This document shows, piece after piece, positions 1 to 64,000 of a stretch of 64,000 nucleotides of DNA. The position numbers and the translations under genes are program-made. The DNA comes from Chloroflexota bacterium (GTDB lineage Bacteria > Chloroflexota > Anaerolineae > Anaerolineales > UBA4823): contig JAJUJL010000004.1 in NCBI GenBank assembly GCA_029265355.1, positions 124,001-188,000 of the forward strand. Reading direction: 5' to 3'. Each line of letters begins with the position of its first letter. Position 1 is the stretch's first letter. The notes under the pieces were generated by a model. That model had not been told where the DNA came from. It worked only from the letters and a program-made list of their open reading frames with translations, and did no database searches.

Positions 1-345
1 GCCCTCTTTACAATTATCTACAAATTAGCCCGCGCTGGAACAACCGTGATCATCGCCGAACATCACCTGGAATGGATTGCCAGTTTCGCAGACCGGGTGA
101 TCGCTCTGGCGGAGGGCAGCCTGTTCCTGGATGGCGCGCCGGGAGAAGTGCTTTCTTCTCCCAGGCTGCTACAAGCCGGGATTGGCTGGCTGCGCTATAC
201 CAGAGCCGCCCATCTGGGTCAAGACCGAGGCGTGTGGCCAGTCAACCGGGCTTTGCCAGTGACTTTGAACCAGGCAGTGAAGGGCTTTCAGACTGCGCAA
301 CTATACCTGCCGGGCCAGGAACAGGATCATGCTGATCCAGATTGA
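1..345 (+). CDS. ECF transporter ATPase, C-terminal part (5' end outside window)
   Basis: The reading frame is open from the first base, so the N-terminus with Walker A lies upstream of the window. What remains is the end of an ABC ATPase domain: the H-loop region (VIIAEHHLEW), a short strand ending in DRVIALAEG, and a tail of about 70 residues that resembles no domain I recognise. The product would energise import of a vitamin or metal through an ECF complex on the inner face of the membrane. Its stop overlaps the next ATPase gene by 17 bp, so the two are cotranslated, as expected for the two-ATPase ECF arrangement. The T and S components are not downstream and must lie upstream or elsewhere. 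ABC ATPase identity is clear; the ECF assignment rests on the neighbour. Confidence 0.75.
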   Translation, partial: ALFTIIYKLARAGTTVIIAEHHLEWIASFADRVIALAEGSLFLDGAPGEVLSSPRLLQAGIGWLRYTRAAHLGQDRGVWPVNRALPVTLNQAVKGFQTAQLYLPGQEQDHADPD

Positions 346-1123
346 CCATATCCACTTTACCTACCCGGCTGGGGTAAAAGCTCTGGATGATGTCTCGCTG
401 CTGATCCAGCCTGGCGAAAAAGTGGCGCTGGTTGGTGAGAATGGGTCGGGCAAGAGCACGTTAGCGCGCCATCTCAATGGTTTGCTGCGTCCTCAATCTG
501 GCAGCGTTTGGATTGGAGGCTGGCAGACCACGCGACACAGCCCTGCAAAGCTGGCGCGGCGGGTGGCCTACGTCTTCCAAAACCCGGATGAGCAGCTATT
601 CCAACAGCGGGTGTGGGACGAGGTTGCTTTTGGCCCACAAAACCTCGGCTTCTCACCCGAGCAGGTGCGAAAGATGGTTGAACAGGCTCTTGAGCTGATG
701 GGACTGAGCGCAAGTTCTCAGCTCAACCCGCGCGACCTGGGATATTCAGGGCGCAAGCGCGTGGCGTTGGCCTCTGCGATCGCCATGCAAACCCCGACGC
801 TGATCTTTGACGAACCGACAGCGGGCCTGGATGCGAGTGAGCAAGAACAGCTTGGCAAGGTGATTGCTTCTCTACACCAACAAGGAAAAACCATCCTGAT
901 AATTTCACACGATATGGATTTCCTTGCCGAGAACCTGGATCGTTTTGTGCTTTTACAGCGTGGGCGGATCGTTCTGGACGCGCCTGCGCAGGATTTCTTT
1001 TCACAGAAAAGGGTGCTGGAGGCCTGTGGGGTGATCAGCCCACAAATCACGCGGTTGAGCCAGGCTCTCAAACAACCCAGCCTGGCTCTGTCTGTTGAGC
1101 AATTCTTAGATGGTTGGGAATAA
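329..1123 (+). CDS. ECF-type ABC transporter ATP-binding protein
   Basis: A 264-residue ABC ATPase of the cobalt/ECF (CbiO/EcfA) type. Walker A GENGSGKST is at residues 36-44, the Q-loop lies in FQNPDEQLF (Q84), Walker B is TLIFDE (157-162) followed by the D-loop AGLD, and the H-loop is ISHD. The FQNPDxQLF string is typical of EcfA and CbiO proteins. The signature motif is unusual: where LSGGQ is expected, residues 139-143 read YSGRK, so one Gly and the Gln are lost. The enzyme pairs with the ATPase encoded immediately upstream (17-bp overlap). The substrate cannot be read, since no S component is in the window. Length is normal for the family. Confidence 0.88.
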   Translation: MLIQIDHIHFTYPAGVKALDDVSLLIQPGEKVALVGENGSGKSTLARHLNGLLRPQSGSVWIGGWQTTRHSPAKLARRVAYVFQNPDEQLFQQRVWDEVAFGPQNLGFSPEQVRKMVEQALELMGLSASSQLNPRDLGYSGRKRVALASAIAMQTPTLIFDEPTAGLDASEQEQLGKVIASLHQQGKTILIISHDMDFLAENLDRFVLLQRGRIVLDAPAQDFFSQKRVLEACGVISPQITRLSQALKQPSLALSVEQFLDGWE

Positions 1124-1168
1124 GGCGCAATCGATTTTTCACCCCATTACTCGCCGGCGGCGCGGCTG

Positions 1169-2440
1169 CTACAGGCCTGCTTTCGCCAGCTTCCAAAGCG
1201 CCTCTTTCAATTGCCAGATCTCTTCCAGTGTGTTGTAGTGCACTGCCCCCACCCGTACCATGCCGCCGGATTCTTCCAGGCCCAGCCGTTCGGTCACGTT
1301 GATGGCGTAGTAATTGCCATCCCATACATAGATGTTTTGCCGGGCCAACTCTTCGGCTACCCGGCGAGGATGCCAGCCTTTGAGCGTAAAGACAAAAGTG
1401 GGCACGCGCTCTTCTAGCCGGCGCGCGTCATACAGGCCGTAGGGGTGCAGGCCAGGGATTTCTGCCAAAGCGCCCAAAACCGCTCGGCTGATCTCGAACT
1501 CATAGGCGCGGATGGCCGACATCGCCTGCTTCAGGTGCAGCCTCGGCCCGCTGAAATGATCGCCGTACTTTTCGAGATAATCCTGCCCAAAGGTCCGTCC
1601 GACCCACGCCAGGTATTCAATGGCGCCTAACACGCCGGCGATGCCTTCGTGATTCTGAGTGCCGGTTTCGAAGCGGTCAGGCAGATCGTTGCTTGCCGGG
1701 CGCACTTTGTACGCATACAGTTCCTCTAAAACATCATAGCGACCGTAGAGAATGCCGGCATGGGTGCCGAAAAACTTGTAAGCAGATGAAACCAGGAAGT
1801 CGCAGCCCAAATCCTGCACATCTATCGGACCATGCGCCGCATATTGCACCGCATCGATATACACTTGCGCGCCGGCGGCGTGCGCCATCTGCACCAACTT
1901 CTTCACCGGGTTGATCGTGCCCAGGGCATTGGAAGCATAGCCCACCGCCACCAGGCGGGGGCGTGTTTCCAGGGCAGCCGCGAAATTATCCAGGTTCAAG
2001 GTGCCGTCTTCGACGTCGAAATCTACCCAACGCACGTTCACACCGCGGTCCTGTGCGGCCAGCACCCAGGGGGTGACGTTGGCATCGTGATCCAGGCGGG
2101 TGACCACGATCGTGTCGCCGGAATTCCAGTTACGCGAGATCGAGCGGCTGATGTGCAACGTCAGCGTGGTCATGTTATTGCCAAAGACGATTTCTTCCGG
2201 ACGAGCGGCATTGTAGAAGTCGGCCATCGCCGCATGCGCCTCGCCCAAAATATCATCGGATTTTTGGCTGGTAGCGAACGCACCGCCGTGGTTAGCGTTA
2301 CACTCCGTCAGATAAGCTGTGACGCGATCGAGCGAGTGTCGAGCGATTTGGGTGCCGCCAGGGTTATCCAAGAAAACCACCCCTGAGTGCTTCTGCAGGG
2401 CGGGAAATTGCTGGCGTATCAAGGATGAATCAAGCATCAT
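1169..2440 (-). CDS. Cysteine desulfurase-like class V aminotransferase
   Basis: A PLP-dependent class V aminotransferase of about 423 residues, in the group annotated as cysteine desulfurase-like (SufS/NifS relatives). The N-terminus has the family pattern FLDNPGGTQ and the PLP lysine sits in SSAYKFFG. The start at 2440 (MLDSS) is chosen because GGAGAA lies 8 bases upstream; an in-frame start 10 codons earlier has no such site. Such enzymes release sulfur from cysteine as a persulfide, though members of this subgroup may act on other substrates. The gene is followed on the same strand by lipA (100-bp gap upstream), whose product consumes Fe-S sulfur, a plausible functional link. No scaffold or other isc/suf genes are nearby. 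Confidence 0.85.
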   Translation of the reverse strand: MMLDSSLIRQQFPALQKHSGVVFLDNPGGTQIARHSLDRVTAYLTECNANHGGAFATSQKSDDILGEAHAAMADFYNAARPEEIVFGNNMTTLTLHISRSISRNWNSGDTIVVTRLDHDANVTPWVLAAQDRGVNVRWVDFDVEDGTLNLDNFAAALETRPRLVAVGYASNALGTINPVKKLVQMAHAAGAQVYIDAVQYAAHGPIDVQDLGCDFLVSSAYKFFGTHAGILYGRYDVLEELYAYKVRPASNDLPDRFETGTQNHEGIAGVLGAIEYLAWVGRTFGQDYLEKYGDHFSGPRLHLKQAMSAIRAYEFEISRAVLGALAEIPGLHPYGLYDARRLEERVPTFVFTLKGWHPRRVAEELARQNIYVWDGNYYAINVTERLGLEESGGMVRVGAVHYNTLEEIWQLKEALWKLAKAGL

Positions 2441-2539
2441 GCACTTCTCCAGGGGCAATCCAACCGGCACGGGTAATGGGGCAGCGTGGGATGAGAATTT
2501 AACTGCTCAGATCAGGCCACGCCTGGGAACGGCCGACGC

Positions 2540-3478
2540 CTATATCTCACCATACAATTGACGGTGCACAGCGCTCAAGGCGCGCACCTGCTCCGCCGCG
2601 TGGTAGGACGAGCGCACCAACGGGCCACTTTCGACCCATTGAAACCCGATCTCCAGACCAAAGCGCTTGATCTCGGCGAATTCTTCGGGTGTGTAATAGC
2701 GAGCGATGGGCAGGTGCTTCTTGCTGGGCTGCAGGTACTGTCCCACGGTCAGGATATCGACGCCCCATGAACGCTGGTCACGCATCACTTCTTTGACCTC
2801 ATCCAGCGTCTCCCCCAACCCGACCATGATGCCGGACTTGGTCAGCACCTCTGGGTCGAGCTTTTTTGCGTTGCTCAGCGTGGCCGCCGCCCACTCGTAG
2901 CGATCCTGCGGCTGCACGAGCTTGAAAAGGCGCGGCACGGTCTCCACGTTGTGGTTGAGGATCTCCGGGCGGGCGTCCATGACGATCTTGAGCGCCTCCA
3001 GGCTGCCCTTGAAATCGGGGATCAGCACTTCGATCGAGCAGCCAGGGTGCACCTGGCGGATGCGGCGAATGACCATAGCAAAGATTGGCGCGCCGCCGTC
3101 TTTGCGGTCGTCGCGGTTGACGCTGGTGATCACGGCGTGCTGCAGGTTCATCGCCTTCACCGCCTGGGCAACGCGTTCCGGCTCGACCCAGTCCAGCGGC
3201 GAGGGTTGGCCGCGCTTGATATCGCAGAAGCCGCACGAGCGCGTGCAGACATCGCCCATCATCAGGAAAGTGGCTGTACCAGAACCCCAGCACTCGCCCA
3301 TGTTGGGGCACATGGCTTCTTCGCACACGGTGTGCAGTGATTTCGAGCGCATCAACCCTTGCAACCACTGGTAGGTTTCACCGGAAGGGGCGCGCACTTT
3401 GATCCACTCAGGGCGCCGCTGCGGCGCAGTGGTGATGTCTTCGGGCTTGATGCGGTCGCGGGTGGGTGTAAACGGCAT
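2540..3478 (-). CDS. lipA: Lipoyl synthase
   Basis: Radical SAM enzyme that inserts two sulfur atoms into the octanoyl group on lipoyl-carrier proteins in the cytosol. Both diagnostic cysteine sets are present: the auxiliary cluster motif C52-x4-C57-x5-C63 ([12 protein letters not shown]) and the radical SAM motif C78-x3-C82-x2-C85 (CTRSCGFC). The family's C-terminal serine is also present in the PLVRSSYHA region. At 312 residues the length is normal. The start at 3478 is preceded by AAAGGAGT. No lipB or lplA is in the window, so the source of octanoyl-protein is unseen. The neighbouring cysteine-desulfurase-like gene could supply sulfur for cluster repair. Confidence 0.97.
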
Positions 3479-3613
3479 GAGAACTCCTTTAAGATACCTG
3501 CTTATTGCGGTATTTTACCCTGATTTTCCACAAGATGGATGAGCAGCGCGTGAGACAACGCCGGTGCTCGAACAGCCCTGATCCTCTAAAGAATGATAAG
3601 CTCCTCGCACTTC

Positions 3614-3684
3614 GGGGGTCACGCAAAATGACTTGATAGGAGATTGTCACGACCAGCACAGTACGTTGGTATCGCAATGACAGC
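3614..3684 (+). repeat. Dispersed 71-bp palindromic repeat, copy 1
   Basis: This noncoding segment matches the reverse complement of 56262-56332 at 60 of 71 positions by hand alignment. Its right half is palindromic around ACCAGCA-CAGTA-(C/T)G(T/C)TGGT, flanked by complementary GATTG/CAATGA-type ends. It lies in the 281-bp gap between lipA and the DUF35 gene terminator. The organisation is that of a REP-like intergenic element. Confidence 0.75.
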
Positions 3685-3698
3685 TAAGATCGAAGTAG

Positions 3699-3734
3699 AA
3701 AAACGCAAAGCGCCCGCCGGTAACCGGCGGGCGC
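3699..3734 (-). terminator. Rho-independent terminator of the minus-strand catabolic operon
   Basis: A perfect 11-bp G+C stem (3710-3720 with 3724-3734, loop TAA) is followed on the minus strand by a U-rich run containing TTTGCG and TTTTT. It lies 26 bases past the DUF35 stop and would end the transcript that includes the thiolase-like gene. Confidence 0.85.
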
Positions 3735-3759
3735 CAGGGTTGCTCTCGCTATTCGCTGC

Positions 3760-4116
3760 TTATCCTGCCGGTTTGAGCACCAATCCGTACACCGCCTCCC
3801 CATACTGCTTGCGCACCGGCCCCCATTCGGGCTTCATCACCATACCGGTTTCCAGGTGAGCTGATTCGTCCACGTGGATCTGACCCATAGCGCGCACGCC
3901 GTTTTCGAACTCCACAACACCGATGGTCAGGTAACGCTGGTCGAACCCCCAGGGCAGGTTGTAGATGCGTGTGTAAGTGAGCAGCTTTGCCATCCCTTCT
4001 GGCTTGATCTTCTCGAACTCCCGGCTCTTGCAAGCCAGGCAGCGGTCATGGAAGGGGTAGTGAATCTTGCCACACTTCTTGCAGCGGTATGCGACGATCT
4101 CGATTTCTTTCTTCAT
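3760..4116 (-). CDS. DUF35 Zn-ribbon/OB-fold protein, partner of the thiolase-like protein
   Basis: A 118-residue protein with an N-terminal zinc ribbon (C12-x2-C15 and C26-x2-C29) followed by an OB-fold that contains the family segment GVVEFENG. Proteins of this type bind acyl-CoA and form complexes with thiolase-fold enzymes: the HMG-CoA synthase/thiolase complexes of archaea, and ChsH2 with the Ltp2 aldolase in steroid degraders. Its start overlaps the thiolase-like gene by 4 bases (ATGA), which strongly suggests a stoichiometric complex. It is the last gene before a strong terminator. Confidence 0.9.
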   Translation of the reverse strand: MKKEIEIVAYRCKKCGKIHYPFHDRCLACKSREFEKIKPEGMAKLLTYTRIYNLPWGFDQRYLTIGVVEFENGVRAMGQIHVDESAHLETGMVMKPEWGPVRKQYGEAVYGLVLKPAG

Positions 4117-5303
4117 TTCTCTACCCTCCGCAGCACGAAGGCCAGCACGTTGTTGCCAAACCCGCCGAAGTTGACCGTCAGGCCGTTCTGGGCGTTCTTC
4201 ACCTGGCGATTCTTGGGCAGCTCGTGACGCAACTGCCAGACAATATCCACCACCTGGGCCACGCCGGTAGCGCCCACGGGATGGCCGCGCGCCTTTAAAC
4301 CACCCGAAACATTGATCGGGATCTGCCCACCCAGGCGCGTTTTTCCAGCCAGGGCAGCCTTGGCGCCCTCGCCCTTCTTGAAGAAGCCCACGTGCTCGCT
4401 CTCGGCAATCTCCAGGATAGTGAAGGCGTCATGCAGCTCAGCCACATGAATGTCAGATGGCTTCAACCTGGCGCGCTCGAAAGCCTGTTGCGCTGCCAGC
4501 GTGACCGCTTTCAGGTCAGTGGGGTCCTCGCGCTCCTGCAGCGTTTGGGTATCGGTGGCCTGGCCAAAACCGGCAATGATCACCGGCGGTTTGGCAGGCG
4601 ACTTGAGCATCTCCAAGGGGCAGAGCACGATCGCCGCTGCGCCGTCGCTCACCGGGCAAGCGTCGTACAGGTGCAGCGGATCGGCTGCCACCGGATTATT
4701 GACGATGGCAGCCGGGTCATCGAAGATGCCCTCCTTGGTAATCGCCATCTCCACATGGGCATAGGGGTTCAGGCCGCCCATCTCCTGGTTTTTGATCGCC
4801 ACACTGACCAGCGCTTCACGCGTCACACCGTACTTTTCCATATACAGGCGGGTAAACATGCCTGCCATGCCAGGCAGGGTGATGCCGTAGGGATACTCAA
4901 CTTGAGGGTGGGTGAGCGTGGCCACGAAATCGGTGGCGCGCCAGCCGGTCACCTCGCGCATTTTCTCGCCGCCTACCACCAGCACGGTGTCGTAATAGCC
5001 AGAAGCCACCGCTAACAATCCGGCCTTAACCGCCGAGCCGCCTGAGGCGGGACCATTTTCCACCGTCTCAGCCGCGGCGGGCAGCAGGCTCAGGCGGTCC
5101 ACCAGGGAGCTGGCAATGGCTGTCTGGTGCTGGATCACACCGCCACCCATGTTGCCCACATAGACCGCATCCACCGATTTGTCGCCCAGCCCAGCGTCGT
5201 CCAGGGCTTTCAGGCTGGCGTACGCCAGCATATCCATCAGCGTGTCTTCGTCGCGCCGGCCGAAGGGGATCATGCCGACGCCGATCACTGCTACGTCTCT
5301 CAT
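4113..5303 (-). CDS. Thiolase-superfamily protein lacking the nucleophilic Cys
   Basis: A 396-residue protein of the SCP2-thiolase-like branch. Fold landmarks are clear: the N-terminal strand MRDVAVIGVG, the HDAF motif, and NVSGG followed by GHPVGATG with H341. At the position of the acylated cysteine, normally in a motif such as ENACASGG, this protein has ENGPASGG, so Pro85 replaces Cys. The base sequence leaves no doubt about this codon. The second thiolase Cys is also absent: the C-terminus reads NFGGFGNN. Ordinary thiolysis is therefore unlikely. Cys-less thiolase-fold proteins with a DUF35 partner include the Ltp2-type retro-aldolases of steroid side-chain degradation, so a C-C lyase on a CoA thioester is a reasonable model but is not proven. 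It is 4 bp from the GNAT-like gene and overlaps DUF35. Confidence 0.88.
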   Translation of the reverse strand: MRDVAVIGVGMIPFGRRDEDTLMDMLAYASLKALDDAGLGDKSVDAVYVGNMGGGVIQHQTAIASSLVDRLSLLPAAAETVENGPASGGSAVKAGLLAVASGYYDTVLVVGGEKMREVTGWRATDFVATLTHPQVEYPYGITLPGMAGMFTRLYMEKYGVTREALVSVAIKNQEMGGLNPYAHVEMAITKEGIFDDPAAIVNNPVAADPLHLYDACPVSDGAAAIVLCPLEMLKSPAKPPVIIAGFGQATDTQTLQEREDPTDLKAVTLAAQQAFERARLKPSDIHVAELHDAFTILEIAESEHVGFFKKGEGAKAALAGKTRLGGQIPINVSGGLKARGHPVGATGVAQVVDIVWQLRHELPKNRQVKNAQNGLTVNFGGFGNNVLAFVLRRVEK

Positions 5304-5307
5304 CGTC

Positions 5308-5997
5308 TCATCTCCCTTTTAGCCCGGCGATGCGCTCGCGGATGGTCTCATCGTCGGCAAACAGGATGGCACGCGTGGCCTGTTCCCAAAGGTCTTCCGG
5401 CACCGGGCGCTCTCCCACCACCAGGCGCGGCTTGGCTTTGAAATACGTCTCGCGCGTCAGCCGCCATGAATCGCCGCCGCCCAGCTCATGTGGAATATTG
5501 GTTTCTTCCAGCGGGTATTCGATCATCCAGCGCCGGAAGCCGATCGGGCTTTCGGCGACGATCAGCACCTCCTCCTGGTTGAGGTACTCCATGTGGTATT
5601 CCATCTTGGCAGCAAACAGGTGTGAGCCAATGCGCAGGCCGCGGTCGATCGCCAGCGTGTGATAGCTCATGCCCACCTTCTCGTTCTCCATGCGCCCGTT
5701 GACGACGCCCACGAGGTAGCCGTCCACCTGCCCAATCAGGCAGTACTCGCTCTTGACACGATAGCGGTACCAGGCCAGCAGCTCCCCATACAAGCGGGCG
5801 CTGACGATATCGTAGTAATCCCGCTCGATGAACAGGCAGGGGTGCACCGACTTGAGAATCTCAGGCACATCCTCACGCGCCGCCTGGCGCACTACCATCT
5901 TTTTGCCGTTCGCCAGGGTGATCACCTTGGGCGGGTAAGGCGCCATCGGGTATTGCTTAGGTCGCAATACTTGTTCCAGTTCCATATCCATTGGCAT
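5308..5997 (-). CDS. GNAT-like acetyltransferase-fold protein
   Basis: A 229-residue soluble protein. The segment KKMVVRQAAREDVPEIL near residue 35 looks like the first strand and helix of a GNAT fold. The stretch LIGQVDGYLVGVVNG, followed later by a HTLAIDRGLRIGSHLF segment, resembles the acetyl-CoA-binding strand-loop-helix, although the R/Q-x-x-G-x-G/A signature is only partly kept (RGLRIGSHL). The C-terminal 60 residues match nothing I know. It sits 4 bp from the thiolase-like gene in a tight operon, so it may act on or sense a CoA derivative of that pathway. Substrate unknown; the fold assignment is moderate. Confidence 0.6.
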   Translation of the reverse strand: MPMDMELEQVLRPKQYPMAPYPPKVITLANGKKMVVRQAAREDVPEILKSVHPCLFIERDYYDIVSARLYGELLAWYRYRVKSEYCLIGQVDGYLVGVVNGRMENEKVGMSYHTLAIDRGLRIGSHLFAAKMEYHMEYLNQEEVLIVAESPIGFRRWMIEYPLEETNIPHELGGGDSWRLTRETYFKAKPRLVVGERPVPEDLWEQATRAILFADDETIRERIAGLKGR

Positions 5998-6085
5998 AGC
6001 TGGTTTCCTCCAAACTATAGAGTTATCGGCGCGCCCCGGGCAGAGATGCGGCGGCGCTGCAGCCGCACCCTCCCCTGCGCACCTG

Positions 6086-6967
6086 TCAGGCCAGGTTTGC
6101 TTTGCTCAAAGCGTTGAGGCGCTCCACATGAGCCGGATCATAGGCATCCCCGAAACGCGTCTTGGGCAGGGCCGCCTTCTTTTCCATCAGCGCCTCGTAT
6201 TCATCGTCATCGACGATTGCCACGCAACGCCCGATGCTGGACTCGCCATCCACGAAGCGCCACGGGAAGAAGCCGATTGGCACCCGGCGGTTGAGCAACA
6301 GGTCGAGATCGCCGCCGATGCACTCGGCGTGCACAATGCCGTAGGGGAACATCTCCAGGTGCATGAGCTGGTACTTGGTGTCGTCGAAGAACTCGGCCAG
6401 CGGCATGCCATACTTCTTGCGAAACACCTTCTCCGCCTGGCGCGCCTGGCGCGGCATCCAATCGCGGATGATGGTGTTCATAGGGTGATCGGCGCTGCCG
6501 CAATCCACGCCGATCCAGCGCAGCTTCTTGGCTTTGGCCCACTCGGCAAACTCCCGGTCTGGGCCAGGGTGCATCACCATGTAGCGAATCTCGTTGGCGG
6601 TGGGCATATCCCAGCCAAAGTGGTGGTAACCGGTGTGGATGATGAGAATGTCGCCCTCGCGCACTTCGACGCGCTCCTCGACCATTTCACTGGTGTACAC
6701 ATCGTAATCGCCGCACACATCGCTCAGGTCGACCACGGCGGCGTCGTGCACCAGGTAGTCCATATCCAGCGAGGCCATATCCTTGCCGGGCGTGTGGAAA
6801 TGAATCTCGCCGTCCAGGTGCGTGCCCAGGTGATTGGAATGGGTAACAAGCTGTCCGTTAGCGCCGTTCGGCGCCAGGCGTTTGAAATACTTCACCTGCA
6901 GCGGCTCGTAGGTGGGCCAGGCGGGTGTGCCAATGCCCAGAGGGATGGTCAGATCGATGAATTTCAT
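6086..6967 (-). CDS. Cyclase-family metal-dependent hydrolase
   Basis: A 293-residue member of the cyclase family (PF04199), which includes kynurenine formamidase and isatin hydrolase. The metal-binding motif is present as HLGTHLDGEIHFH (residues 46-58), matching the family's HxGTHxDxPxH pattern except that Gly-Glu replaces the usual x-Pro. A further conserved stretch reads IHTGYH. The protein is longer than a typical kynurenine formamidase (about 210 residues). Family members hydrolyse amide bonds, often opening a lactam or imide ring; here a ring-opening step after molybdenum-dependent hydroxylation would fit. It lies between the thiolase block and the DUF1116/FdrA genes, all on the minus strand. 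Confidence 0.82.
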   Translation of the reverse strand: MKFIDLTIPLGIGTPAWPTYEPLQVKYFKRLAPNGANGQLVTHSNHLGTHLDGEIHFHTPGKDMASLDMDYLVHDAAVVDLSDVCGDYDVYTSEMVEERVEVREGDILIIHTGYHHFGWDMPTANEIRYMVMHPGPDREFAEWAKAKKLRWIGVDCGSADHPMNTIIRDWMPRQARQAEKVFRKKYGMPLAEFFDDTKYQLMHLEMFPYGIVHAECIGGDLDLLLNRRVPIGFFPWRFVDGESSIGRCVAIVDDDEYEALMEKKAALPKTRFGDAYDPAHVERLNALSKANLA

Positions 6968-6993
6968 GTTAGTCTCCTTTGTAAACCATATTT

Positions 6994-7013
6994 ACCGCAA
7001 AGGCGCAAAGTTT
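6994..7013 (+). repeat. Left inverted repeat flanking the GxxExxY remnant
   Basis: Twenty bases beginning ACCGCAAAGG and ending CGCAAAGTTT. They equal the reverse complement of the repeat at 7177-7205 with a 9-base segment (CACGAAGGA) missing. It abuts the 3' end of the gene remnant. Confidence 0.6.
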
Positions 7014-7015
7014 TT

Positions 7016-7175
7016 TCATTTCTTCCCTGCTGATTCGGGCAGATTGTTGACCATGCGTTTGATGCCGTGTTTGATAAGGTTGTTGTTCCAGTTGAGCAGA
7101 AAGCCCAGGCCCTAACGCTCTATGCACCTTCACCGCCACATCAACAACATATCTAGCAATTTCCTCGATATCCAT
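7016..7175 (-). pseudogene. Remnant of a GxxExxY (PDDEXK_3-type) protein gene
   Basis: The 5' part encodes an N-terminus typical of GxxExxY proteins, including VVDVAVKVHRALGPGL. After a frame change near 7100 the remaining bases encode that family's usual C-terminus in another frame: LLNWNNNLIKHGIKRMVNN and then a stop at 7016-7018. The whole middle of the roughly 125-residue protein, with the GxxExxY motif and the putative nuclease residues, is deleted. The remnant is bounded on both sides by matching inverted repeats. Family assignment is from memory of the conserved ends. Confidence 0.75.
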
Positions 7176-7176
7176 T

Positions 7177-7205
7177 AAACTTTGCGTCCTTCGTGCCTTT
7201 GCGGT
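7177..7205 (-). repeat. Right inverted repeat flanking the GxxExxY remnant
   Basis: Twenty-nine bases which on the minus strand begin ACCGCAAAGG, continue CACGAAGGA, and end CGCAAAGTTT. The left copy at 6994-7013 is identical apart from the 9 missing bases. This copy directly precedes the remnant's start codon. Confidence 0.6.
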
Positions 7206-7209
7206 TAGC

Positions 7210-8613
7210 TTATTGATTCTTCAATACTTCAAATGCATCTTCGAAGCACCGCGCCGGGGCGCGCAGGATGCCCGCGCCGACCATGCCGATGCCCGGCTGC
7301 TTATGGGCGATGCCGGTGTTGATCTGCGGCAGGATGCCGGTTTCCATCACCTTGCGCACATCGATGCCGCAGGGCGTGCCGCGGAAGTTGAGCGCCGGTA
7401 TGGTGAATTGCTCGTGCTCATCGTGGGTGATCTCGTACATCTCCAGCGTGGTCTTCAGCGCCAGTTGCGGCGTGCCGCCGACGAACTTGGTGATCGCCGG
7501 AGCGGCAGCCATTGCCATGCCGCCGTAGCCGGAGGTTTCGGTCACCGTGCTGTCGCCGATGTCGGGATTGGCGTCAGCCTCGGTAAACTGTGGGAAGTAC
7601 AGGCCCTGCACTTTGCCGGCGGGGGCGGTGAACCAGCGCTCTGGCATGCTGGATAAACGGATGCCGAAATCGGTACCGTTGCGCGCCATGACGGTGACGA
7701 TGGTACTGCCAGGGATGCCCTCTGCTGGCTCCAGCATGGCTTTGCCAGCCGGCATGCTCAGGTTCAGGAAGAAATGATCGTTGCGGTCAATGAACTCGAT
7801 CACCTGCGCCAGGACTTCGTTATCTCGGCTGGTGCGCGCCAGCGCTGGACCGATCGCCCGCAGGAAGAGCGAGGTTGCGGCGCGGTTGCGGTTGTGACAT
7901 TCATCCCCCATGTGCAGCGCCTGGGCGATCATGCTGCGCAGGTCGATGCCATCTGGCAAGCTTTGCAAAGCCCGGTCGAGCGCCGGGTAGAGCGTGGTTT
8001 CCATCCACTTCAGGCGGGCGTAGACTTCGGGTCCCATACCGCCATAACGCAACACTTTGCCCAGCCCCTCGTTCTGTGTGCAGAAGGCGCGGTTGCCAAA
8101 GGCCTTGTTTTCGATGATGAACACCGGCATGGAGGGCGAAACGACACCCGCCATGGGTCCAACGGCGTGATGGTGGTGGCAGGGCGAATACTCGATGGCG
8201 GACGAGGCAGCCAGTTTGGCGGCATCTGCTTCGTCCTTCGCCAGGCCTTCGTAGATCAGAGCGCCCATCACCGCGCCGCGCGTTGGTCCGCACATGCGCT
8301 CCCAACTCACTGGCGGGCCGGCGTGCAGAATCATGCGCTCGTGCATACCTGGAATGACATCCCTGGCAATACCCATGCTCACCAACACAGGTCGCCCTTG
8401 CTTGATGCGCCGGCAAGTTTCGTCGTTTGCCGCTTCGATGTCCACGCCGCTGCGAGTAACACGTAAGCGCGGTACGCTCTCCGCCGGCGGGCGCCAATCC
8501 ACGTCGATCACGGGGGTGCCCTGGGCTTCCACAGACTGCGCCATGCTGCTCAGGCCGACATTGATCACGCTCAACGGTTTACCGAACAGGTTGTTGATCG
8601 TTGTTTCGCTCAT
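7210..8613 (-). CDS. DUF1116 protein (YlbE/AllG-like), putative carbamoyltransferase subunit
   Basis: A 467-residue DUF1116 protein, similar in length and character to E. coli YlbE. It includes the conserved His-rich stretch SPCHHHHAVGPMAG and the segment GGMGPEVYARL. The start at 8613 (MSETTI) is chosen because GCAGGAG lies about 7 bases upstream; the frame stays open much further, but that region is the coding part of fdrA in another frame. In E. coli, FdrA, YlbE and YlbF (also called AllF, AllG, AllH) are reported to form the oxamate carbamoyltransferase of anaerobic allantoin breakdown. Here the gene starts 14 bp after fdrA stops, so the two are cotranslated. No carbamate kinase gene is seen. 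Confidence 0.88.
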   Translation of the reverse strand: MSETTINNLFGKPLSVINVGLSSMAQSVEAQGTPVIDVDWRPPAESVPRLRVTRSGVDIEAANDETCRRIKQGRPVLVSMGIARDVIPGMHERMILHAGPPVSWERMCGPTRGAVMGALIYEGLAKDEADAAKLAASSAIEYSPCHHHHAVGPMAGVVSPSMPVFIIENKAFGNRAFCTQNEGLGKVLRYGGMGPEVYARLKWMETTLYPALDRALQSLPDGIDLRSMIAQALHMGDECHNRNRAATSLFLRAIGPALARTSRDNEVLAQVIEFIDRNDHFFLNLSMPAGKAMLEPAEGIPGSTIVTVMARNGTDFGIRLSSMPERWFTAPAGKVQGLYFPQFTEADANPDIGDSTVTETSGYGGMAMAAAPAITKFVGGTPQLALKTTLEMYEITHDEHEQFTIPALNFRGTPCGIDVRKVMETGILPQINTGIAHKQPGIGMVGAGILRAPARCFEDAFEVLKNQ

Positions 8614-8627
8614 CGGATACTCCTGCC

Positions 8628-10181
8628 CTACACCGGCGCGACCAGCCGCGCCGCCAGCCGCGCCGCAGCAGCATTGCTGGCGCACAGCACCATACCAGCC
8701 TCCTGCAAAGCCTGCGCCTGGCGGCTCAATCGCTGTGGATCGTCCTCGGTGCCTGTGATCGAACCTACCATCAGCAATTTTCTCCCCTGGGCGTGCGCCA
8801 ATGCCTGCGCCTTGCGGATCGCTGGCCCCAGCTCGGAGGCAGGGTCTGGGTGGGCGCCGTAACCCAACACCACATCCAGCATGATGACAGCGGTTTGTGG
8901 ATCGTTCGCCTCTTGCAGCAACCGCCGGATGCGCAGATCGTTGTCGATCATCGGATGCAACCGCCCAACGGTAAACTCTTCTTCCCCCAGGTCGACGGCG
9001 CTGTGTCCCTGAGAACGGTTCGAGTCGGGCAACTGCTGCTGGGCGCTGAGCGGCGCATTGGAGAAGACTGGCTCGGGCAGCAGGTCTTTCCACAGCACCT
9101 GGGCCTCATAGCACAACGTGCCGCCAGAGAACAGACCGCGCAGATAGCGCTGCTGCGGCTGCAAACCGGCCCTCAAACCAGCCAGCGCCTCACCCGACAG
9201 GGCAGTCTCTGCAGTCGCCAGCATCGCCTCCCCGCGCTGGGCCAGGCCGGCTGCCTTCATGGCGGCCTCCTCGAGCGTTCTGGCAGGGTGAATATGGGCG
9301 GGCATTGTCGGCCGGTCTTCGAAGTTCTCTCCCAACAGGCACAGCACAGTGGGCTTCTTGCTTTGAGCGGCTTGTTCCAGCACCCCATAAGCCACTGCCG
9401 GCGCTGGCGGCTTGCTCACCAGCACGATCACTTGCGTCTCCGGATCGCTTTGCAACGCTTGCAATCCAGCCAGCATCATAGCGCCGCCCACTTCCTCTTT
9501 TAGGTCACGCCCGCCTGTACCAATGCCCTGGGTGACACCCACGCCCGCTTTCGCCAGCAGCGTGGAGACCTCCTGCAAACCCGTACCTGCCGCGGACACA
9601 ATGCCCACCGGACCAGCAGGTATCACATTGGCAAAGCCCAACGCCACGCCGTTCAAGATGGCAGTACCGGCGCCGGGTCCCATCAGCAGCAAACCGCGTT
9701 GGCGAGCGTACTTTTTCAGGGCGATCTCATCCTCGAGCGAGACGTTGTCGCTGAAGAGCAGCACATGCAGCCCGTGGCGCAGCGCCTCCCAGGCTTCCTC
9801 GGCGGCGTATCGCCCGGCAACCGAGATGACGGCCACGTTGGCGGCAGGATTCTGCTTCACGGCAGCGCGCAGCGTTTTGGGCCGAAACTGCCCAGCCTCC
9901 TCCTGCACCTGCTTCTTTTGCAGCAACTTCTGGGCCTCGCCAAGGGCCTGGTCGAGCGCCGGTGCCTCAGCGCTGACCGCGATCACCAGGTCGTTGGCAG
10001 AAGCAGCCTCAGCTTCTGTGGTTAGCAGCCCGGCTTCCCTGAGCAGGCCTTTATTGGCTTCGGTGCCCATCACCACCGCTACATCCTTCACGCCTGGCAA
10101 GCGGCTCAATTCCTGGGCAACTACCATCAGCGAGACCGAGTCATGGTACTCGCTGGGCTTGATCAATGTTTTAATCGCCAA
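8628..10181 (-). CDS. fdrA: FdrA, acyl-CoA synthetase-like carbamoyltransferase subunit
   Basis: A 517-residue FdrA homologue with a succinyl-CoA-ligase-like architecture. The N-terminus reads KPSEYHDSVSLM, the family's usual beginning, and glycine-rich CoA-ligase-like loops follow (GPVGIVSAAGTGLQE, IGTGGRDLKEEVGG). The start is taken as TTG at 10181 because AAGGAGG sits 5-6 bases before it, and earlier codons overlap the dehydrogenase gene. E. coli FdrA is slightly longer (about 555 residues). It is encoded between the molybdenum hydroxylase and DUF1116 genes; with DUF1116 and the DUF2877 protein at 16822-17685 it would complete an AllFGH-type complex transferring a carbamoyl group to phosphate. 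Confidence 0.92.
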   Translation of the reverse strand: MAIKTLIKPSEYHDSVSLMVVAQELSRLPGVKDVAVVMGTEANKGLLREAGLLTTEAEAASANDLVIAVSAEAPALDQALGEAQKLLQKKQVQEEAGQFRPKTLRAAVKQNPAANVAVISVAGRYAAEEAWEALRHGLHVLLFSDNVSLEDEIALKKYARQRGLLLMGPGAGTAILNGVALGFANVIPAGPVGIVSAAGTGLQEVSTLLAKAGVGVTQGIGTGGRDLKEEVGGAMMLAGLQALQSDPETQVIVLVSKPPAPAVAYGVLEQAAQSKKPTVLCLLGENFEDRPTMPAHIHPARTLEEAAMKAAGLAQRGEAMLATAETALSGEALAGLRAGLQPQQRYLRGLFSGGTLCYEAQVLWKDLLPEPVFSNAPLSAQQQLPDSNRSQGHSAVDLGEEEFTVGRLHPMIDNDLRIRRLLQEANDPQTAVIMLDVVLGYGAHPDPASELGPAIRKAQALAHAQGRKLLMVGSITGTEDDPQRLSRQAQALQEAGMVLCASNAAAARLAARLVAPV

Positions 10182-10191
10182 AATCGCCTCC

Positions 10192-12552
10192 TTACTCCTC
10201 GACCAAGCCGGCCTCCAGCATCGCCAGGTACACCTTCTCGGAAGTGTAAGGCGGCGCGCCGACGCGAATGCCGATCGCATCATAGATGGCGTTGGCAATG
10301 GCTGGGATGGTGGGCACCATGGCGTGCTCGCCGATGCCGCGCGCTCCCCACGGGCCGTCATCCTGCGCCACTTCAACAATGATCGTCTCGATATCAGGGG
10401 GCACATCGGTGCTGGTGGCAATGCGATAATCAACGAAGCTGGGGTTTTGCAATACGCCCTCTTTGAGCTGCAAGCTCTCGAACAGGGCTGTGCTCAGTCC
10501 CTGCACAAAGCCGCCTTCCATCTGCGCCCGCACCATTTCGGGGTTGATGGCTTTGCCAACATCAAAAGCCGCCACGCCGCGCAGCACACGCACCCGGCCG
10601 GTATCCATATCCACTTCGACCTCCACCGCTTGGGCTCCGGTGGTGTAATGCACCACGGCGCGCGGGCCCTGCCCTGTTTCCGCATCCAGACCGGTGACAT
10701 AGGTGGGCATAAAACTGCCCCGCCCCAGAACCGGGCCTCCTACCCAGCCCTGGTCATTCGGCAGCGGGATACCATAGATGACAATATTTTTCAGCGAAAT
10801 GGCCTCCTCAGATTTATAGGAGATAACCTTGCCATCGATGATGTCCAGGTCTTCGATGTTTTCGTTCCAGGCTTTGGCCACCATCTCCAGGATCTGGCGG
10901 CGCGCGTCGCGGGCGGCGGCGGTGATGGCGTTACCCATGCTCCAGGTCAGGCGGCTGGCAACCGTCTGCCATTCGTATGGGCTGTAGTTGGTATCCAACG
11001 GTGTTGCCACCCGCACCCAATCGATCGGCACACCCAGGGCCGCGGCGGCCATTTGGGCGGCGATGGTGAACGAGCCCTGCCCGATCTCTTGCCCACCCAC
11101 GCTCACCGTCACTGTGCCGTCTTCGTTGAGCGCTACCTTGGCGCTCGAACCGGCATTGGGTGGCATAGCCGGCGCCTTCCACATCAGGGCAATGCCTTTG
11201 CCGCGCCGTTTATTGGGCGCACTGGGCGGCTCCTTGCGACCCCAGCCAATGGCCTCGGCAGCCCTGGTCAGGCATTCTGATAGCCCGGTGGCGTGCATGG
11301 TCATGCCGGTGACCAACGTGTCGCCGGTCTTAATGCAGTTGATCTTGCGGAACTGCACCGGATCCATGTGCACAGCTAAAGCCAGCTCATCGATGCACTG
11401 CTCCAAACCGGCGTGCATTTCCGGCATACCGAAGCCGCGCATCGGGCCACCTACCGGGTGATTGGTGTAAACGCAGTAGCTGTCGGTTTTCACGTTGGGC
11501 ACATTGTACGGTCCGCTGCTGCTGTAACCAGCGGCGCGGGTGATATTGACACCATACTCGGTGTACGCCCCGCCATCCCAGTAGAAGCGGTTTTCCATCG
11601 CCAGCAAACGCCCCTGGGCGTCGCAGCCCATCTTGAAATACGCCACCAGGCCCTGGCGCACGAAAGCGGTGTAGAACTCTTCTTCGCGCGTCAGGCGCAA
11701 CTTGACCGGGCGTCCCTTGACTTTCATGGCGATGGCGACCGCCAGCGCCTCCATGCTCACCCCCGCCTTGCAGCCAAAACCGCCGCCGACGTACGGCGCG
11801 ATCACCTGCACATCGGATTGCGAAAGACCCAGCGACTTGGCGATCAGGTTGCGCTGGGCAAACGGAGACTGCGAGCTGCCCCACAGCCTGACTTTGCCAT
11901 TTTCATCTACCCGGGCGGTGGCAACGTGGGGTTCGATGGGCACGTGTTGCACGTGTGGGATGCGATATTTGCGCTCGACGATGGCCGCGCACTGCGCCCA
12001 AGCAGCATCGACATCGCCCTTGCGGATACGAAAATGGTTGGAGATGTTGGTGCCAGGCTCAGGAAAGATAAAGTTTGCCACCTCGTATTGACCCAGGTCG
12101 GGGTGCAGCAAGGGCGCTTCGGGGCTGGCGCCATACTCGGGGTCGAACACGCCAGGCAGCGGCTCATATTCCACTTCGATCAGCTCCACCGCCTGCTCAG
12201 CGATCTCCTCGCTGACCGCGGCCACGCCGGCAACGGGGTCGCCGACATAGCGCACCCGGTCGCGGCAAAAGATGAAGCGATCTTGCAAATACAGGCCAAT
12301 ATGCCCGGCGTAATCCTCTCCAGTCACCACGGCTTTAACACCCGGCAGGGCGCGCGCCTTGCTGGTGTCGATGCGCTTGATCAGGGCATGGGGTAAGTGG
12401 CTGCGTTTGATGCGCGCATACAATAAGCCAGCGCCAAACTGCAGGTCGTCGGCAAACATCGCCGAGCCGACCACCTTTTCGCGGGCGTCGACGCGCCGCA
12501 CGCTGTCGCCGATCGGGTGAGGGGCGGATGTCGCTTCAATTTGACTTGTCAT
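10192..12552 (-). CDS. Molybdenum hydroxylase large subunit (xanthine dehydrogenase family)
   Basis: A 786-residue molybdopterin-binding subunit. It opens with the family's IGDSVRRVDAREKVVGSAMFADD segment, contains the cofactor-binding YVGGGFGCKAG and GQEIGQGSF loops, and ends with ARGIGEHAMVP, which carries the catalytic Glu next to the molybdenum. The start at 12552 (MTSQIE) has GGAGGG five bases upstream. It hydroxylates a heterocycle or aldehyde carbon using water, passing electrons to the Fe-S and FAD subunits encoded just upstream. The specificity residues cannot be assigned with confidence, so xanthine is only one candidate. The neighbouring nucleobase permease favours a purine-like or other N-heterocycle. 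Confidence 0.93.
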   Translation of the reverse strand: MTSQIEATSAPHPIGDSVRRVDAREKVVGSAMFADDLQFGAGLLYARIKRSHLPHALIKRIDTSKARALPGVKAVVTGEDYAGHIGLYLQDRFIFCRDRVRYVGDPVAGVAAVSEEIAEQAVELIEVEYEPLPGVFDPEYGASPEAPLLHPDLGQYEVANFIFPEPGTNISNHFRIRKGDVDAAWAQCAAIVERKYRIPHVQHVPIEPHVATARVDENGKVRLWGSSQSPFAQRNLIAKSLGLSQSDVQVIAPYVGGGFGCKAGVSMEALAVAIAMKVKGRPVKLRLTREEEFYTAFVRQGLVAYFKMGCDAQGRLLAMENRFYWDGGAYTEYGVNITRAAGYSSSGPYNVPNVKTDSYCVYTNHPVGGPMRGFGMPEMHAGLEQCIDELALAVHMDPVQFRKINCIKTGDTLVTGMTMHATGLSECLTRAAEAIGWGRKEPPSAPNKRRGKGIALMWKAPAMPPNAGSSAKVALNEDGTVTVSVGGQEIGQGSFTIAAQMAAAALGVPIDWVRVATPLDTNYSPYEWQTVASRLTWSMGNAITAAARDARRQILEMVAKAWNENIEDLDIIDGKVISYKSEEAISLKNIVIYGIPLPNDQGWVGGPVLGRGSFMPTYVTGLDAETGQGPRAVVHYTTGAQAVEVEVDMDTGRVRVLRGVAAFDVGKAINPEMVRAQMEGGFVQGLSTALFESLQLKEGVLQNPSFVDYRIATSTDVPPDIETIIVEVAQDDGPWGARGIGEHAMVPTIPAIANAIYDAIGIRVGAPPYTSEKVYLAMLEAGLVEE

Positions 12553-12594
12553 GGTTCCCTCCACATATTGGATCAAGAGAGCCTGCCGGCGGTC

Positions 12595-13083
12595 TCACAA
12601 GCGCGCCGCCAGGCTCTCTTGTCGGGCGGCTGCATCCTGGATAGCATCCACGATGCGCAGATAACCCGTACAGCGGCACAGGTTGCCCACCAGCGCTTCG
12701 CTGATTTCGTCCGGGGTTGGGTGTGGATTGCGATTGATCAGGGCGCGCGCCGAGATGAGCACGCCAGGTGTGCAGAAGCCGCACTGTACACCGCCGTGAT
12801 CGATGATGGCTTGCTGGACAGGATCGAGCACGCCATCTTGCGCCAGGCCTTCCACGGTGACGATCTCAGCGCCCTGGCATTCAACTGCCAGGATCATGCA
12901 GGAGTTGACCGGTTCGCCATTCAACAGCACCGTGCACGCCCCGCACTCGCCGGCATTGCAGCCATTCTTCGTGCCGGTAAAGGCCAGCTTATCGCGCAGC
13001 ATCTGCAGCAGGGTCATTTGGGAAGGAACATCCACTTGCTCGTATTCACCGTTAATCTTCAGGGTAATGCGATGATTCGCCAT
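12595..13083 (-). CDS. Molybdenum hydroxylase 2Fe-2S subunit
   Basis: A 162-residue iron-sulfur subunit. The plant-type ferredoxin cluster is ligated by C42, C47, C50 and C62 ([10 protein letters not shown] and a later NSC). The second cluster is ligated by C101, C104, C136 and C138 (CGFCTPG and LCRCTGY). The start at 13083 (MANHR) has GAGGTGG upstream. It relays electrons between the molybdenum subunit and the FAD subunit. Order and spacing (FAD, Fe-S, Mo on the minus strand) are those of a CoxMSL/XdhBCA-type operon. Confidence 0.95.
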
Positions 13084-13129
13084 TTTCCACCTCAGTTGTT
13101 GTGGCGGCGGCTTGCCAGCCGCCATGACT

Positions 13130-14026
13130 TTAATTCCCTAATTTCTTCCAGGTCATTTGCAAAGCTTTTTCGGTCAGGGTTCGCACCATGGCTTTGCGGT
13201 AGCGAGCGCTGCCGCGCACATCATCGATCGGGCTGCAGGCGGCCTGCGCCAGGCGGGCAGCCTGTCGGAAGGCTTCAGCGTTGATCGGGTGAGAGGCCAG
13301 GTGCTCTTCGAGCGCCGGCACCAGCAGCGGCGTCGGCGCCACGGAAGCCAGCGCCGCCTGGAAACGATAGCCGGAAGCCCGCCCTGCATCAGCGTAACCA
13401 TAGACCGTTACCCCAACGATGGACAGGTCGCTCCAGGTGTTGCGCCCCAGTTTAATATACACGCCGGCTGCCCCGGCTGGAGCAGGAGGAAACTCGATTG
13501 AGGTGACGATGTCGCCGGGCTGCAGCACGGTCTTACCAGGGCCGCGGAAAAAGGTTGCCAGCGGCTCCTGCCGGTAACCGCCCACGCCGTGCACATTCAA
13601 CACCCCCCCCAGCACCAGGCAAGCGCCGATGGTATCGCCAGCCGGCGAAGCATTGCAGATATTTCCAACAATAGTGGCGCGGGTGCGAAGCTGGTATGAA
13701 GCCACCGAGCGGCAGGCTTCCGCCAGCAACGCATAGTGCGCCTGCACCATTGGGGAGGCCATCACCCGGTTCATATTGACGCCCGCGCCCAGCTTCAAGC
13801 CACGCTGCGGGTCGTAGGACAACTCGTCAGTGCTATCCAGATGTTTGACATCCACCAGGTACTTATCGTGATAAAAACCGTCCCGCATGCGCACGAAGAT
13901 ATCGGTGCCGCCCAGCAGGGGACGCGCCTCGCCGGCATGCTCGGCCAGGAAACGGCTCGCCTCCATCAACGTAGCAGGACGGACATAATCAAACTCAGGG
14001 AGTTCTGGGTGGGCATTTATGCTCAT
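13130..14026 (-). CDS. Molybdenum hydroxylase FAD-binding subunit
   Basis: A 298-residue flavin subunit of the CO dehydrogenase/xanthine dehydrogenase medium-chain family. FAD contacts are recognisable in RPLLGGTDIFVRM (near residues 36-48) and in TIVGNICNASPAGDT (near 117-131). The N-terminus FDYVRPATLMEASRFL is typical. It receives electrons from the 2Fe-2S subunit and passes them to NAD or another acceptor. Its gene lies 46 bp before the Fe-S subunit gene. The 78-bp gap between it and the permease gene upstream contains an imperfect inverted repeat of CAACGTTC-type sequence. Confidence 0.93.
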   Translation of the reverse strand: MSINAHPELPEFDYVRPATLMEASRFLAEHAGEARPLLGGTDIFVRMRDGFYHDKYLVDVKHLDSTDELSYDPQRGLKLGAGVNMNRVMASPMVQAHYALLAEACRSVASYQLRTRATIVGNICNASPAGDTIGACLVLGGVLNVHGVGGYRQEPLATFFRGPGKTVLQPGDIVTSIEFPPAPAGAAGVYIKLGRNTWSDLSIVGVTVYGYADAGRASGYRFQAALASVAPTPLLVPALEEHLASHPINAEAFRQAARLAQAACSPIDDVRGSARYRKAMVRTLTEKALQMTWKKLGN

Positions 14027-14104
14027 CTTCCATACCTCGATTTCCAGAGATGTTGGAACGTTGAATGTTGACCATTCAACGTTCCAACAATCATCGGTGA
14101 ACGA

Positions 14105-15493
14105 TTACAGGTTGATGTTCTCGCGATCTTCCACGCCGAACATCTTAGGCGGCAGGAACAGGAAGATCAAGTTGACCAGGATACCCAGCAAGGCCGAGAA
14201 AACGATGGCGGGGATGCCGCTCGGGAACAACACCGGGATGGGGAAGGGGAACAAGCCGTCCTTCAATCCCAGGTTGCCGCCAATGCCAGCGATCAGGATA
14301 ATAGCGCCCACTGCGAGCTGGCGCGGCTCGAACAGGTTGACCTTCTCCGATTGGATCAGCGCAATACCTTGCATGCCGATCACACCAAACAGGTAGATCG
14401 AGAGCCCGCCCGTCACTGCCACCGGCAGGGTATTGACCACGGCGGCCAGCTTGCCCACAAAGCCGAGCAGGATTGCAATCACACCGGCGGTCATCAACAC
14501 CGGCACGGAGTAGCAGCGCGTGATCGCCATCAGGCTGTTGTTCTCGCCATAGTTGGTGCCTGCGCAACCGCCCAGGAAGCCAACCACCAGGTCATCGCTG
14601 CCATCCGCCACCAGGTTCAGGCCAATCAGGCGCTTGATCTCCAACGGGGCGCGGCCCAGGTCTTTGGCGAGCTGGTCGATGTACAGGCTCATCTGGTACA
14701 GGTGGGCGGTGCTCTCCGGAATGGTGGCGATGGCGATCAAGGCGATGCCAGTGACCGCCGCCCAGGCGTTCGGGTCGCCAAAGGCTGGGAGGGTGAATTG
14801 GGGCATCTGGAGCCACTTGGCGTCAGCAATGATCTGGTAGTTCATCATGCTGGGGAAGAAAATCGCCGACACAATGTAACCAAATATGGCGCCGAGCAAG
14901 ATCGGCAGCATGCCAATCAAGCCCTTCCCTTGCAGATAGACAGAAAATGCGATGGTGACAACTAATGTGATAAATGCCACGGTCCAGTTGGCGCTGGCCA
15001 TGTTCAATGCGGCGCCTGCCAGGGCGATACCGATCACGATGGCCACGCTGCCCGTGATGACTGGCGGTAGAATCCTGTCCAACGCCTCTTTGCCAATGCG
15101 CATGATCAACAAGCCAACCAGGATTTCGACGATGGCCGTCCCCATGATGCCGACCTGCACGATCCTCACCCCCTCCGGGCAATAGAAGGTAGCCGGGTCG
15201 CTGAAGCAGTCATTGGCATACAGCGACATGGTGGTCACAACCACCGTGATGTAGCTGAAGCTGGAACCGTAGTAGAGCGGGATGCGCCGCCCGGAGACGA
15301 GCAGCGCTACAATGGTGCCGATGCCGCTGGCGGTCAATGTGACGCCAACATCGAACTTGGTCAGGATGGCCACCAGCACCGTCGCGGGGAACATAGTCAG
15401 CACTTGCTGGAAGCCCAGGCTGATCATTGCGCCCCAGGGAGGTGCATCCTGGGGCAGGTAGCCCAAAATTTTGGTTTGCGTAGATGCGCTCAT
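14105..15493 (-). CDS. NCS2-family nucleobase permease
   Basis: A 462-residue integral membrane protein with about 12-14 hydrophobic segments and the NCS2 (uracil/xanthine permease) character. The N-terminus PPWGAMISLGFQQVLTMFPATVLV corresponds to TM1, and later come GCAGTNYGENNSLMAITRC (the TM10 region that binds the nucleobase) and GLSIYLFGVIGMQG. The start is taken at 15493 (MSASTQ); GAGGAGA is 11-12 bases upstream, so a GTG three codons earlier is also possible. It probably imports the substrate of the molybdenum hydroxylase encoded downstream. It heads the minus-strand catabolic operon. Confidence 0.92.
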   Translation of the reverse strand: MSASTQTKILGYLPQDAPPWGAMISLGFQQVLTMFPATVLVAILTKFDVGVTLTASGIGTIVALLVSGRRIPLYYGSSFSYITVVVTTMSLYANDCFSDPATFYCPEGVRIVQVGIMGTAIVEILVGLLIMRIGKEALDRILPPVITGSVAIVIGIALAGAALNMASANWTVAFITLVVTIAFSVYLQGKGLIGMLPILLGAIFGYIVSAIFFPSMMNYQIIADAKWLQMPQFTLPAFGDPNAWAAVTGIALIAIATIPESTAHLYQMSLYIDQLAKDLGRAPLEIKRLIGLNLVADGSDDLVVGFLGGCAGTNYGENNSLMAITRCYSVPVLMTAGVIAILLGFVGKLAAVVNTLPVAVTGGLSIYLFGVIGMQGIALIQSEKVNLFEPRQLAVGAIILIAGIGGNLGLKDGLFPFPIPVLFPSGIPAIVFSALLGILVNLIFLFLPPKMFGVEDRENINL

Positions 15494-15923
15494 CGGGATC
15501 ACATTCTCCTCAGATTGGGTGAACACAGGATGAAACTCAAGTGCCAATGGGAGTGGGTTGACTATTTCGCGATAGCGGCACCTCCTCTCCCCCACTGCCG
15601 ATTCGTGGATGGTACACGGATTCTTCTGTTGTCAGAGGCAGGGGAAATTGACTGGCAAGCTCTGTCAGGGAAGGGAGGCGATGAGATGAACGTGGATGAT
15701 GTCGAATCCTGGCAGATCATCACTCAACGGCCTTCGGGATAAGAAAGAGATCGAACCGAATGATCTCTTACCTGTTTGAATAAACACTATTCGATTGATA
15801 AAGATGCCCGTATAATTAAGCTCGCCAAGTGTTGCAAATGATCAGGCTGTTTTCAACCTCGAAGACAACTGACGCATAGTATTAGTGTAGCATGACTTTT
15901 CGCACAGGGCAAACACAAGCAGG
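15494..15923. other. Divergent intergenic region between the two catabolic operons
   Basis: About 430 bases separate the permease gene from the divergent operon. A possible 70-codon plus-strand frame (ATG at 15530, stop at 15742, MKLKCQWEWVDYF) has only a weak ribosome site and no recognisable family; it may be spurious. A TATAAT lies at 15811-15816 without a good -35 element at the right distance. The region probably carries promoters for both directions, but no clear operator was seen. Confidence 0.4.
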
Positions 15924-16265
15924 ATGAGCATAGATACCGGCCTGGCTGTTGTCATCATCGCCGTATTGATCTTTTATCTGCGATTGATCACCCTGCAGCG
16001 CGAACGCGCTAAACGCCTGGCCCAGGCGCCTTTATCAGCCAACCAGCAAACCAAAAAACAAAAGTCGTCTGCGCATCTCCAGCAACGCTATTCTATCCTG
16101 AGCACCCGGCGCTCCGACCTGGCGATCGCCGCTTTGGGGATTGTCGCCATCCTGGCGGGTATCCTGTTGTATATGAGCGTGTTGCCGCTCTCACCCATCC
16201 AACCCTATTGGTGGCTGCCGACTGCCGCTGGCATCGTCGCCTTCAGTTGGGCATTCAAACTATGA
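15924..16265 (+). CDS. Small membrane protein, first gene of the DUF2877 operon
   Basis: A 113-residue protein of no family I recognise. It has an N-terminal transmembrane helix (about residues 6-22), a basic linker with repeated Arg, Lys and Gln to about residue 55, and two further hydrophobic stretches ending in PTAAGIVAFSWAFKL. The topology would place the basic segment in the cytoplasm. Its stop overlaps the next start by 4 bases (ATGA), so the three genes 15924-17685 form one translationally coupled operon. A role in the neighbouring catabolic pathway is only suggested by position. Confidence 0.6.
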   Translation: MSIDTGLAVVIIAVLIFYLRLITLQRERAKRLAQAPLSANQQTKKQKSSAHLQQRYSILSTRRSDLAIAALGIVAILAGILLYMSVLPLSPIQPYWWLPTAAGIVAFSWAFKL

Positions 16266-16825
16266 ATGCTGCACGCACCGCAATCTGCCCGGTTTGCGGC
16301 GAGAGCGAGGCCGTTGAGAAGGTCAGCGTCTTGTACCTGACCGGGCTGGGGATGCGCAATCGCTCTGATTCGCGGCTGGATGGCGAGACAGGGTCGCTGC
16401 TGGTGAACAATCACCCCGGTTTTCGGGCTGCTCTCCCGACGCTGAGCCGCAAGCTGGCGCCGCCGTCCTCGCCCAGGCAGTTTTTCATGCGGCCAGTGCA
16501 CCCAGATACAGCGGTGCTGGCTTTCAGCCTGATTACACCATTTTTTCTGTACGGCATCTGGAGCACGCAATTGCACACACTGCCGGCGGCGATCACCCTG
16601 CTGGCAATTTTCTACCTCGTGTATTTGCTACGTCGCAAAACGCTGGTGGCGCGCTTCCAGGCAGAGCTGGCCAGGCAAAAAGCCGAAACCGAGCGCATTC
16701 AGCACGGCATCGAACGCTGGATGAATCTGTATTACTGCGCCCGGGATGATGGCGTCTTCGAGCCAGGAACCAGCGAACTGGTGCCGGTGGATCTGCTGAG
16801 AAGCCACCTGCTAAAGGAAAGATGA
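16262..16825 (+). CDS. Membrane protein with N-terminal CxxC, unknown function
   Basis: A 187-residue protein. The N-terminus contains CPVCG, half of a possible zinc ribbon with no second CxxC following. The middle has two hydrophobic helices (around LAFSLITPFFLYGIW and the following AAITLLAIFYLVYLL), and the C-terminal part is charged and probably helical (FQAELARQKAETERIQHG). The start at 16262 is set by the 4-base overlap with the upstream gene; its own stop overlaps the DUF2877 start in the same way. I do not recognise the family. Confidence 0.6.
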   Translation: MNAARTAICPVCGESEAVEKVSVLYLTGLGMRNRSDSRLDGETGSLLVNNHPGFRAALPTLSRKLAPPSSPRQFFMRPVHPDTAVLAFSLITPFFLYGIWSTQLHTLPAAITLLAIFYLVYLLRRKTLVARFQAELARQKAETERIQHGIERWMNLYYCARDDGVFEPGTSELVPVDLLRSHLLKER

Positions 16826-17685
16826 TCGCCCGCACGGTTGGCGCTGCCGCCCGGCGGCTGCTGAAAGAGGCCCAAACCGCTGTGCTGGTGGGACACACCT
16901 CGCGCGGCGCATTCCTGGCGCTGGATTCGGGAGAGCCGGTGTTTCTCTCGCTGGAGGGCTATCGCGGCCCGCTGACAGTGAATGTGGCCGGCCCGGCGCA
17001 ACCGCTGAGAGGGCTTCCTGTGCAGGCGCCAGCCCGCCTTCATGCCCAGGAGATTATTTTCGAACAACATGGCATCAGCATCCAAACCGCTGGCGCGGAA
17101 ACCTGGCTGGCCCCGCCGCGCCCGGAAAACCCACTTTCGCAAAGGGTGCGCCGCGTGTTTGGAGAAGAAGTGCTCCAGCAGGCAGTGCAACATGGAGAAG
17201 CGGAAGGTATGCTCGCCGCAGTTGCCACCCTCCTGGGTCTGGAGGCTGCTGTTGAAAGGCGCCCGCTGCCCACCAGCCTGCTGGCGGTCCGTGATTATTT
17301 GAGGCAACGCCAACTCGAACGGGCGGCAGCAGCCATCCAACCGCTGTTGGGCTATGGGCGCGGGCTAACCCCCGCCGGCGACGACCTGGCGCTGGGATTG
17401 CTGTTGGCGCTTGGTCGCTGGGGAGATGTGTTGGCGCCGGATCTGGAGGTGCAGGCGCTGGAGCGGCTGGTGCTGCCCGCTGCTGCCTGGCGCACCACCG
17501 CGCTCTCCACCAGCCTGATCGCCTGCGCTGCCCAGGGCCAGGCAGATGAACGCCTGCTCGCCGCGCTGGATGGGCTGCTGTGCGGCGGCGTCACAGCGGA
17601 GAGGCTGGTCGCAGGAGTGTCCAAATGGGGGAACACTTCCGGGCTGCAGGCGCTGGCGGGCATGCTGTTGGTGGTTGTCCCTTAA
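16822..17685 (+). CDS. DUF2877 protein (YlbF/AllH-like), putative carbamoyltransferase subunit
   Basis: A 287-residue DUF2877 protein. The diagnostic segment is GYGRGLTPAGDDLALG (around residues 175-190), followed by the conserved WRTTALSTSLIACAAQG. In E. coli the equivalent gene ylbF lies with fdrA and ylbE, and the three products are reported to act together in oxamate carbamoyl transfer. Here it is encoded apart from them, on the opposite strand, beyond the hydroxylase and permease genes, yet inside the same locus. It is the third gene of a coupled operon with two small membrane proteins. Confidence 0.85.
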   Translation: MIARTVGAAARRLLKEAQTAVLVGHTSRGAFLALDSGEPVFLSLEGYRGPLTVNVAGPAQPLRGLPVQAPARLHAQEIIFEQHGISIQTAGAETWLAPPRPENPLSQRVRRVFGEEVLQQAVQHGEAEGMLAAVATLLGLEAAVERRPLPTSLLAVRDYLRQRQLERAAAAIQPLLGYGRGLTPAGDDLALGLLLALGRWGDVLAPDLEVQALERLVLPAAAWRTTALSTSLIACAAQGQADERLLAALDGLLCGGVTAERLVAGVSKWGNTSGLQALAGMLLVVVP

Positions 17686-17796
17686 CCAAACCGAGCTGCG
17701 GGTCAACTTCTATCGCGTGGCGATCTTACCGCCCGCTCAATGAAAAGGTATAATATCCGAGTGACGACCCAGCAAAACGCGGAGCGAGAAAGTGGG

Positions 17797-19317
17797 ATGA
17801 CGGCACGAGCTGCGACGATGTGGCTGGTGTTCGTCTTGGCCCTGCTTCTCACTGCCTGCGCCACTCCCAATCCCCCACCCACTGCGCAGCCGGATTACAA
17901 CCAGGCTGCCACACAAGTTGCCGGCACGGTCTATGCTCAGTTGACCCTGTCAGCGGGAGAAACCGCTGTCGTCCGCCTGACCGAGATCGCGGCTCAGCCG
18001 CCGGCGACCGCCACACCACTGCTTTCGCCGACCCCGCTGCCGACGCTTCCCCCCACACCTACCCCGCCGTTGCCCAGCCCGACCCCCACGCCGGTGTGCG
18101 ATGCAGCCGAGTTCATCAGCGATTTATCCATACCAGACAACACCGTGTTGCAGCCCGGTACAAGCTTCACCAAATCCTGGCGCTTGAAAAATGTTGGCGC
18201 ATGCGCCTGGACTACTGCCTACTCGTTAATTTTTGTAGGTGGTGATGCGTTGGGCACAGTCTCGATCGTCGCGCTGCCCTACCAGGTCTACCCTGGCGAA
18301 ACAGTGGATATCTCGGTTCCCTTGCGGGCGCCAGCGCAGGCTGGCCTGTATCGCAGCAACTGGATGCTGCGCAATGCCAATGGACAGCTCTTTGGCGTCG
18401 GCGCAGACGCCCAGGGGGTGTTTTGGGTGCAGGTACAAGTCAGCGGCACGCCGGTGCCCGGCCGCGACGGCTACGACTTTGCCGCCAATTACTGCCGCGC
18501 CGCCTGGCGTAATGAGAATATTCCTCTGCCCTGCCCGGGCGCGGTCGGCGACCAGGATGGATTCGTCAGCCTGCTGAGCAATCCAGAGCTGGAGAGCCGT
18601 GTGGAAGACGAGCCCACCCTGTGGATGCGCCCCAGTAGCAACGAGCGTGGCTGGATTATCGCCGAGTATCCTCCCTACCTGGTGAAGGGCGGCGATCGCT
18701 TCCTGAGCGAAATCGGCTGCCTGGCAGACGCCCCACGCTGCAACGTCACCTTCTACCTGGATTATCGCCTCTCCGACGGCTCGGTGCGCAACCTTGGCGC
18801 CTGGCGGGAGGTTTCGGACGAACGCACCACCCTGGTTGACGTGGATCTTTCCGACCTGGCTGGCTTAGCCGTCAACTTCATCTTGAGCGTGCGCAATAAT
18901 GGCGTCTTTGCCGATGCGGATGCATTCTGGCTGGTGCCTCAAATTTCCAACAACAACCTGACCACAACCGGCCTGGTGCTCACCTGGCAACAAACTGGCG
19001 GGACGGAAGGCGCATGCGACAGGTTGCAAATCTACCTGACTGGCAGCCGGCGCGGCGAAGCCAGGGCCTTTTCTTGCGGCTCGAACGGGCGAGAATTGGG
19101 CAGCCGGCGCCTGAGCGAATCGGAGCTATCTCAGGTGTTAGATTGGGTGGCGCGCCTCAGCAGCTACGATGGCGAGGTGTTTGTCCCCGATCAAAACCAG
19201 CCATTGCTTGCCTTCATCACCTTCAATGGTCGCGGCAGCCAGCAGGCTTCAGCCGCAGAGATCAACGCCATGCACAGCCTGGCAAAGAATCTGTTCAATG
19301 CCATCCTGAACGATTGA
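17797..19317 (+). CDS. Lipoprotein with NBR1-type Ig-like domain
   Basis: A secreted lipoprotein of about 506 residues. The signal peptide ends in the lipobox LLTAC. A Thr/Pro-rich linker follows (TPLLSPTPLPTLPPTPTPP and similar), then an Ig-like domain of the NBR1 type (residues about 105-220), with WRLKNVGACAWT and the VSVPLRAPAQAG-type pattern altered to ISVPLRAPAQAG. The C-terminal half has no recognised domain. An in-frame ATG at 17740 is possible but leaves a long hydrophilic extension before the signal, so 17797 is preferred. Such Ig-like domains with Thr/Pro spacers are common on Anaerolineae surface proteins; the role is probably adhesive or scaffolding. Confidence 0.82.
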   Translation: MTARAATMWLVFVLALLLTACATPNPPPTAQPDYNQAATQVAGTVYAQLTLSAGETAVVRLTEIAAQPPATATPLLSPTPLPTLPPTPTPPLPSPTPTPVCDAAEFISDLSIPDNTVLQPGTSFTKSWRLKNVGACAWTTAYSLIFVGGDALGTVSIVALPYQVYPGETVDISVPLRAPAQAGLYRSNWMLRNANGQLFGVGADAQGVFWVQVQVSGTPVPGRDGYDFAANYCRAAWRNENIPLPCPGAVGDQDGFVSLLSNPELESRVEDEPTLWMRPSSNERGWIIAEYPPYLVKGGDRFLSEIGCLADAPRCNVTFYLDYRLSDGSVRNLGAWREVSDERTTLVDVDLSDLAGLAVNFILSVRNNGVFADADAFWLVPQISNNNLTTTGLVLTWQQTGGTEGACDRLQIYLTGSRRGEARAFSCGSNGRELGSRRLSESELSQVLDWVARLSSYDGEVFVPDQNQPLLAFITFNGRGSQQASAAEINAMHSLAKNLFNAILND

Positions 19318-19417
19318 GTTTGCGATCCATCACCAAACCCAAACTTTCATTGCATAATTTCCCGCCTCATGACCATCTCGAGGTGATTTCAATTTGACCA
19401 GACACAAAGGAAGTCTT

Positions 19418-21256
19418 ATGCACGCCGATGAAATGCTCGAGCACTTGATGGCCTTGCCCAAAGTTTTGGAAGCGCGCCTTTCGCCCAATGGACGCTGGGT
19501 AGCGTTCGTCTGGTATCACCGCCACGCCAACCTGGACGTTTTCGCCGTGCCCGTGGATGGCTCCACCCCGCCAATCGCCATGACCAACACGCCGGAGTAC
19601 ACCCAGTTGGTAAGCTGGGCGCCCGATTCGCAATCGATCATCGTCAACGAGGACCACGATGGTGATGAATTCGTGCGCTTGTTCCGCGTCGACCTCAGCC
19701 GCCCGGGCGAGATGATCCCGTTGACCGAAGACCGCCCGCCCTATTTCATCCGCGGCGGGTACCTGCACCCGGACGGAAAGACGATATTCTACGGAGCAAA
19801 TTACGACTTCGAGACCGGTCAAGTCATCGAGCCGACCCGTTTATACCGCCATGACTTGCAAACCGGCGAACGGCACGCCCTGACCAACCCTTCAAAGCCG
19901 GACTACCAGTTCAGCAGTCTGAACCCGCAAGGCACACACCTGCTGTGTTCGCGCAAGGACCGCCATCCCGCAGGGCGACAGTTCCACCTGGTAGATGTCG
20001 AAGGCGGCGAAGACCGGGAGATTCTCAACTTCGGAGACGATGTGAAGACCTTTGCGCGCTGGTTTCCAGATGGCGAGAATGTGCTCGTCTTGAGCGAATC
20101 AACCGGCAAGGGCAAGCAGGATTACCAGAGTGTGGGCGTCTATCACTGGCCCAGCGGTAAGCTGCGCTGGTTGCTGGATGACCCGTCTCGCTCGGTTGAA
20201 AGCGCCCTGGTCTCGCCCGACGGCACGATCATTGTGGACGAGATCGTGGAGGCGGGGCACCGCGCCAGCTATTTCGACGCCCAGGGCGTGTTGCGACCCT
20301 TCCCCTCCTTGCCGGGCAACCTGATGCCCCTGGGGCGCACGCCGGATGGCGCCTGGATCGGTTTGTACTCCTCCGCTACCTGGCCCACGGAGGTGGTGCG
20401 CTTCACTGAAGCGGTGCGTTCGCCGCAAGAGCTGCTCTCGCTCACCCGCGTGTGGGAGCTGACCCGCTTGCAGCCCTCTGACCTGAAACCAGCGGAGTCC
20501 TTTTATTGGAATTCTGTGGACGGGCTGCGCATCCAGGGCTGGCTGTACCGGGCGCAGCCCAATCCAAAACGGGCCGTGATCTACGTGCACGGCGGGCCCA
20601 CCCACCATTCCCAGGATGATCTCAATCCCCAAATCCAGTACCTTACCCGGCGGGGTTTCAATGTGCTGGATGTGAACTACCGCGGCAGCACCGGCTTCGG
20701 TTTGAAATTTCGCGAGGCAATCAAGGAAGATGGCTGGGGCGGGCGCGAGCAGGCCGATATCGCTGCCGGCGCTCAAGCGCTGATCCAGGCTGGATTAGCT
20801 GAGCCAGGCCGCGTCGGGGTAACCGGCACCTCCTACGGCGGCTACTCCTCCTGGTTCCAGATCACCCACACACCCGTAGAAACCATCGCCGCCGCAGCGC
20901 CGATCTGCGGGATGACCGATTTGGTCGTGGATTACGAGACCACCCGCCCGGACCTACGCCCGTACAGCGAGGAGATGATCGGCGGCCGCCCAGACCAGGC
21001 GCCGCAGCGCTACTACGAACGCTCGCCAATCAACTTCGTGCAGAATATCCGCGGCAAGCTGCTCATCATTCAAGGCGCGCTGGACCCCAACGTCACCCCG
21101 GAAAATGTGCGCCAGGTGCGCCAGCGGCTGGACGCTGCCAGGATCCCGTATGAGCTGCTGGTCTTCGAAGATGAGGGTCACGGTATCGTCAAGGTCGCCA
21201 ACCAAAAAGTGCTCTACCAGCGACTGGCAGAGTTTTTCGAGGCGGCGTTGGGATAA
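19418..21256 (+). CDS. S9-family prolyl oligopeptidase-like peptidase
   Basis: A 612-residue protein with an N-terminal beta-propeller-like half (repeats such as SPNGRWVAF, APDSQSI and HPDGKTIFYG) and a C-terminal alpha/beta-hydrolase domain. The triad is Ser472 in GTSYGGY, Asp556 in GALDPN and His588 in EGHGI. The start at 19418 has AAAGGAAG upstream. No signal peptide is visible, so it acts in the cytosol on peptides or acylated amino acids; S9C acylaminoacyl peptidases are the closest type. It stands alone between a lipoprotein gene and the tetR operon. Confidence 0.92.
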   Translation: MHADEMLEHLMALPKVLEARLSPNGRWVAFVWYHRHANLDVFAVPVDGSTPPIAMTNTPEYTQLVSWAPDSQSIIVNEDHDGDEFVRLFRVDLSRPGEMIPLTEDRPPYFIRGGYLHPDGKTIFYGANYDFETGQVIEPTRLYRHDLQTGERHALTNPSKPDYQFSSLNPQGTHLLCSRKDRHPAGRQFHLVDVEGGEDREILNFGDDVKTFARWFPDGENVLVLSESTGKGKQDYQSVGVYHWPSGKLRWLLDDPSRSVESALVSPDGTIIVDEIVEAGHRASYFDAQGVLRPFPSLPGNLMPLGRTPDGAWIGLYSSATWPTEVVRFTEAVRSPQELLSLTRVWELTRLQPSDLKPAESFYWNSVDGLRIQGWLYRAQPNPKRAVIYVHGGPTHHSQDDLNPQIQYLTRRGFNVLDVNYRGSTGFGLKFREAIKEDGWGGREQADIAAGAQALIQAGLAEPGRVGVTGTSYGGYSSWFQITHTPVETIAAAAPICGMTDLVVDYETTRPDLRPYSEEMIGGRPDQAPQRYYERSPINFVQNIRGKLLIIQGALDPNVTPENVRQVRQRLDAARIPYELLVFEDEGHGIVKVANQKVLYQRLAEFFEAALG

Positions 21257-21379
21257 AAGAGCAGTCTTTTCCTCCCAGGCCGCAGGGTGCAGGGAGGGGA
21301 TAACAGAGGCACTCGGCGCTTGTGTCTCTACAAATGCGCTGGGTGCTAATCTCCGACAACGCTCCCACCATATTGCCTC

Positions 21380-21432
21380 TTGACAAGTGCGCCTTTTTCG
21401 TCTAAAATGACTGAGTAATCAGTCATTTTAGA
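21380..21432 (+). promoter_or_regulatory. Promoter with overlapping perfect TetR operator palindrome
   Basis: TTGACA (21380-21385) and TAAAAT (21403-21408) are separated by exactly 17 bp. A perfect inverted repeat with 14-bp arms (21401-21414 and 21419-21432, centre GTAA) covers the -10 box and the start site. The tetR start codon follows 13 bases later. The regulator most likely binds here and represses its own operon. Confidence 0.88.
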
Positions 21433-21444
21433 CAGGAGACCCAT

Positions 21445-22041
21445 TTGATCCGCAACCTCGACCCCCACAAACGCGCCGCCTTTCTCGACGCCGCCCTGCA
21501 GCTCTTCGTCGCCCGCGGCGTGCAAAACACCAGCACCGCCGCCATCGCCCAGCAAGCCGGCGCGGCGTCTGGCACGCTCTTCCTCTACTTCCCCACCAAG
21601 CAAGACCTGGTCGATGAGCTGGCGCTGCAGATTGCCCGGCAGCAATCGGAGTACATCAACAGTTTGCTTCAGCCCGAGCTTTCTGCGCAGCAAACTTTTG
21701 CCGCCATTTGGCGCGGCTCGCTGGAATGGTTCCTGCAGCACCCGGAGGCCTACCGCTATATCCAGCAGGTGCGCGATAGCGGCATGCTCAGCCGGCGCGT
21801 AGTGGAAGAATCCAACCAAAGCTTCGCCTATTACTATACCGCCATTCAGAAAGGACTGGCGGAGGGTTGCCTGAAACCCTATCCGCTGGAGCTGATCGGC
21901 GGCATGCTGTACCAGGCAATCGTGGCAGTGATGAACCTGCTCAATGCCCAGACGGACAGAGCCAAACAAGAAGAGATGCTGCGCATGGGCTTCGATATTT
22001 TCTGGGATGGCATCCGCCGGCACACTCCGGTTCAGCCATGA
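21445..22041 (+). CDS. TetR-family transcriptional regulator
   Basis: A 198-residue repressor. The N-terminal helix-turn-helix spans roughly residues 10-57, with the family pattern FVARGVQNTSTAAIAQQAG and SGTLFLYFPTKQDL. The C-terminal ligand-binding domain has no ligand-specific signature. The start is TTG at 21445, with AGGAG six bases upstream. The gene lies immediately behind a palindromic operator and its stop overlaps the start of the quinone oxidoreductase gene (ATGA), so it probably controls that enzyme in response to a lipophilic or electrophilic compound. Confidence 0.93.
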   Translation: MIRNLDPHKRAAFLDAALQLFVARGVQNTSTAAIAQQAGAASGTLFLYFPTKQDLVDELALQIARQQSEYINSLLQPELSAQQTFAAIWRGSLEWFLQHPEAYRYIQQVRDSGMLSRRVVEESNQSFAYYYTAIQKGLAEGCLKPYPLELIGGMLYQAIVAVMNLLNAQTDRAKQEEMLRMGFDIFWDGIRRHTPVQP

Positions 22042-23048
22042 AAAACCGGCGCGTGCTCGTCACCCAGCGCGGCGCTGCCGAGCTGATGCAAGTTATCGAG
22101 GAAGAGATGCCCGAGCCCAGCGCCGGGCAGGTGCGCCTGAAAGTGCTGGCGGCGCCGGTCAGCGCGCCGGATATCACCGCCCGGTTGGGGCAGTCGCCGA
22201 TCCTGCCGCGCCTGCCGTTCACGCCCGGCTATGCCGTAGTGGGCGTGGTCGAGGCCTGCGGATCGGGCGTGGCGCGCGCCTGGAGCGGCGCGCCGGCCGC
22301 GGCGCTGACTGTTATCGGCGGTTACAGCGAGCACATTCTCCTGCCAGTGGGCGAGCTGATCCCGCTGCCGGAGGGGCTCGACCCGGCGCAGGTCGCCCCA
22401 CTGGTGATGAATTACCTGGTCGCCTACCAATGCCTGCACCGCTGGGCGCGCGTCAAACCCGGCGAGACAGCCCTGGTGATTGGCGCCAGCGGCGGAATTG
22501 GCAGCGCCTTTCTGCAGTTGGGCAGGCTGGCAAACTTGAAGCTGTATGGCCTGGCCTCTGTCAACAAGCACGACCTGCTGCGCCAGTACGGCGCCACACC
22601 CATCGATTACCGCCAGGAGGATTTCGTCGCCGTGCTGCGCCGCCTGGAGCCGCAGGGCATCGACTGCGTTTTCGATGGCATGGCGGGCGAGTATATCCGG
22701 CGCGGCTTCTCGCTGCTGCGCCGCGGCGGACGGCTGGTGTGCTACGGTAACCCGCTCGGCCTGGCACAGGCGTTCAAGGCTGTCAGCCAGGTGCTGCGGC
22801 TCAACCTGCTGCCCAACGGTCGCTCCGCCAGCTATTACTCAACCGGCGTCTCGCGCCTGGATCGCCGCCCTTTCCTGCAGGATTGGCAAACCCTGTTTGG
22901 CTTGCTGCAGCAAGGACAGATTCAGCCCATTATCGCCGCCCGCTTTCCGATCCTGCAAGCCACCCAGGCCAACGCCCTGCTGGAGAGCGGTCAGGTCGTC
23001 GGCAATGTGGTGCTGCTGGCGCCGGAGCTCTATTCCCATCCTGCATGA
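22038..23048 (+). CDS. Zinc-independent medium-chain dehydrogenase (quinone oxidoreductase-like)
   Basis: A 336-residue MDR-superfamily oxidoreductase. The NAD(P)-binding motif is GASGGIGSAFLQLG (around residue 155) and the N-terminal GroES-like domain contains PGYAVVGVVEACGSGV. Zinc-binding cysteines are absent, as in quinone oxidoreductases, which reduce quinones or reactive enones with NADPH. The start at 22038 is defined by a 4-base overlap with tetR. Co-regulation by the TetR palindrome is likely, suggesting detoxification. Confidence 0.88.
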   Translation: MKNRRVLVTQRGAAELMQVIEEEMPEPSAGQVRLKVLAAPVSAPDITARLGQSPILPRLPFTPGYAVVGVVEACGSGVARAWSGAPAAALTVIGGYSEHILLPVGELIPLPEGLDPAQVAPLVMNYLVAYQCLHRWARVKPGETALVIGASGGIGSAFLQLGRLANLKLYGLASVNKHDLLRQYGATPIDYRQEDFVAVLRRLEPQGIDCVFDGMAGEYIRRGFSLLRRGGRLVCYGNPLGLAQAFKAVSQVLRLNLLPNGRSASYYSTGVSRLDRRPFLQDWQTLFGLLQQGQIQPIIAARFPILQATQANALLESGQVVGNVVLLAPELYSHPA

Positions 23049-23073
23049 TCTGTTACCCTCTTAAGGAGTTGCT

Positions 23074-23463
23074 ATGAGTATCGCATCCAACAAATTCGTT
23101 TACACCGGCCTGTTTTTCCTGGTGATCTTCATCACCGGCTTCTGGCTGAGCCGCCGCGGCGCGCCCTATGGCGCGCTGCTCTTCAACCTGCACAAATTGA
23201 TCGCCCTGGCAGCCGGCGTCATCCTGGCGATGAGCGTCTACCGCAGCCATCAGGCCGCACCGCTTACCCCGCTGCAACTGGCGCTCGTGGCGGCTACGAC
23301 CCTGGTCTTCGTGGCGCTGATCGTCGCTGGAGGGCTGCTCAGCGCCCACGCCGGCGGCAGCCTGCGCGGCATTTCACCCGCTATGCTGGCAGCCATCACC
23401 CAGGCGCACCACCTGCTGCCCTACCTGGCCGCGCTGGGCGCGGCGACGACCCTGACCCTTTGA
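23074..23463 (+). CDS. Small four-helix membrane protein
   Basis: A 129-residue protein with four hydrophobic helices (about residues 9-25, 35-57, 69-90 and 100-127) and little else. It has a good ribosome site, TTAAGGAG, before the ATG at 23074, and lies 25 bp after the oxidoreductase stop, so it belongs to the tetR operon. I recognise no family with certainty; the His residues in helices 2-4 (LHKLIAL, TQAHHLLPYL) could suggest haem contact, but that is a guess. Confidence 0.65.
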   Translation: MSIASNKFVYTGLFFLVIFITGFWLSRRGAPYGALLFNLHKLIALAAGVILAMSVYRSHQAAPLTPLQLALVAATTLVFVALIVAGGLLSAHAGGSLRGISPAMLAAITQAHHLLPYLAALGAATTLTL

Positions 23464-23671
23464 CCTGAACTGCCACGTTGAGCAATTCCACGACGTTGCG
23501 CGCATTTCAATTGAGATGAAACCATCCTGCGAGATCACCGGTGCCGTAGACGCAAAGCGCTTGCCTGGTGAGGTGTGTATTTCAGGCGAATGGGTTTTGT
23601 CACCTTCATCTGCGTACGCCGGTTCTGCGGCGCAATCTGCAGAGAGTCCAGGCACTTCCCCCGCTAAGCAC

Positions 23672-24496
23672 TCATGCCAGGTTTTGATCCACCAACGCCT
23701 GTAAGCGCTGGTACTGTGGGCTGGCAGCGTAGCGGCGCAGTTCGTTGATGCGCCGGATGAGCATGGGGTGCGAGCTGAGCGCTTCACCCAGGCTGCCCAT
23801 CCAGGTATCGTCCTCGGCGTCGATCTGGCGATAGGCCATTTCCAGCCCTGCGCGCGTCCTGCCCGCTGGCCCGGCGACCAGCTTGACCAGAGCGGTGATC
23901 GCTTTCTCAGGTCGCCCGCAGGCCAACAAGCCGGCCCGATCGGCGGAGAACTCGCACATGCGGTTCCACCACAGCAACGCCATGGTCAGGATGGCATTGA
24001 CCACCGATGAAGATGGAATGCCAGCCAACCCGCCCACCAGCGAATTCAGCCAGGTGTGTCCCAGGCGCACATGCCCCAACTCGTGCCCGATGATGAAGCG
24101 CAGCTCGTCGGCGTCCATCAGCTCGAGCAGCGCCGAGTACAACACCACCACCTTGGGGTTTTCCAGGCCAAAAGTGTAGGCATTTAAACGCTCGGAGCGC
24201 ACCACGTACATCTGCACCGGGCCGGGCTGCAATCGCGCCACGCACTGCTCCGCAAGCTGAGCCAGACCGGGGGCTGATTGCGGTGTCACCGGGTAGGCGG
24301 CGCGCATCAGCGCCTGGTGGTGCGAGCGGGTGGCAAGATAGGCCAGCAGGATGAAAAGCAGCACAAACACCGGACTGATGCAGAAGGTGACCGCTGCGGT
24401 AACCACCAGCACCGCCAGCCCGGCGAGCAACGTCAGCGCCAACACCACCTGTTCCTGCGGATAACGGTACTCGTCGGTATCGAAGACCCCTCTCAT
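23672..24496 (-). CDS. M48-family zinc metalloprotease, membrane-bound
   Basis: A 274-residue HtpX-like peptidase. Two membrane helices lie near residues 17-39 and 41-55. The zinc site is HELGH (138-142), with the third ligand E182 in CEFSADRAG. HtpX-type proteins degrade misfolded membrane proteins. The start at 24496 (MRGVFD) is chosen because it overlaps the nfeD-like stop by 4 bases; longer frames run through that gene. Coupling to an NfeD-type protease suggests a joint membrane quality-control unit. Confidence 0.9.
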   Translation of the reverse strand: MRGVFDTDEYRYPQEQVVLALTLLAGLAVLVVTAAVTFCISPVFVLLFILLAYLATRSHHQALMRAAYPVTPQSAPGLAQLAEQCVARLQPGPVQMYVVRSERLNAYTFGLENPKVVVLYSALLELMDADELRFIIGHELGHVRLGHTWLNSLVGGLAGIPSSSVVNAILTMALLWWNRMCEFSADRAGLLACGRPEKAITALVKLVAGPAGRTRAGLEMAYRQIDAEDDTWMGSLGEALSSHPMLIRRINELRRYAASPQYQRLQALVDQNLA

Positions 24497-25818
24497 GTTT
24501 CCACCCTGCGCACGACCAGGCGCACGCCGTCGATGCGCTCCACGCGCACCTTCGCGCCGCTGGGAAGAGGCGCCTCGCCAGGCGCCAACTCGGCTGTCCA
24601 CAGCTCGCTGCTCAACTGTACCGTGCCGCTGGGATTGAGTTCTTCGCGCACGATTCCAACTTTCCCCACCAGGCTGGTTTGCCCCATAATCGCCGGAAGG
24701 CGCTGGGCGCGCAGGGCGAAGCCCAGTATGCCCAGAAAGATCAGGCCCGTGATCACCGACATGCCCACGATCAATGGTACAGAAACGCGCTGGAAGTCCG
24801 GTACACCTGGCGAGTTGAACAGCACCAGCGCTCCGACGATCAGCGACGCCACCCCTGCGGCGGTCAGCGCGCCATGGGTGGGCGCCTTGATATCCAGGAT
24901 GAAGAGCACAAACGAGGTGACAATGAAAATCAGCCCAAACCAATTCACCGGCAGGATGCCCAGTCCATAAGTGGCCAGCGCCAGGCATACCACGCCGATG
25001 AAGCCCGCCACCCAGCCGCCCGGGCTGGAGATCTCGATCAGGATGGCCTGCACGCCGATGGTGATCAGCAAAAAGACGATATTGGGGTTGGTCAGGGTGG
25101 AAAGAAGCTGCTCGATCAAGGACTGCGAGAATTCTTCCACCACGATGCCAGTGGTGCGCAGCGTGTATTCGCCGCCGCGCATCTGCACGGTAAAACCATC
25201 CAACTGGCGCAGCAGATCCTGGCGGTCGTTGGCGATAAAGTCAATCAGGCCGACCGCCAGCGCCTCGCGCGCCGAAGCAGCCTCGGCGGATTCGATGGTC
25301 GCTTCCGCCAGCCGCACAGCCGGCTCGCCGCGCCGTTCCGCCAGCGAGCGCACAGTGGCCTTGAGGATATTTTTCTCTTTGGCTGCCAGGGTTTCGCCCA
25401 GGTCTTCCCCCTCTGCGCCGACAGGGCTTGCGGCGCCGATGGCAGTCTCCGGCGCCATGCCTGCGGCATGCCCCGCCAGCGTGATCATCGTGCCGGCGCT
25501 GCCCGCCATGGCGCCATTGGGGGTGATGTACACCACCACTGGCACGCTGCTGGCGCGGATGGTCTCAACCATCTTCTGCATCAAATCGATGCTGCCGCCG
25601 GGGGTGTTCAATTCAAAGATCAGCAACTCCGCGCCGCGCCGCTCGGCTGTCGTTATGGCGCGCTTCAAATATTCCAGCATCGATGGATTCAGAGGGCCGG
25701 CTGCCGAGATGACCAGCGCCACCGGCGACTCGCTCTGGGAGTAAGCTGGAGCCGGCGGCGTCACGAAGGCCGCCAGCCAGACGATCAGCAAGATCCAATA
25801 CCGGCTCATGTTGCGCAT
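24493..25818 (-). CDS. Long-form NfeD family protease (ClpP-like domain plus membrane domain)
   Basis: A 441-residue protein with a signal peptide (MRNMSRYWILLIVWLAAF), a ClpP-class serine protease domain with ELNTPGGS and the catalytic Ser in MAGSAGTMI, about five membrane helices (residues 230-345), and a C-terminal OB domain. This is the 1510-N plus NfeD architecture usually paired with a stomatin/flotillin-like protein; no such gene is adjacent here. The protease domain faces outward and is expected to cut hydrophobic segments. It is coupled to the M48 peptidase gene. Confidence 0.9.
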   Translation of the reverse strand: MRNMSRYWILLIVWLAAFVTPPAPAYSQSESPVALVISAAGPLNPSMLEYLKRAITTAERRGAELLIFELNTPGGSIDLMQKMVETIRASSVPVVVYITPNGAMAGSAGTMITLAGHAAGMAPETAIGAASPVGAEGEDLGETLAAKEKNILKATVRSLAERRGEPAVRLAEATIESAEAASAREALAVGLIDFIANDRQDLLRQLDGFTVQMRGGEYTLRTTGIVVEEFSQSLIEQLLSTLTNPNIVFLLITIGVQAILIEISSPGGWVAGFIGVVCLALATYGLGILPVNWFGLIFIVTSFVLFILDIKAPTHGALTAAGVASLIVGALVLFNSPGVPDFQRVSVPLIVGMSVITGLIFLGILGFALRAQRLPAIMGQTSLVGKVGIVREELNPSGTVQLSSELWTAELAPGEAPLPSGAKVRVERIDGVRLVVRRVET

Positions 25819-26041
25819 CGCTTACCATCCTTGTTTGGTGTCAACCTAGGAGAGCCCTTCACTGCCCCACCCTTCGGGTTGGCGCCCAGGGTAAACTCCG
25901 CGGCCGAAAAATCTGGTTCCTTCCCGCCGCTCAGGATGACATCCCTTAGCGTGGCCTATGCAGTGAGACCAGCTTTTCTTATATTATAGCGGCTGATTGG
26001 CCGTCGCCAGGGTGAATCGGATGGAAGGCATGCGCTCGAGC

Positions 26042-26896
26042 TCAGGGCGCACTGCTTTCCGGCTGACAGCCTGCTGGCAAGACGATGTTCACCGGCTGGT
26101 TAACCTGGGAGAGGTCCATATTGGTTTCCAGGCGGAAGGTCTCTTCGGCCGAGTTGCTGAATTCCAACAGAAGCTGGTAGCGCACCAGGTACTGCCCATC
26201 CACTGCTACCCAGTAATCGCCCTGGTTGGCATTGACCACCGAGCCCGATTCAACGCCTAATCCTTCCACTCGAAAGCTAAAATGGCGGCTTTCGATGCCG
26301 TTGACGTTTTCCACGCCCACGAACTGCGCTCCTGGCCCCAACACCAGCATATCGAAGAGGCCTGTCATGGCGTCGCGCAGCTCCTTCTCGGCCGGAGTCA
26401 GCGCTTCGTAGCTCCAGTCCTCTCCAAAGCCATCGCAGCTTTCCAGGCCCACCGCGTACTGGTAGGTTTCCGATACGTCTGGCTCCGGATCCTCTTCGCT
26501 CATCGAAGACGACCGGTTGTAAACCACCAACGCATCGTTAGGGTTGTCACCGGTCATTTCCATGCGGGTTTCGGAGTGGTCCAGGGCAGTGGGTCCGCTG
26601 GTTTTGGTAACCATCACCAATTTATAGGTGTCCAGGCTCGCCAGGCCCTGGCGAATACCCACCGGTTGTGGATCGATCGGCGGCTCGGTTGGCGTGGGCG
26701 ACGGCGCTTCGACCACCGCAGGCGGCGCAGCGGGCGGGGTCTCCGCCTGGACAGGCTGGCTGGCAGGTGTCTCGAGAGCAGTTTGCGGTGGGCTCACTGT
26801 TTGAGCTGCCGGCGCCTGCTCGATGCCGGCCGGCAGGTTGCAGGCCAGCGCGCTGAGCAGCAACACTGTCAGGATGATCGTGAAACGTTTCTTCAT
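26042..26896 (-). CDS. Lipoprotein associated with a MacB-like ABC system
   Basis: A 284-residue lipoprotein. The signal peptide carries the lipobox ALAC (MKKRFTIILTVLLLSALAC). A Pro/Ala/Thr-rich spacer spans residues 25-95, and the mature domain has several conserved-looking motifs (GDYWVAVDGQYLVRYQL) reminiscent of LolA/LppX-like or outer-surface beta proteins, which I cannot confirm. It follows two FtsX-like permease genes on the same strand with a 35-bp gap, so it may be the extracellular partner of that transporter. Confidence 0.7.
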   Translation of the reverse strand: MKKRFTIILTVLLLSALACNLPAGIEQAPAAQTVSPPQTALETPASQPVQAETPPAAPPAVVEAPSPTPTEPPIDPQPVGIRQGLASLDTYKLVMVTKTSGPTALDHSETRMEMTGDNPNDALVVYNRSSSMSEEDPEPDVSETYQYAVGLESCDGFGEDWSYEALTPAEKELRDAMTGLFDMLVLGPGAQFVGVENVNGIESRHFSFRVEGLGVESGSVVNANQGDYWVAVDGQYLVRYQLLLEFSNSAEETFRLETNMDLSQVNQPVNIVLPAGCQPESSAP

Positions 26897-26931
26897 GGCA
26901 ACCTCCTATACGATGAGCAACGTCTGATGCA

Positions 26932-28029
26932 TTAAACTCTTAATAACTGCGCGGGGCTGTAGCGCCCCAGCCAAATTGCTGGCAGCACACTGCCCAGCAC
27001 AGTGAGCGCCGTTGCCCACATCAGGCTGTTTGCCAGCACAGGCGCAGAAAAAACTGGCTGAATCTGGTAGCCATTGATCCACAAATCCATTCCCCCTCCG
27101 ATGACCAGCGCTCCGATTGCACCCAACAGCACGCCTGCCAGGGTAATACACACTGCCTGCGAAGCCAGGTAATAAGCAAACGCTCGGCGGGGGAATCCCG
27201 CGGCGCGCAGCACCGCCATCTCGTAGCGGTGCAACCAGGCCAGGCGCAGCAGAACATTGGTCAGGATCAGCATGGCAGCCGCGCCAATGAACTGGATGAC
27301 GGCCGCGAACAAATTCAATAGCGCCCGATATTCCTCGAAGCCGCTGCGGATCGTTTCTCCGCGGGGCAGAGCGACCAATCCCTGTGGCAGCTCAGCCTGC
27401 TGCAGCATACCGACCTGGAACACGCCCTCATCCGGAACCAGGTAGGAAGTGACCATCTCCTCCCAGCCAAGCAGCTTCTGCGCATCCTGCAGCGAGATCC
27501 AGGCTTCATTGTCTACAAAGGTATGGGTGCGAAAAACTCCGGTCACCAGGAAAGTGCGCCCCCGCAGGCTCACCCTTTCGCCAGGTGCAGCCGAGAGGCG
27601 CTGCGCCAGGCGCCAACCGAGCATCACCGAGCGCTGGGGGCTGCCAGGGTGCAAGGCTTGCCCCTGCAGCACCTCAATTCGCTGAAGCTGTAAGTAAGCT
27701 GCTGTATCCACCCCGCGCAGCAGCACGGCATCTTGCGGCGAGGTGCCCACCAGAGTGTGAATCTCAGCGATCACCTGGCTGGCGCCTAATTTGCGAAGCT
27801 GGGTTCCAACGCCGGTTGGAATCCTGCCACCTATCGAACCGAATTGGTGCACCTGCAGGTAATCGGATGGCAAGGCCTGGAACGTGCTCGCCAGGCTGCT
27901 CTGGTAGGCCTGCAAACCCAGGTAGCCCAGGAAACTGGTTGCCAGCACCAACGACATGGCCAATCCAAGCTTCCACTGCTTGAGCAAGTCCTGTACACCG
28001 AAACGCAACATGGCAAAGAAAACGGTCAC
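26932..28029 (-). CDS. FtsX-like ABC permease (second permease of the MacB-like system)
   Basis: A 365-residue permease with an N-terminal membrane helix (residues 17-37), a large extracytoplasmic MacB-like domain (about 40-225) and three C-terminal helices (about 235-355). The C-terminus WLGRYSPAQLLRV matches the usual end of FtsX/LolC-type permeases. Two such permease genes lie in tandem here, and they probably form a heterodimer with the ATPase. Substrate export or mechanotransmission is possible; the presence of a lipoprotein gene next in line points to lipoprotein or envelope handling. Confidence 0.88.
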   Translation of the reverse strand: MTVFFAMLRFGVQDLLKQWKLGLAMSLVLATSFLGYLGLQAYQSSLASTFQALPSDYLQVHQFGSIGGRIPTGVGTQLRKLGASQVIAEIHTLVGTSPQDAVLLRGVDTAAYLQLQRIEVLQGQALHPGSPQRSVMLGWRLAQRLSAAPGERVSLRGRTFLVTGVFRTHTFVDNEAWISLQDAQKLLGWEEMVTSYLVPDEGVFQVGMLQQAELPQGLVALPRGETIRSGFEEYRALLNLFAAVIQFIGAAAMLILTNVLLRLAWLHRYEMAVLRAAGFPRRAFAYYLASQAVCITLAGVLLGAIGALVIGGGMDLWINGYQIQPVFSAPVLANSLMWATALTVLGSVLPAIWLGRYSPAQLLRV

Positions 28030-28040
28030 GACGGCACCAG

Positions 28041-29189
28041 CTAATGGTAGCGGACCAGAGCAGCGAGTTCGGTACTGCGCTGCTCACGCCCACTCATCCA
28101 GGCGCCAAGCAGGCAGAAGGTGGTCATCAAGGCCACGCCAAGCAATACCTGAAGGAGGGGCAGTTGTAAAGCAAGCTGCACGCCCTGAATGCTCCAGCTC
28201 GAGGCGTTTTTCAGCCGGCTGATCGACCAGGCTGCCAGCCCCAGCCCGGCAACGTACGAGAACAGGCTGAGCAAAAGCAAACGCATGGTCAGCAAAGCGC
28301 GCAGGTTGCCCTGCGAGAAACCGAGCACCTGCAGCAAAGCGATCTCCGGGCTGCGCTCGGCGAGCGTCAGCCAGGCAGCGTTGTAAGCGCCAAAAGTGAT
28401 CACCAGCAGCGCCACCAGGTTGATCATGCTGGTGAGCGCCAGCAAGGTGCGCGTCACTTGCGTATAGCGCTCGTTCAGTTGCTCTTCCAGGTAAACAGCG
28501 TACTGGTCGGATAACAACGGGCTTTGTTCCAGGAAACTGCGCGCTTCCTGCGGCTCGATATCCGAGCGCATGCGCAGAAAAGCCATCTGGAACTTATCTC
28601 TCAAGTCAAACATCTCCTGCCCGGCGGTGTAGGGCATCCACAACGAGAGCGTTTTTCGACCTGGAGAGTCGAGAATGCCCGTCAGGGTGAAGGTTCGAGC
28701 ATAGACCTCGAAGCGGCTGCCGATTTGCCAGCCATGCTGCTGCGCCAACCAGCGACTGGCTGCCGCCTGGTGCGCGCCTTCGGGCCAACGGCCTTCGACG
28801 AGCTGCAACTCCTTCAATCTGGCTGCTTGATCCAAAGGCACAGCAAAGAGCTGCACGACACTGTCTTCCACCCGCATGTGGCGAAAGATGATTGGCACGG
28901 CGGCCTGCAGCGCGCCTGGACCGTAGGCTTGCTCGGCGTAGCGACGCAGGTTATCGAGCAGTTCCAGTGTCAAAGTGCTATCGACCGGATCGAGCACGTC
29001 GCTGCTGATCAACAACAGGTTGGTGGTCGGCGGCGCCTGTTCGCCAAAAGACTGGAAAGCGACGCTGAGGGAGGTGATCAGCAAATACGCACAGGCGATT
29101 AGAGCCAGGCTGCCCACGGTAAGCAGGCTGCGCCCCCATTCATAAAGCAAGTCGATGAGCAGGTAATGCAGCGCCGCAAGCAATCTCAT
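28041..29189 (-). CDS. FtsX-like ABC permease (first permease of the MacB-like system)
   Basis: A 382-residue permease of the same architecture as its downstream neighbour: one N-terminal helix, a large extracytoplasmic domain and three helices at the C-terminus. The segment VLGFSQGNLRALLTMRLLLLS corresponds to the FtsX coupling helix region. The start at 29189 (MRLLAAL) overlaps the ATPase stop by 4 bases. The second permease follows after 11 bp. Together the three genes form a MacB/LolCDE-like type VII ABC system. Confidence 0.88.
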   Translation of the reverse strand: MRLLAALHYLLIDLLYEWGRSLLTVGSLALIACAYLLITSLSVAFQSFGEQAPPTTNLLLISSDVLDPVDSTLTLELLDNLRRYAEQAYGPGALQAAVPIIFRHMRVEDSVVQLFAVPLDQAARLKELQLVEGRWPEGAHQAAASRWLAQQHGWQIGSRFEVYARTFTLTGILDSPGRKTLSLWMPYTAGQEMFDLRDKFQMAFLRMRSDIEPQEARSFLEQSPLLSDQYAVYLEEQLNERYTQVTRTLLALTSMINLVALLVITFGAYNAAWLTLAERSPEIALLQVLGFSQGNLRALLTMRLLLLSLFSYVAGLGLAAWSISRLKNASSWSIQGVQLALQLPLLQVLLGVALMTTFCLLGAWMSGREQRSTELAALVRYH

Positions 29190-29866
29190 GACATGCCCTT
29201 CGGGGAGAGGCGCCCATCGCGCATCTCGAACAGGCTGGTGGCGAAGCGGCATGTTTCCTGGTTGTGAGTGGCAATGATGAACGTTTTACCCAAGCTCCGG
29301 TTCAGATCAGCCATCAACTCAAGCAGTTCGTTGGCTGTAGCCGAGTCGAGGTCGCCGGTGGGCTCGTCCGCCAGCACCAAGGCTGGGTCAACACTCAGCG
29401 CTCGGGCGATCGCCACACGCTGCTGCTCGCCGCCCGAAAGCTCGGCAGGGCGGTGCCCGGAGCGATGCGCCAAACCCACCTGCGCCAGCATTTCCAGGCC
29501 GTGCTGGCGCGCCGCCTGCCAACCCCATCCCTTCGCCAACAACGACAAGAGCACGTTATCCAAGGCGGATAATGATGGCAGCAGGTTGTAAAACTGGAAG
29601 ATGAAACCGATATGATCGCGGCGGAAACGCGTCAGGGCGCTCTCACTGGCCGATTCCAGGGCGAAGCCGTTCACGCGCACCTGCCCGGCGGAAGGCCGGT
29701 CGATGCCGCCCAGCACATGCAACAGCGTGGATTTTCCCCCGCCGCTGGGACCCAGGATAACGGCAAATTCCCCCGCCTGCAGATCCAAATCCACACCGCG
29801 CAGCGCTGCCACCTGCTGCGCGCCGCGCCGATAGATTTTCTCCAGACCACGCGCTTGAATGATCAC
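29186..29866 (-). CDS. MacB/LolD-type ABC transporter ATP-binding protein
   Basis: A 226-residue ATPase. Walker A is GPSGGGKST (39-47), the signature is LSGGEQQRVAIARAL, and Walker B is LVLADEPTGDLD, all canonical for the MacB/LolD/FtsE group. It is the first gene of a four-gene minus-strand operon with two FtsX-like permeases and a lipoprotein. It powers conformational changes of those permeases from the cytoplasmic side. Confidence 0.93.
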   Translation of the reverse strand: MIIQARGLEKIYRRGAQQVAALRGVDLDLQAGEFAVILGPSGGGKSTLLHVLGGIDRPSAGQVRVNGFALESASESALTRFRRDHIGFIFQFYNLLPSLSALDNVLLSLLAKGWGWQAARQHGLEMLAQVGLAHRSGHRPAELSGGEQQRVAIARALSVDPALVLADEPTGDLDSATANELLELMADLNRSLGKTFIIATHNQETCRFATSLFEMRDGRLSPKGMS

Positions 29867-30003
29867 AAGGAGACCGCCGATTCTGTCTCAATAGTATCCC
29901 TTTTCGCAACGATCTAAAAACAATCATAGCATAAATAAACCAGGCAGGGTTGAAAACCCATCCGTTATTGACAAAAGTGAAAGCTCGTCGCAGCCGAGAA
30001 GTT

Positions 30004-30045
30004 GAACGGGATGGGTGATGCTTTAGGACATCACCCATCCCGTTC
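30004..30045. terminator. Perfect 17-bp hairpin downstream of the TauE gene
   Basis: Arms 30004-30020 and 30029-30045 are perfectly complementary with an 8-base loop. The hairpin lies 30 bp after the TauE-family stop on the minus strand. There is no U-tract on either side, so it may protect an mRNA 3' end or act with a factor rather than be a classic intrinsic terminator. Confidence 0.55.
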
Positions 30046-30075
30046 TGAAACAAAGTTGATCGAGAGGGTTCGCTG

Positions 30076-30825
30076 TTAGCCAGCCAGCGTCAGGTAAATC
30101 GTGCGGATGCTCAGCGCAATAATCAATACCCCAACCGATAGCATCAGATAGCGCACCGGCAGGCGGCGGGTGACAAAAGCGGCCAACGGCGCGGCCACCG
30201 CTCCACCAATCAGCAGCCCCAGGATGATCTTCCAGTACTCGCCGAATGACAACGTGAAGACGAAGACCACGGACTGTGAGAAGGTGACAAAGAACTCCGC
30301 AAAATTGACCGAGCCGATGGTCTTGCGCGGGTTATTGCCACGCGCCACCAACGTGCTGGTAACGATCGGTCCCCAGCCGCCGCCGCCGATGGCATCGAAG
30401 AAGCCGCCGATGACGCCGAGGGTGCTCAGGTGGCTGGTGACGCGCCGCTCTTTGTGCTTGCCGTTAAGCGCCTTGAACAGAATGACCACGCCCATGATCA
30501 GCAGGTAAGCGGCGATGAAGGGCTTCAAGGCATCACCCGGTAGGTTGGTTAGGATATAGGCGCCAACGATCGCACCCGCTGCACCCGGAATCAACAGGTT
30601 GAACACCAAGCGCCGGTCCAGGTTGCCCAGGCGCCAATGGGAGAAGCCCGAGATCGCAGTGGTGACCACTTCTGCCATGTGCACGCTGGCGCTGGCTGCC
30701 GCCGGCGGGATGCCAATGCTGAGCAGGAACGTGTTCGAGCTCACCCCGTAAGCCATGCCCAAGGCGCCATCAATTAGCTGGGCAATGAAGCCTACCAGCA
30801 CAAAGGTCAGGAAATTGAAGTCCAT
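30076..30825 (-). CDS. TauE/SafE-family sulfite/sulfonate exporter-like permease
   Basis: A 249-residue membrane protein with about eight hydrophobic helices. The N-terminus has the family signature GFIAQLIDGALGMAYG, and the second half repeats it in GVIGGFFDAIGGGGWGP. TauE/SafE proteins move organosulfur or sulfite anions across the membrane. The gene lies 27 bp after an Rrf2 regulator gene on the same strand, which suggests control by sulfur or cysteine status, as for CymR-like regulators; that link is an inference. Confidence 0.92.
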   Translation of the reverse strand: MDFNFLTFVLVGFIAQLIDGALGMAYGVSSNTFLLSIGIPPAAASASVHMAEVVTTAISGFSHWRLGNLDRRLVFNLLIPGAAGAIVGAYILTNLPGDALKPFIAAYLLIMGVVILFKALNGKHKERRVTSHLSTLGVIGGFFDAIGGGGWGPIVTSTLVARGNNPRKTIGSVNFAEFFVTFSQSVVFVFTLSFGEYWKIILGLLIGGAVAAPLAAFVTRRLPVRYLMLSVGVLIIALSIRTIYLTLAG

Positions 30826-30852
30826 TTTTTTCTCCGGTTTGAAGGGTTTGTT

Positions 30853-31305
30853 TTAGCGAGATTTTTGAGCGTTTTCCACCCGTTCGGCCACCTGGGCCAG
30901 CGTCGTGTGGTCGAGGACGCCAGAAATCGCGTTGCGCACATCGAACATCACCATGCGCAGGCCGCAGGTCTCTTCATCGGGACAACCACACTTCTCATAA
31001 GCCATTTGGCTGACGCAGCGGAGGGGCGCCAGCGGCCCATCCAGCACGCGCACGATCTGCCCCAGCGTGATCTGGCTGGCGGGCTTGGCCAGGTAATAAC
31101 CGCCGCCGGCGCCCATCTTGCTATTCAATAACCCGGCGTTTTTCAACGCCAGCAAAATTTGCTCCAGGTATTTGGCCGGCATCTGCTGCCGTTCCGCAAT
31201 ATCCTTGATCTGCAACATCGTGTGTGGTGCATGATCGCTTTGTGGGGCAGTTGCCAGGTCGATCATTGCCCGTAGCCCGTATTCACCACGTTTGGAAAGT
31301 TTCAT
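30853..31305 (-). CDS. Rrf2-family transcriptional regulator
   Basis: A 150-residue regulator with the N-terminal winged helix MKLSKRGEYGLRAMIDLA and the family segment AKYLEQILLALKNAGLL. The C-terminal half carries cysteines in RCVSQMAYEKCGCPDEETCGLR, similar to the IscR/NsrR three-Cys pattern (C-x-C with flanking Cys), so Fe-S cluster sensing is likely. It heads the operon with the TauE-like permease and has a strong inverted repeat upstream that is probably its own operator. Confidence 0.92.
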   Translation of the reverse strand: MKLSKRGEYGLRAMIDLATAPQSDHAPHTMLQIKDIAERQQMPAKYLEQILLALKNAGLLNSKMGAGGGYYLAKPASQITLGQIVRVLDGPLAPLRCVSQMAYEKCGCPDEETCGLRMVMFDVRNAISGVLDHTTLAQVAERVENAQKSR

Positions 31306-31374
31306 AAACTTCGCCAGCGCAGGCTGTTCTCGGAGCTGCGCAACTCCTAATCTCGATTGAATTTGTCTATATTG

Positions 31375-31409
31375 TCTATAAAGTCAATCATTCTAATAGA
31401 CTTTATAGA
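31375..31409 (-). promoter_or_regulatory. Inverted repeat upstream of the Rrf2 gene, probable operator
   Basis: Arms TCTATAAAGTC (31375-31385) and GACTTTATAGA (31399-31409) are perfect 11-bp complements around a 13-bp spacer. The element begins 70 bp upstream of the Rrf2 start codon, in an AT-rich stretch that contrasts with the surrounding GC-rich sequence. A further TTGTCTATATTG half-site-like sequence lies next to it. Confidence 0.7.
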
Positions 31410-31537
31410 ACAAAGGATATCACTCTCCGCCTGAGCTGTCAAGCCGTTCTTCTTTTGTAGAAGGTACATTCCAGGTTCCCAAACCCTCCCGTTTCGTTTT
31501 ATACTTCCCCCACACGCGCTGTCCAGGGAAAACCGGG

Positions 31538-33604
31538 ATGCTCATACAAACATTTCACAAACATATCCACCGCATCCAGGCTGCATTGTTCATTCTCATG
31601 GCACTGCCTGCCGTCTACTGGCTCCTGCTGAGCCTGGAAATTCCCGTTCCCTATATCATGCTCTCCCGCTTGCACCTGGTCATCCTGCTTTCTGGCGAAC
31701 TGTTCTGGGCGGTATTTTTCTATCAAAAGAACTTCCTGGATTGCCAGCAGCCCAAAAAACTGGCCTGCTTCGGGCGCGATCTGTTGTTGATCAACGTCGT
31801 CTTTCTTTTTCCCTTTGTCAAATTCTATGCCGACCCGCTGCGCAGCGAGGTGCCAGTCATCGCCCTGATCCAGCCTTACTTGATCGCAGGCTACGTGGCG
31901 CTGCTGTTGGCAGGGCTCGTGTGGTCGCTTCTGCTGGGAAACATCCAGCAAGCCCGCGCCTGGCTGAACGGCAGAATCGATGCGCAGCGTCTTCACGACT
32001 ACCGGCAAGAAGCTGCATTAGGTGAAAAATTCCAGACAAATTTTCCCGCCCTGTCCAGGATCCCGCTTGCCGGCGTCTCGCTTGAAAAGCTCTACCAACA
32101 AGGCGCTGGCTACCTGGCGACTTTATCCATACTGGCGCTGCTGGGATTGGGGTTGCGTTTGTGGCAGCTCGACGCGCTGCCGCCATACATCGACGAATTT
32201 TTCCACCTGAACGCCGCCCGGGATATTGCCCAGGGCTTACCCCTGGAGCAGGTGCTCTACCGCCGCAGCCTGTACACCGTGACTTTGCCGGTGGCGCTGT
32301 CTTTCAAGCTGCTTGGCGTAAACCTGTGGGCGGGGCGGCTACCCGGCGCGCTGGTCAATATCCTGGCAGTGATCCCTTTGTACCTGCTGAGCAAACGCAT
32401 CAACAAGGCGGTCGCCCTGATCGCCGTGGCGCTGTATGTTTTCAGCCCCTGGATGATCGCCGCGTCGCGCAATGTGCGCGAGTACGCCTATTTTCCACTG
32501 ATCTTTTACACGCTGGGACTGGTAGTGGTGGCGCTGTATGAAAGCGTGCCGGAGCGCTTCGTGCTGCACCGCGATCTGCAGCGGCTTTTGCGCCGGGACA
32601 TTCTGCTGTATGTGAGCCTGCTGATATTCTCGCTGTACTTTATCCAGTTCATCGATCCGCGTTCCACCCTGAAGGTGCTGCTGATCTACTATCCCATCCT
32701 GGGCTTGCTGCTGCTGACAAAAATCGACTGGCGCAACCTGGCCAACATTGTTATCACCGCTTTGCTGCTCACGGCAGGAATGATCGCCATCGCCTTGATC
32801 GGCGATTCCCTGGGTGGGCGCTTCTTGCTGGCTGATTTCGCCAATCGCAATTACGCCTTCTTTCCCGCCCTGTTCTTTGAAATGCCCGCCCAACAATGGT
32901 ACTATAATCGCCCGCTGATCTCCTATGCCATCTTTGCGCTGGCCCTGCTGGCGATATGGTGGCACGATAAGCACAAGATTGTGCTGCCCTTCGCATTCCT
33001 GACTTTCCTGGGTGGGCTGCTGGCTTTTTCGGTGCTATTTCTCAAGGGCGAGAGGCCGCGCTACACGATCAACATTGAAATTTGGTTTATTTTGCTGGCA
33101 GCAGTAGGCTTATACTGTGCCTTCCTGGTGGCCGAAAAAACACTGCCGAGATACCGATGGGTGGCCTGGCTGGCGTTGGCAGCCTATTTCTGGAACATTC
33201 CCCACACGCTGAACACCAGCCTGTACACCCAACCTGGCTGGCATCCGATTACCGATGAATACCACGCCGAAATTGCCCCTGCGCTGGACTACCTGCAAGC
33301 CAGGCTTGCTCCAGGCGACGCGATCGTTACCACCACTTACATCACCGGCTATGAGAATTTCTTCTCCCCGGGTTTGTTCAGAGAAGAGAAAATTGTCATC
33401 TACGAACGAGAAGATCCTGAAGCCACCGACCTGGTCTTCGCCGCCATGGATGCCCATCGAAACGGCTGGATTGTCTTGGATTACCCGCGCGGCTTACTGT
33501 GGTCGCAGCCCGTGCCGCTGCGCGATTTTATCTACAAGGATAAGCAGGTCGAATACCTGGGCTGGTTCGGAAACGTGTACATCCTGCGCTGGGATGGAGA
33601 ATGA
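31538..33604 (+). CDS. GT39-like membrane glycosyltransferase
   Basis: A 688-residue protein with at least a dozen membrane helices. After about 200 residues containing four helices comes the GT39/ArnT-type signature with the catalytic acidic pair, YIDEFFHLNAARDI, in the first outer loop. Later come GRLPGALVNILAVIPLYLL and, in the C-terminal soluble domain, an extracytoplasmic part around YLQARLAPGDAIVTTTYI. Such enzymes use a polyprenyl-phosphate sugar to glycosylate lipids or proteins outside the membrane. It stands alone and its acceptor is unknown. The four-helix N-terminal extension is unusual for the family. Confidence 0.82.
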   Translation: MLIQTFHKHIHRIQAALFILMALPAVYWLLLSLEIPVPYIMLSRLHLVILLSGELFWAVFFYQKNFLDCQQPKKLACFGRDLLLINVVFLFPFVKFYADPLRSEVPVIALIQPYLIAGYVALLLAGLVWSLLLGNIQQARAWLNGRIDAQRLHDYRQEAALGEKFQTNFPALSRIPLAGVSLEKLYQQGAGYLATLSILALLGLGLRLWQLDALPPYIDEFFHLNAARDIAQGLPLEQVLYRRSLYTVTLPVALSFKLLGVNLWAGRLPGALVNILAVIPLYLLSKRINKAVALIAVALYVFSPWMIAASRNVREYAYFPLIFYTLGLVVVALYESVPERFVLHRDLQRLLRRDILLYVSLLIFSLYFIQFIDPRSTLKVLLIYYPILGLLLLTKIDWRNLANIVITALLLTAGMIAIALIGDSLGGRFLLADFANRNYAFFPALFFEMPAQQWYYNRPLISYAIFALALLAIWWHDKHKIVLPFAFLTFLGGLLAFSVLFLKGERPRYTINIEIWFILLAAVGLYCAFLVAEKTLPRYRWVAWLALAAYFWNIPHTLNTSLYTQPGWHPITDEYHAEIAPALDYLQARLAPGDAIVTTTYITGYENFFSPGLFREEKIVIYEREDPEATDLVFAAMDAHRNGWIVLDYPRGLLWSQPVPLRDFIYKDKQVEYLGWFGNVYILRWDGE

Positions 33605-33688
33605 TCGGCCGTGGCGCAATCCCGGCTTTATGATAAAATAGCGGCGAAATTCAAACAACGCAGGTTGGGACAGCCAACTTCCGTAATT

Positions 33689-33760
33689 GCGGGCGTCGCC
33701 AAGTGGTAAGGCATCAGCCTTCCAAGCTGACATTCGTGGGTTCGAATCCCATCGCCCGCT
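33689..33760 (+). tRNA. tRNA-Gly (anticodon TCC)
   Basis: A full cloverleaf can be drawn by hand: acceptor stem GCGGGCG with CGCCCGC, D arm GCCAAGTGGTAAGGC, anticodon arm TCAGC-CTTCCAA-GCTGA and T arm GTGGG-TTCGAAT-CCCAT. The anticodon loop gives TCC. The discriminator is T, and no CCA is encoded. Confidence 0.95.
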
Positions 33761-33766
33761 CAGAGC

Positions 33767-33804
33767 AAACTCGCACCTGGCAAGCTGCCAGTGCGAGTTT
33801 TGTT
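33767..33804 (+). terminator. Terminator after tRNA-Gly
   Basis: ACTCGCAC (33769-33776) pairs with GTGCGAGT (33791-33798); the loop contains a further TGGCA/TGCCA pairing. TTTGTTT follows on the plus strand, seven bases after the tRNA end. Confidence 0.85.
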
Positions 33805-33907
33805 TACTGTGTGGTTTTTCACCAGCGCACTAAACTGGTCGGTGTGCGAACAGGGTGCGCGCTCCCGGCCATCCTGAGCGAAGAATCACGTCTTGATCCG
33901 TAAGCCG

Positions 33908-34081
33908 CTATGCCCAGGCGGCGGCTAGTTGCGTGCGGGTAGCGTTCAAGCGGCTGATCGCCGCTTCCGCCATGCGCCGCATCAGCACCAGCTCCAATCC
34001 CGCATCCTTCCGAAACAACTCCGTCAGCCCCTGGGCGTCGAACTGGATCACCCGGCTCGCTCCGAACGAGCGCGCCGTGGC
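33908..34081 (-). pseudogene. C-terminal remnant of a cyclic-nucleotide-binding-domain protein
   Basis: The 57 residues from 34081 down to the stop (ATARSFGASRVIQFDAQG, later LMRRMAEAAISRLNATR) match the end of a CAP-type cNMP-binding domain and its C-helix. The first 100 or so residues, including the phosphate-binding cassette, are absent; upstream the frame runs into a repeat-like sequence. There is no start codon or ribosome site suited to the fragment, so it is a decayed gene end. Confidence 0.7.
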
Positions 34082-34082
34082 G

Positions 34083-34115
34083 GAGATCGCTTCGCTAGCG
34101 CTCGCGATGACAGCC
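34083..34115 (+). repeat. Short REP-like intergenic repeat at a pseudogene border
   Basis: The sequence begins GAGATCGC, has the palindromic core CGCTAGCG and ends CGATGACAGC. It shares its scaffold (GAGAT-core-CGCAATGACAGC) with the 71-bp repeat at 3614-3684, but is shorter. It marks exactly where the cNMP-binding remnant loses homology. Confidence 0.4.
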
Positions 34116-34216
34116 ATAACTGTGAGTCATCTGATCAGGCTATCACTCCGGCGCAATCGACGGAAACGGTTTGAGTTTTCCTGCCTGGAATTTTGTTATA
34201 ATACGAACGCGAACAC

Positions 34217-34288
34217 GGGCCCGTAGCTCAGTGGCAGAGCGGACGGCTCATAACCGTTTGGTCGCAGGTTCGAACCCTGCCGGGCCCA
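34217..34288 (+). tRNA. tRNA with CAT anticodon (Met elongator or Ile2)
   Basis: Cloverleaf: acceptor GGGCCCG with CGGGCCC, D arm GCTCAGTGGCAGAGC, anticodon arm GACGG-CTCATAA-CCGTT, T arm GCAGG-TTCGAAC-CCTGC, discriminator A. The acceptor pairs C4-G69 and C5-G68 and the GGTC variable loop resemble tRNA-Ile2, whose C34 is changed to lysidine, but elongator Met cannot be excluded. It is not an initiator (C1-A72 mismatch absent). A TATAAT at 34197-34202 lies 15 bases upstream. CCA is not encoded. Confidence 0.92.
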
Positions 34289-34297
34289 CAGGCGCAG

Positions 34298-34331
34298 AAA
34301 ATAGCTCACTTAACCAGTGAGCTGTTTTCTT
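34298..34331 (+). terminator. Terminator after the CAT tRNA
   Basis: AGCTCAC (34303-34309) pairs with GTGAGCT (34317-34323) around a seven-base loop, extended by an AAAAT/GTTTT flank. TTTTCTT follows. It lies ten bases after the tRNA. Confidence 0.85.
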
Positions 34332-34446
34332 GGGGGAAAAATAAAGCATCCTCAAAAACTCGAAATTCCGATACAATGAAGTCTACATCGGGTTGCTGAA
34401 AAACCTTATGAACGGTGTTTTGGGCTTTGGAGAAGGGTTAAGTGCA

Positions 34447-35352
34447 ATGAAAAAAGGCTCGAAGACCAGCAGTTTTGGCACCACTTCGCGAATAGGCCAC
34501 GACTCATCCCAATACTACAACTCGAGGCTCTACTCGGAGTTGGATACCAATGGTTCATCTCCTCCAGCTCCCGATAATCCATTCCCTGAACAGCACGAAA
34601 ACTCCATTATCCTCGGGAGCTCCGAGAACATGAAAGAGATTCCGGATAATTCGGTACACCTGATGGTCACTTCACCGCCGTACAATGCGACAAAAGAGTA
34701 TGACGAAAACCTTTCGCTCAAAGAGTATCTGGAACTTTTGGGAAGAGTTTTCAGTGAAACCTATCGCGTTTTGGTGCATGGGGGAAGAGCTTGCGTCAAC
34801 GTGGCAAACTTGGGGCGCAAGCCTTACATTCCACTCTCGGATTACATCTCTCACATCATGCTCGATATCGGATTCTTGATGCGCGGCGAAATCATCTGGT
34901 ACAAGGGCGCTGGCGCAGGCGTATCCATGGCCTGGGGAAGCTGGCAATCGGCGGCCAATCCGGTCTTGCGCGATACGCATGAGTATATCCTTGTCTTTTC
35001 AAAAGGGTCATTTTCGCGGAAGAAAAAAGAAAGTAAAGAAGATACGATATCAAAAGAGCAGTTCATGGAATGGACGAAGTCCGTCTGGCTGATGAACCCG
35101 GAATCGGCCAAAAAAGTCGGTCACCCGGCGCCATTTCCGGTTGAGCTACCATACAGGCTGATACAGTTATACACATACAAGGGAGATATCGTCCTGGATC
35201 CGTTCATGGGAAGCGGGACTACCGCAATCGCCGCGTTGAAATCAGAGAGAAAATATATCGGCTATGAAATAGATCCTGATTACATCAAGTTATATGAAGA
35301 TAGAATTGCACCCTACAGGCAGCAAATGAGGTCAAATGTATCAATAAGATAA
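34447..35352 (+). CDS. Lone site-specific DNA methyltransferase (N4-cytosine type, class beta)
   Basis: About 301 residues from the ATG at 34447 (in-frame starts at 34393 TTG and 34408 ATG are also possible). Motif IV is TSPPYN, the SPPY form usual for N4-cytosine methylation. Motif I, DPFMGSGTT, comes about 165 residues later, giving class beta order, and IGYEIDPDYI follows as motif II. The target-recognition region lies between. No restriction endonuclease or specificity gene is nearby, so it is an orphan. Base composition is clearly more AT-rich than the flanking genes and codon use differs, which with the adjacent tRNAs and remnants suggests acquisition by transfer. Confidence 0.9.
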   Translation: MKKGSKTSSFGTTSRIGHDSSQYYNSRLYSELDTNGSSPPAPDNPFPEQHENSIILGSSENMKEIPDNSVHLMVTSPPYNATKEYDENLSLKEYLELLGRVFSETYRVLVHGGRACVNVANLGRKPYIPLSDYISHIMLDIGFLMRGEIIWYKGAGAGVSMAWGSWQSAANPVLRDTHEYILVFSKGSFSRKKKESKEDTISKEQFMEWTKSVWLMNPESAKKVGHPAPFPVELPYRLIQLYTYKGDIVLDPFMGSGTTAIAALKSERKYIGYEIDPDYIKLYEDRIAPYRQQMRSNVSIR

Positions 35353-35476
35353 CCACCTTACCCTTGTTTCAGAAAAACATTGTGAAGATGAGTCGCACTG
35401 CCACCGCTCCATCCTGCGGGAGCTGCTCGCCGAGCGCGGCGCCAGTCTTGCATGATCGCGCGTCGAGGAGGCGCCT

Positions 35477-35605
35477 GTGAACCAGCCTGAAGATAAAACC
35501 GATAGGGTTGCGGCGTATTACAGCCGTCACGACGAACAGCCGCGGCTTGCCAAGGACCTGGGGCAAATCGAGTTCATCAGAAAGCAGTTCTTCATCCGCC
35601 GCTAA
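35477..35605 (+). pseudogene. N-terminal remnant of a SAM-dependent methyltransferase
   Basis: A good ribosome site (GGAGG) precedes GTG at 35477. The 42-codon frame contains DRVAAYYSRHDEQPRL and KDLGQIEFIRKQFFIRR, the usual first 40 residues of a class I methyltransferase that precede the SAM-binding glycine-rich loop. A stop then follows and no methyltransferase core is present in any frame downstream. Just upstream, 35395-35454 encodes an orphan frame end (RSILRELLAERGASLA) of unknown origin. Confidence 0.6.
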
Positions 35606-35712
35606 GTAAACCGCCGAAAGTGTTTAGAGTAAATCCGCCATTGCGTCGGCGGTTTACTCCAGGGTTTCGCCGGTGCTCGTTCACATTTTTGTAAAAACAC
35701 TTCCGGCGAAAC
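35606..35712. repeat. Two nested-neighbour inverted repeats
   Basis: First pair: GTAAACCGCCG (35606-35616) with CGGCGGTTTAC (35647-35657). Second pair: GTTTCGCCGG (35664-35673) with CCGGCGAAAC (35703-35712). Both are perfect. They begin at the base following the methyltransferase-remnant stop and fill the noncoding gap before the TPR gene. Neither is followed by a clear U-tract. The 487-bp gap 35353-35839 contains nothing else recognisable apart from the remnant. Confidence 0.6.
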
Positions 35713-35839
35713 ACCTAAGTAGAAAAGTATCGTGTGTTTTGGCTGGAAATCCTCGGAAAAATCGAACAGGAGCCGGGCCCGATCGGCGCCAGCCCGCACG
35801 TGCTGTGTGCGGGAAAAAATTGTAGGTCAAAGGTGTTTC

Positions 35840-36652
35840 ATGGCGATCAATCTCTATGAGCTTTGGGATTTTGGCAGGCCTGAGCTGAGCGAGCAGCGCT
35901 TCCGCACGGCTTTGGCCTCCGCCTCTGGCGACGATGCGCTGATCCTGCAAACCCAGATTGCGCGCAGCTACGGGTTGCGCAGCCGGTTCTCAGAAGCCCA
36001 GGAAATTCTTGCCGGCATCGAGCCGCAGGTCCAAGGCGCCAGCGCCGCAGCAAAGGCGCATTACCACCTGGAGCTGGGTCGCACCTACGCGTCTGCCGCC
36101 CATTCTCCGGAGTCGCAGACTCCGGAAGTGAAAGCGCTGGCCCGTTCTGCCTACCTGCAAGCCTTCGAGCTGGCGCGGGATGCCCGGCTGGATCGCCTGG
36201 CGATCGACGCCCTGCACATGATGAGCTTCGTGGACACCACCGGCGAAGACCAGGTCGAGTGGAATCGCAGGGCGATCGAATATATGCAAACCTCAGACCA
36301 ACCGGACGCCAAGAAATGGGAGGGCTCGCTGCACAATAACCTGGGTTACGCCCTGCATACTCTCGGGCGCTACGAGCAGGCGCTCAGTGAATTCGAGCTG
36401 GCGCTCGCCGCACGGCAGCGGGATGGCAGCCCGCAGTCGATTCGCATTGCCTGGTGGATGATCGCCTGGACGCTGCGCGCCATGGACCGCCTGGACGAAG
36501 CCCTTGAAATCCAGTTGCGCCTGGAGCGCGAGGGTGATGCCGCCGGAGAGCCTGATCTATACGTGTATGAAGAGCTCGAATATCTGTATCGATCGCTTGG
36601 GGATATCGAACGAGCCGAGCTTTATGCTGAGCGGCGCAAAGCTGCGATGTGA
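35840..36652 (+). CDS. TPR-repeat protein
   Basis: A 270-residue soluble protein built of helix pairs. At least two canonical TPR units are visible (WEGSLHNNLGYALHTLGRYEQALSEFELAL is one region, described by its G-Y-L-Y-A-F spacing) plus degenerate ones at the N-terminus. The start at 35840 (MAINLYELW) is chosen because AAAGGTG lies upstream and an earlier frame start has no homology. It is the first of three plus-strand genes with short gaps (23 bp to the DinB gene). Partner unknown. Confidence 0.8.
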   Translation: MAINLYELWDFGRPELSEQRFRTALASASGDDALILQTQIARSYGLRSRFSEAQEILAGIEPQVQGASAAAKAHYHLELGRTYASAAHSPESQTPEVKALARSAYLQAFELARDARLDRLAIDALHMMSFVDTTGEDQVEWNRRAIEYMQTSDQPDAKKWEGSLHNNLGYALHTLGRYEQALSEFELALAARQRDGSPQSIRIAWWMIAWTLRAMDRLDEALEIQLRLEREGDAAGEPDLYVYEELEYLYRSLGDIERAELYAERRKAAM

Positions 36653-36675
36653 CCCTGGTGAAAAGGAGCATTTCA

Positions 36676-37173
36676 ATGAGCGAAAATACCCTGGTGAAAC
36701 TGTTCGAGCACAACAACTGGGCCAACCAACAAATCATCCGGGCCTGCTACGCCCTCAGCGATGAGCAGCTCGATGCTGAGCCCTCATCTGCCACGATGGG
36801 CAGCATTCGAGAAACCCTGGTGCACCTGGTGCGCTCGCAGCGCGGCTACCTGGCGCTGTTGACCCTGCCGCTAGAAGAGCGCCCCACCGCTCCCCTGGCA
36901 TTCGCCGAGTTGGAAGAGTCCGCCCGTCTCAGCGGGGAGGGTTTACTGGCGCTGGCGAGGCAAGAGATAAGTCAACCACTCAGCGCTCGATTGCACACGC
37001 GGGATGGGTGGCTGGTGGAGCCCTGGGTGGTGATGCTGCAGGTCATCAATCACGCCACCGAGCACCGCGAGCAGATCAAGAGCCTGCTCAGCGCGTTGGG
37101 TGTGACCCCGCCGGAGATCGATGGCTGGTCGTACGGCGAGGCGACCCATGCGCTAGAGCCGGCCACGACATAG
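36676..37173 (+). CDS. DinB-family protein
   Basis: A 165-residue four-helix protein of the DinB/YfiT type. The start at 36676 (MSENTL) has AAAAGGAG upstream. Helix 1 contains FEHNNWANQQII with the conserved W-A-N pattern, and the C-terminal metal ligands are seen in INHATEHREQI. A middle metal-binding His appears in LVHLVRSQRGYL. Family members use zinc or nickel and often act as thiol-dependent transferases or hydrolases with bacillithiol or mycothiol. The gene lies 12 bp before a methyltransferase gene. Confidence 0.9.
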   Translation: MSENTLVKLFEHNNWANQQIIRACYALSDEQLDAEPSSATMGSIRETLVHLVRSQRGYLALLTLPLEERPTAPLAFAELEESARLSGEGLLALARQEISQPLSARLHTRDGWLVEPWVVMLQVINHATEHREQIKSLLSALGVTPPEIDGWSYGEATHALEPATT

Positions 37174-37185
37174 ACGGAGCCTATC

Positions 37186-37986
37186 TTGGGCAAGACCACT
37201 GATAGCTGGCTGGCTGGCGATGCCTATGAGCATTTCATGGGCAGGTGGAGTCGGCAACTTGCCGTAGAATTCATCGGTTGGCTCGCCCCATCCCCTTCCT
37301 GGCGCTGGCTCGAGATTGGCTGTGGCACTGGCGCGCTGACACAAACCATCCTCCAATTAGCCGCTCCCGCCAGCCTGGTGGCCTGCGATCCATCTCCGCA
37401 GTTCGTTGGATTCGCCCGCCAGGCGCTGGTCAATCCGGCTGTCACTTTCCTGATGGCTGGCGCCAGTGGGCTGCCGCAAGGGGTCACTCGATTCGATGTG
37501 GTGGTGTCCGGGCTGGTGCTGAACTTTCTCCCCGATCCTCAAGATGCGGTCCGTGCGATGGGCAGCAGGCTACGCCCGGGCGGTTTACTGGCGGCTTATG
37601 TTTGGGACTATGAGGATGGCATGCAATTCCTGCGCATCTTCTGGGAAACGGCGGTGGAATTGGACCCTCGCGCCGCCAGCCTGGATGAGCGGAGGCGTTT
37701 TCCACTTTGCCATCCGGATGCTCTGGCTGCCTTGTTGAAGGTCGAAGGCTATCACGGAGTAGATACGCAAGCCCTGGAAATCCCGACTTCGTTTCCAGAT
37801 TTCGACAGCTACTGGGTTCCCTTCCTTGGAGGCACTGGTCCTGCGCCATCTTATGTGAAATCCTTGCAAGCGGCTGCCCGAGAAGAGCTGCGGCTCCGCT
37901 TGATGCGGCGGCTCGCCCCAAGAGCGGGCGATCCGGTGCAGCTCACCGCGCGCGCCTGGGCAGTGCGCGGCGTGTACGAAAGTTGA
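37186..37986 (+). CDS. Class I SAM-dependent methyltransferase
   Basis: A 266-residue enzyme. Motif I is LEIGCGTGALT (near residues 42-52), the post-II acidic region is VACDPSPQF, and motif IV-V reads FDVVVSGLVLNFLPDP. The start is TTG at 37186 with GGAGCC upstream; MGKTTDSWLAGDAYEHFMGRWS is typical of small-molecule methyltransferases of the UbiE/Methyltransf_11 group, which act in the cytosol. It is the third gene of the TPR-DinB-methyltransferase set. Substrate unknown. Confidence 0.9.
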   Translation: MGKTTDSWLAGDAYEHFMGRWSRQLAVEFIGWLAPSPSWRWLEIGCGTGALTQTILQLAAPASLVACDPSPQFVGFARQALVNPAVTFLMAGASGLPQGVTRFDVVVSGLVLNFLPDPQDAVRAMGSRLRPGGLLAAYVWDYEDGMQFLRIFWETAVELDPRAASLDERRRFPLCHPDALAALLKVEGYHGVDTQALEIPTSFPDFDSYWVPFLGGTGPAPSYVKSLQAAAREELRLRLMRRLAPRAGDPVQLTARAWAVRGVYES

Positions 37987-38046
37987 TGCTGTGATACCTG
38001 CCCCGTCATCATAGAGATAACACTGTGGTAAACTCCCTTTTCGACC

Positions 38047-39273
38047 ATGCCAACCATCTCACTTTGCACTGCACGTAACGTGATGCTCGCCGCCCAGGGC
38101 TTGGCGCGCCCGCCGGAAAAACCAGCCCAGAAGGCCGACGTGCTGTCTGCTGTGCGCCGCATGGGCGCCCTGCAGATCGATACAATCAATGTGGTAGCGC
38201 GCAGCCCCTACCTGGTGCTGTGGAGCCGGCTGGGCGATTACCAAACTGCCTGGCTGGACGAGCTGCTGGCTGAGGGCGCGCTGTTCGAATACTGGTCGCA
38301 CGCCATGTGCTTCCTACCCATTGAGGATTATCCGCTCTACCGCCTGCGTATGTTGCAAGCCGCGGCGGGAAATGACGGTTATGCCCATTGGATGCGACAG
38401 CACCCAGAAGCCATGCAACGCGTGCGCGACCGATTGAAATCTGGGGCGGTGCGCTCGGTGGATTTCGAAAGCAAAGACAAACCCACCGGCGGCTGGTGGA
38501 ACTGGAAAGATGAGAAGTACGCCTTGGAGGCGCTGCTGCTCAGCGGCGAGGTGATGATCGCCCGCCGCCAGAACTTCCAGCGCATTTACGACTTGCAGGA
38601 ACGGGTGTTGCCGGGGTGGCAAGATGTGGATTCCGGCGGACAATCCCGCCTTCCCTCGCTCGAGGAAGTGCGCCGGCTGAAGACTCTCAAGACGGTGCAG
38701 GCGCTGGGCGTAGCTCTGGCTTCGTGGGTGCCCGACTACTTTCGACTGCCAAAGACGGGCAATGCCGCGCTCCTGGAAGCCCTGGCACGGGAGGGTTTGC
38801 TCCATCGCCTGTCAGTTGAAGGCTTCGCCGAACCGGCTTACATTCATCCCGACCGGTTGGGAATGCTCGAAGACGCTGCTGCTGGTCGCCTGGAGCCGGA
38901 ACTGACCACGCTGCTCTCACCGTTCGACCCGCTGGTCTGGGACCGCCAGCGCGCCAGGGATATATTCGGCTTCGACTACACGATTGAATGTTACACACCG
39001 GCATCCAAGCGCCGCTACGGTTACTTCACGCTGCCGGTGTTGCATCGCAACGCGCTGGTCGGGAGGCTGGACGCCAAAGCGCACCGCCAAGATGGTTTGT
39101 TCGAAGTCAAAGCAGCTTATCTTGAGCCTGGCGTGGTGATGCAAGACGACGTCATCGCTGGGGTCGCCGGGGCTTTGCGCCGCCTGGCAGCCTGGCACGG
39201 CGCGCCCGAAGTGGTGGTGCGGCTCTCCGACCCGCCCGAGCTAGCTGCTCGATTGGCAAACGAGCTATCCTGA
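38047..39273 (+). CDS. YcaQ/AlkX-type winged-helix DNA glycosylase
   Basis: A 408-residue member of the HTH_42 family, whose known members AlkZ and YcaQ/AlkX excise alkylated and cross-linked bases. The catalytic Q-x-D motif is Q43-I44-D45 in GALQIDTINVVARS, followed by the family's HxxxL-type helix region YQTAWLDELLAEGALFEYWSH, which is conserved in this group. The C-terminal half includes LLSPFDPLVWDRQR and YGYFTLPVLH, also typical. The product would repair interstrand cross-links. No clear Shine-Dalgarno precedes the ATG, so the transcript may be leaderless. Confidence 0.87.
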   Translation: MPTISLCTARNVMLAAQGLARPPEKPAQKADVLSAVRRMGALQIDTINVVARSPYLVLWSRLGDYQTAWLDELLAEGALFEYWSHAMCFLPIEDYPLYRLRMLQAAAGNDGYAHWMRQHPEAMQRVRDRLKSGAVRSVDFESKDKPTGGWWNWKDEKYALEALLLSGEVMIARRQNFQRIYDLQERVLPGWQDVDSGGQSRLPSLEEVRRLKTLKTVQALGVALASWVPDYFRLPKTGNAALLEALAREGLLHRLSVEGFAEPAYIHPDRLGMLEDAAAGRLEPELTTLLSPFDPLVWDRQRARDIFGFDYTIECYTPASKRRYGYFTLPVLHRNALVGRLDAKAHRQDGLFEVKAAYLEPGVVMQDDVIAGVAGALRRLAAWHGAPEVVVRLSDPPELAARLANELS

Positions 39274-39389
39274 ACCCTGCTGCAATGGGGGGTAAACGGT
39301 ATAATTTGCTCTTCGTGGAATACAATCGAATTCTTGGATAGGTTCTTGAACCCCCCTCCAGATCATGCCTTGGCGAAAGGGAACCAACA

Positions 39390-40142
39390 ATGGAATGGTT
39401 AGCTGACCCTCAGACCTGGATTGCATTCGTAACCCTGGTGGCACTTGAGCTTGTGCTCGGTGTTGACAATGTTATCTTTATTTCCATCCTGGCCGGCAAG
39501 CTGCCAGTCAACCAGCAGAAGCGAGCCCGCCAAACCGGCATCGCCCTGGCAGTGATCTCGCGCATCTTACTGCTCTTTTCGCTTTCCTGGATCATTGGGC
39601 TGACCGAGCCTCTGTTTACGGTGATCAACTTTAAAATATCGGGCAGAGATATTGTCCTTTTTCTTGGAGGCCTGTTTCTGCTTGCTAAAGCCACCAGCGA
39701 GATCCACCAAAAGCTGGAGGGCGTCGAAGGCCACGCCTCGGCGAAGGTCAAGTCCTCTTTTGCGAGCGTGATGGTACAGGTGCTGTTGCTGGATGTGGTC
39801 TTTTCGCTGGATTCGGTCATCACCGCCGTGGGTATGGTGGACCAGCTTCCGATCATGATCGCGGCTGTGCTGGTGGCTGCCGGGAGCATGATCCTGCTGT
39901 CAGGCGTGATTGGCGATTTCGTCGAGCGCCACCCCACGGTAAAAATGCTGGCGCTGTCATTTCTTCTGCTCATTGGTTTCACTCTGGTCGTCGAAAGCCT
40001 GCACCAGCATATTCCGAAAGGCTACATCTACTTCGCCATGGGTTTTTCGGTGTTCGTGGAAATGCTCAACCTGCGGCTGAGGAAAGAACGGTCGCCCGTG
40101 GAGCTTCACAAACCCTACGTTGCAGAAACCACCGAAACCTGA
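39390..40142 (+). CDS. TerC-family integral membrane protein
   Basis: A 250-residue protein with about seven hydrophobic helices. The N-terminal helix has the TerC hallmark LELVLGVDNVIFIS and the second repeat has DVVFSLDSVITAVG; these acidic helices are proposed to bind metal ions. TerC/Alx proteins export manganese or assist metalation of exported proteins. The start at 39390 has a GGGAAC-type weak ribosome site. I looked for a yybP-ykoY manganese riboswitch in the 116-bp leader and saw none. Confidence 0.93.
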   Translation: MEWLADPQTWIAFVTLVALELVLGVDNVIFISILAGKLPVNQQKRARQTGIALAVISRILLLFSLSWIIGLTEPLFTVINFKISGRDIVLFLGGLFLLAKATSEIHQKLEGVEGHASAKVKSSFASVMVQVLLLDVVFSLDSVITAVGMVDQLPIMIAAVLVAAGSMILLSGVIGDFVERHPTVKMLALSFLLLIGFTLVVESLHQHIPKGYIYFAMGFSVFVEMLNLRLRKERSPVELHKPYVAETTET

Positions 40143-40283
40143 AATCAGTCAAGAATGACAGGTCAAGCGCCGTTTGCGCCGCTGCTGGCTTGCCAAAATA
40201 ATCGTTCTTTCCGTTCGGCCAGGGGGCCGGCATCTTGCCGCACAGGCGCTGCACCCTGATGGCAGTAGGAGTATATCCTGAGC

Positions 40284-40528
40284 TTAATCGTTGCGATCGG
40301 CGCGAGTGTTGTAGCTGCTTCCGGTCAGGACAAAAACCACGCCCAACAGGAACAGGAAGTGGGATAAGAAGATACAGAGACTGGAGGCAATGATCTTCAG
40401 CACCATCAACCAGGCGATGATCACAGTTACCGCCATCATGCCGGCGCCGAGATAGCGCAGCAGGTAGAAGCGGCGCTCATATTTTGCAGTCTTGAGAGGG
40501 TATCTCCCCGGTAGTGGCGATAATTCAT
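40284..40528 (-). pseudogene. Small two-helix membrane protein gene broken by one frameshift
   Basis: From the ATG at 40526-40528 (MNYRHYRGDTLSRLQ) the frame fails within an AAAA run near 40483-40486. If one A is added, or if the ribosome slips back one base, translation continues as KYERRFYLLRYLGAGMM and two hydrophobic helices to the stop at 40284, giving an 81-residue protein. The hydrophobic part is convincing as coding sequence. It may be a real lesion, a sequencing error or recoding. The rest of the 620-bp gap 40143-40763 holds nothing I recognise apart from a TATGAT before the next gene. Confidence 0.6.
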
Positions 40529-40763
40529 GGGTCTGTGCTCCGTGGTCCGGACTCCGCGTGAACGATAGGGGGATCTCCTTCTCTTAATCTCACTCGCGAT
40601 ACTCAATTCAGGCGAGGGCGATCTATTTGTATTTGGGACTTTCACAAGCAAGGGAGCTTATCGACTTTGTGAAAGACCTGTTTTCGTGTTCATCGCGGCA
40701 TGGTTATTGGAAAAACATGCTATGATGATCTATAAAGAAAAATGATTTAACACCTGCACCGCT

Positions 40764-43457
40764 GTGTCCGCAACACTCCTCGTTACCAAGCTTTACTTCC
40801 CGCCGGTTCGTCCGAACCTGGTGCCGCGAGCGCGGCTGGTAAAACGCCTGCAGACCGGGCTGCAAGGCCCGCTGACTCTCATTGCCGCGCCTGCCGGCTA
40901 TGGCAAAACCACCCTGCTGGGGGAATGGCGCGCCAACGCCGGGACGCCTCCCCTGGTTGCCTGGCTGTCCCTGGATGCCGGCGACAATGACCCGGTGCGC
41001 TTTCTCCTTTACCTGACCGCGGCCATCGATCAGGTTCATGCCAACCTGACCAAAAACACCCGCCTGCTGCTGCAGTCTCCCGAACTGCCGGCGATCGAAG
41101 TGATCGGCACTACGCTGCTCAACGAGTTGAGCGCCTTCAGCGGCGATCTCATCCTGGCGCTGGACGATTACCATATCATCACTGCGCCGGAGATTCACGC
41201 TGTGCTGGCGTTCGTGCTCGAACACCTGCCGCCTCACATACACCTGGCAATCCTGACGCGCGCCGACCCGCCCCTGCCGCTGGCGCGGTTGCGGGCGCGC
41301 GGTCAGCTCGTTGAAATCCGCGCTGCTGATTTGCGCTTCACCACGCAAGAGGCCGCCGCATTCCTCGAACAGGTAATGGGGTTGAGCCTCACTGACCGGG
41401 AAATTGAGGCGCTGGAGGCGCGCACCGAAGGCTGGATCGCCGGGCTGCAGTTGGCAGCGCTCTCGATGCAGGGACGCGACGACCGCGAACACTTTATTTC
41501 AGCCTTCTCCGGCAGCCATCAGTACATTGTCGATTACCTGGCAGAGGAGGTGCTCAACCGCCAGCCGGGATTTGTGCGTGAATTCCTGTTGAAGACATCC
41601 GTTTTGGAGCGTTTGACCGGCACTTTGTGCGATGCGCTTACCGGTCGGGCGGACGGGCAGGCAACGCTGGAAATGCTCGCCCAGGCGAACCTGTTTCTAA
41701 TGCCGCTGGATGATGAACGGTGCTGGTTTCGCTACCATCATTTGTTCGCCGATTTACTGCGCAATCGCCTGCGGTTGAATCTGCCAGAGCAGGTGGTCGA
41801 GTTGCACCGCCGCGCAGCTGCCTGGTACTATCAGCAAGACCTGACCGGTGAAGCGATTCCGCATGCCCTGGCAGCCCAGGATTTCCAGTTCGTGGTGGAG
41901 GTGATCAACAATAACTGGCTGAAGCTGGCGCGCCAGTACCGGCTGAATGTGGTGGTGCAGTGGATCGAAAGTCTGCCGGAGCCGATCCTGGGCAATCACC
42001 CACGCTTATCGGCGGTGCATGCCTATGCATTGTGGTCGCTGGGATTAAGAGCCGCGGCTGCCGAACATCTGCAGCGCGCTCAGCAGGTTCTGGAGGTTAA
42101 GGTTGCTGCCGGGCAGATGCAGACCGCCGATCCAGAGTATCTGACCTTGCAGACAGAGATTAAGGCCTTCTGGTCGTTGCTGGCATCCCATGCCGGCGAA
42201 CTTGATACCGCCCTTGGGCTGGCGCGCAGCGCGCTTGCCAGTACTCCAGGAACAGCGCCCTTTGCCTGCGCAGTGGCCTCTACCAGCCTGTACGTGGCCC
42301 AGCGCAATAATCTGGATATGGAGCAGGCTATTACTTCCTGCCGGCAGGCGATTGCGTGCGCCCGGGATGCAGATCACCGCGTAATGGCGGCTGACGCGTA
42401 TTACAACCTGGGCCTCATGCTGATGATTCAGGGGCGGCTGCGCCAGGCGAAAGATGCAATCCTGGAAGGGCAGCGCTATATCGAAAGCCTGGGTGAGACC
42501 TACCTGCCTCCTTTCGGCGTGCTTGATGTCGGTCTGGCTGAAATCTGCTGCCTGCAGCACGAGCTGGATCAGGCGCAGCGTTTTATCTCACGGGGTGTGC
42601 AGCTTATTGAAAACAGCGGGCGGCTTACCGGATATCTGCACAGCCGTATTGTCGAGGCCAAGCTGCTTTATAGTATGCAGCAAATATCCGCTGCCCGGCA
42701 GATCATTGACGAAGCTTTCCAGACGATCCAAAACACCGGGGTGCGCCAGTATGAATGGGATGAGGCGGGCTACTGGAGGGCAAGGACTATGGCTGCCCAG
42801 GGAGATTTTTTCCCTGCTCTGGAGTGGGCCAAAAAACTGCAGGGCACCTACACCTCTCAACCCCGCTACACGTACAGCGCTGGTGCAATTCGTCTGGCCT
42901 GTGTACTGGCGGCGGTTGGCAAGCCGCAGGAAGCGCTGCAAACGCTGGCCGGGGTAAAACCAGTGCTGGAAAAAGCCGGGTGCAACGGCTGGTTGGTTGA
43001 TGCCTGTGTGCTGGAGGCGATGTGCCGGGCAAAACTCGAGCAAAGGTCGGCAGCCCTGCCTGCTCTGCGGCAGGCGCTTGCACTGGCAGAACCGGAAGAA
43101 TATCTGCAGGTCTTCCTCGATCAAGGCTATTCGATGGCGGAACTGCTGCTCTTGGCTCGCAAGCAGGGCGCTCACCCAGAGTTCATCGACCGGCTGCTGG
43201 CGTGTTTCGGCCCTAACCGCCAAAGAGGGCGGGCCCTGCCCGCTGCTGCCAGCCCGCCGCTGGTCACTCCGCTGAGCAAACGCGAGATCGAGCTGCTGGG
43301 ATTGATCGCCAACGGCTGCAGCAACAAGGAGATTGCCGGGAAGCTGGTGATCTCGATTGGCACGGTCAAGCGCCATACGGTCAATATCTTCAACAAACTG
43401 GATGTCAAAAACCGCACTGAGGCGGTAGCGAAAGCCAGGGAATTGAGAATTTTGTAG
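40764..43457 (+). CDS. LAL-type (MalT-like) LuxR-family regulator
   Basis: An 897-residue regulator. The N-terminal STAND-type NTPase has Walker A APAGYGKTT (42-50) and Walker B LILALDDYH. A long helical TPR-like middle (about 350-800) probably binds an effector. The C-terminal LuxR helix-turn-helix begins at LSKREIELLGLIANGCSNKEIA and includes ISIGTVKRHTVNIFNKL. The start is GTG at 40764 with no obvious ribosome site. The N-terminal TLLVTKLYFPPVRPNLVPR is the usual beginning of this family in Chloroflexota. It is followed by a terminator and then a lipoprotein, so its targets may be nearby or distant. Confidence 0.93.
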   Translation: MSATLLVTKLYFPPVRPNLVPRARLVKRLQTGLQGPLTLIAAPAGYGKTTLLGEWRANAGTPPLVAWLSLDAGDNDPVRFLLYLTAAIDQVHANLTKNTRLLLQSPELPAIEVIGTTLLNELSAFSGDLILALDDYHIITAPEIHAVLAFVLEHLPPHIHLAILTRADPPLPLARLRARGQLVEIRAADLRFTTQEAAAFLEQVMGLSLTDREIEALEARTEGWIAGLQLAALSMQGRDDREHFISAFSGSHQYIVDYLAEEVLNRQPGFVREFLLKTSVLERLTGTLCDALTGRADGQATLEMLAQANLFLMPLDDERCWFRYHHLFADLLRNRLRLNLPEQVVELHRRAAAWYYQQDLTGEAIPHALAAQDFQFVVEVINNNWLKLARQYRLNVVVQWIESLPEPILGNHPRLSAVHAYALWSLGLRAAAAEHLQRAQQVLEVKVAAGQMQTADPEYLTLQTEIKAFWSLLASHAGELDTALGLARSALASTPGTAPFACAVASTSLYVAQRNNLDMEQAITSCRQAIACARDADHRVMAADAYYNLGLMLMIQGRLRQAKDAILEGQRYIESLGETYLPPFGVLDVGLAEICCLQHELDQAQRFISRGVQLIENSGRLTGYLHSRIVEAKLLYSMQQISAARQIIDEAFQTIQNTGVRQYEWDEAGYWRARTMAAQGDFFPALEWAKKLQGTYTSQPRYTYSAGAIRLACVLAAVGKPQEALQTLAGVKPVLEKAGCNGWLVDACVLEAMCRAKLEQRSAALPALRQALALAEPEEYLQVFLDQGYSMAELLLLARKQGAHPEFIDRLLACFGPNRQRGRALPAAASPPLVTPLSKREIELLGLIANGCSNKEIAGKLVISIGTVKRHTVNIFNKLDVKNRTEAVAKARELRIL

Positions 43458-43477
43458 TGGAAACACACTCGAACCAG

Positions 43478-43516
43478 CCCCCAAAAGTTTTACCCAAACC
43501 TTTGGGGGTTTCTTGT
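43478..43516 (+). terminator. Terminator after the LAL regulator gene
   Basis: CCCCCAAA (43478-43485) pairs with TTTGGGGG (43501-43508) around a 15-base loop, followed by TTTCTTGTTT. It lies 20 bases after the regulator stop. Confidence 0.75.
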
Positions 43517-43612
43517 TTAAATTACAAAATTACACCCATCGATACCACTTTGGTTGGATGTTTGCTGTAAGGGTTTGCGCTAAACTGAAGGCATACTATT
43601 CAGGAGGTTGGC

Positions 43613-44091
43613 ATGTCCAATAAATATTTCTTTCAGATTCTATTTATCCTGCTCGTCTTGCTGCTCAGCGCCTGCGCCTCCCAATCCGGCGACACCGAAC
43701 AGGCTCGCCAGGCATTGACCGGTTTCTTCGATGCGCTTTCCAAGGGTCATTACAGCGATGCAGTCTCGCTATACGGCGGCAGCTACGAGATCCTGGTGGG
43801 CTACAATCCGGAAATCAGTCCGGACGACCAGGCTGCCCTGTGGCAAAACGCTGCCAGGTCAACGGCTTGCAGTGCCTCACCGTTCGCAGCGCCACATTCA
43901 AGGAGCTTAATTCAGACGGAGAGTACCTCTTCACCGTCGAATTCAACGCGCCGGATGGCAGCCTGTTTGAGCGCGGCGCCTGCTGCGGCGAAGAACCAAC
44001 CACGCCGCCCCAGTTCCAATTCGAATACCGGGTGGTAAAAAGCGGAGACGGGCAGTTCCGGGTGCTGGATTTGCCCGTCTATGTACCCTGA
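43613..44091 (+). pseudogene. Small lipoprotein gene broken by one frameshift
   Basis: The ATG at 43613 begins a lipoprotein signal (MSNKYFFQILFILLVLLLSAC, lipobox LSAC) preceded by AGGAGG. The frame is coherent to about 43845 (DDQAALWQ), where a CAAAAC run occurs. Past it the coding frame shifts by -1: CQVNGLQCLTVRSATF and onward to PVYVP and the stop at 44089-44091. One missing A would restore a 159-residue protein with a NTF2/DUF4878-like character (TEQARQALTGFFDALSKGHY). The same kind of lesion is seen at 40483-40486. Confidence 0.7.
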
Positions 44092-44170
44092 AATACAACT
44101 TTGATGTCACTTTAGGTGGATGCACGCGCCGGCGCTCGTCTGTAAAATGAGACTGAGAAAGGAGGACAGT

Positions 44171-45139
44171 ATGATCGACTCTCCCAATTCCCTTGTAATC
44201 GAAACCAAAAGTCTCAGCAAGACCTACAAGGGCGTCCAGGCGCTCAAATCGTTGAACCTGAAGGTGAAACAGCACTCAATCTTTGGTTTTCTCGGCCCGA
44301 ACGGCGCCGGGAAGACCACCACCATCAAGCTGCTGTTGGGGCTGGCGCGCCCGACCGGCGGCACTGCCAGCGTATTTGGCCAGGATGCCCTGCGCGACAG
44401 CGTCGCCATCCGCAGGCGGGTAGGCTACCTGGCGCAGGACCCGCGCTACTACGAGCACATGACCGCCCGTGAGACGCTGCGCTTCACCGCCAATTTCTTC
44501 TTCTCCGGCCCTAAAGCTGCCATCGAAGAGCGCATCCAGGAGACACTGGGGCTGGTTGGGCTGGAAGATAAAGCTGACCGCCCGATCAAGGGCTTCTCGG
44601 GCGGCGAACGCCAGCGGCTGGGCATTGCCCAGGCGCAGATCAATTACCCTGATTTGCTCATCTTGGACGAGCCAGCAGCATCGCTCGACCCGCAGGGACG
44701 CCGTGATGTGCTGGAGGTGATGGAACGCCTGCGCAAGTACACCACGATCTTCTATTCCACCCACATCCTGGACGATGTGCAGCGCGTCAGCGACACAGTT
44801 GCCATCCTGAACCACGGCGAGCTGGTGGCGCAGGCGCCGATCGAGGAGCTGCTGGCAGGCTCTGGCAGCGTGGTCTACCAGGTGGGCATTCGCGGCGACG
44901 GTGAAACCGCTCGACAGGCGCTGGCCTCTCAACCCTGGGTGATTGCCGCCACGCTGAAAACCAAAAACGGGACTTCTCTGCTCGGGGTCACGGTCAGCAA
45001 TGAAGAGGCCGCCGAAACCGAGCTGCTGCGCTTGGTGCTGGCAGATAGGACCGTTAAAGTAACCGAGTTCGGTCGCCAGAAATATGACCTGGAAGAAGTA
45101 TTCTTGAATATCGTCGAAGGAGGCGGAAATGGCAAGTAA
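44171..45139 (+). CDS. ABC-2 exporter ATP-binding protein
   Basis: A 322-residue ATPase. Walker A is GPNGAGKTT (44-52 region), the signature FSGGERQRLGIAQA, Walker B LLILDEPAASLD. The C-terminal 90 residues are the extra domain found in exporter ATPases of the CcmA/NatA/YhaQ type. The start at 44171 (MIDSPN) has GGAGGA seven bases upstream. It overlaps the permease gene by 11 bp and powers export of an unknown substrate, possibly a peptide or lantibiotic-like compound given the CPBP genes that follow. Confidence 0.93.
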   Translation: MIDSPNSLVIETKSLSKTYKGVQALKSLNLKVKQHSIFGFLGPNGAGKTTTIKLLLGLARPTGGTASVFGQDALRDSVAIRRRVGYLAQDPRYYEHMTARETLRFTANFFFSGPKAAIEERIQETLGLVGLEDKADRPIKGFSGGERQRLGIAQAQINYPDLLILDEPAASLDPQGRRDVLEVMERLRKYTTIFYSTHILDDVQRVSDTVAILNHGELVAQAPIEELLAGSGSVVYQVGIRGDGETARQALASQPWVIAATLKTKNGTSLLGVTVSNEEAAETELLRLVLADRTVKVTEFGRQKYDLEEVFLNIVEGGGNGK

Positions 45140-45977
45140 CAGCGCTCTGATTGCGGTCAAAGACCGCGGTTGGCTAAATGGGTTCGATAACCTGTTTCGC
45201 AGTGAAAATCACCACTGGTGGGGTACCTGGCAGTGGGTGGTCCAGGCGCTGATCTGGATGGCAATCGTCAACGGTATGCTGGCGATGGTCACCCTGTCGG
45301 CGTCTAAAATCGATGCCGCCCAGGCAAGCCAGGAAATCGGCGCCGCCGAAGCCGGCGCGGCAAAAGAGACGCTTGCACAGACCGCGCTGATGGTCTTCTT
45401 TCTCTTCTCCGGCCTGGCTCCTGCAGTGGGTGTGGTGATCATCGGGCAAGATGCCATCATCCAGGAGCGGCAGACGGGAACGATAGCCTGGGTGCTTTCC
45501 AAGCCGGTTTCGCGGGCGGCATTCCTGCTCTCTAAGCTGTTTGCCGATGCACTGGGCGTGCTGGTGAGCATGGTGCTGGTGCAGGGGTTGGTGGCTTATT
45601 TCATCTACCGCGCCGGGACCGGCATCGCCCTCTCCATCCCCCGTTTCCTGGCAGGCCTGGGTTTGGTGTACCTGCTGCTGCTTTTCTACCTGACGCTGAC
45701 GCTGATGCTGGGCACGCTGTTCCGCTCGCGCGGCCCGGTGATCGGCTTTCCAATGCTGCTGGTTTTCGGCAACCAATTGGCCAGCCTGGCGCCCTGGCTG
45801 GGAAAGATCCTGCCCTGGAACCTGGTGATGGATTTAGGGCCGGATAAGCCTTCGCTGGCGGTGGCGCTGGCGCAGGGACAACCGCTGCCGACCGTAACGC
45901 CGGTCATTGGCACAGCAATCCTGACCATCCTGTTTATCGCCGTGGCCCTGTGGCGCTTCCAGCAGGAAGAGTTTTAG
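45129..45977 (+). CDS. ABC-2 type permease
   Basis: A 282-residue membrane protein with six hydrophobic helices; the large stretch between helices 1 and 2 contains DAAQASQEIGAAEAG. The motif IIGQDAIIQERQTGTIAWVLSKPVSRAAFLLSK is the typical coupling region of ABC-2 permeases, given here by its E-R-Q-x-G-T core. Its start is embedded in the end of the ATPase gene (11-bp overlap), so the two are cotranslated, and a CPBP protease gene follows after 15 bp. Confidence 0.88.
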   Translation: MASNSALIAVKDRGWLNGFDNLFRSENHHWWGTWQWVVQALIWMAIVNGMLAMVTLSASKIDAAQASQEIGAAEAGAAKETLAQTALMVFFLFSGLAPAVGVVIIGQDAIIQERQTGTIAWVLSKPVSRAAFLLSKLFADALGVLVSMVLVQGLVAYFIYRAGTGIALSIPRFLAGLGLVYLLLLFYLTLTLMLGTLFRSRGPVIGFPMLLVFGNQLASLAPWLGKILPWNLVMDLGPDKPSLAVALAQGQPLPTVTPVIGTAILTILFIAVALWRFQQEEF

Positions 45978-45992
45978 AAAGGGGATGTCAGG

Positions 45993-46841
45993 ATGAAACC
46001 CTCTGTAATGAAACTTCTCGCAGTTCTGGAAGTCATCGTTGTAACATTTGCCGTCGTGCCGCTGCTGACCCTGGGCATCTACCGCCTGTTTCCGGGATTC
46101 GAAACCTGGCAGACACAGGTGGTTGGCTTTCCCTTTGCTGTGTTTGTGTATGTGGTGATGGCAGCCCTGGCGCTGCTGATGATCCTGTTGCGGCGCAGAT
46201 CGCTGCACGAATACGGCATCACTTTCGAAAATCTAAAATACCATCTTGATATCGCCGGCGCCTGCTTCATTCCGGTCGTGCTGGCAAGCATGCCTTTCGG
46301 TTTAGGGGTGGATCACAAATCCTGGAGTGGGGCGGTGCTGCTGGCAGCCGTCAATGCAGCGCTACTGTTCGCCCTGGCGCTCATTTTGCGTAAGAAACCC
46401 TCGCCAGCGTCGCTGGGGATGGCGATTTCTGCCATCATCCTGATGCCGGGCTTAAATCAAGCGTCCGGATCTCTGGTGGGCAAGGCCACCATCCTCTTCC
46501 TGACCTATGCCCTGTTCGTCGGGTTTGGCGAAGAAATCCTGTACCGCGGCTACATGCATTCTCGCCTGAACGAAGCCTTCGGCAAGCCTTATCAATTTTT
46601 CGGTGTGCCTTTCGGCTGGGGCGGGATCATCACCGCGCTGCTGTTCGGCCTGACCCACGTTGGCATCCTGCGTTGGATACTGGGATTATCCAGCGAGGTG
46701 ACCTGGGCGTGGGGCCTGTGGACCATCTTTAGCGGGCTGGTCTTCGGATACGTGCGCGAGAAGAGCGGCAGCATCCTGGCGCCAGCCCTGCTGCATGGCC
46801 TTCCACAGGCCATTGCCTCGGCAGCCATGCTGTTTCTGTAA
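45993..46841 (+). CDS. CPBP-family intramembrane metalloprotease
   Basis: A 282-residue polytopic protein with the CPBP (CAAX protease/bacteriocin-processing) motifs: FGEEILYRGY (EExxxR), LLFGLTHVG (FxxxH) and APALLHGLPQ as motif 3. Such proteins process prenylated or peptide substrates or confer self-immunity to bacteriocins. It lies 15 bp after the ABC-2 permease gene in the same operon and 54 bp before a second CPBP-like gene. Confidence 0.92.
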   Translation: MKPSVMKLLAVLEVIVVTFAVVPLLTLGIYRLFPGFETWQTQVVGFPFAVFVYVVMAALALLMILLRRRSLHEYGITFENLKYHLDIAGACFIPVVLASMPFGLGVDHKSWSGAVLLAAVNAALLFALALILRKKPSPASLGMAISAIILMPGLNQASGSLVGKATILFLTYALFVGFGEEILYRGYMHSRLNEAFGKPYQFFGVPFGWGGIITALLFGLTHVGILRWILGLSSEVTWAWGLWTIFSGLVFGYVREKSGSILAPALLHGLPQAIASAAMLFL

Positions 46842-46895
46842 CAGGATTGGCTCAGGATGCCGCCGGTCATTAGCGGCTGGAGGGTTGCGAGAAGC

Positions 46896-47846
46896 ATGCA
46901 AAAGCTCATTCTCACTCTATTGGGTGGATTGTGGCTTCTGTCGGTTGGCGGAGGAATTTGTCGTTCCATCCTGCCGTCCAGTGGGCTAGATTTTCTCACG
47001 GGGCTATCCGCCTTCGCCTTTATTGCTGCGCTTATCTGGTTCCTGGCGCGAAAAAAGCCGGCGGTAGACGATTTGCCTGATCTCGACCTTTTTTCCGGCG
47101 CAAGACCTGGCTTCTGGCTGCGCGTTTTTCTGATCTTCCTCGGTCTGGGAATTGCCTTTTTCGTTGGCATGATGATCGGAACCGGCTTCAGCCTTCTGCT
47201 CGTATGCGGGCTGATGGGGCTGGGGATAACCATCGCCTGGCGCAAGCAGCTCACGGGCGGGGTGGTGTGGACGGGCCTGGCAGCCGGTCTGATCTCTGAA
47301 CTGGGAATTTTATTCGTCGGAAACGGGGACCTTTCCTGGGCAGTCGCCAACCTGGTCTTAATCCCGCCGGCTTTCACCGCAGGGGCCTTGCTCCTTCGGC
47401 ACGCAAAATTGGGGCAGATACATGTGCTTGAAGGCAAGCCCGCGGTTGGGGTGCAGGGATTCTTGTTCGCGTGCTTGCTGGCAGTTCCGGCGTCTCTCTT
47501 GAATCTCCTGGGAAACCTGCAAAGCCAGGATACCTGGATCCACCGCTGGTGGCAGCCGCTGTATGCCATCGTGCCGGGGATCGCCGAAGAAACCTGGGCT
47601 CGCCTCTTTCTGGTTGCTGTTTGTTATGCCATCTTGCTCCCAGCCACCAACCAGCGCCCGCGGCGCGCGCTCGTGGTCGCCATTCTCACCAGCGTGATCG
47701 CCCACGGTTTTGCGCACACCGGTATCGATTCTTTCGGGATCGTGATTGGCAGCCTGCTTTACAGCCTGCCGTCGGCGCTGCTGCTGATCAAAGGCAGCTT
47801 CGAGCACGCGGTTGGATACCATTTCATGGTCGACTTTGTACGGTAA
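46896..47846 (+). CDS. CPBP-like polytopic membrane protein
   Basis: A 316-residue protein with eight or more hydrophobic helices. The motif GIAEETWARLFL (EExxAR) and the later TSVIAHGFAHTG correspond to CPBP motifs 1 and 2/3, though spacing differs from its neighbour; it is a divergent member. The start at 46896 (MQKLIL) is preceded by GGAGGG at 11 bases. It is the fourth gene of the ABC-2/CPBP series. Enzymatic activity is plausible because the Glu pair and the His are retained. Confidence 0.72.
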   Translation: MQKLILTLLGGLWLLSVGGGICRSILPSSGLDFLTGLSAFAFIAALIWFLARKKPAVDDLPDLDLFSGARPGFWLRVFLIFLGLGIAFFVGMMIGTGFSLLLVCGLMGLGITIAWRKQLTGGVVWTGLAAGLISELGILFVGNGDLSWAVANLVLIPPAFTAGALLLRHAKLGQIHVLEGKPAVGVQGFLFACLLAVPASLLNLLGNLQSQDTWIHRWWQPLYAIVPGIAEETWARLFLVAVCYAILLPATNQRPRRALVVAILTSVIAHGFAHTGIDSFGIVIGSLLYSLPSALLLIKGSFEHAVGYHFMVDFVR

Positions 47847-47903
47847 CTTGCCGCTTATGTATCCTTGCCGGGCTAGCAAGCGGCATGGAAAGGAGCAGAT
47901 TCC

Positions 47904-48902
47904 ATGAACATCTTAGGCTGCTTTATTGGAGTGTTGTCAGCCCTGCTGTTCGGCGGGTGGCTAGCGGAATGGCTGGCCGAGCGGCGCGATCGCTGGCGCT
48001 ATCCCGCTCCGGGGAGAATGGTTAAGGCTGCTAGCAGCCAGATGCACTTGCTGTGCAGCGGCGAGCGCCGCCCTGGCGAACCGCTGGTGCTGCTCGAGTC
48101 CGGCATGGGAAGCTGGTCGTTCTACTGGCGGATGGTGCAGCCGGCGGTGGCGCAATTCGCCCGGGTGTGCGCCTACGACCGACCGGGCTTTGGCTGGAGC
48201 CCACCCGGGGTACAGCCGCGCAGCGCCTCACGCATCGCCGCTGAGCTGCACGAAGCGCTGCAAAACGCCGGCGAGCCGGCCCCATACCTGTTGGTGGGGC
48301 ATTCCTTGGGCGGCATTTTCGTGCGCCAATTCGCCCGCCTGTATCCCCAGGAAGTATGTGGTATGGTGCTGGTGGATTCGGCGCACGAAGACCAGCTCGA
48401 GCGCATGCCCTGGGCGCGCAAAGAGGCGCAAGGCATCTCCTTTACCTTCACTTTCCTGGCAATCCTGCACCGCCTGGGCATCCTGCGGTTGCTGGGCAAA
48501 TCCCTGCTCAGCCGCTTTGCATCCGTAAAAACCGAGCAAGAACAGAAGCTCTTCCTGGCGACGCTCCTGTCTTCCCGTTATTTCGAAACCAGCCGTGACG
48601 AAAGCCTGAGCGTGCTGCAACCCTTGAAGCCGGAGGAGCGCCTGGCTTCCCTGGGCGATAAGCCACTGACCGTCATTCAGGCGGGCGGGCAGCCGGAAAC
48701 ACTGCCGCGCGGCTACACCCCAGAACGCTGGCAGCAGCAGCGCCGCGCCTGGGATGAAATCCAGCAGGACCTGCTCAAGCTTTCCTCCAACAGCCGCCTG
48801 GTGGTGGCGGAAAAGAGCGTGCACGCGGTGCAGGTGGAAGAACCCGAGGTCGTGATCGCTGCTATCGAGCAAATGTTGAGAGGAATAAACCATAGGGATT
48901 GA
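47904..48902 (+). CDS. Alpha/beta hydrolase with N-terminal membrane anchor
   Basis: A 332-residue hydrolase. An N-terminal hydrophobic helix (ILGCFIGVLSALLFGGWLAEW) anchors it, and the alpha/beta domain has the oxyanion-related ESGMGSWSFYW, the nucleophile elbow GHSLGG and, near the end, a His in EKSVHAVQVEEP that fits the catalytic position. The ribosome site GGAAAGGAG lies before the ATG at 47904. Specificity is unknown; esterase or haloperoxidase-type folds are likely. Confidence 0.87.
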   Translation: MNILGCFIGVLSALLFGGWLAEWLAERRDRWRYPAPGRMVKAASSQMHLLCSGERRPGEPLVLLESGMGSWSFYWRMVQPAVAQFARVCAYDRPGFGWSPPGVQPRSASRIAAELHEALQNAGEPAPYLLVGHSLGGIFVRQFARLYPQEVCGMVLVDSAHEDQLERMPWARKEAQGISFTFTFLAILHRLGILRLLGKSLLSRFASVKTEQEQKLFLATLLSSRYFETSRDESLSVLQPLKPEERLASLGDKPLTVIQAGGQPETLPRGYTPERWQQQRRAWDEIQQDLLKLSSNSRLVVAEKSVHAVQVEEPEVVIAAIEQMLRGINHRD

Positions 48903-48917
48903 GGAAAGTTTAAAGAT

Positions 48918-49517
48918 ATGGCGAAAATAAAACCAGGGAAAATTGTTTTGTTGAATGGCACCTCCAGCTCTGGGAAGAGCAGCATCCTGGCAGCGCTGCA
49001 AAACCTGCTGGACGAACCGTACCTGAATGCCGGTCTGGATAAGTTTATCTGGATGCTGCCAAAGCGCTACCTGGACCGCCCGCTGTGGGATGACGTGTTA
49101 GGGCTTGCCAGCGAAGCCGGTGCCATGGGGCACCGGTTGGCTTACGGCATGCACCGCTCCATTGCCGCGCTGTCGCTGTCCGGCTTGAATGTGCTGGCAG
49201 ACCACGTGCTGGTCGAGCAGAATTGGGTAAAAGACTGCGCCCAATTATTTACCGGTCTGCCAGCTTACCTGATTGGCATCCGCTGCCCGCTGGATGTGCT
49301 TGAACAGCGCGAGAAAGAGCGCCGCGACCGCACCCTGGGGCAGGCGCGCCTGCAGTTCGAACGCGCCCACACCCACCGATTGTATGACTTCGAAGTTGAC
49401 ACTTCCACCGCCAGCGTGGAGGAGTGCGCCCAGCGCATTGCGAATTATCTCAAATCTGGGGCTGAACCGTTCGCCTTAAAAAACTTGAGGCGCTCGCCAG
49501 GCGGCGAGCCGGCGTGA
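48918..49517 (+). CDS. Chloramphenicol phosphotransferase-like kinase
   Basis: A 199-residue P-loop kinase of the CPT family. Walker A is GTSSSGKSS (14-22), and the family segment LNAGLDKFIWMLP corresponds to the substrate-binding region, with the DHVLVEQ motif later. True CPT enzymes phosphorylate chloramphenicol; many relatives in soil and water bacteria have no known substrate, so a resistance role is not claimed. It starts 16 bp after the hydrolase stop and the next small gene overlaps or abuts its end. Confidence 0.82.
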   Translation: MAKIKPGKIVLLNGTSSSGKSSILAALQNLLDEPYLNAGLDKFIWMLPKRYLDRPLWDDVLGLASEAGAMGHRLAYGMHRSIAALSLSGLNVLADHVLVEQNWVKDCAQLFTGLPAYLIGIRCPLDVLEQREKERRDRTLGQARLQFERAHTHRLYDFEVDTSTASVEECAQRIANYLKSGAEPFALKNLRRSPGGEPA

Positions 49518-49531
49518 AAGCAGGTGCAGCC

Positions 49532-49759
49532 ATGACAGAGATACCTTGCCCAACCGTGTATCACATCCGCCTGGAAGGGCACCTGGACCCATGCTGGTCG
49601 GAGTGGCTGGATGGCATGGCGATGACACTGCTGGAAAACGGCGAAACTCTGCTCTCTGGTCCGCTCGCCGACCAGACTGCGCTGCACGGGCTGTTGGCAA
49701 AGATCCGGGATATGAACCTGAAGCTGATCTTCGTGATTCGCGACCAGGATAGCCGATAA
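49532..49759 (+). CDS. Small protein of unknown function
   Basis: A 75-residue protein (MTEIPCPTVYHIRLEGHLD) that resembles a short beta-rich domain. The start at 49532 has AGGTG about 7 bases upstream; a GTG at 49514, overlapping the CPT stop by 4 bases, is an alternative. The pattern of a beta strand, HLDPCWSEWLDGMAM, and a helix-rich C-terminal half ending in LIFVIRDQDS recurs in small Chloroflexota proteins in my recollection, but I cannot name a family. A terminator follows. Confidence 0.6.
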   Translation: MTEIPCPTVYHIRLEGHLDPCWSEWLDGMAMTLLENGETLLSGPLADQTALHGLLAKIRDMNLKLIFVIRDQDSR

Positions 49760-49784
49760 CACCTGTACAACTGACCAGTCCCGA

Positions 49785-49811
49785 ACTCCCCCGAAGGCGG
49801 GGGAGTTTTTT
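49785..49811 (+). terminator. Rho-independent terminator of the CPBP-to-CPT operon
   Basis: ACTCCCCC pairs with GGGGGAGT around a short GAAGGC-type loop, and TTTTTT follows directly. It lies 26 bp after the small gene stop. Confidence 0.9.
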
Positions 49812-49851
49812 GCTTGTGGAATTTATGATGAGACGGTGAGAGGAGCCTGTC

Positions 49852-51354
49852 ATGAAACCATGCCTGCCTTTGATTTTCATCTTGAGCCTGTTCATTGCCA
49901 CGGCGACGCCGTCGTTCGCTCCGCCAGCGGCTGCCCAAGCAGGGCAAATCGATTTTGCAGTCCTGGACAGCGCTGTCGAATCCCAGATGTCCAGGCACGG
50001 GCTGCCTGGTGTCGCTCTGGCGGTGGTCAATGGCGATGAAGTTGTGTACCTCAAAGGGTACGGCACCGCGGGCGCCCAGGAGATGACGCCGCAGACACAG
50101 ATGTTCATCGGATCGCAGAGCAAGTCATTCACCGCACTGGCCATCGCCCAGCTCTACGAGCAGGGCAGGCTGGACTTGAAAGCCCCGGTGCAGGCTTATT
50201 TACCGGACTTCAAGGTTGCAGACGAGGAAGCCTCCGCCAGGATAACGGTCAACCACCTGTTGCACCACACCAGCGGGTTATCAGAATCGGGATACAGCGT
50301 GCTCCTGCCCGATAACGCCACCTGCCAGGATGCGGTCAGCTCACTGGCGCAAGCGCACCTCACCGCGCCAGTCGGGCAGAAGTTCCAGTACTTCAATGTG
50401 GGGTATGATGTGCTGACCTGTATCACCGAAACCATCACCGGGCAGCGTTATGCAGATTATCTCCAACAGTATGTGCTCGATCCGCTCGGCATGAGCCACA
50501 CCACCGCAGATCCGGCGCAGATCGAGAATCTCTCGTCGGGGTACACCCGCCTGTTCGGCTTTGCAGTGCCCATGAAACAACCCGTGCGCGACTTCGAAAT
50601 CGGTGCCGGCTACATCGTCTCTACTGCTCAGGACATGGCGCGCTACGCCCTGGCAATGAAAAGCGGCGCGGTGGGATTGGTGCAGCCAGCCACTGCCCAG
50701 GCGATCTTTACCCCGGGCCTGGGCGCCTACGGCATGGGCTGGCACATCGTCGATGGCGGCGCAAAGGTTTTCCACGGCGGCGCCAACGAGACTTTTCACA
50801 CCGAGGTCAATTTGTATCCCAAACGCGATCGCGCTTTTGTGCTGCTGGTCAATGAAGGGCACCAGGTCGATCATTTCGTCTCAATGGGGCAGCTCACGAG
50901 CAGCGTGGAGGCGGTAGTGCTCGGCAGAACCCCGCCGGTCTCGCAGGGGTGGTCGGTGCGCTGGATTGGGTGGGGAGCTGGAATTCTGGTTCTGGGGCTG
51001 GTGGTGCTCCATACTCGCAGCTTCTATGTGCTCTTCAACGGCTGGATCGAGCGAACTCGCCGCCTGTCGCCGCTCCGGAAAGCATGGGAGGTTGCCTTCA
51101 GCTTCCTGATTCCAACCGCCATCCTGATCTTCATCATCAGCCAGCTCAAGGCTTTTTACGGCTACCGCTTCAATTTACTGACCACATTTACTTACATGCG
51201 CCTAGGTTTGCCAGACGTGTTTGTTCTGATGCTTATCGGAACCCTGCCAGACTATATCCAGGGCGTCATCAAATTTATCTGGGTAGCAACTGGCAAGCTT
51301 AACCATATGCCATTTGCGCCTCCTCCTGCTGGTGAGGTTGTTCTGAATTCGTAG
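49852..51354 (+). CDS. Membrane-anchored serine beta-lactamase-fold hydrolase
   Basis: A 500-residue class C beta-lactamase-like protein. A signal peptide (MKPCLPLIFILSLFIATATP) is followed by the active-site S88-x-x-K91 (GSQSKSFT), Y180-F-N182 and an HGG motif (VFHGGANE) in place of KTG. After residue 360 there are three or four membrane helices. Such proteins are usually D-aminopeptidases, esterases or PBP4-type carboxypeptidases rather than true beta-lactamases. The gene stands alone, with terminators on both sides. Confidence 0.88.
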   Translation: MKPCLPLIFILSLFIATATPSFAPPAAAQAGQIDFAVLDSAVESQMSRHGLPGVALAVVNGDEVVYLKGYGTAGAQEMTPQTQMFIGSQSKSFTALAIAQLYEQGRLDLKAPVQAYLPDFKVADEEASARITVNHLLHHTSGLSESGYSVLLPDNATCQDAVSSLAQAHLTAPVGQKFQYFNVGYDVLTCITETITGQRYADYLQQYVLDPLGMSHTTADPAQIENLSSGYTRLFGFAVPMKQPVRDFEIGAGYIVSTAQDMARYALAMKSGAVGLVQPATAQAIFTPGLGAYGMGWHIVDGGAKVFHGGANETFHTEVNLYPKRDRAFVLLVNEGHQVDHFVSMGQLTSSVEAVVLGRTPPVSQGWSVRWIGWGAGILVLGLVVLHTRSFYVLFNGWIERTRRLSPLRKAWEVAFSFLIPTAILIFIISQLKAFYGYRFNLLTTFTYMRLGLPDVFVLMLIGTLPDYIQGVIKFIWVATGKLNHMPFAPPPAGEVVLNS

Positions 51355-51369
51355 CGCCTGCCGGTGCGC

Positions 51370-51405
51370 AAAAAGAAAAGCGGCGAGAGCTGTGGCTCTC
51401 GCCGC
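51370..51405 (-). terminator. Minus-strand terminator after the VWA remnant
   Basis: GCGGCGAGAGC (51380-51390) pairs with GCTCTCGCCGC (51395-51405) around TGTG. The bases to the left, AAAAAGAAAA, give TTTTCTTTTT after the stem when read on the minus strand. It lies 18 bp past the VWA remnant stop. Confidence 0.85.
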
Positions 51406-51422
51406 CCGCTATCTATTTGAAG

Positions 51423-51641
51423 TTACTCATTCCCCGCCAGCCTGGCGTCAGTGTACAGGCTGGCGCGCAGCACCTCGGCGAAAGCCGCCACCAGCACTGC
51501 TTTTTGGAAATAGGGATCGCTCTCTTCGAAGGACGGGTACAAGTCCCAGGTGTTGAAGTTGCCATTGATCTCCTGGACTTCACGGGTCCCGGCGTCTTGC
51601 CAGCGTGCAACTTCGCTGGCCTGGAATGGGACGAAGCTGCG
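51423..51641 (-). pseudogene. C-terminal remnant of a YfbK-like VWA-domain protein
   Basis: The minus frame ending at 51423 encodes a C-terminus that includes VQEINGNFNTWDL and KAVLVAAFAEVLRASLY, the usual end (DUF3520 region) of YfbK-type von Willebrand factor A proteins. An in-frame stop at 51642-51644 cuts it off, and no VWA domain or MIDAS motif is found upstream. It keeps its own terminator. Confidence 0.65.
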
Positions 51642-51764
51642 CTAGAAGCGTTGGCCACCCTTAGCCGGGGATATCCATCTCTGCTGCAAGCGGCTTGCGA
51701 AGCTTACGCAGATGGTTCGGCGTTGTCTGTGGAATCGCTGCGCGGCTACCGTTATCTCCCATAA
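51621..51764 (+). pseudogene. C-terminal remnant of a P-loop ATPase-like protein
   Basis: On the plus strand the codons LEWDEAALEALATLSRGYPSLL and then LQAACEAYADG up to the stop at 51762-51764 read like the C-terminal lid of an AAA/STAND ATPase (RGYPSLLQ pattern). Nothing of the nucleotide-binding part precedes it. It abuts and slightly overlaps the VWA remnant in antisense, so two broken genes are joined end to end. Confidence 0.45.
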
Positions 51765-51831
51765 TTCGCCCTCAGGCTCGGCGCGCTAACCCCAGCAGGA
51801 ATGGGCGATTTCATTTACTGGGCGCAGAAGG

Positions 51832-52011
51832 CTATTTTCGATTTGCGAATACAAGCAGCCCAACTCCCGCGGCGACTGCAATGCCCCCGTAAACTGCCCA
51901 CTCGATCTGACCGGTCATAAAGCTGCCTGGCAGGAGATTGATGCCCTGCAGAAACCACACCCCACCAGCAAGGATTAGCAACACAGCGACCACAGAGAAA
52001 AAGAGCCTCAT
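51832..52011 (-). CDS. Small two-helix membrane protein
   Basis: A 59-residue protein (MRLFFSVVAVLLILAGGVWF) with two hydrophobic helices and a Gly-rich turn, LPGSFMTGQ, between them; it ends FANRK. GGGAGAC lies six bases before the ATG at 52011. The composition is that of a DUF3185-type membrane protein common in environmental bacteria. It is 37 bp past the ABC-2 permease gene on the same strand, so it may be part of that operon. Confidence 0.75.
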   Translation of the reverse strand: MRLFFSVVAVLLILAGGVWFLQGINLLPGSFMTGQIEWAVYGGIAVAAGVGLLVFANRK

Positions 52012-52048
52012 GATTTGTCTCCCGATGCACGCAAGCGAAGCCAGACGA

Positions 52049-53260
52049 TCACTCGTAGCGGAAGCGCCACACCCCGATTGCAAAGAACAGCAGCGCAAAA
52101 CCGAGTAATACACCGCCTTCCAGCAGCACCTCCGCCGGTCCGCCGCCGCGCAGCGCCAGGTCGAGCATACCCTGCATCGCCCAGGTCGTGGGAAGCACTT
52201 TCACTGCGCTGCGCACAAATTCGGGGAACAACTCGATCGGATACCAGCAGCCACCCAACAGTGCAAAAACCATGCCGATCATGATGCTCAACCCGTTGGC
52301 CTGTCCTTCGCTCTTGATGAAAGTTCCCAGGGTCGTTCCTAGCGCAGCCGCCGCCAGGGCAAACGGCACCAACACCAGCGCCAAGCCCAGTGGCTCGCGC
52401 CCCCAGTTGAGTTTCATCACGAAGATGCCAAATACCAGCAGCAGCGCCATCTGCAGCAGCGCCATCAGCACCTGCCCGGTGATGGTGCCCAGCAGGTACG
52501 TAGCCCGGGCGGTCGGAGTGGTCAGCAGGCGGCGTAGGGTGCCCCGCTGGCGTTCGTAAGCGAACATTGCCGAGATGCCCACCAGCGGGATGAACACCCA
52601 GGTGATCATCTGCCCGGCGGATGAACTGGCAGCCGGGTCGTATTCCACCGAGTCGGCGGTGGAAGCGCGCTCTACCACCAGTCGCTCGGGGGCGGTATCC
52701 CTCAGCCTCTGGGCAGCGAGCAGTGAGTCTTGAGAATATAGCCGGCGCGCAGCCTCGGACTCGAATGCCTGGATACTCTCGGCTTCAGCGGTGGCCATCT
52801 GAGCCGTTTGCAGCGCCGCAGCCGCCTGGTTAATGGCTGCGAGCAGCGCTTGCTCGGCAGCCAGGCTGTTGAGGTTATTGGGCTGCTGGTAGAGCAGCAA
52901 ATCAACGCCCCCAGCCTGCGCTCTCACCAGGTCAAAATCGGGTGGGATGACCAGCAGGGTGGATGCCCGGCGCTCGTCGAATTCAGCTTTGGCCTGCTCC
53001 AGCGGCAACAGATCGGGCCGCACGGTCTGGGAGGCTTCCAGGGCAGCGATTAATTGGGCTGAGAGTGGGCTGCCGGCCTGGTCGGCGATCAGCAGGCGGA
53101 TGCGGTTGTCTCCTTCGCCAGATTGCGTGCCGCCCGCCAGCAGGAAAGTGAAGAAAAGCGGCAGGACAAGAAAATACAACAGCTCGGCTTTGCTGCTGAA
53201 GCGTAGCAGGGTATCTTTGCGAATGATCGCCAGCACCTTTTTCAGCATTCGCAACTCCAT
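52049..53260 (-). CDS. ABC-2 type permease (second of pair)
   Basis: A 403-residue permease with one N-terminal helix (LLYFLVLPLFFTFLLAGG), a large extracytoplasmic segment (residues 45-215) and five C-terminal helices. The segment AYERQRGTLRRLLTTPTARATYLLG is the ABC-2 coupling motif (E-R-x-R-G-T core). The start at 53260 is fixed by a TGATG overlap with the preceding permease, with GGAGCG upstream. It is the third gene of an ATPase-permease-permease operon, so the two permeases probably form a heterodimer, as in YhbR/LinGH/DrrB-like systems. Confidence 0.9.
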   Translation of the reverse strand: MELRMLKKVLAIIRKDTLLRFSSKAELLYFLVLPLFFTFLLAGGTQSGEGDNRIRLLIADQAGSPLSAQLIAALEASQTVRPDLLPLEQAKAEFDERRASTLLVIPPDFDLVRAQAGGVDLLLYQQPNNLNSLAAEQALLAAINQAAAALQTAQMATAEAESIQAFESEAARRLYSQDSLLAAQRLRDTAPERLVVERASTADSVEYDPAASSSAGQMITWVFIPLVGISAMFAYERQRGTLRRLLTTPTARATYLLGTITGQVLMALLQMALLLVFGIFVMKLNWGREPLGLALVLVPFALAAAALGTTLGTFIKSEGQANGLSIMIGMVFALLGGCWYPIELFPEFVRSAVKVLPTTWAMQGMLDLALRGGGPAEVLLEGGVLLGFALLFFAIGVWRFRYE

Positions 53261-54528
53261 CAGCGCTCCAAGATGGAACGGCGGTTGAACAGCAAAGTCG
53301 CAATCAAGAACAGCACCGCGCCCATCACCAGCAGCGCTACCACCGGCAAAGCCACTTGCTCCAGCCCACCGCCAAGCGCCAGGGAGGTGAAGCCATCCAG
53401 CCCCCAGGCGTTGGGCGTGATGCGGCTGATCCACTGTATTGGACCTGGCAAGGCGTCGAGGTTGATGAAACTACCGCCCAATATCCCAAAAGTCAGCATC
53501 AGCGCTGAGCCCAGCGAGGCCACCTGGTTCGGGCTGCGCGCCACGGCGGTGAGCAGCATACCCCAACCGCTGGCGCCGAAGACCGCTGCTAACACCAGCA
53601 CAGCCACACCCAACGGATTGCCCCACTGCAGACGGAATAGCAGCGTGGAAGCCAGGATCAGGACGGCAAGCTGCGCTACACCGGTCAGGTAGATGCCCAG
53701 AACCTTACCGCCCAGCACCTGGGCGCTGGAGGTGGGCGAAACCAGCAAGCGCGGCAGCGTGCCCTGGGCGCGCTCTGCCAGGATCGAACGCCCACCGTAA
53801 GAGACGGTGTACATCAGGAACATCAGCGCCATGCCAGGCGCCATGTAAGCCAGGATGTCGAATTCCATCGGCGCTTCTCCAGCGCTGACCTTCTCCAGGC
53901 GGATGGCGGTTGCATTGCCAGCGCTGACCTGGCGCTCACCGATCTCTTGCCCGAGCGCCTCGGCCTGCCCCGGCTGGATGCGCCCGCTGGTGATCAACTG
54001 AGTCACAGTCACCTGTCCGCCGATACGGCCGGCTTCCACCCGAGCAAGAAACTGCTCGACGATGGTCTGCACCACGCCGGCGCTGGTGGGGCGGGTCGGG
54101 TTGACGTAGATCACGATGCGCAGCGCTGAGCCTTGCCCCGGCTCTCCCAGCGCCGGGCTGCCCACCTCAGGGATGATGCTGCGGGTGAAACCCTGTGGGA
54201 TGAAGACGACCGCCGCCGCCTGGTCGCCGTCCACGAGCTGGCGCGCCTCTGCCAGGTCAGCGCCTGCTACCGGGGCAACCAGACCAGCCAGCTCCTCGGA
54301 AAAGAACAGCTCTACCAGGGCGTCGCCCAATGGCTCCTGATCCTGGTTGACCAGCACCACTGGGATATCACTCAAACCGGATGCGCCCGAGCTGCCAGAC
54401 AGCCTTCCAGTAACAAATCCCAGCCCCACGGTCAACAGGAACGGCGCCAGCAGCATCAAGACCAGCGCAGCCCGGTCGCGAAAGGCCAGAGTGAGATCTT
54501 TGAAGCCAATCAGCATTATTTTCTTCAT
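53260..54528 (-). CDS. ABC-2 type permease (first of pair)
   Basis: A 422-residue permease of the YhgE/NatB-like group: one N-terminal helix (LVLMLLAPFLLTVGLGFV), a 190-residue outer domain with VVLVNQDQEPLGDALVE, then six helices. The coupling motif reads ERAQGTLPRLLVSP. It starts 8 bp after the ATPase stop, and its stop is fused to the next start (TGATG). Export of a hydrophobic compound or a polysaccharide component is usual for this type; substrate unknown. Confidence 0.9.
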   Translation of the reverse strand: MKKIMLIGFKDLTLAFRDRAALVLMLLAPFLLTVGLGFVTGRLSGSSGASGLSDIPVVLVNQDQEPLGDALVELFFSEELAGLVAPVAGADLAEARQLVDGDQAAAVVFIPQGFTRSIIPEVGSPALGEPGQGSALRIVIYVNPTRPTSAGVVQTIVEQFLARVEAGRIGGQVTVTQLITSGRIQPGQAEALGQEIGERQVSAGNATAIRLEKVSAGEAPMEFDILAYMAPGMALMFLMYTVSYGGRSILAERAQGTLPRLLVSPTSSAQVLGGKVLGIYLTGVAQLAVLILASTLLFRLQWGNPLGVAVLVLAAVFGASGWGMLLTAVARSPNQVASLGSALMLTFGILGGSFINLDALPGPIQWISRITPNAWGLDGFTSLALGGGLEQVALPVVALLVMGAVLFLIATLLFNRRSILER

Positions 54529-54536
54529 TGTGGCGC

Positions 54537-55481
54537 TCAGTCTCGCAGGGCGCGGCCGGTCAGGTGAAGAAAAACGGCTTCCAGGTTGGGTTCCTGGATA
54601 TCCAGCGAACGGATTTTGACGCCGGTCTCGTTGGCGCGAGACACCACTGCTGCCAGCAGGTCTTCGGCAGAGGGGGTGATGATGGTCACGCTGTGATCGG
54701 TGACATCCGCCTTGCGCACCTCTGGCATGCCGCGCACCATTTCCGCCAAAGCCTCGGCGTTATCGGTTTCCGCCAGGTGCAGCACCAGGGTATCGGCCTG
54801 CCCCACCTGGCGGGTCAACTCCTGCTGGGTGCCCAAGGCAATCATCTCGCCATGATCGATGATCCCCACCCGGTCGGAAAGCTCCTGGGCTTCTTCCATG
54901 TAGTGCGTGGTGTACAGCACGGTCATGCCCTGCTGGTTGAGGTCTTTCACGGTGTCCAGTATAGCGCGGCGTGACTGCGGATCGATGCCAACCGTTGGCT
55001 CATCCATGAAGAGCAACCGCGGCCGGTGCAACAGCCCCACGCCGATGTTCACCCGGCGCTTCATGCCGCCCGAATAGGCACTGATGCGCTGGTTAGCGCG
55101 CTCGCTCAAGCCGATTTGCGCCAACACTTGCTCGATACGCTGCTTGAGCTCTTTGCCCGACAGCCCATACATTTGCCCCCAGAAGGAAAGATTTTCTCGC
55201 GCCGACAGGTCTTCGTACAGCGCCAGCTCCTGCGGTACAACGCCGATAATGCTGCGCACCGCCATCGGGTCTTTGCGGATCGAATAACCGCCGATGCGGG
55301 CATCACCGCTGGTAGGAACCAAGAGCGTGGAGAGCATTGAAATGGTTGTCGTCTTGCCAGCGCCGTTTGGTCCCAGCAAACTGAAGATTTCACCTTCCTG
55401 TATGTCGAAGGAAACGCCTTTGACTGCGGCAAAATCGCCATAGTGCTTGGTCAGATCAGACACTGTTAGGATCGGCTGCAT
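54537..55481 (-). CDS. ABC-2 exporter ATP-binding protein (DrrA/NatA type)
   Basis: A 314-residue ATPase with Walker A GPNGAGKTT, signature YSGGMKRRVNIG and Walker B LLFMDEPTVGID, the DrrA-type sequence. The C-terminal extra domain ends HLTGRALRD, matching drug-exporter ATPases. The start at 55481 (MQPILTV) has AAGGAAG upstream, whereas a longer frame has none. It leads an operon with two permease genes and perhaps a 59-residue membrane protein. Confidence 0.93.
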   Translation of the reverse strand: MQPILTVSDLTKHYGDFAAVKGVSFDIQEGEIFSLLGPNGAGKTTTISMLSTLLVPTSGDARIGGYSIRKDPMAVRSIIGVVPQELALYEDLSARENLSFWGQMYGLSGKELKQRIEQVLAQIGLSERANQRISAYSGGMKRRVNIGVGLLHRPRLLFMDEPTVGIDPQSRRAILDTVKDLNQQGMTVLYTTHYMEEAQELSDRVGIIDHGEMIALGTQQELTRQVGQADTLVLHLAETDNAEALAEMVRGMPEVRKADVTDHSVTIITPSAEDLLAAVVSRANETGVKIRSLDIQEPNLEAVFLHLTGRALRD

Positions 55482-55597
55482 AGGTCTTCCTTGTGATGAA
55501 TGGAGGCAAATAACCGTAAGCATTATACATGGATTTGACGTGAGCAGGCGGCTGGCAAAGCCCGGCTTTAGGCCTGAAATCAGGCGAGCGATATCGA

Positions 55598-55674
55598 ATA
55601 TGTGCACATATATTGTATATATTAATCAAACACTTAAGAAAATACATTGACATTATATATACATTATGTATAAT
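55598..55674 (+). promoter_or_regulatory. Consensus promoter and upstream palindrome of the secreted-protein gene
   Basis: TTGACA (55647-55652) and TATAAT (55669-55674) are perfect sigma-70-type boxes with a 16-bp spacer. A perfect 14-bp palindrome ATATGTGCACATAT lies at 55598-55611, about 36 bp upstream of the -35 box. The region is much more AT-rich than the rest of the window. Confidence 0.8.
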
Positions 55675-55724
55675 TTATCTAGCTTGGTTGTGTAACAATC
55701 TTATTGATGAAAGGAATGTGAACA

Positions 55725-56129
55725 ATGAAAAAGCAGGTTTCGCGATTGATTTTGGCAGTGGTATTGATGGCAGTAGCTTTTGCAGGTTTGGGCTTCCAGC
55801 CTGCGCAGGCTAAATCAGATGACACGTTCAAGATCAGCGTGTACCACGGCATCGACGGCAGACGCCTGGGTTTGTCCCGTGATCTTCCCGTGATCGCTTC
55901 AGTTTACAAAGATGGCGCTTTCCTGGCAGACATTCCCTTGAGCTACAAGGATCGCTTCACCACCTTCCTGCCCGCTGGTGTGTACACCATCAAAGTGACG
56001 TCCCTCGAAGCTGGCCCATTGCCGAGCATGACGATCGACTCGGCAGCCATCCCGGCGGGTGTAGAGGTTCGCCTTCGCGCCCGGCTGAACCCAGGCAAGA
56101 TCCCGGTTTTGGCTGTGAAAATTAAGTGA
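55725..56129 (+). CDS. Secreted small beta-sandwich protein (DUF4397-like)
   Basis: A 134-residue protein with a clear signal peptide (MKKQVSRLILAVVLMAVAF, cleavage after AQA-K). The mature part is about 105 residues and reads as a single Ig-like or DUF4397-type beta domain: KISVYHGIDGRRLGL, VIASVYKDG, PLSYKDRFTTFLPAGVYTI. GAAAGGAA lies before the ATG. With a consensus promoter and a strong terminator it is probably a highly expressed monocistronic exported protein. The neighbouring tupA is on the other strand. Confidence 0.82.
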   Translation: MKKQVSRLILAVVLMAVAFAGLGFQPAQAKSDDTFKISVYHGIDGRRLGLSRDLPVIASVYKDGAFLADIPLSYKDRFTTFLPAGVYTIKVTSLEAGPLPSMTIDSAAIPAGVEVRLRARLNPGKIPVLAVKIK

Positions 56130-56193
56130 GTGTGTCGCCCTTATCGGTAGCGAGTTTTTGGACAACTGAATACTGGTGATTGCTGAGAAAGGC

Positions 56194-56231
56194 GCCGCAT
56201 CCAGAGATTAGCTCTGGATGCGGCTGTTTTT
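56194..56231 (+). terminator. Strong rho-independent terminator after the secreted protein
   Basis: A 13-bp perfect stem GCCGCATCCAGAG (56194-56206) with CTCTGGATGCGGC (56212-56224), loop ATTAG, then TGTTTTTC. It lies 65 bp after the stop. Confidence 0.95.
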
Positions 56232-56261
56232 CTTTCGAGCTCCGATCCTTTTCTGATCTTT

Positions 56262-56332
56262 GCTGTGATTACGAGACCAGCATACTGTGCTGGTCGTGGC
56301 AATCACCTATCAGAACATTTTGCGTGACCCAC
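56262..56332 (-). repeat. Dispersed 71-bp palindromic repeat, copy 2
   Basis: On the minus strand this matches 3614-3684 at 60 of 71 positions. Differences keep the internal palindrome intact: TGCTGGT here pairs perfectly with ACCAGCA, while copy 1 has one mismatch. It sits just past a terminator in noncoding DNA. Confidence 0.75.
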
Positions 56333-56627
56333 ATCGTGTGAACCGCCTTTTTGATGTGGGATACTGATTAACTCCAAGACGCCTGCCGATCTAGAAGAAA
56401 GCTGTCACCGCCAAGGCAGTGACCGAAGCCATCTCCATACTGCCAGGGGACTATTGCATCGCTTCATTCCCAAGAAATCATCGACCGTCGAGCTGGTTCT
56501 CGATGCCTTTCCGCCGTGATCGACACGCTCTGCTACGGTGTGGCTATGACCGTTTCCTTCCAGAATAAATGAGCAAAGCGTCGCGGTGTTACTCGCCTTG
56601 ACATGGAGGTTTCGTGGGAGCGGTGAG
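56333..56627. other. Noncoding or decayed stretch before tupA
   Basis: About 295 bases with no convincing coding potential. A minus frame reading RTSSTVDDFLGMKRC and WRWLRSLPWR can be drawn but matches nothing I know, and it overlaps the tupA end. No repeat, tRNA or operator is obvious. Confidence 0.3.
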
Positions 56628-57557
56628 CTAATCATCCGCCTGCCCGTGAGCTTCTCTCCAGGCGGGCGAATCAGGCACAAAAAGCGACTGCCCAAACGCT
56701 GCTAAACCATAGGAAGCGATTTTCTCTTGCACAGGCAGAGAAATGATCCAGTCGATGAACTGGTTTGCCAGGTCAAGCCGGATAGCGGGGTTTTTGTCCG
56801 GGTTGACAGCGATCACGCCGTAGGGGTTGAACAGCACCGGGTCGCCTTCGAGGACGATCGTGAGCTCGATGCCCTCCTGGGTGCGGGCAAGATAAGTCGC
56901 CCGGTCGCTGAGCGTGTAAGCCAGTTGCTCATTTGCCATGGTCAGCACCTCGCCCATACCCAGCCCTGAGGAGATATACCAGTCGCCAGCTGGCTCAATG
57001 CCGGCCGTTTTCCAGATCGACAGCTCTTTGGCATGAGTGCCTGAATCATCGCCGCGTGAGATAAATACAGCCTGCGCCTCGGCGATTTTCGCTATCGCCT
57101 GGGCAGCATCTGCCATACCAGCGATGCCTGCCGGGTCGCTTTCAGGTCCCAGAATGACGAAGTCGTTGTACATCACGTCTTCGCGGCGCACGCCGTGGCC
57201 GGCATCCATGAAAGCCTGCTCGCGTGAGCGGGCGTGCACCAGCAGCACATCGGCGTTGCCATCCTCGCCCAGCGTGATCGCCTGCCCGGTGCCCACTGCA
57301 ATCACGTCAACGGTCACACCGGTAAGCTGTTCGAAATCCGGCAGGATGAATTCCAGTAAGCCCGAATCCTCGGTGCTGGTGGTGGTTGCCAGGATGATCT
57401 TCTGCTCACCAGTGGGTGGAGCGGTTTCAACCAGAGCCGCGGTCTGCACTGCTGTTGGCGGCTCAGTGGCCTTTACCAAGCCAACCGCCGGGGTGGCGCA
57501 GGCTGCCAGTAAGCCAGCAAGCAGCCCAACCATTGCCAACCAGGAGATTTTCTTCAT
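56628..57557 (-). CDS. tupA: Tungstate/molybdate-binding lipoprotein (TupA-like)
   Basis: A 309-residue substrate-binding lipoprotein. The signal ends in the lipobox LLAAC, a Thr/Pro linker follows, and the mature domain opens with the TupA signature LATTTSTEDSGLL, whose Thr/Ser residues bind the oxyanion. Other family segments are NADVLLVHARSREQAF, YNDFVILGP and SRGDDSGTH. In known systems TupA works with TupB permease and TupC ATPase; neither gene is here, so the other parts must be elsewhere. The adjacent GntR/binding-domain regulator on the same strand is a likely partner. Confidence 0.93.
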   Translation of the reverse strand: MKKISWLAMVGLLAGLLAACATPAVGLVKATEPPTAVQTAALVETAPPTGEQKIILATTTSTEDSGLLEFILPDFEQLTGVTVDVIAVGTGQAITLGEDGNADVLLVHARSREQAFMDAGHGVRREDVMYNDFVILGPESDPAGIAGMADAAQAIAKIAEAQAVFISRGDDSGTHAKELSIWKTAGIEPAGDWYISSGLGMGEVLTMANEQLAYTLSDRATYLARTQEGIELTIVLEGDPVLFNPYGVIAVNPDKNPAIRLDLANQFIDWIISLPVQEKIASYGLAAFGQSLFVPDSPAWREAHGQADD

Positions 57558-57570
57558 TGTGTGACTCCAT

Positions 57571-57600
57571 GTGTATATTTGTATCAGTATAATTATATAC
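57571..57600 (-). promoter_or_regulatory. AT-rich dyad and -10 region upstream of tupA
   Basis: On the minus strand the sequence reads GTATATAATTATAC, then TGATACAAATATACAC: a near-palindrome around TATAAT (57597-57592) with GTATA-type half-sites on both sides. Similar GTATAC sequence occurs at the start of the neighbouring regulator gene, so a shared operator is possible. No good -35 box is seen. Confidence 0.45.
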
Positions 57601-57681
57601 GTGAAATAGAAATTTTACACCTTGAGTGGCATTGAATTCGCCCACTCTGCACAACCCCAATCCCAGTTTGCGTGATAAATC

Positions 57682-58776
57682 TTATTCGACCCAGCGGACC
57701 TCGCCGCTGGCGTGCGTTTCGTATCCCCCGATGCGTGTGAGCAGTATGCGGCTGCCGGGCTGCTGCAACCAGCTCACCAACCGCTGCACGGCGACATGTT
57801 GCATACCGCGCCTGGTAAGCACCAGGTCGTAACGCTCGCTGGTGAGCGGCACGAAATCCAGGCCAAAGCTGAGCGCCGCAGCTTCCAGTCCAAGACCGGC
57901 ATCGGCCTGCCCCTCGGCTACCGCCTGGGCGACGGCGGTGTGGGTGGTCTTTTCATGGCTATAGCCCTGGATCCGCCCACTGTTCAGACCTTCCTGCAGC
58001 AGAGCGTTATCCAACCAAACGCGCGTGCCAGAGCCCGGCTGGCGATTGACAAAACGCAGCCCTGGCTGTCCCAGGTCGCTCAAGCGCTGAATACGGCGCG
58101 GGTTGCCCGGTGGCAAGATCAAGCCCATGCGCCGGTGTGCCACGGTAACTAACGCCATGCTCTGACCTGGAAATAAACGGCGGACAAAAGCCTCATTGTA
58201 GGTCTGGCTTTCCCGATCCCACAAGTGACTGCCAGCCAGGTCGGCTTTGCCTTCCGCCAGGGCGATCAGCCCGGCCAGGCTGCCGCAGAAGCGAATTTGT
58301 AAGCTGTAGCCAGGGGCAATCTCGGCAAACAGGCCCGCCAGCCAGGCGACCAGCGGGTCGTGGCTGCCGGCAAAGCGCAGCTCGTACTGTCCGGGCGGCT
58401 GTGGCGCTTCCTCAAGCGAGCGCCAGCGGTCCATGGCCAGGCGCAGAGCACTCTCGACCTCGTCCAGGCTGTGCCCGGCGGTGAGCGTTTCCAGCAGAAA
58501 GGCTTCGGCGCGGTGCACCAGCGCAGCGCGGCGCAGCGGCGTCTCTCCCTGCACCGGAGGTCGATCAACCACGTGGGTACCCTGGCCAGGCCGCACGGTC
58601 ACCAATCCCTGCTGCGCCAGTTCCTGGTAAGCGCGCTGCACGGTGCCGATGGTGCAGCCCCACCGGGAGGCCATCTGCCTCACCGCCGGCAGGCGGCTGC
58701 CCGGCTTGAGCACACCGGTGAGGATTTCGGTGCGCACCTGCTCGGAAATGCGTTTGTATAGATGCACATCCTCCAT
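57682..58776 (-). CDS. GntR-HTH regulator fused to a periplasmic-binding-like (PBP) domain
   Basis: A 364-residue two-domain protein. Residues 1-70 are a GntR/YtrA-type winged helix (SRLPAVRQMASRWGCTIGTVQRAYQELAQQGLV), described here by its R-x-M-A and G-T-V-Q-R-A-Y core. Residues 135-360 form a PBP-like ligand domain of the molybdate-binding type (PF12727), with NRQPGSGTRVWLD and ADAGLGLEAAALSFG. The start at 58776 (MEDVHLY) places the helix-turn-helix at the N-terminus; no strong ribosome site is present. It probably senses molybdate or tungstate and regulates tupA and perhaps molybdenum enzyme genes. Confidence 0.9.
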   Translation of the reverse strand: MEDVHLYKRISEQVRTEILTGVLKPGSRLPAVRQMASRWGCTIGTVQRAYQELAQQGLVTVRPGQGTHVVDRPPVQGETPLRRAALVHRAEAFLLETLTAGHSLDEVESALRLAMDRWRSLEEAPQPPGQYELRFAGSHDPLVAWLAGLFAEIAPGYSLQIRFCGSLAGLIALAEGKADLAGSHLWDRESQTYNEAFVRRLFPGQSMALVTVAHRRMGLILPPGNPRRIQRLSDLGQPGLRFVNRQPGSGTRVWLDNALLQEGLNSGRIQGYSHEKTTHTAVAQAVAEGQADAGLGLEAAALSFGLDFVPLTSERYDLVLTRRGMQHVAVQRLVSWLQQPGSRILLTRIGGYETHASGEVRWVE

Positions 58777-58894
58777 GCGCTTAGTATACAAGATTAAGGA
58801 TAAATTAGGGTATGCTGGCGCTAACCCGGTAATGCATCGCGGCGCCCATAAATATGGCATAATCTAGATCGTTTCGGTCTAAATTTGCGTATCT

Positions 58895-60079
58895 ATGCTT
58901 ATGAAAAAACTGCGCCCATTCCTGCTGACACTGCTGATCGCTCTGAGCATGGTATCCTGCAACATCTGGCCCGAGCTGCATCAAGATACTCTACCAGCTC
59001 CCCAACAGGCTCGAGCCTCCGCTCCGGACGCTGCTGTCCCTCAGACTCTGGCCACGCAACCCCAGGTGACAACATTACCGGAGTCGCCCGCCACTTCGAC
59101 GCCAGCCTGGACCAAGACCGCCTCTTCCACTCCACAGCCGAGCGCCATCCCAACACAGACTTCCGCCCCAACCGCGACGCTCCATCCGATGCACGTGCTG
59201 GCGCAGCGTCAGACACCCTACCCCGGCAGCGAGATCGTCATCGAGCAGGAATTGGAGCCTGGCTCCAACTATAACCGCTACTATGCTTACTACCTGTCAG
59301 AGGGCTTGAAGATCTACGCTTTGCTGACCGTGCCGCGCGGCGAGGTGCCGCCCGGCGGCTTTCCCGCAATCGTCTTCAACCACGGCTACATTCCTCCGGA
59401 CGTTTACCGCACCACCGAGCGCTACATCGCCTATGTCGACCGCCTGGCAAGCAGCGGCTATGTCGTCTTCCGCATCGACTACCGCGGGCACGATCGCTCA
59501 GAGGGCGAAGCCAGCGGCGCCTACGGCAACCCCGGCTACACCGTGGATGTGCTCAACGCCGTGGCAGCCATTCGCGCCTTTCCGCAGGTCAACCCCCAGC
59601 GCATCGGTATGTGGGGACACTCGATGGGCGGTTACCTGACGCTGCGCGCGATGGTGATCTCGCAGGAGGTCAAAGCTGGCGTGATCTGGGCAGGCGTGGT
59701 GGCTTCCTACCCCGATCTGCTCACCCGCTGGCGGCGCAGCGTTGGCCCGACGCCCACCCCGCCGGCTTTCGCCCGCCGCTGGCGCTTTGATTGGGTTGAG
59801 CGCTATGGCACACCCGAAGAGAATCCGGAGTTCTGGAATGGCATTTCTTCCAATAGCTACCTGGCTGATATCTCCGGCCCGCTGCAGCTCCACCACGGCA
59901 CAGCCGACACAGATGTGCCGGTCTTATTCTCCGAACTGCTCTACCAACAAATGCTTCAAGCTGGAAAGCCAGTCGAGTTGTATACTTATGAGGGAGACAA
60001 TCACAACCTGTCGGGGTTTTTTACCCTGGCGATGAACCGCACGATCGAGTTTTTCGACCGCCATCTTAAGTCTCCTTAG
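58895..60079 (+). CDS. Alpha/beta hydrolase lipoprotein
   Basis: A 394-residue secreted hydrolase. The lipobox is MVSC after a short hydrophobic segment, and a Thr/Ser/Pro-rich spacer covers about residues 30-105. The hydrolase domain has the nucleophile elbow GHSMGG, an Asp in GTADTDVP and a His in GDNHNL, giving a complete triad in the order of dipeptidyl-peptidase/acetyl-xylan-esterase-like enzymes. The start at 58895 has an alternative two codons later. An APC permease gene begins 8 bp after its stop, so uptake of a released product is conceivable. Confidence 0.88.
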   Translation: MLMKKLRPFLLTLLIALSMVSCNIWPELHQDTLPAPQQARASAPDAAVPQTLATQPQVTTLPESPATSTPAWTKTASSTPQPSAIPTQTSAPTATLHPMHVLAQRQTPYPGSEIVIEQELEPGSNYNRYYAYYLSEGLKIYALLTVPRGEVPPGGFPAIVFNHGYIPPDVYRTTERYIAYVDRLASSGYVVFRIDYRGHDRSEGEASGAYGNPGYTVDVLNAVAAIRAFPQVNPQRIGMWGHSMGGYLTLRAMVISQEVKAGVIWAGVVASYPDLLTRWRRSVGPTPTPPAFARRWRFDWVERYGTPEENPEFWNGISSNSYLADISGPLQLHHGTADTDVPVLFSELLYQQMLQAGKPVELYTYEGDNHNLSGFFTLAMNRTIEFFDRHLKSP

Positions 60080-60087
60080 AGGCATGT

Positions 60088-61926
60088 ATGCTCTATCGGC
60101 TGTGGACATGGCTGGTTGGGCCGCCTTTACCCACCCAAGAAGCAGCCCACGCCCGTCTGAATAAAATCCGCGCCCTGGCGGCATTCTCCCCGGACGCGCT
60201 GTCTTCGATTGCCTACGCCAACCAGGAGATCTTCCTGGGATTGGTGGCGATGGGCAGCCTGGGTTTATCGTATTCGTTTCCGATTGGCCTGGGCATTACC
60301 TCGCTGCTGGCAGTTGTGGCGATTTCATACTACCAGACTATCCATGCTTATCCCAGCGGCGGCGGGTCGTACATCGTGGCTCGCGAAAATCTGGGCGAGC
60401 TGCCCGGGTTGGTGGCAGGAGGGGCTCTGCTGATTGATTATGTGCTCACTGCGGCGGTCAGCCTGACAGCCGGGGTGGAAGCCATCGCCTCGGCTTTCCC
60501 ATTTTTATGGAGCTACCGGGTCGAGGCAGCCCTGTTTTTACTGGCAGTGATCACACTGATCAACCTGCGCGGTGTTAAGGAAGCGGGCACCGTTATGTCA
60601 CTGCCGGTGTACCTGTTCTTGTTCACCTACCTGGGCATGCTGGCCTTTGGATTAATCCGGGCGCTGCTGGAAGGACCGGGAGATTTGAGCGTCGTTGCGC
60701 CGGCTGCCATCGAGCCGCTATCTCTATTCCTAATCTTACGAGCTTTCGCCTCGGGCAGCACCGCCCTGACTGGCGTTGAGGCGATCAGCAATGGCGTTCC
60801 GGCATTCAGGAAACCGGAAAGTCACAATGCCGGGCGCACGCTGATTGTGATGGCGCTGCTTATGGGCGCCTTGTTTTTGGGTAGCCTGGGTCTGACCCAA
60901 TACTTCGCTGTGGTCGCCGGACCACAGGAGACCATCCTCTCCGCTCTTGCGCGGCGCCTGGTTGGCAGCGGTCCGGTTTACTACCTGGTGCAGACCAGCA
61001 CCCTGCTGATTTTGACGGTGGCTGCCAACACCAGTTTTGCGGATTTTCCACGCGTGGCTTCGATCCTGGCGCGAGATGGCTACCTGCCGCGCCAGCTTAG
61101 CAACCTGGGCGACCGGCTGGTGTTTGGCAACGGCATGCTTCTGCTGGCAGGCGACACCACGCTGCTGGTAGTGCTGTTCGGCGGCGACTCGCACTTGCTG
61201 GTGCCTCTATTTGCAGTAGGTGCTTTTATGGCATTCACCCTGTCGCAGTCTGGCATGGTCGTGCATTGGCGGCGGAAAAACGGCCCCGGCTGGCAGGTAA
61301 AAAGCCTGTTGAACGGCTTCGGTGCCCTGGTGACCGGGACAATGGTCATGGTAGTGGTGGTCAGCAAGTTTACGCACGGGGCCTGGATCACGCTGTTGCT
61401 GATCCCATCTCTGGTGTGGTCGTTTTACCAGATCAAGAATCACTACCGGCGAGTAGCCGAACAGCTCAGTCTGCATGGACTGCCGCCTTCACTGCAACCG
61501 GTGCCCAGGCTGCGCCTGGTGGTGCCGGTCTCGGGCGTGCACCGCGCCACCATCGAGGCGATCAATTATGCCCGCGCGCTGTCCGACAAGATCACTGCCG
61601 TCTACATCGAAATCGAGCCGGGCAGCGGCGAGAAGCTGCGCGCCCGCTGGAAGCAGTGGTTCCCTGATATTACACTGGTGGTAGAGCCCTCGCCTTATCG
61701 CTCAGTCATTAGCCCGCTGCTGGAATTCCTCGACAGAACCGATCGCGAGCACAACGACGGCACCCTGGCGGCGCTGGTGCTGCCAGAGATCGTACCCGCC
61801 AGGGGCTGGCAAGGGCTGCTGCATAACCAGACAGCCTGGCTGATCAAGACCACCCTGCTCTACCGACGACGCAGCCAGGGCTACCAGCGCGTGATCATCG
61901 ATGTGCCGTACCACTTGAAAAAGTAG
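60088..61926 (+). CDS. APC-superfamily amino acid permease with C-terminal cytosolic domain
   Basis: A 612-residue transporter. About 12 helices span residues 30-470, with the family segments FSPDALSSIAYANQEIFL (TM1), YPSGGGSYIVARENLG and GVEAISNGVPAF. The cytosolic C-terminal 130 residues (LRLVVPVSGVHRATIEAINYARAL) resemble a universal-stress-like domain and may be regulatory. Such proteins carry amino acids or potassium; the YPSGGGSYxVA signature fits the amino-acid branch. It follows the hydrolase lipoprotein gene with an 8-bp gap. Confidence 0.9.
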   Translation: MLYRLWTWLVGPPLPTQEAAHARLNKIRALAAFSPDALSSIAYANQEIFLGLVAMGSLGLSYSFPIGLGITSLLAVVAISYYQTIHAYPSGGGSYIVARENLGELPGLVAGGALLIDYVLTAAVSLTAGVEAIASAFPFLWSYRVEAALFLLAVITLINLRGVKEAGTVMSLPVYLFLFTYLGMLAFGLIRALLEGPGDLSVVAPAAIEPLSLFLILRAFASGSTALTGVEAISNGVPAFRKPESHNAGRTLIVMALLMGALFLGSLGLTQYFAVVAGPQETILSALARRLVGSGPVYYLVQTSTLLILTVAANTSFADFPRVASILARDGYLPRQLSNLGDRLVFGNGMLLLAGDTTLLVVLFGGDSHLLVPLFAVGAFMAFTLSQSGMVVHWRRKNGPGWQVKSLLNGFGALVTGTMVMVVVVSKFTHGAWITLLLIPSLVWSFYQIKNHYRRVAEQLSLHGLPPSLQPVPRLRLVVPVSGVHRATIEAINYARALSDKITAVYIEIEPGSGEKLRARWKQWFPDITLVVEPSPYRSVISPLLEFLDRTDREHNDGTLAALVLPEIVPARGWQGLLHNQTAWLIKTTLLYRRRSQGYQRVIIDVPYHLKK

Positions 61927-61936
61927 GCCGAGAGAA

Positions 61937-62638
61937 TCACGCTTTCCACGGGTCCTGACTGGGTCTCATCACCACTCGGTCAAAGCTGACGCTGGCCGGG
62001 CTAAGCGCCAGCCAGCGGACAGCTTCCGCCACATCTTCTGGGCGCATCATGCGCTGTTGCACTTCCGCGGGCGCCTGCCCTTCCCAGATAGGCGTCTCGG
62101 TGTTGCCCGGGCACAGCACGTGCACGCGGATGCCGCGCTTTTTCCCCTCCAGCGCTAGCACCTCGCTCAAGCCCACCAGCCCGTACTTGGAAGCGCTGTA
62201 GGCGGCGCAGCCGCTATAGGGCTGTACGCCAGCCACCGAGCTGATATTGATGATTTGCCCGCCGCCCAGGTGAGGCCAGGCAGCTTTGCAAAAGTTAAAA
62301 GCGCCGGTCAGGTTGGCGCCCAGCGACTCTTCCCACAGCGCAGCATCGGTATCCTCAAACGAAACCAACTTGAACACGCCGGCGCTGTTGACCAGCAGAT
62401 CGAGCTTGCCATATTGCTTGACCGTGGCTTCGACAAAATCGCGCACCGCTGGCGCGTCTCGCACATCCAGGGCGCCGTACCAGGCCTGCCCGCCAGCGCC
62501 CTGGATGCTGTCTACGGCCTGTTCCAATAGTTGGGCTCTCCTGCCCACCAATCCGACCCGGTATGCAGACTGGGACAGCAGGCGGGCAGCAGCCAGGCCG
62601 ATACCGCTGCTGCCGCCGGTGATAATCGCCGTCTTCAT
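61937..62638 (-). CDS. Short-chain dehydrogenase/reductase, possible pterin reductase
   Basis: A 233-residue classical SDR. The NAD(P)-binding motif is TGGSSGIG (7-14) and the catalytic Ser, Tyr and Lys are in INISSVAG and YSASK. It ends in the usual PG-T region (LCPGNTETPI). Its start overlaps the pterin-carbinolamine dehydratase stop by 4 bases (ATGA), so it is the last gene of the pterin operon. By position a sepiapterin-reductase-like role in forming tetrahydrobiopterin is attractive, but the sequence alone would fit many SDR substrates. Confidence 0.88.
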   Translation of the reverse strand: MKTAIITGGSSGIGLAAARLLSQSAYRVGLVGRRAQLLEQAVDSIQGAGGQAWYGALDVRDAPAVRDFVEATVKQYGKLDLLVNSAGVFKLVSFEDTDAALWEESLGANLTGAFNFCKAAWPHLGGGQIINISSVAGVQPYSGCAAYSASKYGLVGLSEVLALEGKKRGIRVHVLCPGNTETPIWEGQAPAEVQQRMMRPEDVAEAVRWLALSPASVSFDRVVMRPSQDPWKA

Positions 62639-62934
62639 GCTTTTGGTTTGCGCAGTGGCAGCGCCTGGACCTGGGCAGCCAGCGCAAAATCATTTTCCGT
62701 CAACCCGCCAGCGCTGTGCGTGGTCAGGCGCACTTCGAGCATATTGTAGCTGTAGATGCGCAGGTCCGGATGGTGACCGGCAGCTTCCGCCAACTGCCCC
62801 ACTGCGCCCGCCAGCAGCAGGGCGTGAGCGAAAGATGGCAAGCTGAATGTGCGCACCAGTTCGCTGCCCTGTACTTCCCATTCGGGTAGGGTCGATAGAT
62901 ATGATTGAATCTGGTTGGAGTCCAGCAGCGCCAT
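62635..62934 (-). CDS. phhB: Pterin-4a-carbinolamine dehydratase
   Basis: A 99-residue PCD/DCoH enzyme. The active-site motif is HHPDLRIYSYN with H54 and H55, and H73 follows in LTTHSAGGLT; together they match the family's [EDKH]-x3-H-[HYF]-x6-[YFW]-x9-H pattern. The start at 62934 (MALLDS) has GGAG upstream, and a longer frame has no homology. It dehydrates 4a-hydroxytetrahydrobiopterin for recycling, which implies a pterin-dependent hydroxylase somewhere in the genome. It starts 1 bp after the folE stop. Confidence 0.93.
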   Translation of the reverse strand: MALLDSNQIQSYLSTLPEWEVQGSELVRTFSLPSFAHALLLAGAVGQLAEAAGHHPDLRIYSYNMLEVRLTTHSAGGLTENDFALAAQVQALPLRKPKA

Positions 62935-62935
62935 C

Positions 62936-63628
62936 TTAGAACAGCTCCTGGGTGGAGGCGCGCCCGATGTGCTCCATAAACTCACGCCGCAGCTCAGCAT
63001 CCTCCCTGAACTGGCCGCGCATGGTGCTGGTGACCATGCGTGCGTTGGCTTTTTTCACACCGCGCATGGTGGCGCACATGTGGGCGGCTTCCACCACCAC
63101 AGCCACACCCTGCGGCTGCAATGTCTCTTCCAAGAAGTCAGCGATCTGCGCCGTCAGCCGTTCCTGAACCTGCAGGCGTCGCGAGAACATATCCACGATG
63201 CGCGGGATTTTGGATAATCCCAGCACTTTGCCATTGGGGATATATGCCACGTGCGCCTTGCCAATGAAAGGCAACATGTGGTGCTCGCACAGACTGTGCA
63301 GCTCGATATCCCGTACAATGACCATCTCGTTGTAATCCACCTCGAACAATGCGTTGTTGATCAGCGCTACGGGGTCGGTGGTATAGCCAGAGAGCAGCTC
63401 ACGGTACATCTTGCGCACCCGCAGCGGGGTATTGAGCAAACCATCGCGCTCGGTGTCTTCGCCCAGGTTCATCAGCAGGCTGCGCACCGCGCCTTCGATG
63501 GCCATGTTTTGCGCCTCTTCGCCAGCCACAGCCAGGGAGGTGTTTTCCACCTCGAATTCTGGCTCAGCCAGCTCGACCAAAGAATTCAGGGTATAGTTTT
63601 TTTGCGAACCGTTGCGTCCGTTGTTCAT
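62936..63628 (-). CDS. folE: GTP cyclohydrolase I
   Basis: A 230-residue homologue of FolE type IA. Zinc ligands are C114, H117 and C185, seen in [11 protein letters not shown] and [11 protein letters not shown]-contacting segments such as SKIPRI and QVQERLT are intact. The first 40 residues are an extension not needed for the core fold. It makes dihydroneopterin triphosphate, the entry to folate and biopterin. The start overlaps the PTPS stop by 4 bases, so synthesis of the two enzymes is coupled. Confidence 0.97.
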
Positions 63629-64000
63629 TTGAAAAGATCTCCTTCCAGAGAAGCGATAAATTGGTTATTTGGGGTTTCCCACAGCCGCACCTCTCGCAGT
63701 GCCCCGGGCAATCGCCCAGCGAAGCGCTCAAAAAGGTAGGCGGCGATATTTTCACCGGTACTGGGCATTTCAGCAAAAGCTGCAATGTCCTGGTCGATAT
63801 AGGTGTAATCCAGTTCACCCAGGATGCCTGCGGCGACTTCATCCAGGCAGCCCAGGTCGAAGGCAGTTTCGGTCAGCGGGTCGAGCTCGCCGCGCACTGT
63901 CACCAGGGCTTTGTAGGTGTGCCCGTGCGGGTCGGAGCGGTTGCACTTGCCGAAGATCGACTGGTTTTGCTGCGGGCTGAGCTCATGGCTCTCCAGGCGA
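63625..64000 (-). CDS. 6-pyruvoyltetrahydropterin synthase/QueD-family protein (5' end outside window)
   Basis: The visible 124 residues run off the right edge, so the N-terminus with the first His is missing. FGKCN (catalytic Cys) is followed by HGHTYK with two zinc His, then [22 protein letters not shown] and ETPNNQF. The FGKCN-x4-HGH form and the ETPNN ending are closer to animal-type PTPS than to E. coli QueD as I recall them. It converts dihydroneopterin triphosphate to 6-pyruvoyl tetrahydropterin (PTPS) or carboxytetrahydropterin (QueD). Grouping with folE, PCD and SDR favours PTPS. Confidence 0.9.

Follow-up and report, generated by a model that had tools for sequence, protein, structure and literature searches.

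What substrate would be handled by a locus that combines an AllFGH-type carbamoyltransferase with a molybdenum hydroxylase and an NCS2 permease? Such a locus lies in the window analyzed here, 64,000 nucleotides of a contig from a Chloroflexota bacterium (JAJUJL010000004.1, positions 124,001 to 188,000). All of the families named in a preliminary description of this DNA were recovered at the positions given below by Pfam, NCBIfam and open reading frame scans, the GNAT-like protein by a structure model. Ten genes, from the permease to a DUF35 protein, lie on the minus strand, and the trio mem1-mem2-AllH diverges from them on the plus strand (15924–17685); thus the description was right to place AllH (DUF2877) apart, together with two membrane proteins. 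Gaps computed from re-chosen gene starts are between -4 and 88 bp throughout the ten-gene run, except for the 242 bp separating AllG from the cyclase. Directly behind the DUF35 gene there is a hairpin of 12 pairs, 11 of them G-C, with a T-rich tail (3709–3735, minus strand), which resembles an intrinsic terminator by consensus match only; the consensus scan returned 17 such sites, as against 11.8 ± 3.8 in shuffled sequences.

The cluster is not a product of chance, as the whole block, including the divergent mem1-mem2-AllH, is found with its order kept in another genome (G168, locus L057). The small membrane protein mem1 (15924–16265, plus strand; an open reading frame) is 33% identical in L057 and has hits in L089, L120 and L124 of 80 loci, while the membrane protein mem2 (16208–16825, plus strand; also an open reading frame) is 37% identical in L057, with hits in L089, L120, L135 and L146 of the 80. 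The true start of mem2 may be further in. The preliminary description had called for a comparison of gene neighborhoods, and clustering was confirmed by it: in the 40 AllG loci read, from 67 AllG matches listed, a cyclase was found in 20, the molybdenum subunit in 20 and both in 18. Within the stretch read, 25 of 80 cyclase loci contain neither AllF/AllG nor a xanthine dehydrogenase (XDH) subunit, and eight of these (L086, L087, L099, L135, L137, L146, L149, L156) have at least 8 kb on both sides.

The permease (14105–15493, minus strand, start chosen; PF00860) is UraA-like. Among solved structures, those of UraA come closest to it (E 3.7e-41 to 3.5e-40), compared with E 5.2e-10 to 3.6e-9 for uric acid-xanthine permease structures, and in the UraA alignment the glutamate and histidine of its PESTAH motif and the glutamate of its YGEN motif match the two glutamates and the histidine that we take to form the UraA binding site. 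Purine permeases carry QN. Related permeases also keep these residues: in a motif table of 24, 21 of the 22 sequences long enough to include PESTAH have it, as do 22 of 23 for YGEN; the permease of L070, the exception, retains Glu/His/Glu. The window permease scores under the curated uracil permease cut-off (PRK10720, 217.5/477 bits).

The molybdenum hydroxylase consists of a molybdopterin-binding large subunit of the XDH family (10192–12552; PF02738, PF20256, PF01315), a 2Fe-2S subunit (12595–13083, start chosen; PF01799/PF00111) and an FAD subunit (13130–14026; PF00941/PF03450), all on the minus strand. In domain make-up it equals the three-subunit hydroxylases of this family, XdhABC and 4-hydroxybenzoyl-CoA reductase, the latter being the nearest solved relative of the large subunit. 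It differs from them in that its subunits fall under the cut-offs of the models listed, with no named substrate class. Ranked by NCBIfam model, the molybdenum and FAD subunits match XdhA and XdhB best and the 2Fe-2S subunit has XdhC second, but all three subunits score under the curated equivalog cut-offs (548.3/780, 175/310, 183.9/217), and the large subunit does so for all 13 NCBIfam models listed. Since two types of molybdenum subunit accompany these cyclases, with about 59–85% and 29–33% identity to that of the window (and one at 41%), the oxidized substrate may vary. In the window, the enzyme would be a uracil/thymine 6-hydroxylase.

The cyclase (6086–6967, minus strand; PF04199, 106/23.1 bits) has the metal motif HxxTHxDxxxH, with H46, T49, H50, D52 and H56 each conserved to at least 90% across 15 rows, of which one is gapped there. 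A Pfam scan at E 0.001 gave PF04199 only, without a match to the AtzD/TrzD family (PF09663). We regard it as a putative barbiturase-like ring opener.

AllG (DUF1116; 7210–8613, minus strand, start chosen; PF06545 on 7210–8592, 328.4/27 bits), AllF (FdrA; 8628–10181, minus strand, with a TTG start behind AAGGAGG; PRK06091 on 8628–10169, 487.9/433 bits) and AllH (16822–17685, plus strand; PF11392, 66.1/25 bits) are all over the curated cut-offs. AllFGH of E. coli, an oxamic transcarbamylase known on oxalurate (PMC11326118), has the same three subunit families, and the reaction type proposed here would be the same, phosphorolysis of an N-acylurea to an amide and carbamoyl phosphate; however, the proposed substrate is ureidomalonate instead of oxalurate, and the window lacks an E. 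coli-type allFGHK operon, as AllH is divergent with its two membrane proteins and carbamate kinase is encoded outside, on contig C29. The reported absence of carbamate kinase therefore holds for the run and the contig, but not for the genome: of seven matches to the amino-acid-kinase family, none is on the window's contig. Eight of the 40 AllG loci contain a member of the carbamate kinase family, four of them together with cyclase and XDH, and the member scored was over the cut-off. Allantoin-pathway enzymes, already noted as missing, were not among the families found by Pfam and NCBIfam scans of the run. In ammonia oxidizers, AllFGHK clusters likewise lie outside an allantoin operon, beside biuret/triuret genes, and the available part of that report names no molybdenum hydroxylase, cyclase or thiolase pair there (PMC12625717).

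Relatives combine the AllF-AllG-cyclase-molybdenum hydroxylase core in varying ways with an amidase, a ligase, a deaminase, carbamate kinase and a Na+-pumping decarboxylase; the ten-gene run of the window is without amidase, CoA ligase, cytosine deaminase and carbamate kinase. One member of each family was scored: the amidase (five loci) has malonamidase E2 as its best solved match, the ligase (three loci) has malonyl-CoA synthetase and its chimeras (top NCBIfam model PRK07514, 554.4/558), and the decarboxylase is represented by an MmdA-like carboxyltransferase (744.9/998.8) and a Na+-pump beta subunit (389.1/190.6). Enzymes of the cytosine-deaminase family occur in 10 of 80 cyclase loci. Two from Chloroflexota are under the cytosine deaminase cut-offs (260/438 and 243.5/438); for one of them a comparison with solved structures was made, which put AtzC first and CodA second. 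The cyclase and XDH set of Halostagnicola lie next to CodB and a cytosine deaminase that exceeds one curated cut-off (459.1/438), the only cytosine deaminase in the seven haloarchaeal cyclase regions opened; several of these regions have a purine-type (SQN) permease in addition to a YGEN one.

Among the 80 cyclase loci, thiolase (24) and Na+-decarboxylase (18) never co-occur, nor do GNAT (41) and nitrilase/CoA transferase (11); the p values for this exclusivity ignore kinship, and a lineage-corrected test is underpowered (median p 1 and 0.25). In one position-for-position swap, GNAT-thiolase-DUF35 lies between cyclase and permease in L119, and CoA transferase-amidase in L132. We infer that GNAT, thiolase and DUF35 replace the amidase plus CoA transferase or the decarboxylase of relatives. 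The Na+-translocating methylmalonyl-CoA/malonate decarboxylase, which would perform the same chemical step in sister loci, belongs to a protein family unrelated to thiolase.

The GNAT protein (229 residues; 5308–5997, minus strand) has no Pfam or NCBIfam match; its AF2 model (pLDDT 88.1) has a GNAT fold (VIA-align: Z 14.7, rmsd 2.9, 165 aligned). Compared with the canonical GNAT motif, its CoA loop is partly canonical (R119, G120 and G124 invariant in 23 rows). The protein occurs in six of 301 genomes, all with AllG, and in five of them the two genes share a contig and are a few kb apart at most. The thiolase-fold protein (4113–5303, minus strand; PF22691/PF00108; nearest solved structures 7YVY, 4YZO and 6ESQ) is Cys-less, as first described. 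In terms of the canonical thiolase motifs, Pro85 occupies the nucleophile position and HDAF replaces the second cysteine, each in all 18 sequences aligned (from 26 close relatives, window included), while GHP is retained. Its gene overlaps that of the DUF35/ChsH2-type protein (3760–4116, minus strand; zinc ribbon PF12172, 30.8/23.2 bits; OB fold PF01796, 27.8/27.1 bits), and of the 24 loci with a thiolase, 22 also have DUF35. The pair shares a thiolase fold and an adjacent DUF35 gene with BbsAB, archaeal thiolase/HMG-CoA synthase, Ltp2-ChsH2 and Sal-Shy, but has neither catalytic cysteine, and has the histidine of HDAF where the Ltp2/Sal steroid aldolases have the catalytic tyrosine of YDHF or YDCY, as given in the part available of PMC12329534. 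For the suggested carbon chain cleavage, decarboxylation of a malonyl-type thioester is a better reading than thiolysis. Tentatively, and as a joint proposal, the GNAT protein may work backwards in a CoA-acylating step on malonamate, with thiolase and DUF35 as a (methyl)malonyl-CoA decarboxylase.

No substrate had been named before; the UraA-like permease, with the malonate-type enzymes and the cytosine-deaminase family of relatives, narrows it to what is most probably a pyrimidine, uracil and thymine being indistinguishable. The earlier outline of import, hydroxylation, ring opening and carbamoyl transfer is supported, and the core from permease to AllFGH probably serves oxidative, phosphorolytic pyrimidine degradation. 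While gene content, families, conservation, motifs and mutual exclusion in the loci read are observed, we infer every substrate and reaction of the pathway from sequence. Uracil and/or thymine would be imported and oxygenated at C6, beside a ring nitrogen, to barbiturate or 5-methylbarbiturate, which the cyclase would open hydrolytically to ureidomalonate (N-carbamoyl-malonamate), an N-acylurea. Ureidomalonate is oxalurate plus one CH2. AllFGH would phosphorolyze it to malonamate and carbamoyl phosphate, the latter serving carbamate kinase for ATP synthesis, with ammonia and CO2 set free. A malonamidase- or nitrilase-type amidase would deamidate malonamate in relatives; activation would fall to malonyl-CoA synthetase or CoA transferase and, in some of them, decarboxylation to the sodium-pumping biotin enzyme. 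In the window, the GNAT protein would swap ammonia for CoA, and thiolase and DUF35 would yield acetyl- or propionyl-CoA.

The actinobacterial oxidative pathway employs uracil dehydrogenase, barbiturase and ureidomalonase. Barbiturate and ureidomalonate would be intermediates in both, but the actinobacterial ring opener is of the AtzD/TrzD family, and ureidomalonate is hydrolyzed to urea there, whereas phosphorolysis and carbon handling at the malonyl-CoA level are proposed here. No PreA-type dihydropyrimidine dehydrogenase in this genome is over the cut-off (60.9/335), and two dihydropyrimidinases that are leave room for a reductive or hydantoin route.

If the molybdenum enzyme were a xanthine dehydrogenase, xanthine or urate would have to reach oxalurate by an unknown route before the classical AllFGH step. 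Such purine catabolism would agree with the Xdh model rankings and with the known substrate of AllFGH (PMC11326118), but is unlikely in view of the subthreshold scores of all three subunits, the UraA-like permease, the malonyl-type enzymes of relatives and the purine deaminases, which form a separate cluster on C29. AllFGH would also act on its proven substrate if a hydantoin- or imidazolone-type compound were converted to parabanate by the molybdenum enzyme and to oxalurate by the cyclase. Dihydropyrimidinase/hydantoinase homologs are encoded in the genome, but this leaves the relatives' malonamidase-, malonyl-CoA-synthetase- and methylmalonyl-CoA-decarboxylase-like enzymes and cytosine-deaminase family unexplained, and we consider it quite improbable.

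Highly improbable is s-triazine catabolism, in which the cyclase would open a cyanurate-like ring and AllFGH remove the carbamoyl group from biuret-type products: it would have no use for the molybdenum hydroxylase or the malonyl-type enzymes, and no AtzD-family gene was found in the genome, a weak point as the control of that search matched nowhere. It draws on AllF-AllG of an Aminobacter SR38 plasmid, which adjoin a cyanuric acid amidohydrolase (over the cut-off, 550.6/360), carbamate kinase and an amidohydrolase, on the AtzC-like deaminases and on the biuret/triuret genes of nitrifiers in the available part of PMC12625717. Finally, the core may be as proposed, with GNAT, thiolase and DUF35 forming a separate adjacent pathway, for example for C-C cleavage of another acyl-CoA. 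Known DUF35-thiolase pairs perform thiolysis, retro-aldol cleavage or acylation, according to the available part of PMC12329534, and in 38 of 80 cyclase loci both thiolase and decarboxylase are absent from the stretch read. This too is unlikely, given that the three genes lie within the run and adjoin the cyclase, that CoA transferase-amidase takes their place in L132, and that in Halorussus vallis cyclase and XDH again have a thiolase-OB-fold pair nearby, which shares the HDAF motif.

Oxidative pyrimidine degradation would, in its most far-reaching form, be an oxygen-independent, energy-conserving catabolism of Chloroflexota and, in part, haloarchaea, with every enzyme after import newly assigned: an XDH-family hydroxylase, a PF04199 barbiturase, AllFGH as 'ureidomalonate phosphorylase', a backward GNAT that makes acyl-CoA and ammonia from an amide and CoA, and a thiolase-DUF35 decarboxylase of (methyl)malonyl-CoA, with two His and no Cys, that is interchangeable with the sodium-pumping one. 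That all of this holds together is rather doubtful. If true, the pathway would predict a GNAT that acylates CoA and a decarboxylase with a thiolase fold, both of them unusual enzymes, and AllFGH, with oxalurate as its one proven substrate, would broaden into a class of carbamoyltransferases that act on N-acylureas and feed ATP synthesis. Necromass, often regarded as a food source of Anaerolineae, is rich in pyrimidines, and a major, mostly uncultured phylum would have genes for an oxidative pyrimidine route.

Ten minus-strand genes of the window, forming one run in the order NCS2 permease, FAD, 2Fe-2S and Mo subunits of a xanthine-dehydrogenase-type (XDH-type) molybdenum hydroxylase, AllF, AllG, cyclase (PF04199), GNAT-like protein, thiolase and DUF35 protein, extend from the permease at 14105-15493 to the DUF35 gene at 3760-4116; intergenic gaps do not exceed 88 bp, save that AllG and the cyclase stand 242 bp apart, and a terminator-like hairpin lies directly 3' of the run. 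Divergent from the run are two small membrane proteins and AllH (mem1-mem2-AllH, 15924-17685). Domain scans returned the same families that the preliminary description had assigned to this block. The host genome (5.05 Mb, 64 contigs, 98.45% complete) carries the block on contig C31, flanked on one side by an ABC ATPase, a class V aminotransferase and lipoyl synthase, and on the other by an NBR1-type Ig-like protein and an S9 peptidase. The gene block is real and conserved. Locus L057 of a second genome, G168, contains it completely and with its order kept, including the divergent mem1-mem2-AllH genes, and the genes of both flanks are absent beside it there.

Among 301 genomes of the phylum, AllG was found in 57, a cyclase relative (E <= 1e-30) in 63 and the GNAT-like protein in six; AllG is present in all six GNAT-bearing genomes, in five of them within a few kb of the GNAT-like gene on the same contig. 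From 67 AllG matches we read 40 loci (3.8-19.9 kb), those left out being mostly near duplicates and short contigs. All 40 contain AllF, 20 contain the cyclase and 20 a Mo subunit, and cyclase and Mo subunit occur together in 18, bearing out the clustering for which the preliminary description had proposed a comparison across Chloroflexota. A scan of named genomes with the cyclase alignment confirmed 583 stretches, of which the best 80 were used, so that this sample describes the neighbourhood of the window's cyclase and not its full distribution. Nearly all of these best 80 of 583 are labelled Chloroflexota or Anaerolineae, while a few bear no label beyond 'bacterium' and one is labelled Burkholderiales; the cultured Bellilinea caldifistulae is among them. 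They include GNAT (41), AllH (35), a Mo subunit (35), AllG (32), AllF (30), thiolase (24), DUF35 (22) and NCS2 (16); AllF/AllG or an XDH subunit is found in 55, both in 20 and, within the stretches covered, neither in 25, eight of which have at least 8 kb on both sides. The Bellilinea locus, L086, has cyclase, GNAT and AllH, and the one AllG gene of that genome is on contig C23, outside the 20.9 kb around the cyclase. Locus counts were obtained by simple ORF picking, BLAST and single-linkage grouping into families, and include many short metagenome contigs; where a family occurs in relatives but not in the window's run, the library scores come from one or two of its members. Between AllG and the cyclase, L131 has a 510-aa ORF on the coding strand (8334-9866) with no Pfam match.

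The best solved relatives of the permease are UraA structures, and its PESTAH and YGEN motifs align with AEHVGH and YGEN of UraA, although the protein scores under the curated uracil permease cut-off. Among the 24 permeases tabulated, 21 of the 22 sequences covering the first motif have PESTAH, and 22 of the 23 covering the second have YGEN; the lone exception (L070, a relative at 31% identity) retains Glu, His and Glu. A canonical xanthine dehydrogenase was rejected, as the XDH-type subunits score below the curated cut-offs. Classical barbiturase had no match in the host genome, in a search whose control matched in no genome either, and no PreA-type dihydropyrimidine dehydrogenase was found there above cut-off (60.9 bits against 335); with the genome in 64 contigs, such absences are provisional. 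The carbamate kinase for which the preliminary description had suggested looking elsewhere in the genome is encoded on contig C29 (379.4 bits; cut-off 358.25). Positions 46600-81100 of that contig (L182-L184) form a second nucleobase cluster, which encodes 8-oxoguanine and adenine deaminases, carbamate kinase, two dihydropyrimidinases and BMP-type ABC importers. Of seven amino-acid-kinase matches in the genome, L001 was matched by no NCBIfam model and the stretch of L003 gave no translation to classify. With respect to the cyclase, tandem two-domain fusions (554-575 aa) occur in seven loci (L046:10480-12201, L063, L067, L076, L078, L079 and L083), the N-terminal copy in L046 having Val for the Asp of the metal motif and Phe for the last His, and L053 and L056 have two separate copies side by side.

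Related loci carry further genes that are not in the window's run: (i) an amidase that, among solved structures, matches malonamidase E2 best (5 of 40 AllG loci); (ii) an AMP-forming ligase nearest malonyl-CoA synthetase (3 of 40); (iii) family III CoA transferases and nitrilase-family amidases; (iv) XdhC and CoxG; (v) BMP-type ABC importers; and (vi) a sodium-pump decarboxylase set, in 18 of the best 80 of 583 cyclase loci, consisting of an MmdA-like carboxyltransferase (744.9 bits, cut-off 998.8), beta (389.1, cut-off 190.6) and gamma (34.4, cut-off 36.05) subunits and a biotin carrier. Carbamate kinase occurs in 8 of 40 AllG loci, four of which (L051, L053, L056, L081) also have cyclase and XDH. 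Cytosine-deaminase-family enzymes are found in 10 of the best 80 of 583 cyclase loci; their best NCBIfam model is cytosine deaminase, below cut-off, and their best solved match AtzC, followed by CodA. We read these additional genes as probably handling a malonyl or methylmalonyl unit, ammonia and carbamoyl phosphate in a pathway fed by pyrimidine bases. In two genomes the block also includes a gene for a 5'-3' exonuclease-family protein (L064:4925-5794 and L075:2081-2950, L075 member scored), with the malonyl-CoA-synthetase-like ligase on one side and AllH on the other. In L069 (7705-9543) and L073 (4924-7167), AllF-AllG is followed by a family, perhaps another ring opener working with AllFG, that among NCBIfam models scores highest against caprolactamase beta, at a value far short of the cut-off (178.9 against 1000 bits; L069 scored).

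Escherichia coli AllFGH catalyzes phosphorolysis of oxalurate to oxamate and carbamoyl phosphate (PMC11326118). In the pathway we propose, the Mo hydroxylase would attack the carbon adjoining N1 of uracil to yield barbiturate, and hydrolytic ring opening would give ureidomalonate. Like oxalurate an N-acylurea, and its next higher homologue, ureidomalonate would yield malonamate on phosphorolysis. Hydrolysis of malonamate is a known activity of malonamidase E2. This chemical sequence would place permease, hydroxylase, cyclase, AllF, AllG, AllH, amidase and ligase in one line in L064, L072 and L075, while the decarboxylase set is found in other loci. Thymine, passing through the same steps, would lead to methylmalonyl-CoA, and the putative substrate is uracil or thymine, which are indistinguishable here.

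The roles of the GNAT-like protein and the thiolase are a bolder reading beside this core pathway, and one that we keep open. No family model matches the GNAT-like protein. Its predicted structure (23 sequences, pLDDT 88.1) shows the GNAT fold, and fold-search results indicate the fold only, none pointing to a substrate. The thiolase has Pro85 at the nucleophile position and HDAF replacing the second Cys, and with both Cys gone the reading as a true thiolase was rejected; His291 and His341 are invariant in 18 aligned sequences. An aldolase was also rejected, because known DUF35-bound aldolases have Tyr at the position of the HDAF His (PMC12329534). In the best 80 of 583 loci, thiolase (24) and decarboxylase set (18) never overlap (Fisher p 0.0009, kinship ignored), nor do they in the 46 loci with at least 3 kb on both sides (p 0.018, kinship ignored), and GNAT (41) never overlaps with nitrilase/CoA transferase (11; p 0.00016, kinship ignored). 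On the cyclase tree, a quick FastTree in which 24 of the 78 inner branches are starred, these states change at least five (thiolase/decarboxylase) and six (GNAT/nitrilase-CoA transferase) times; a lineage-corrected sign test gave median p values of 1 and 0.25, there being too few independent pairs. The clearest single case of exchange lies between cyclase and NCS2, where L119 has GNAT-thiolase-DUF35 and L132 CoA transferase-amidase. We infer from these patterns that GNAT may stand in for amidase plus activation and thiolase-DUF35 for the decarboxylase. GNAT itself as the decarboxylase was rejected, since it and the Na+-pump set occur together in 11 of the best 80 of 583 loci and are not substitutes; nor are thiolase and GNAT strictly coupled, as four thiolase loci (L091, L092, L103, L107) have no GNAT gene seen. 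Decarboxylating ketosynthases have lost the nucleophile (Cys to Gln) and kept two His, and by this analogy a thiolase-fold decarboxylase is chemically reasonable, not proven.

A cyclase relative occurs in 17 plasmid records, of which eight were opened, seven of them haloarchaeal. The XDH trio adjoins the cyclase in five of these seven and is absent in two; AllF and AllG were not found within 12 kb in the seven records' gene tables, which are incomplete. In one of the seven, Halostagnicola larsenii, cytosine deaminase (459.1 bits, cut-off 438) and cytosine permease adjoin the cyclase. Halorussus vallis has an OB-fold-thiolase pair nearby, whose thiolase is 41% identical, shares the HDAF motif and has Ser where the nucleophile would be, and in Natrinema zhouii a thiolase is annotated at the edge of the stretch. 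Although both YGEN-type and SQN-type permeases are present in these records, such neighbours support the pyrimidine reading and also a role of the thiolase pair.

AllG relatives were found in 192 plasmid records, two of which were opened; many of the 192 are enterobacterial plasmids (96 Escherichia, 18 Citrobacter and 17 Klebsiella records). On Aminobacter sp. SR38 plasmid pSR8 (L197, 10442-22861), AllF-AllG lies by cyanuric acid amidohydrolase, carbamate kinase, an amidohydrolase, a BMP importer and AllH, a context in which AllFGH may also serve s-triazine breakdown. On Rhodococcus ruber plasmid pmega_2 (L194/L198), a nitrilase gene is next to the cyclase relative, and the vicinity also has two Rieske oxygenase-reductase pairs, two DUF1116 genes and formate dehydrogenase; speculatively, this could be a route for substituted uracils.

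Among the papers listed on AllFGH, pyrimidine degradation, barbiturase and DUF35-thiolase pairs, a coverage mostly excluding subscription journals, no title or summary described this cluster. In general terms, oxidative breakdown of pyrimidines is a known route (PMC12507026), and the cluster would be best filed as a form of oxidative pyrimidine degradation.
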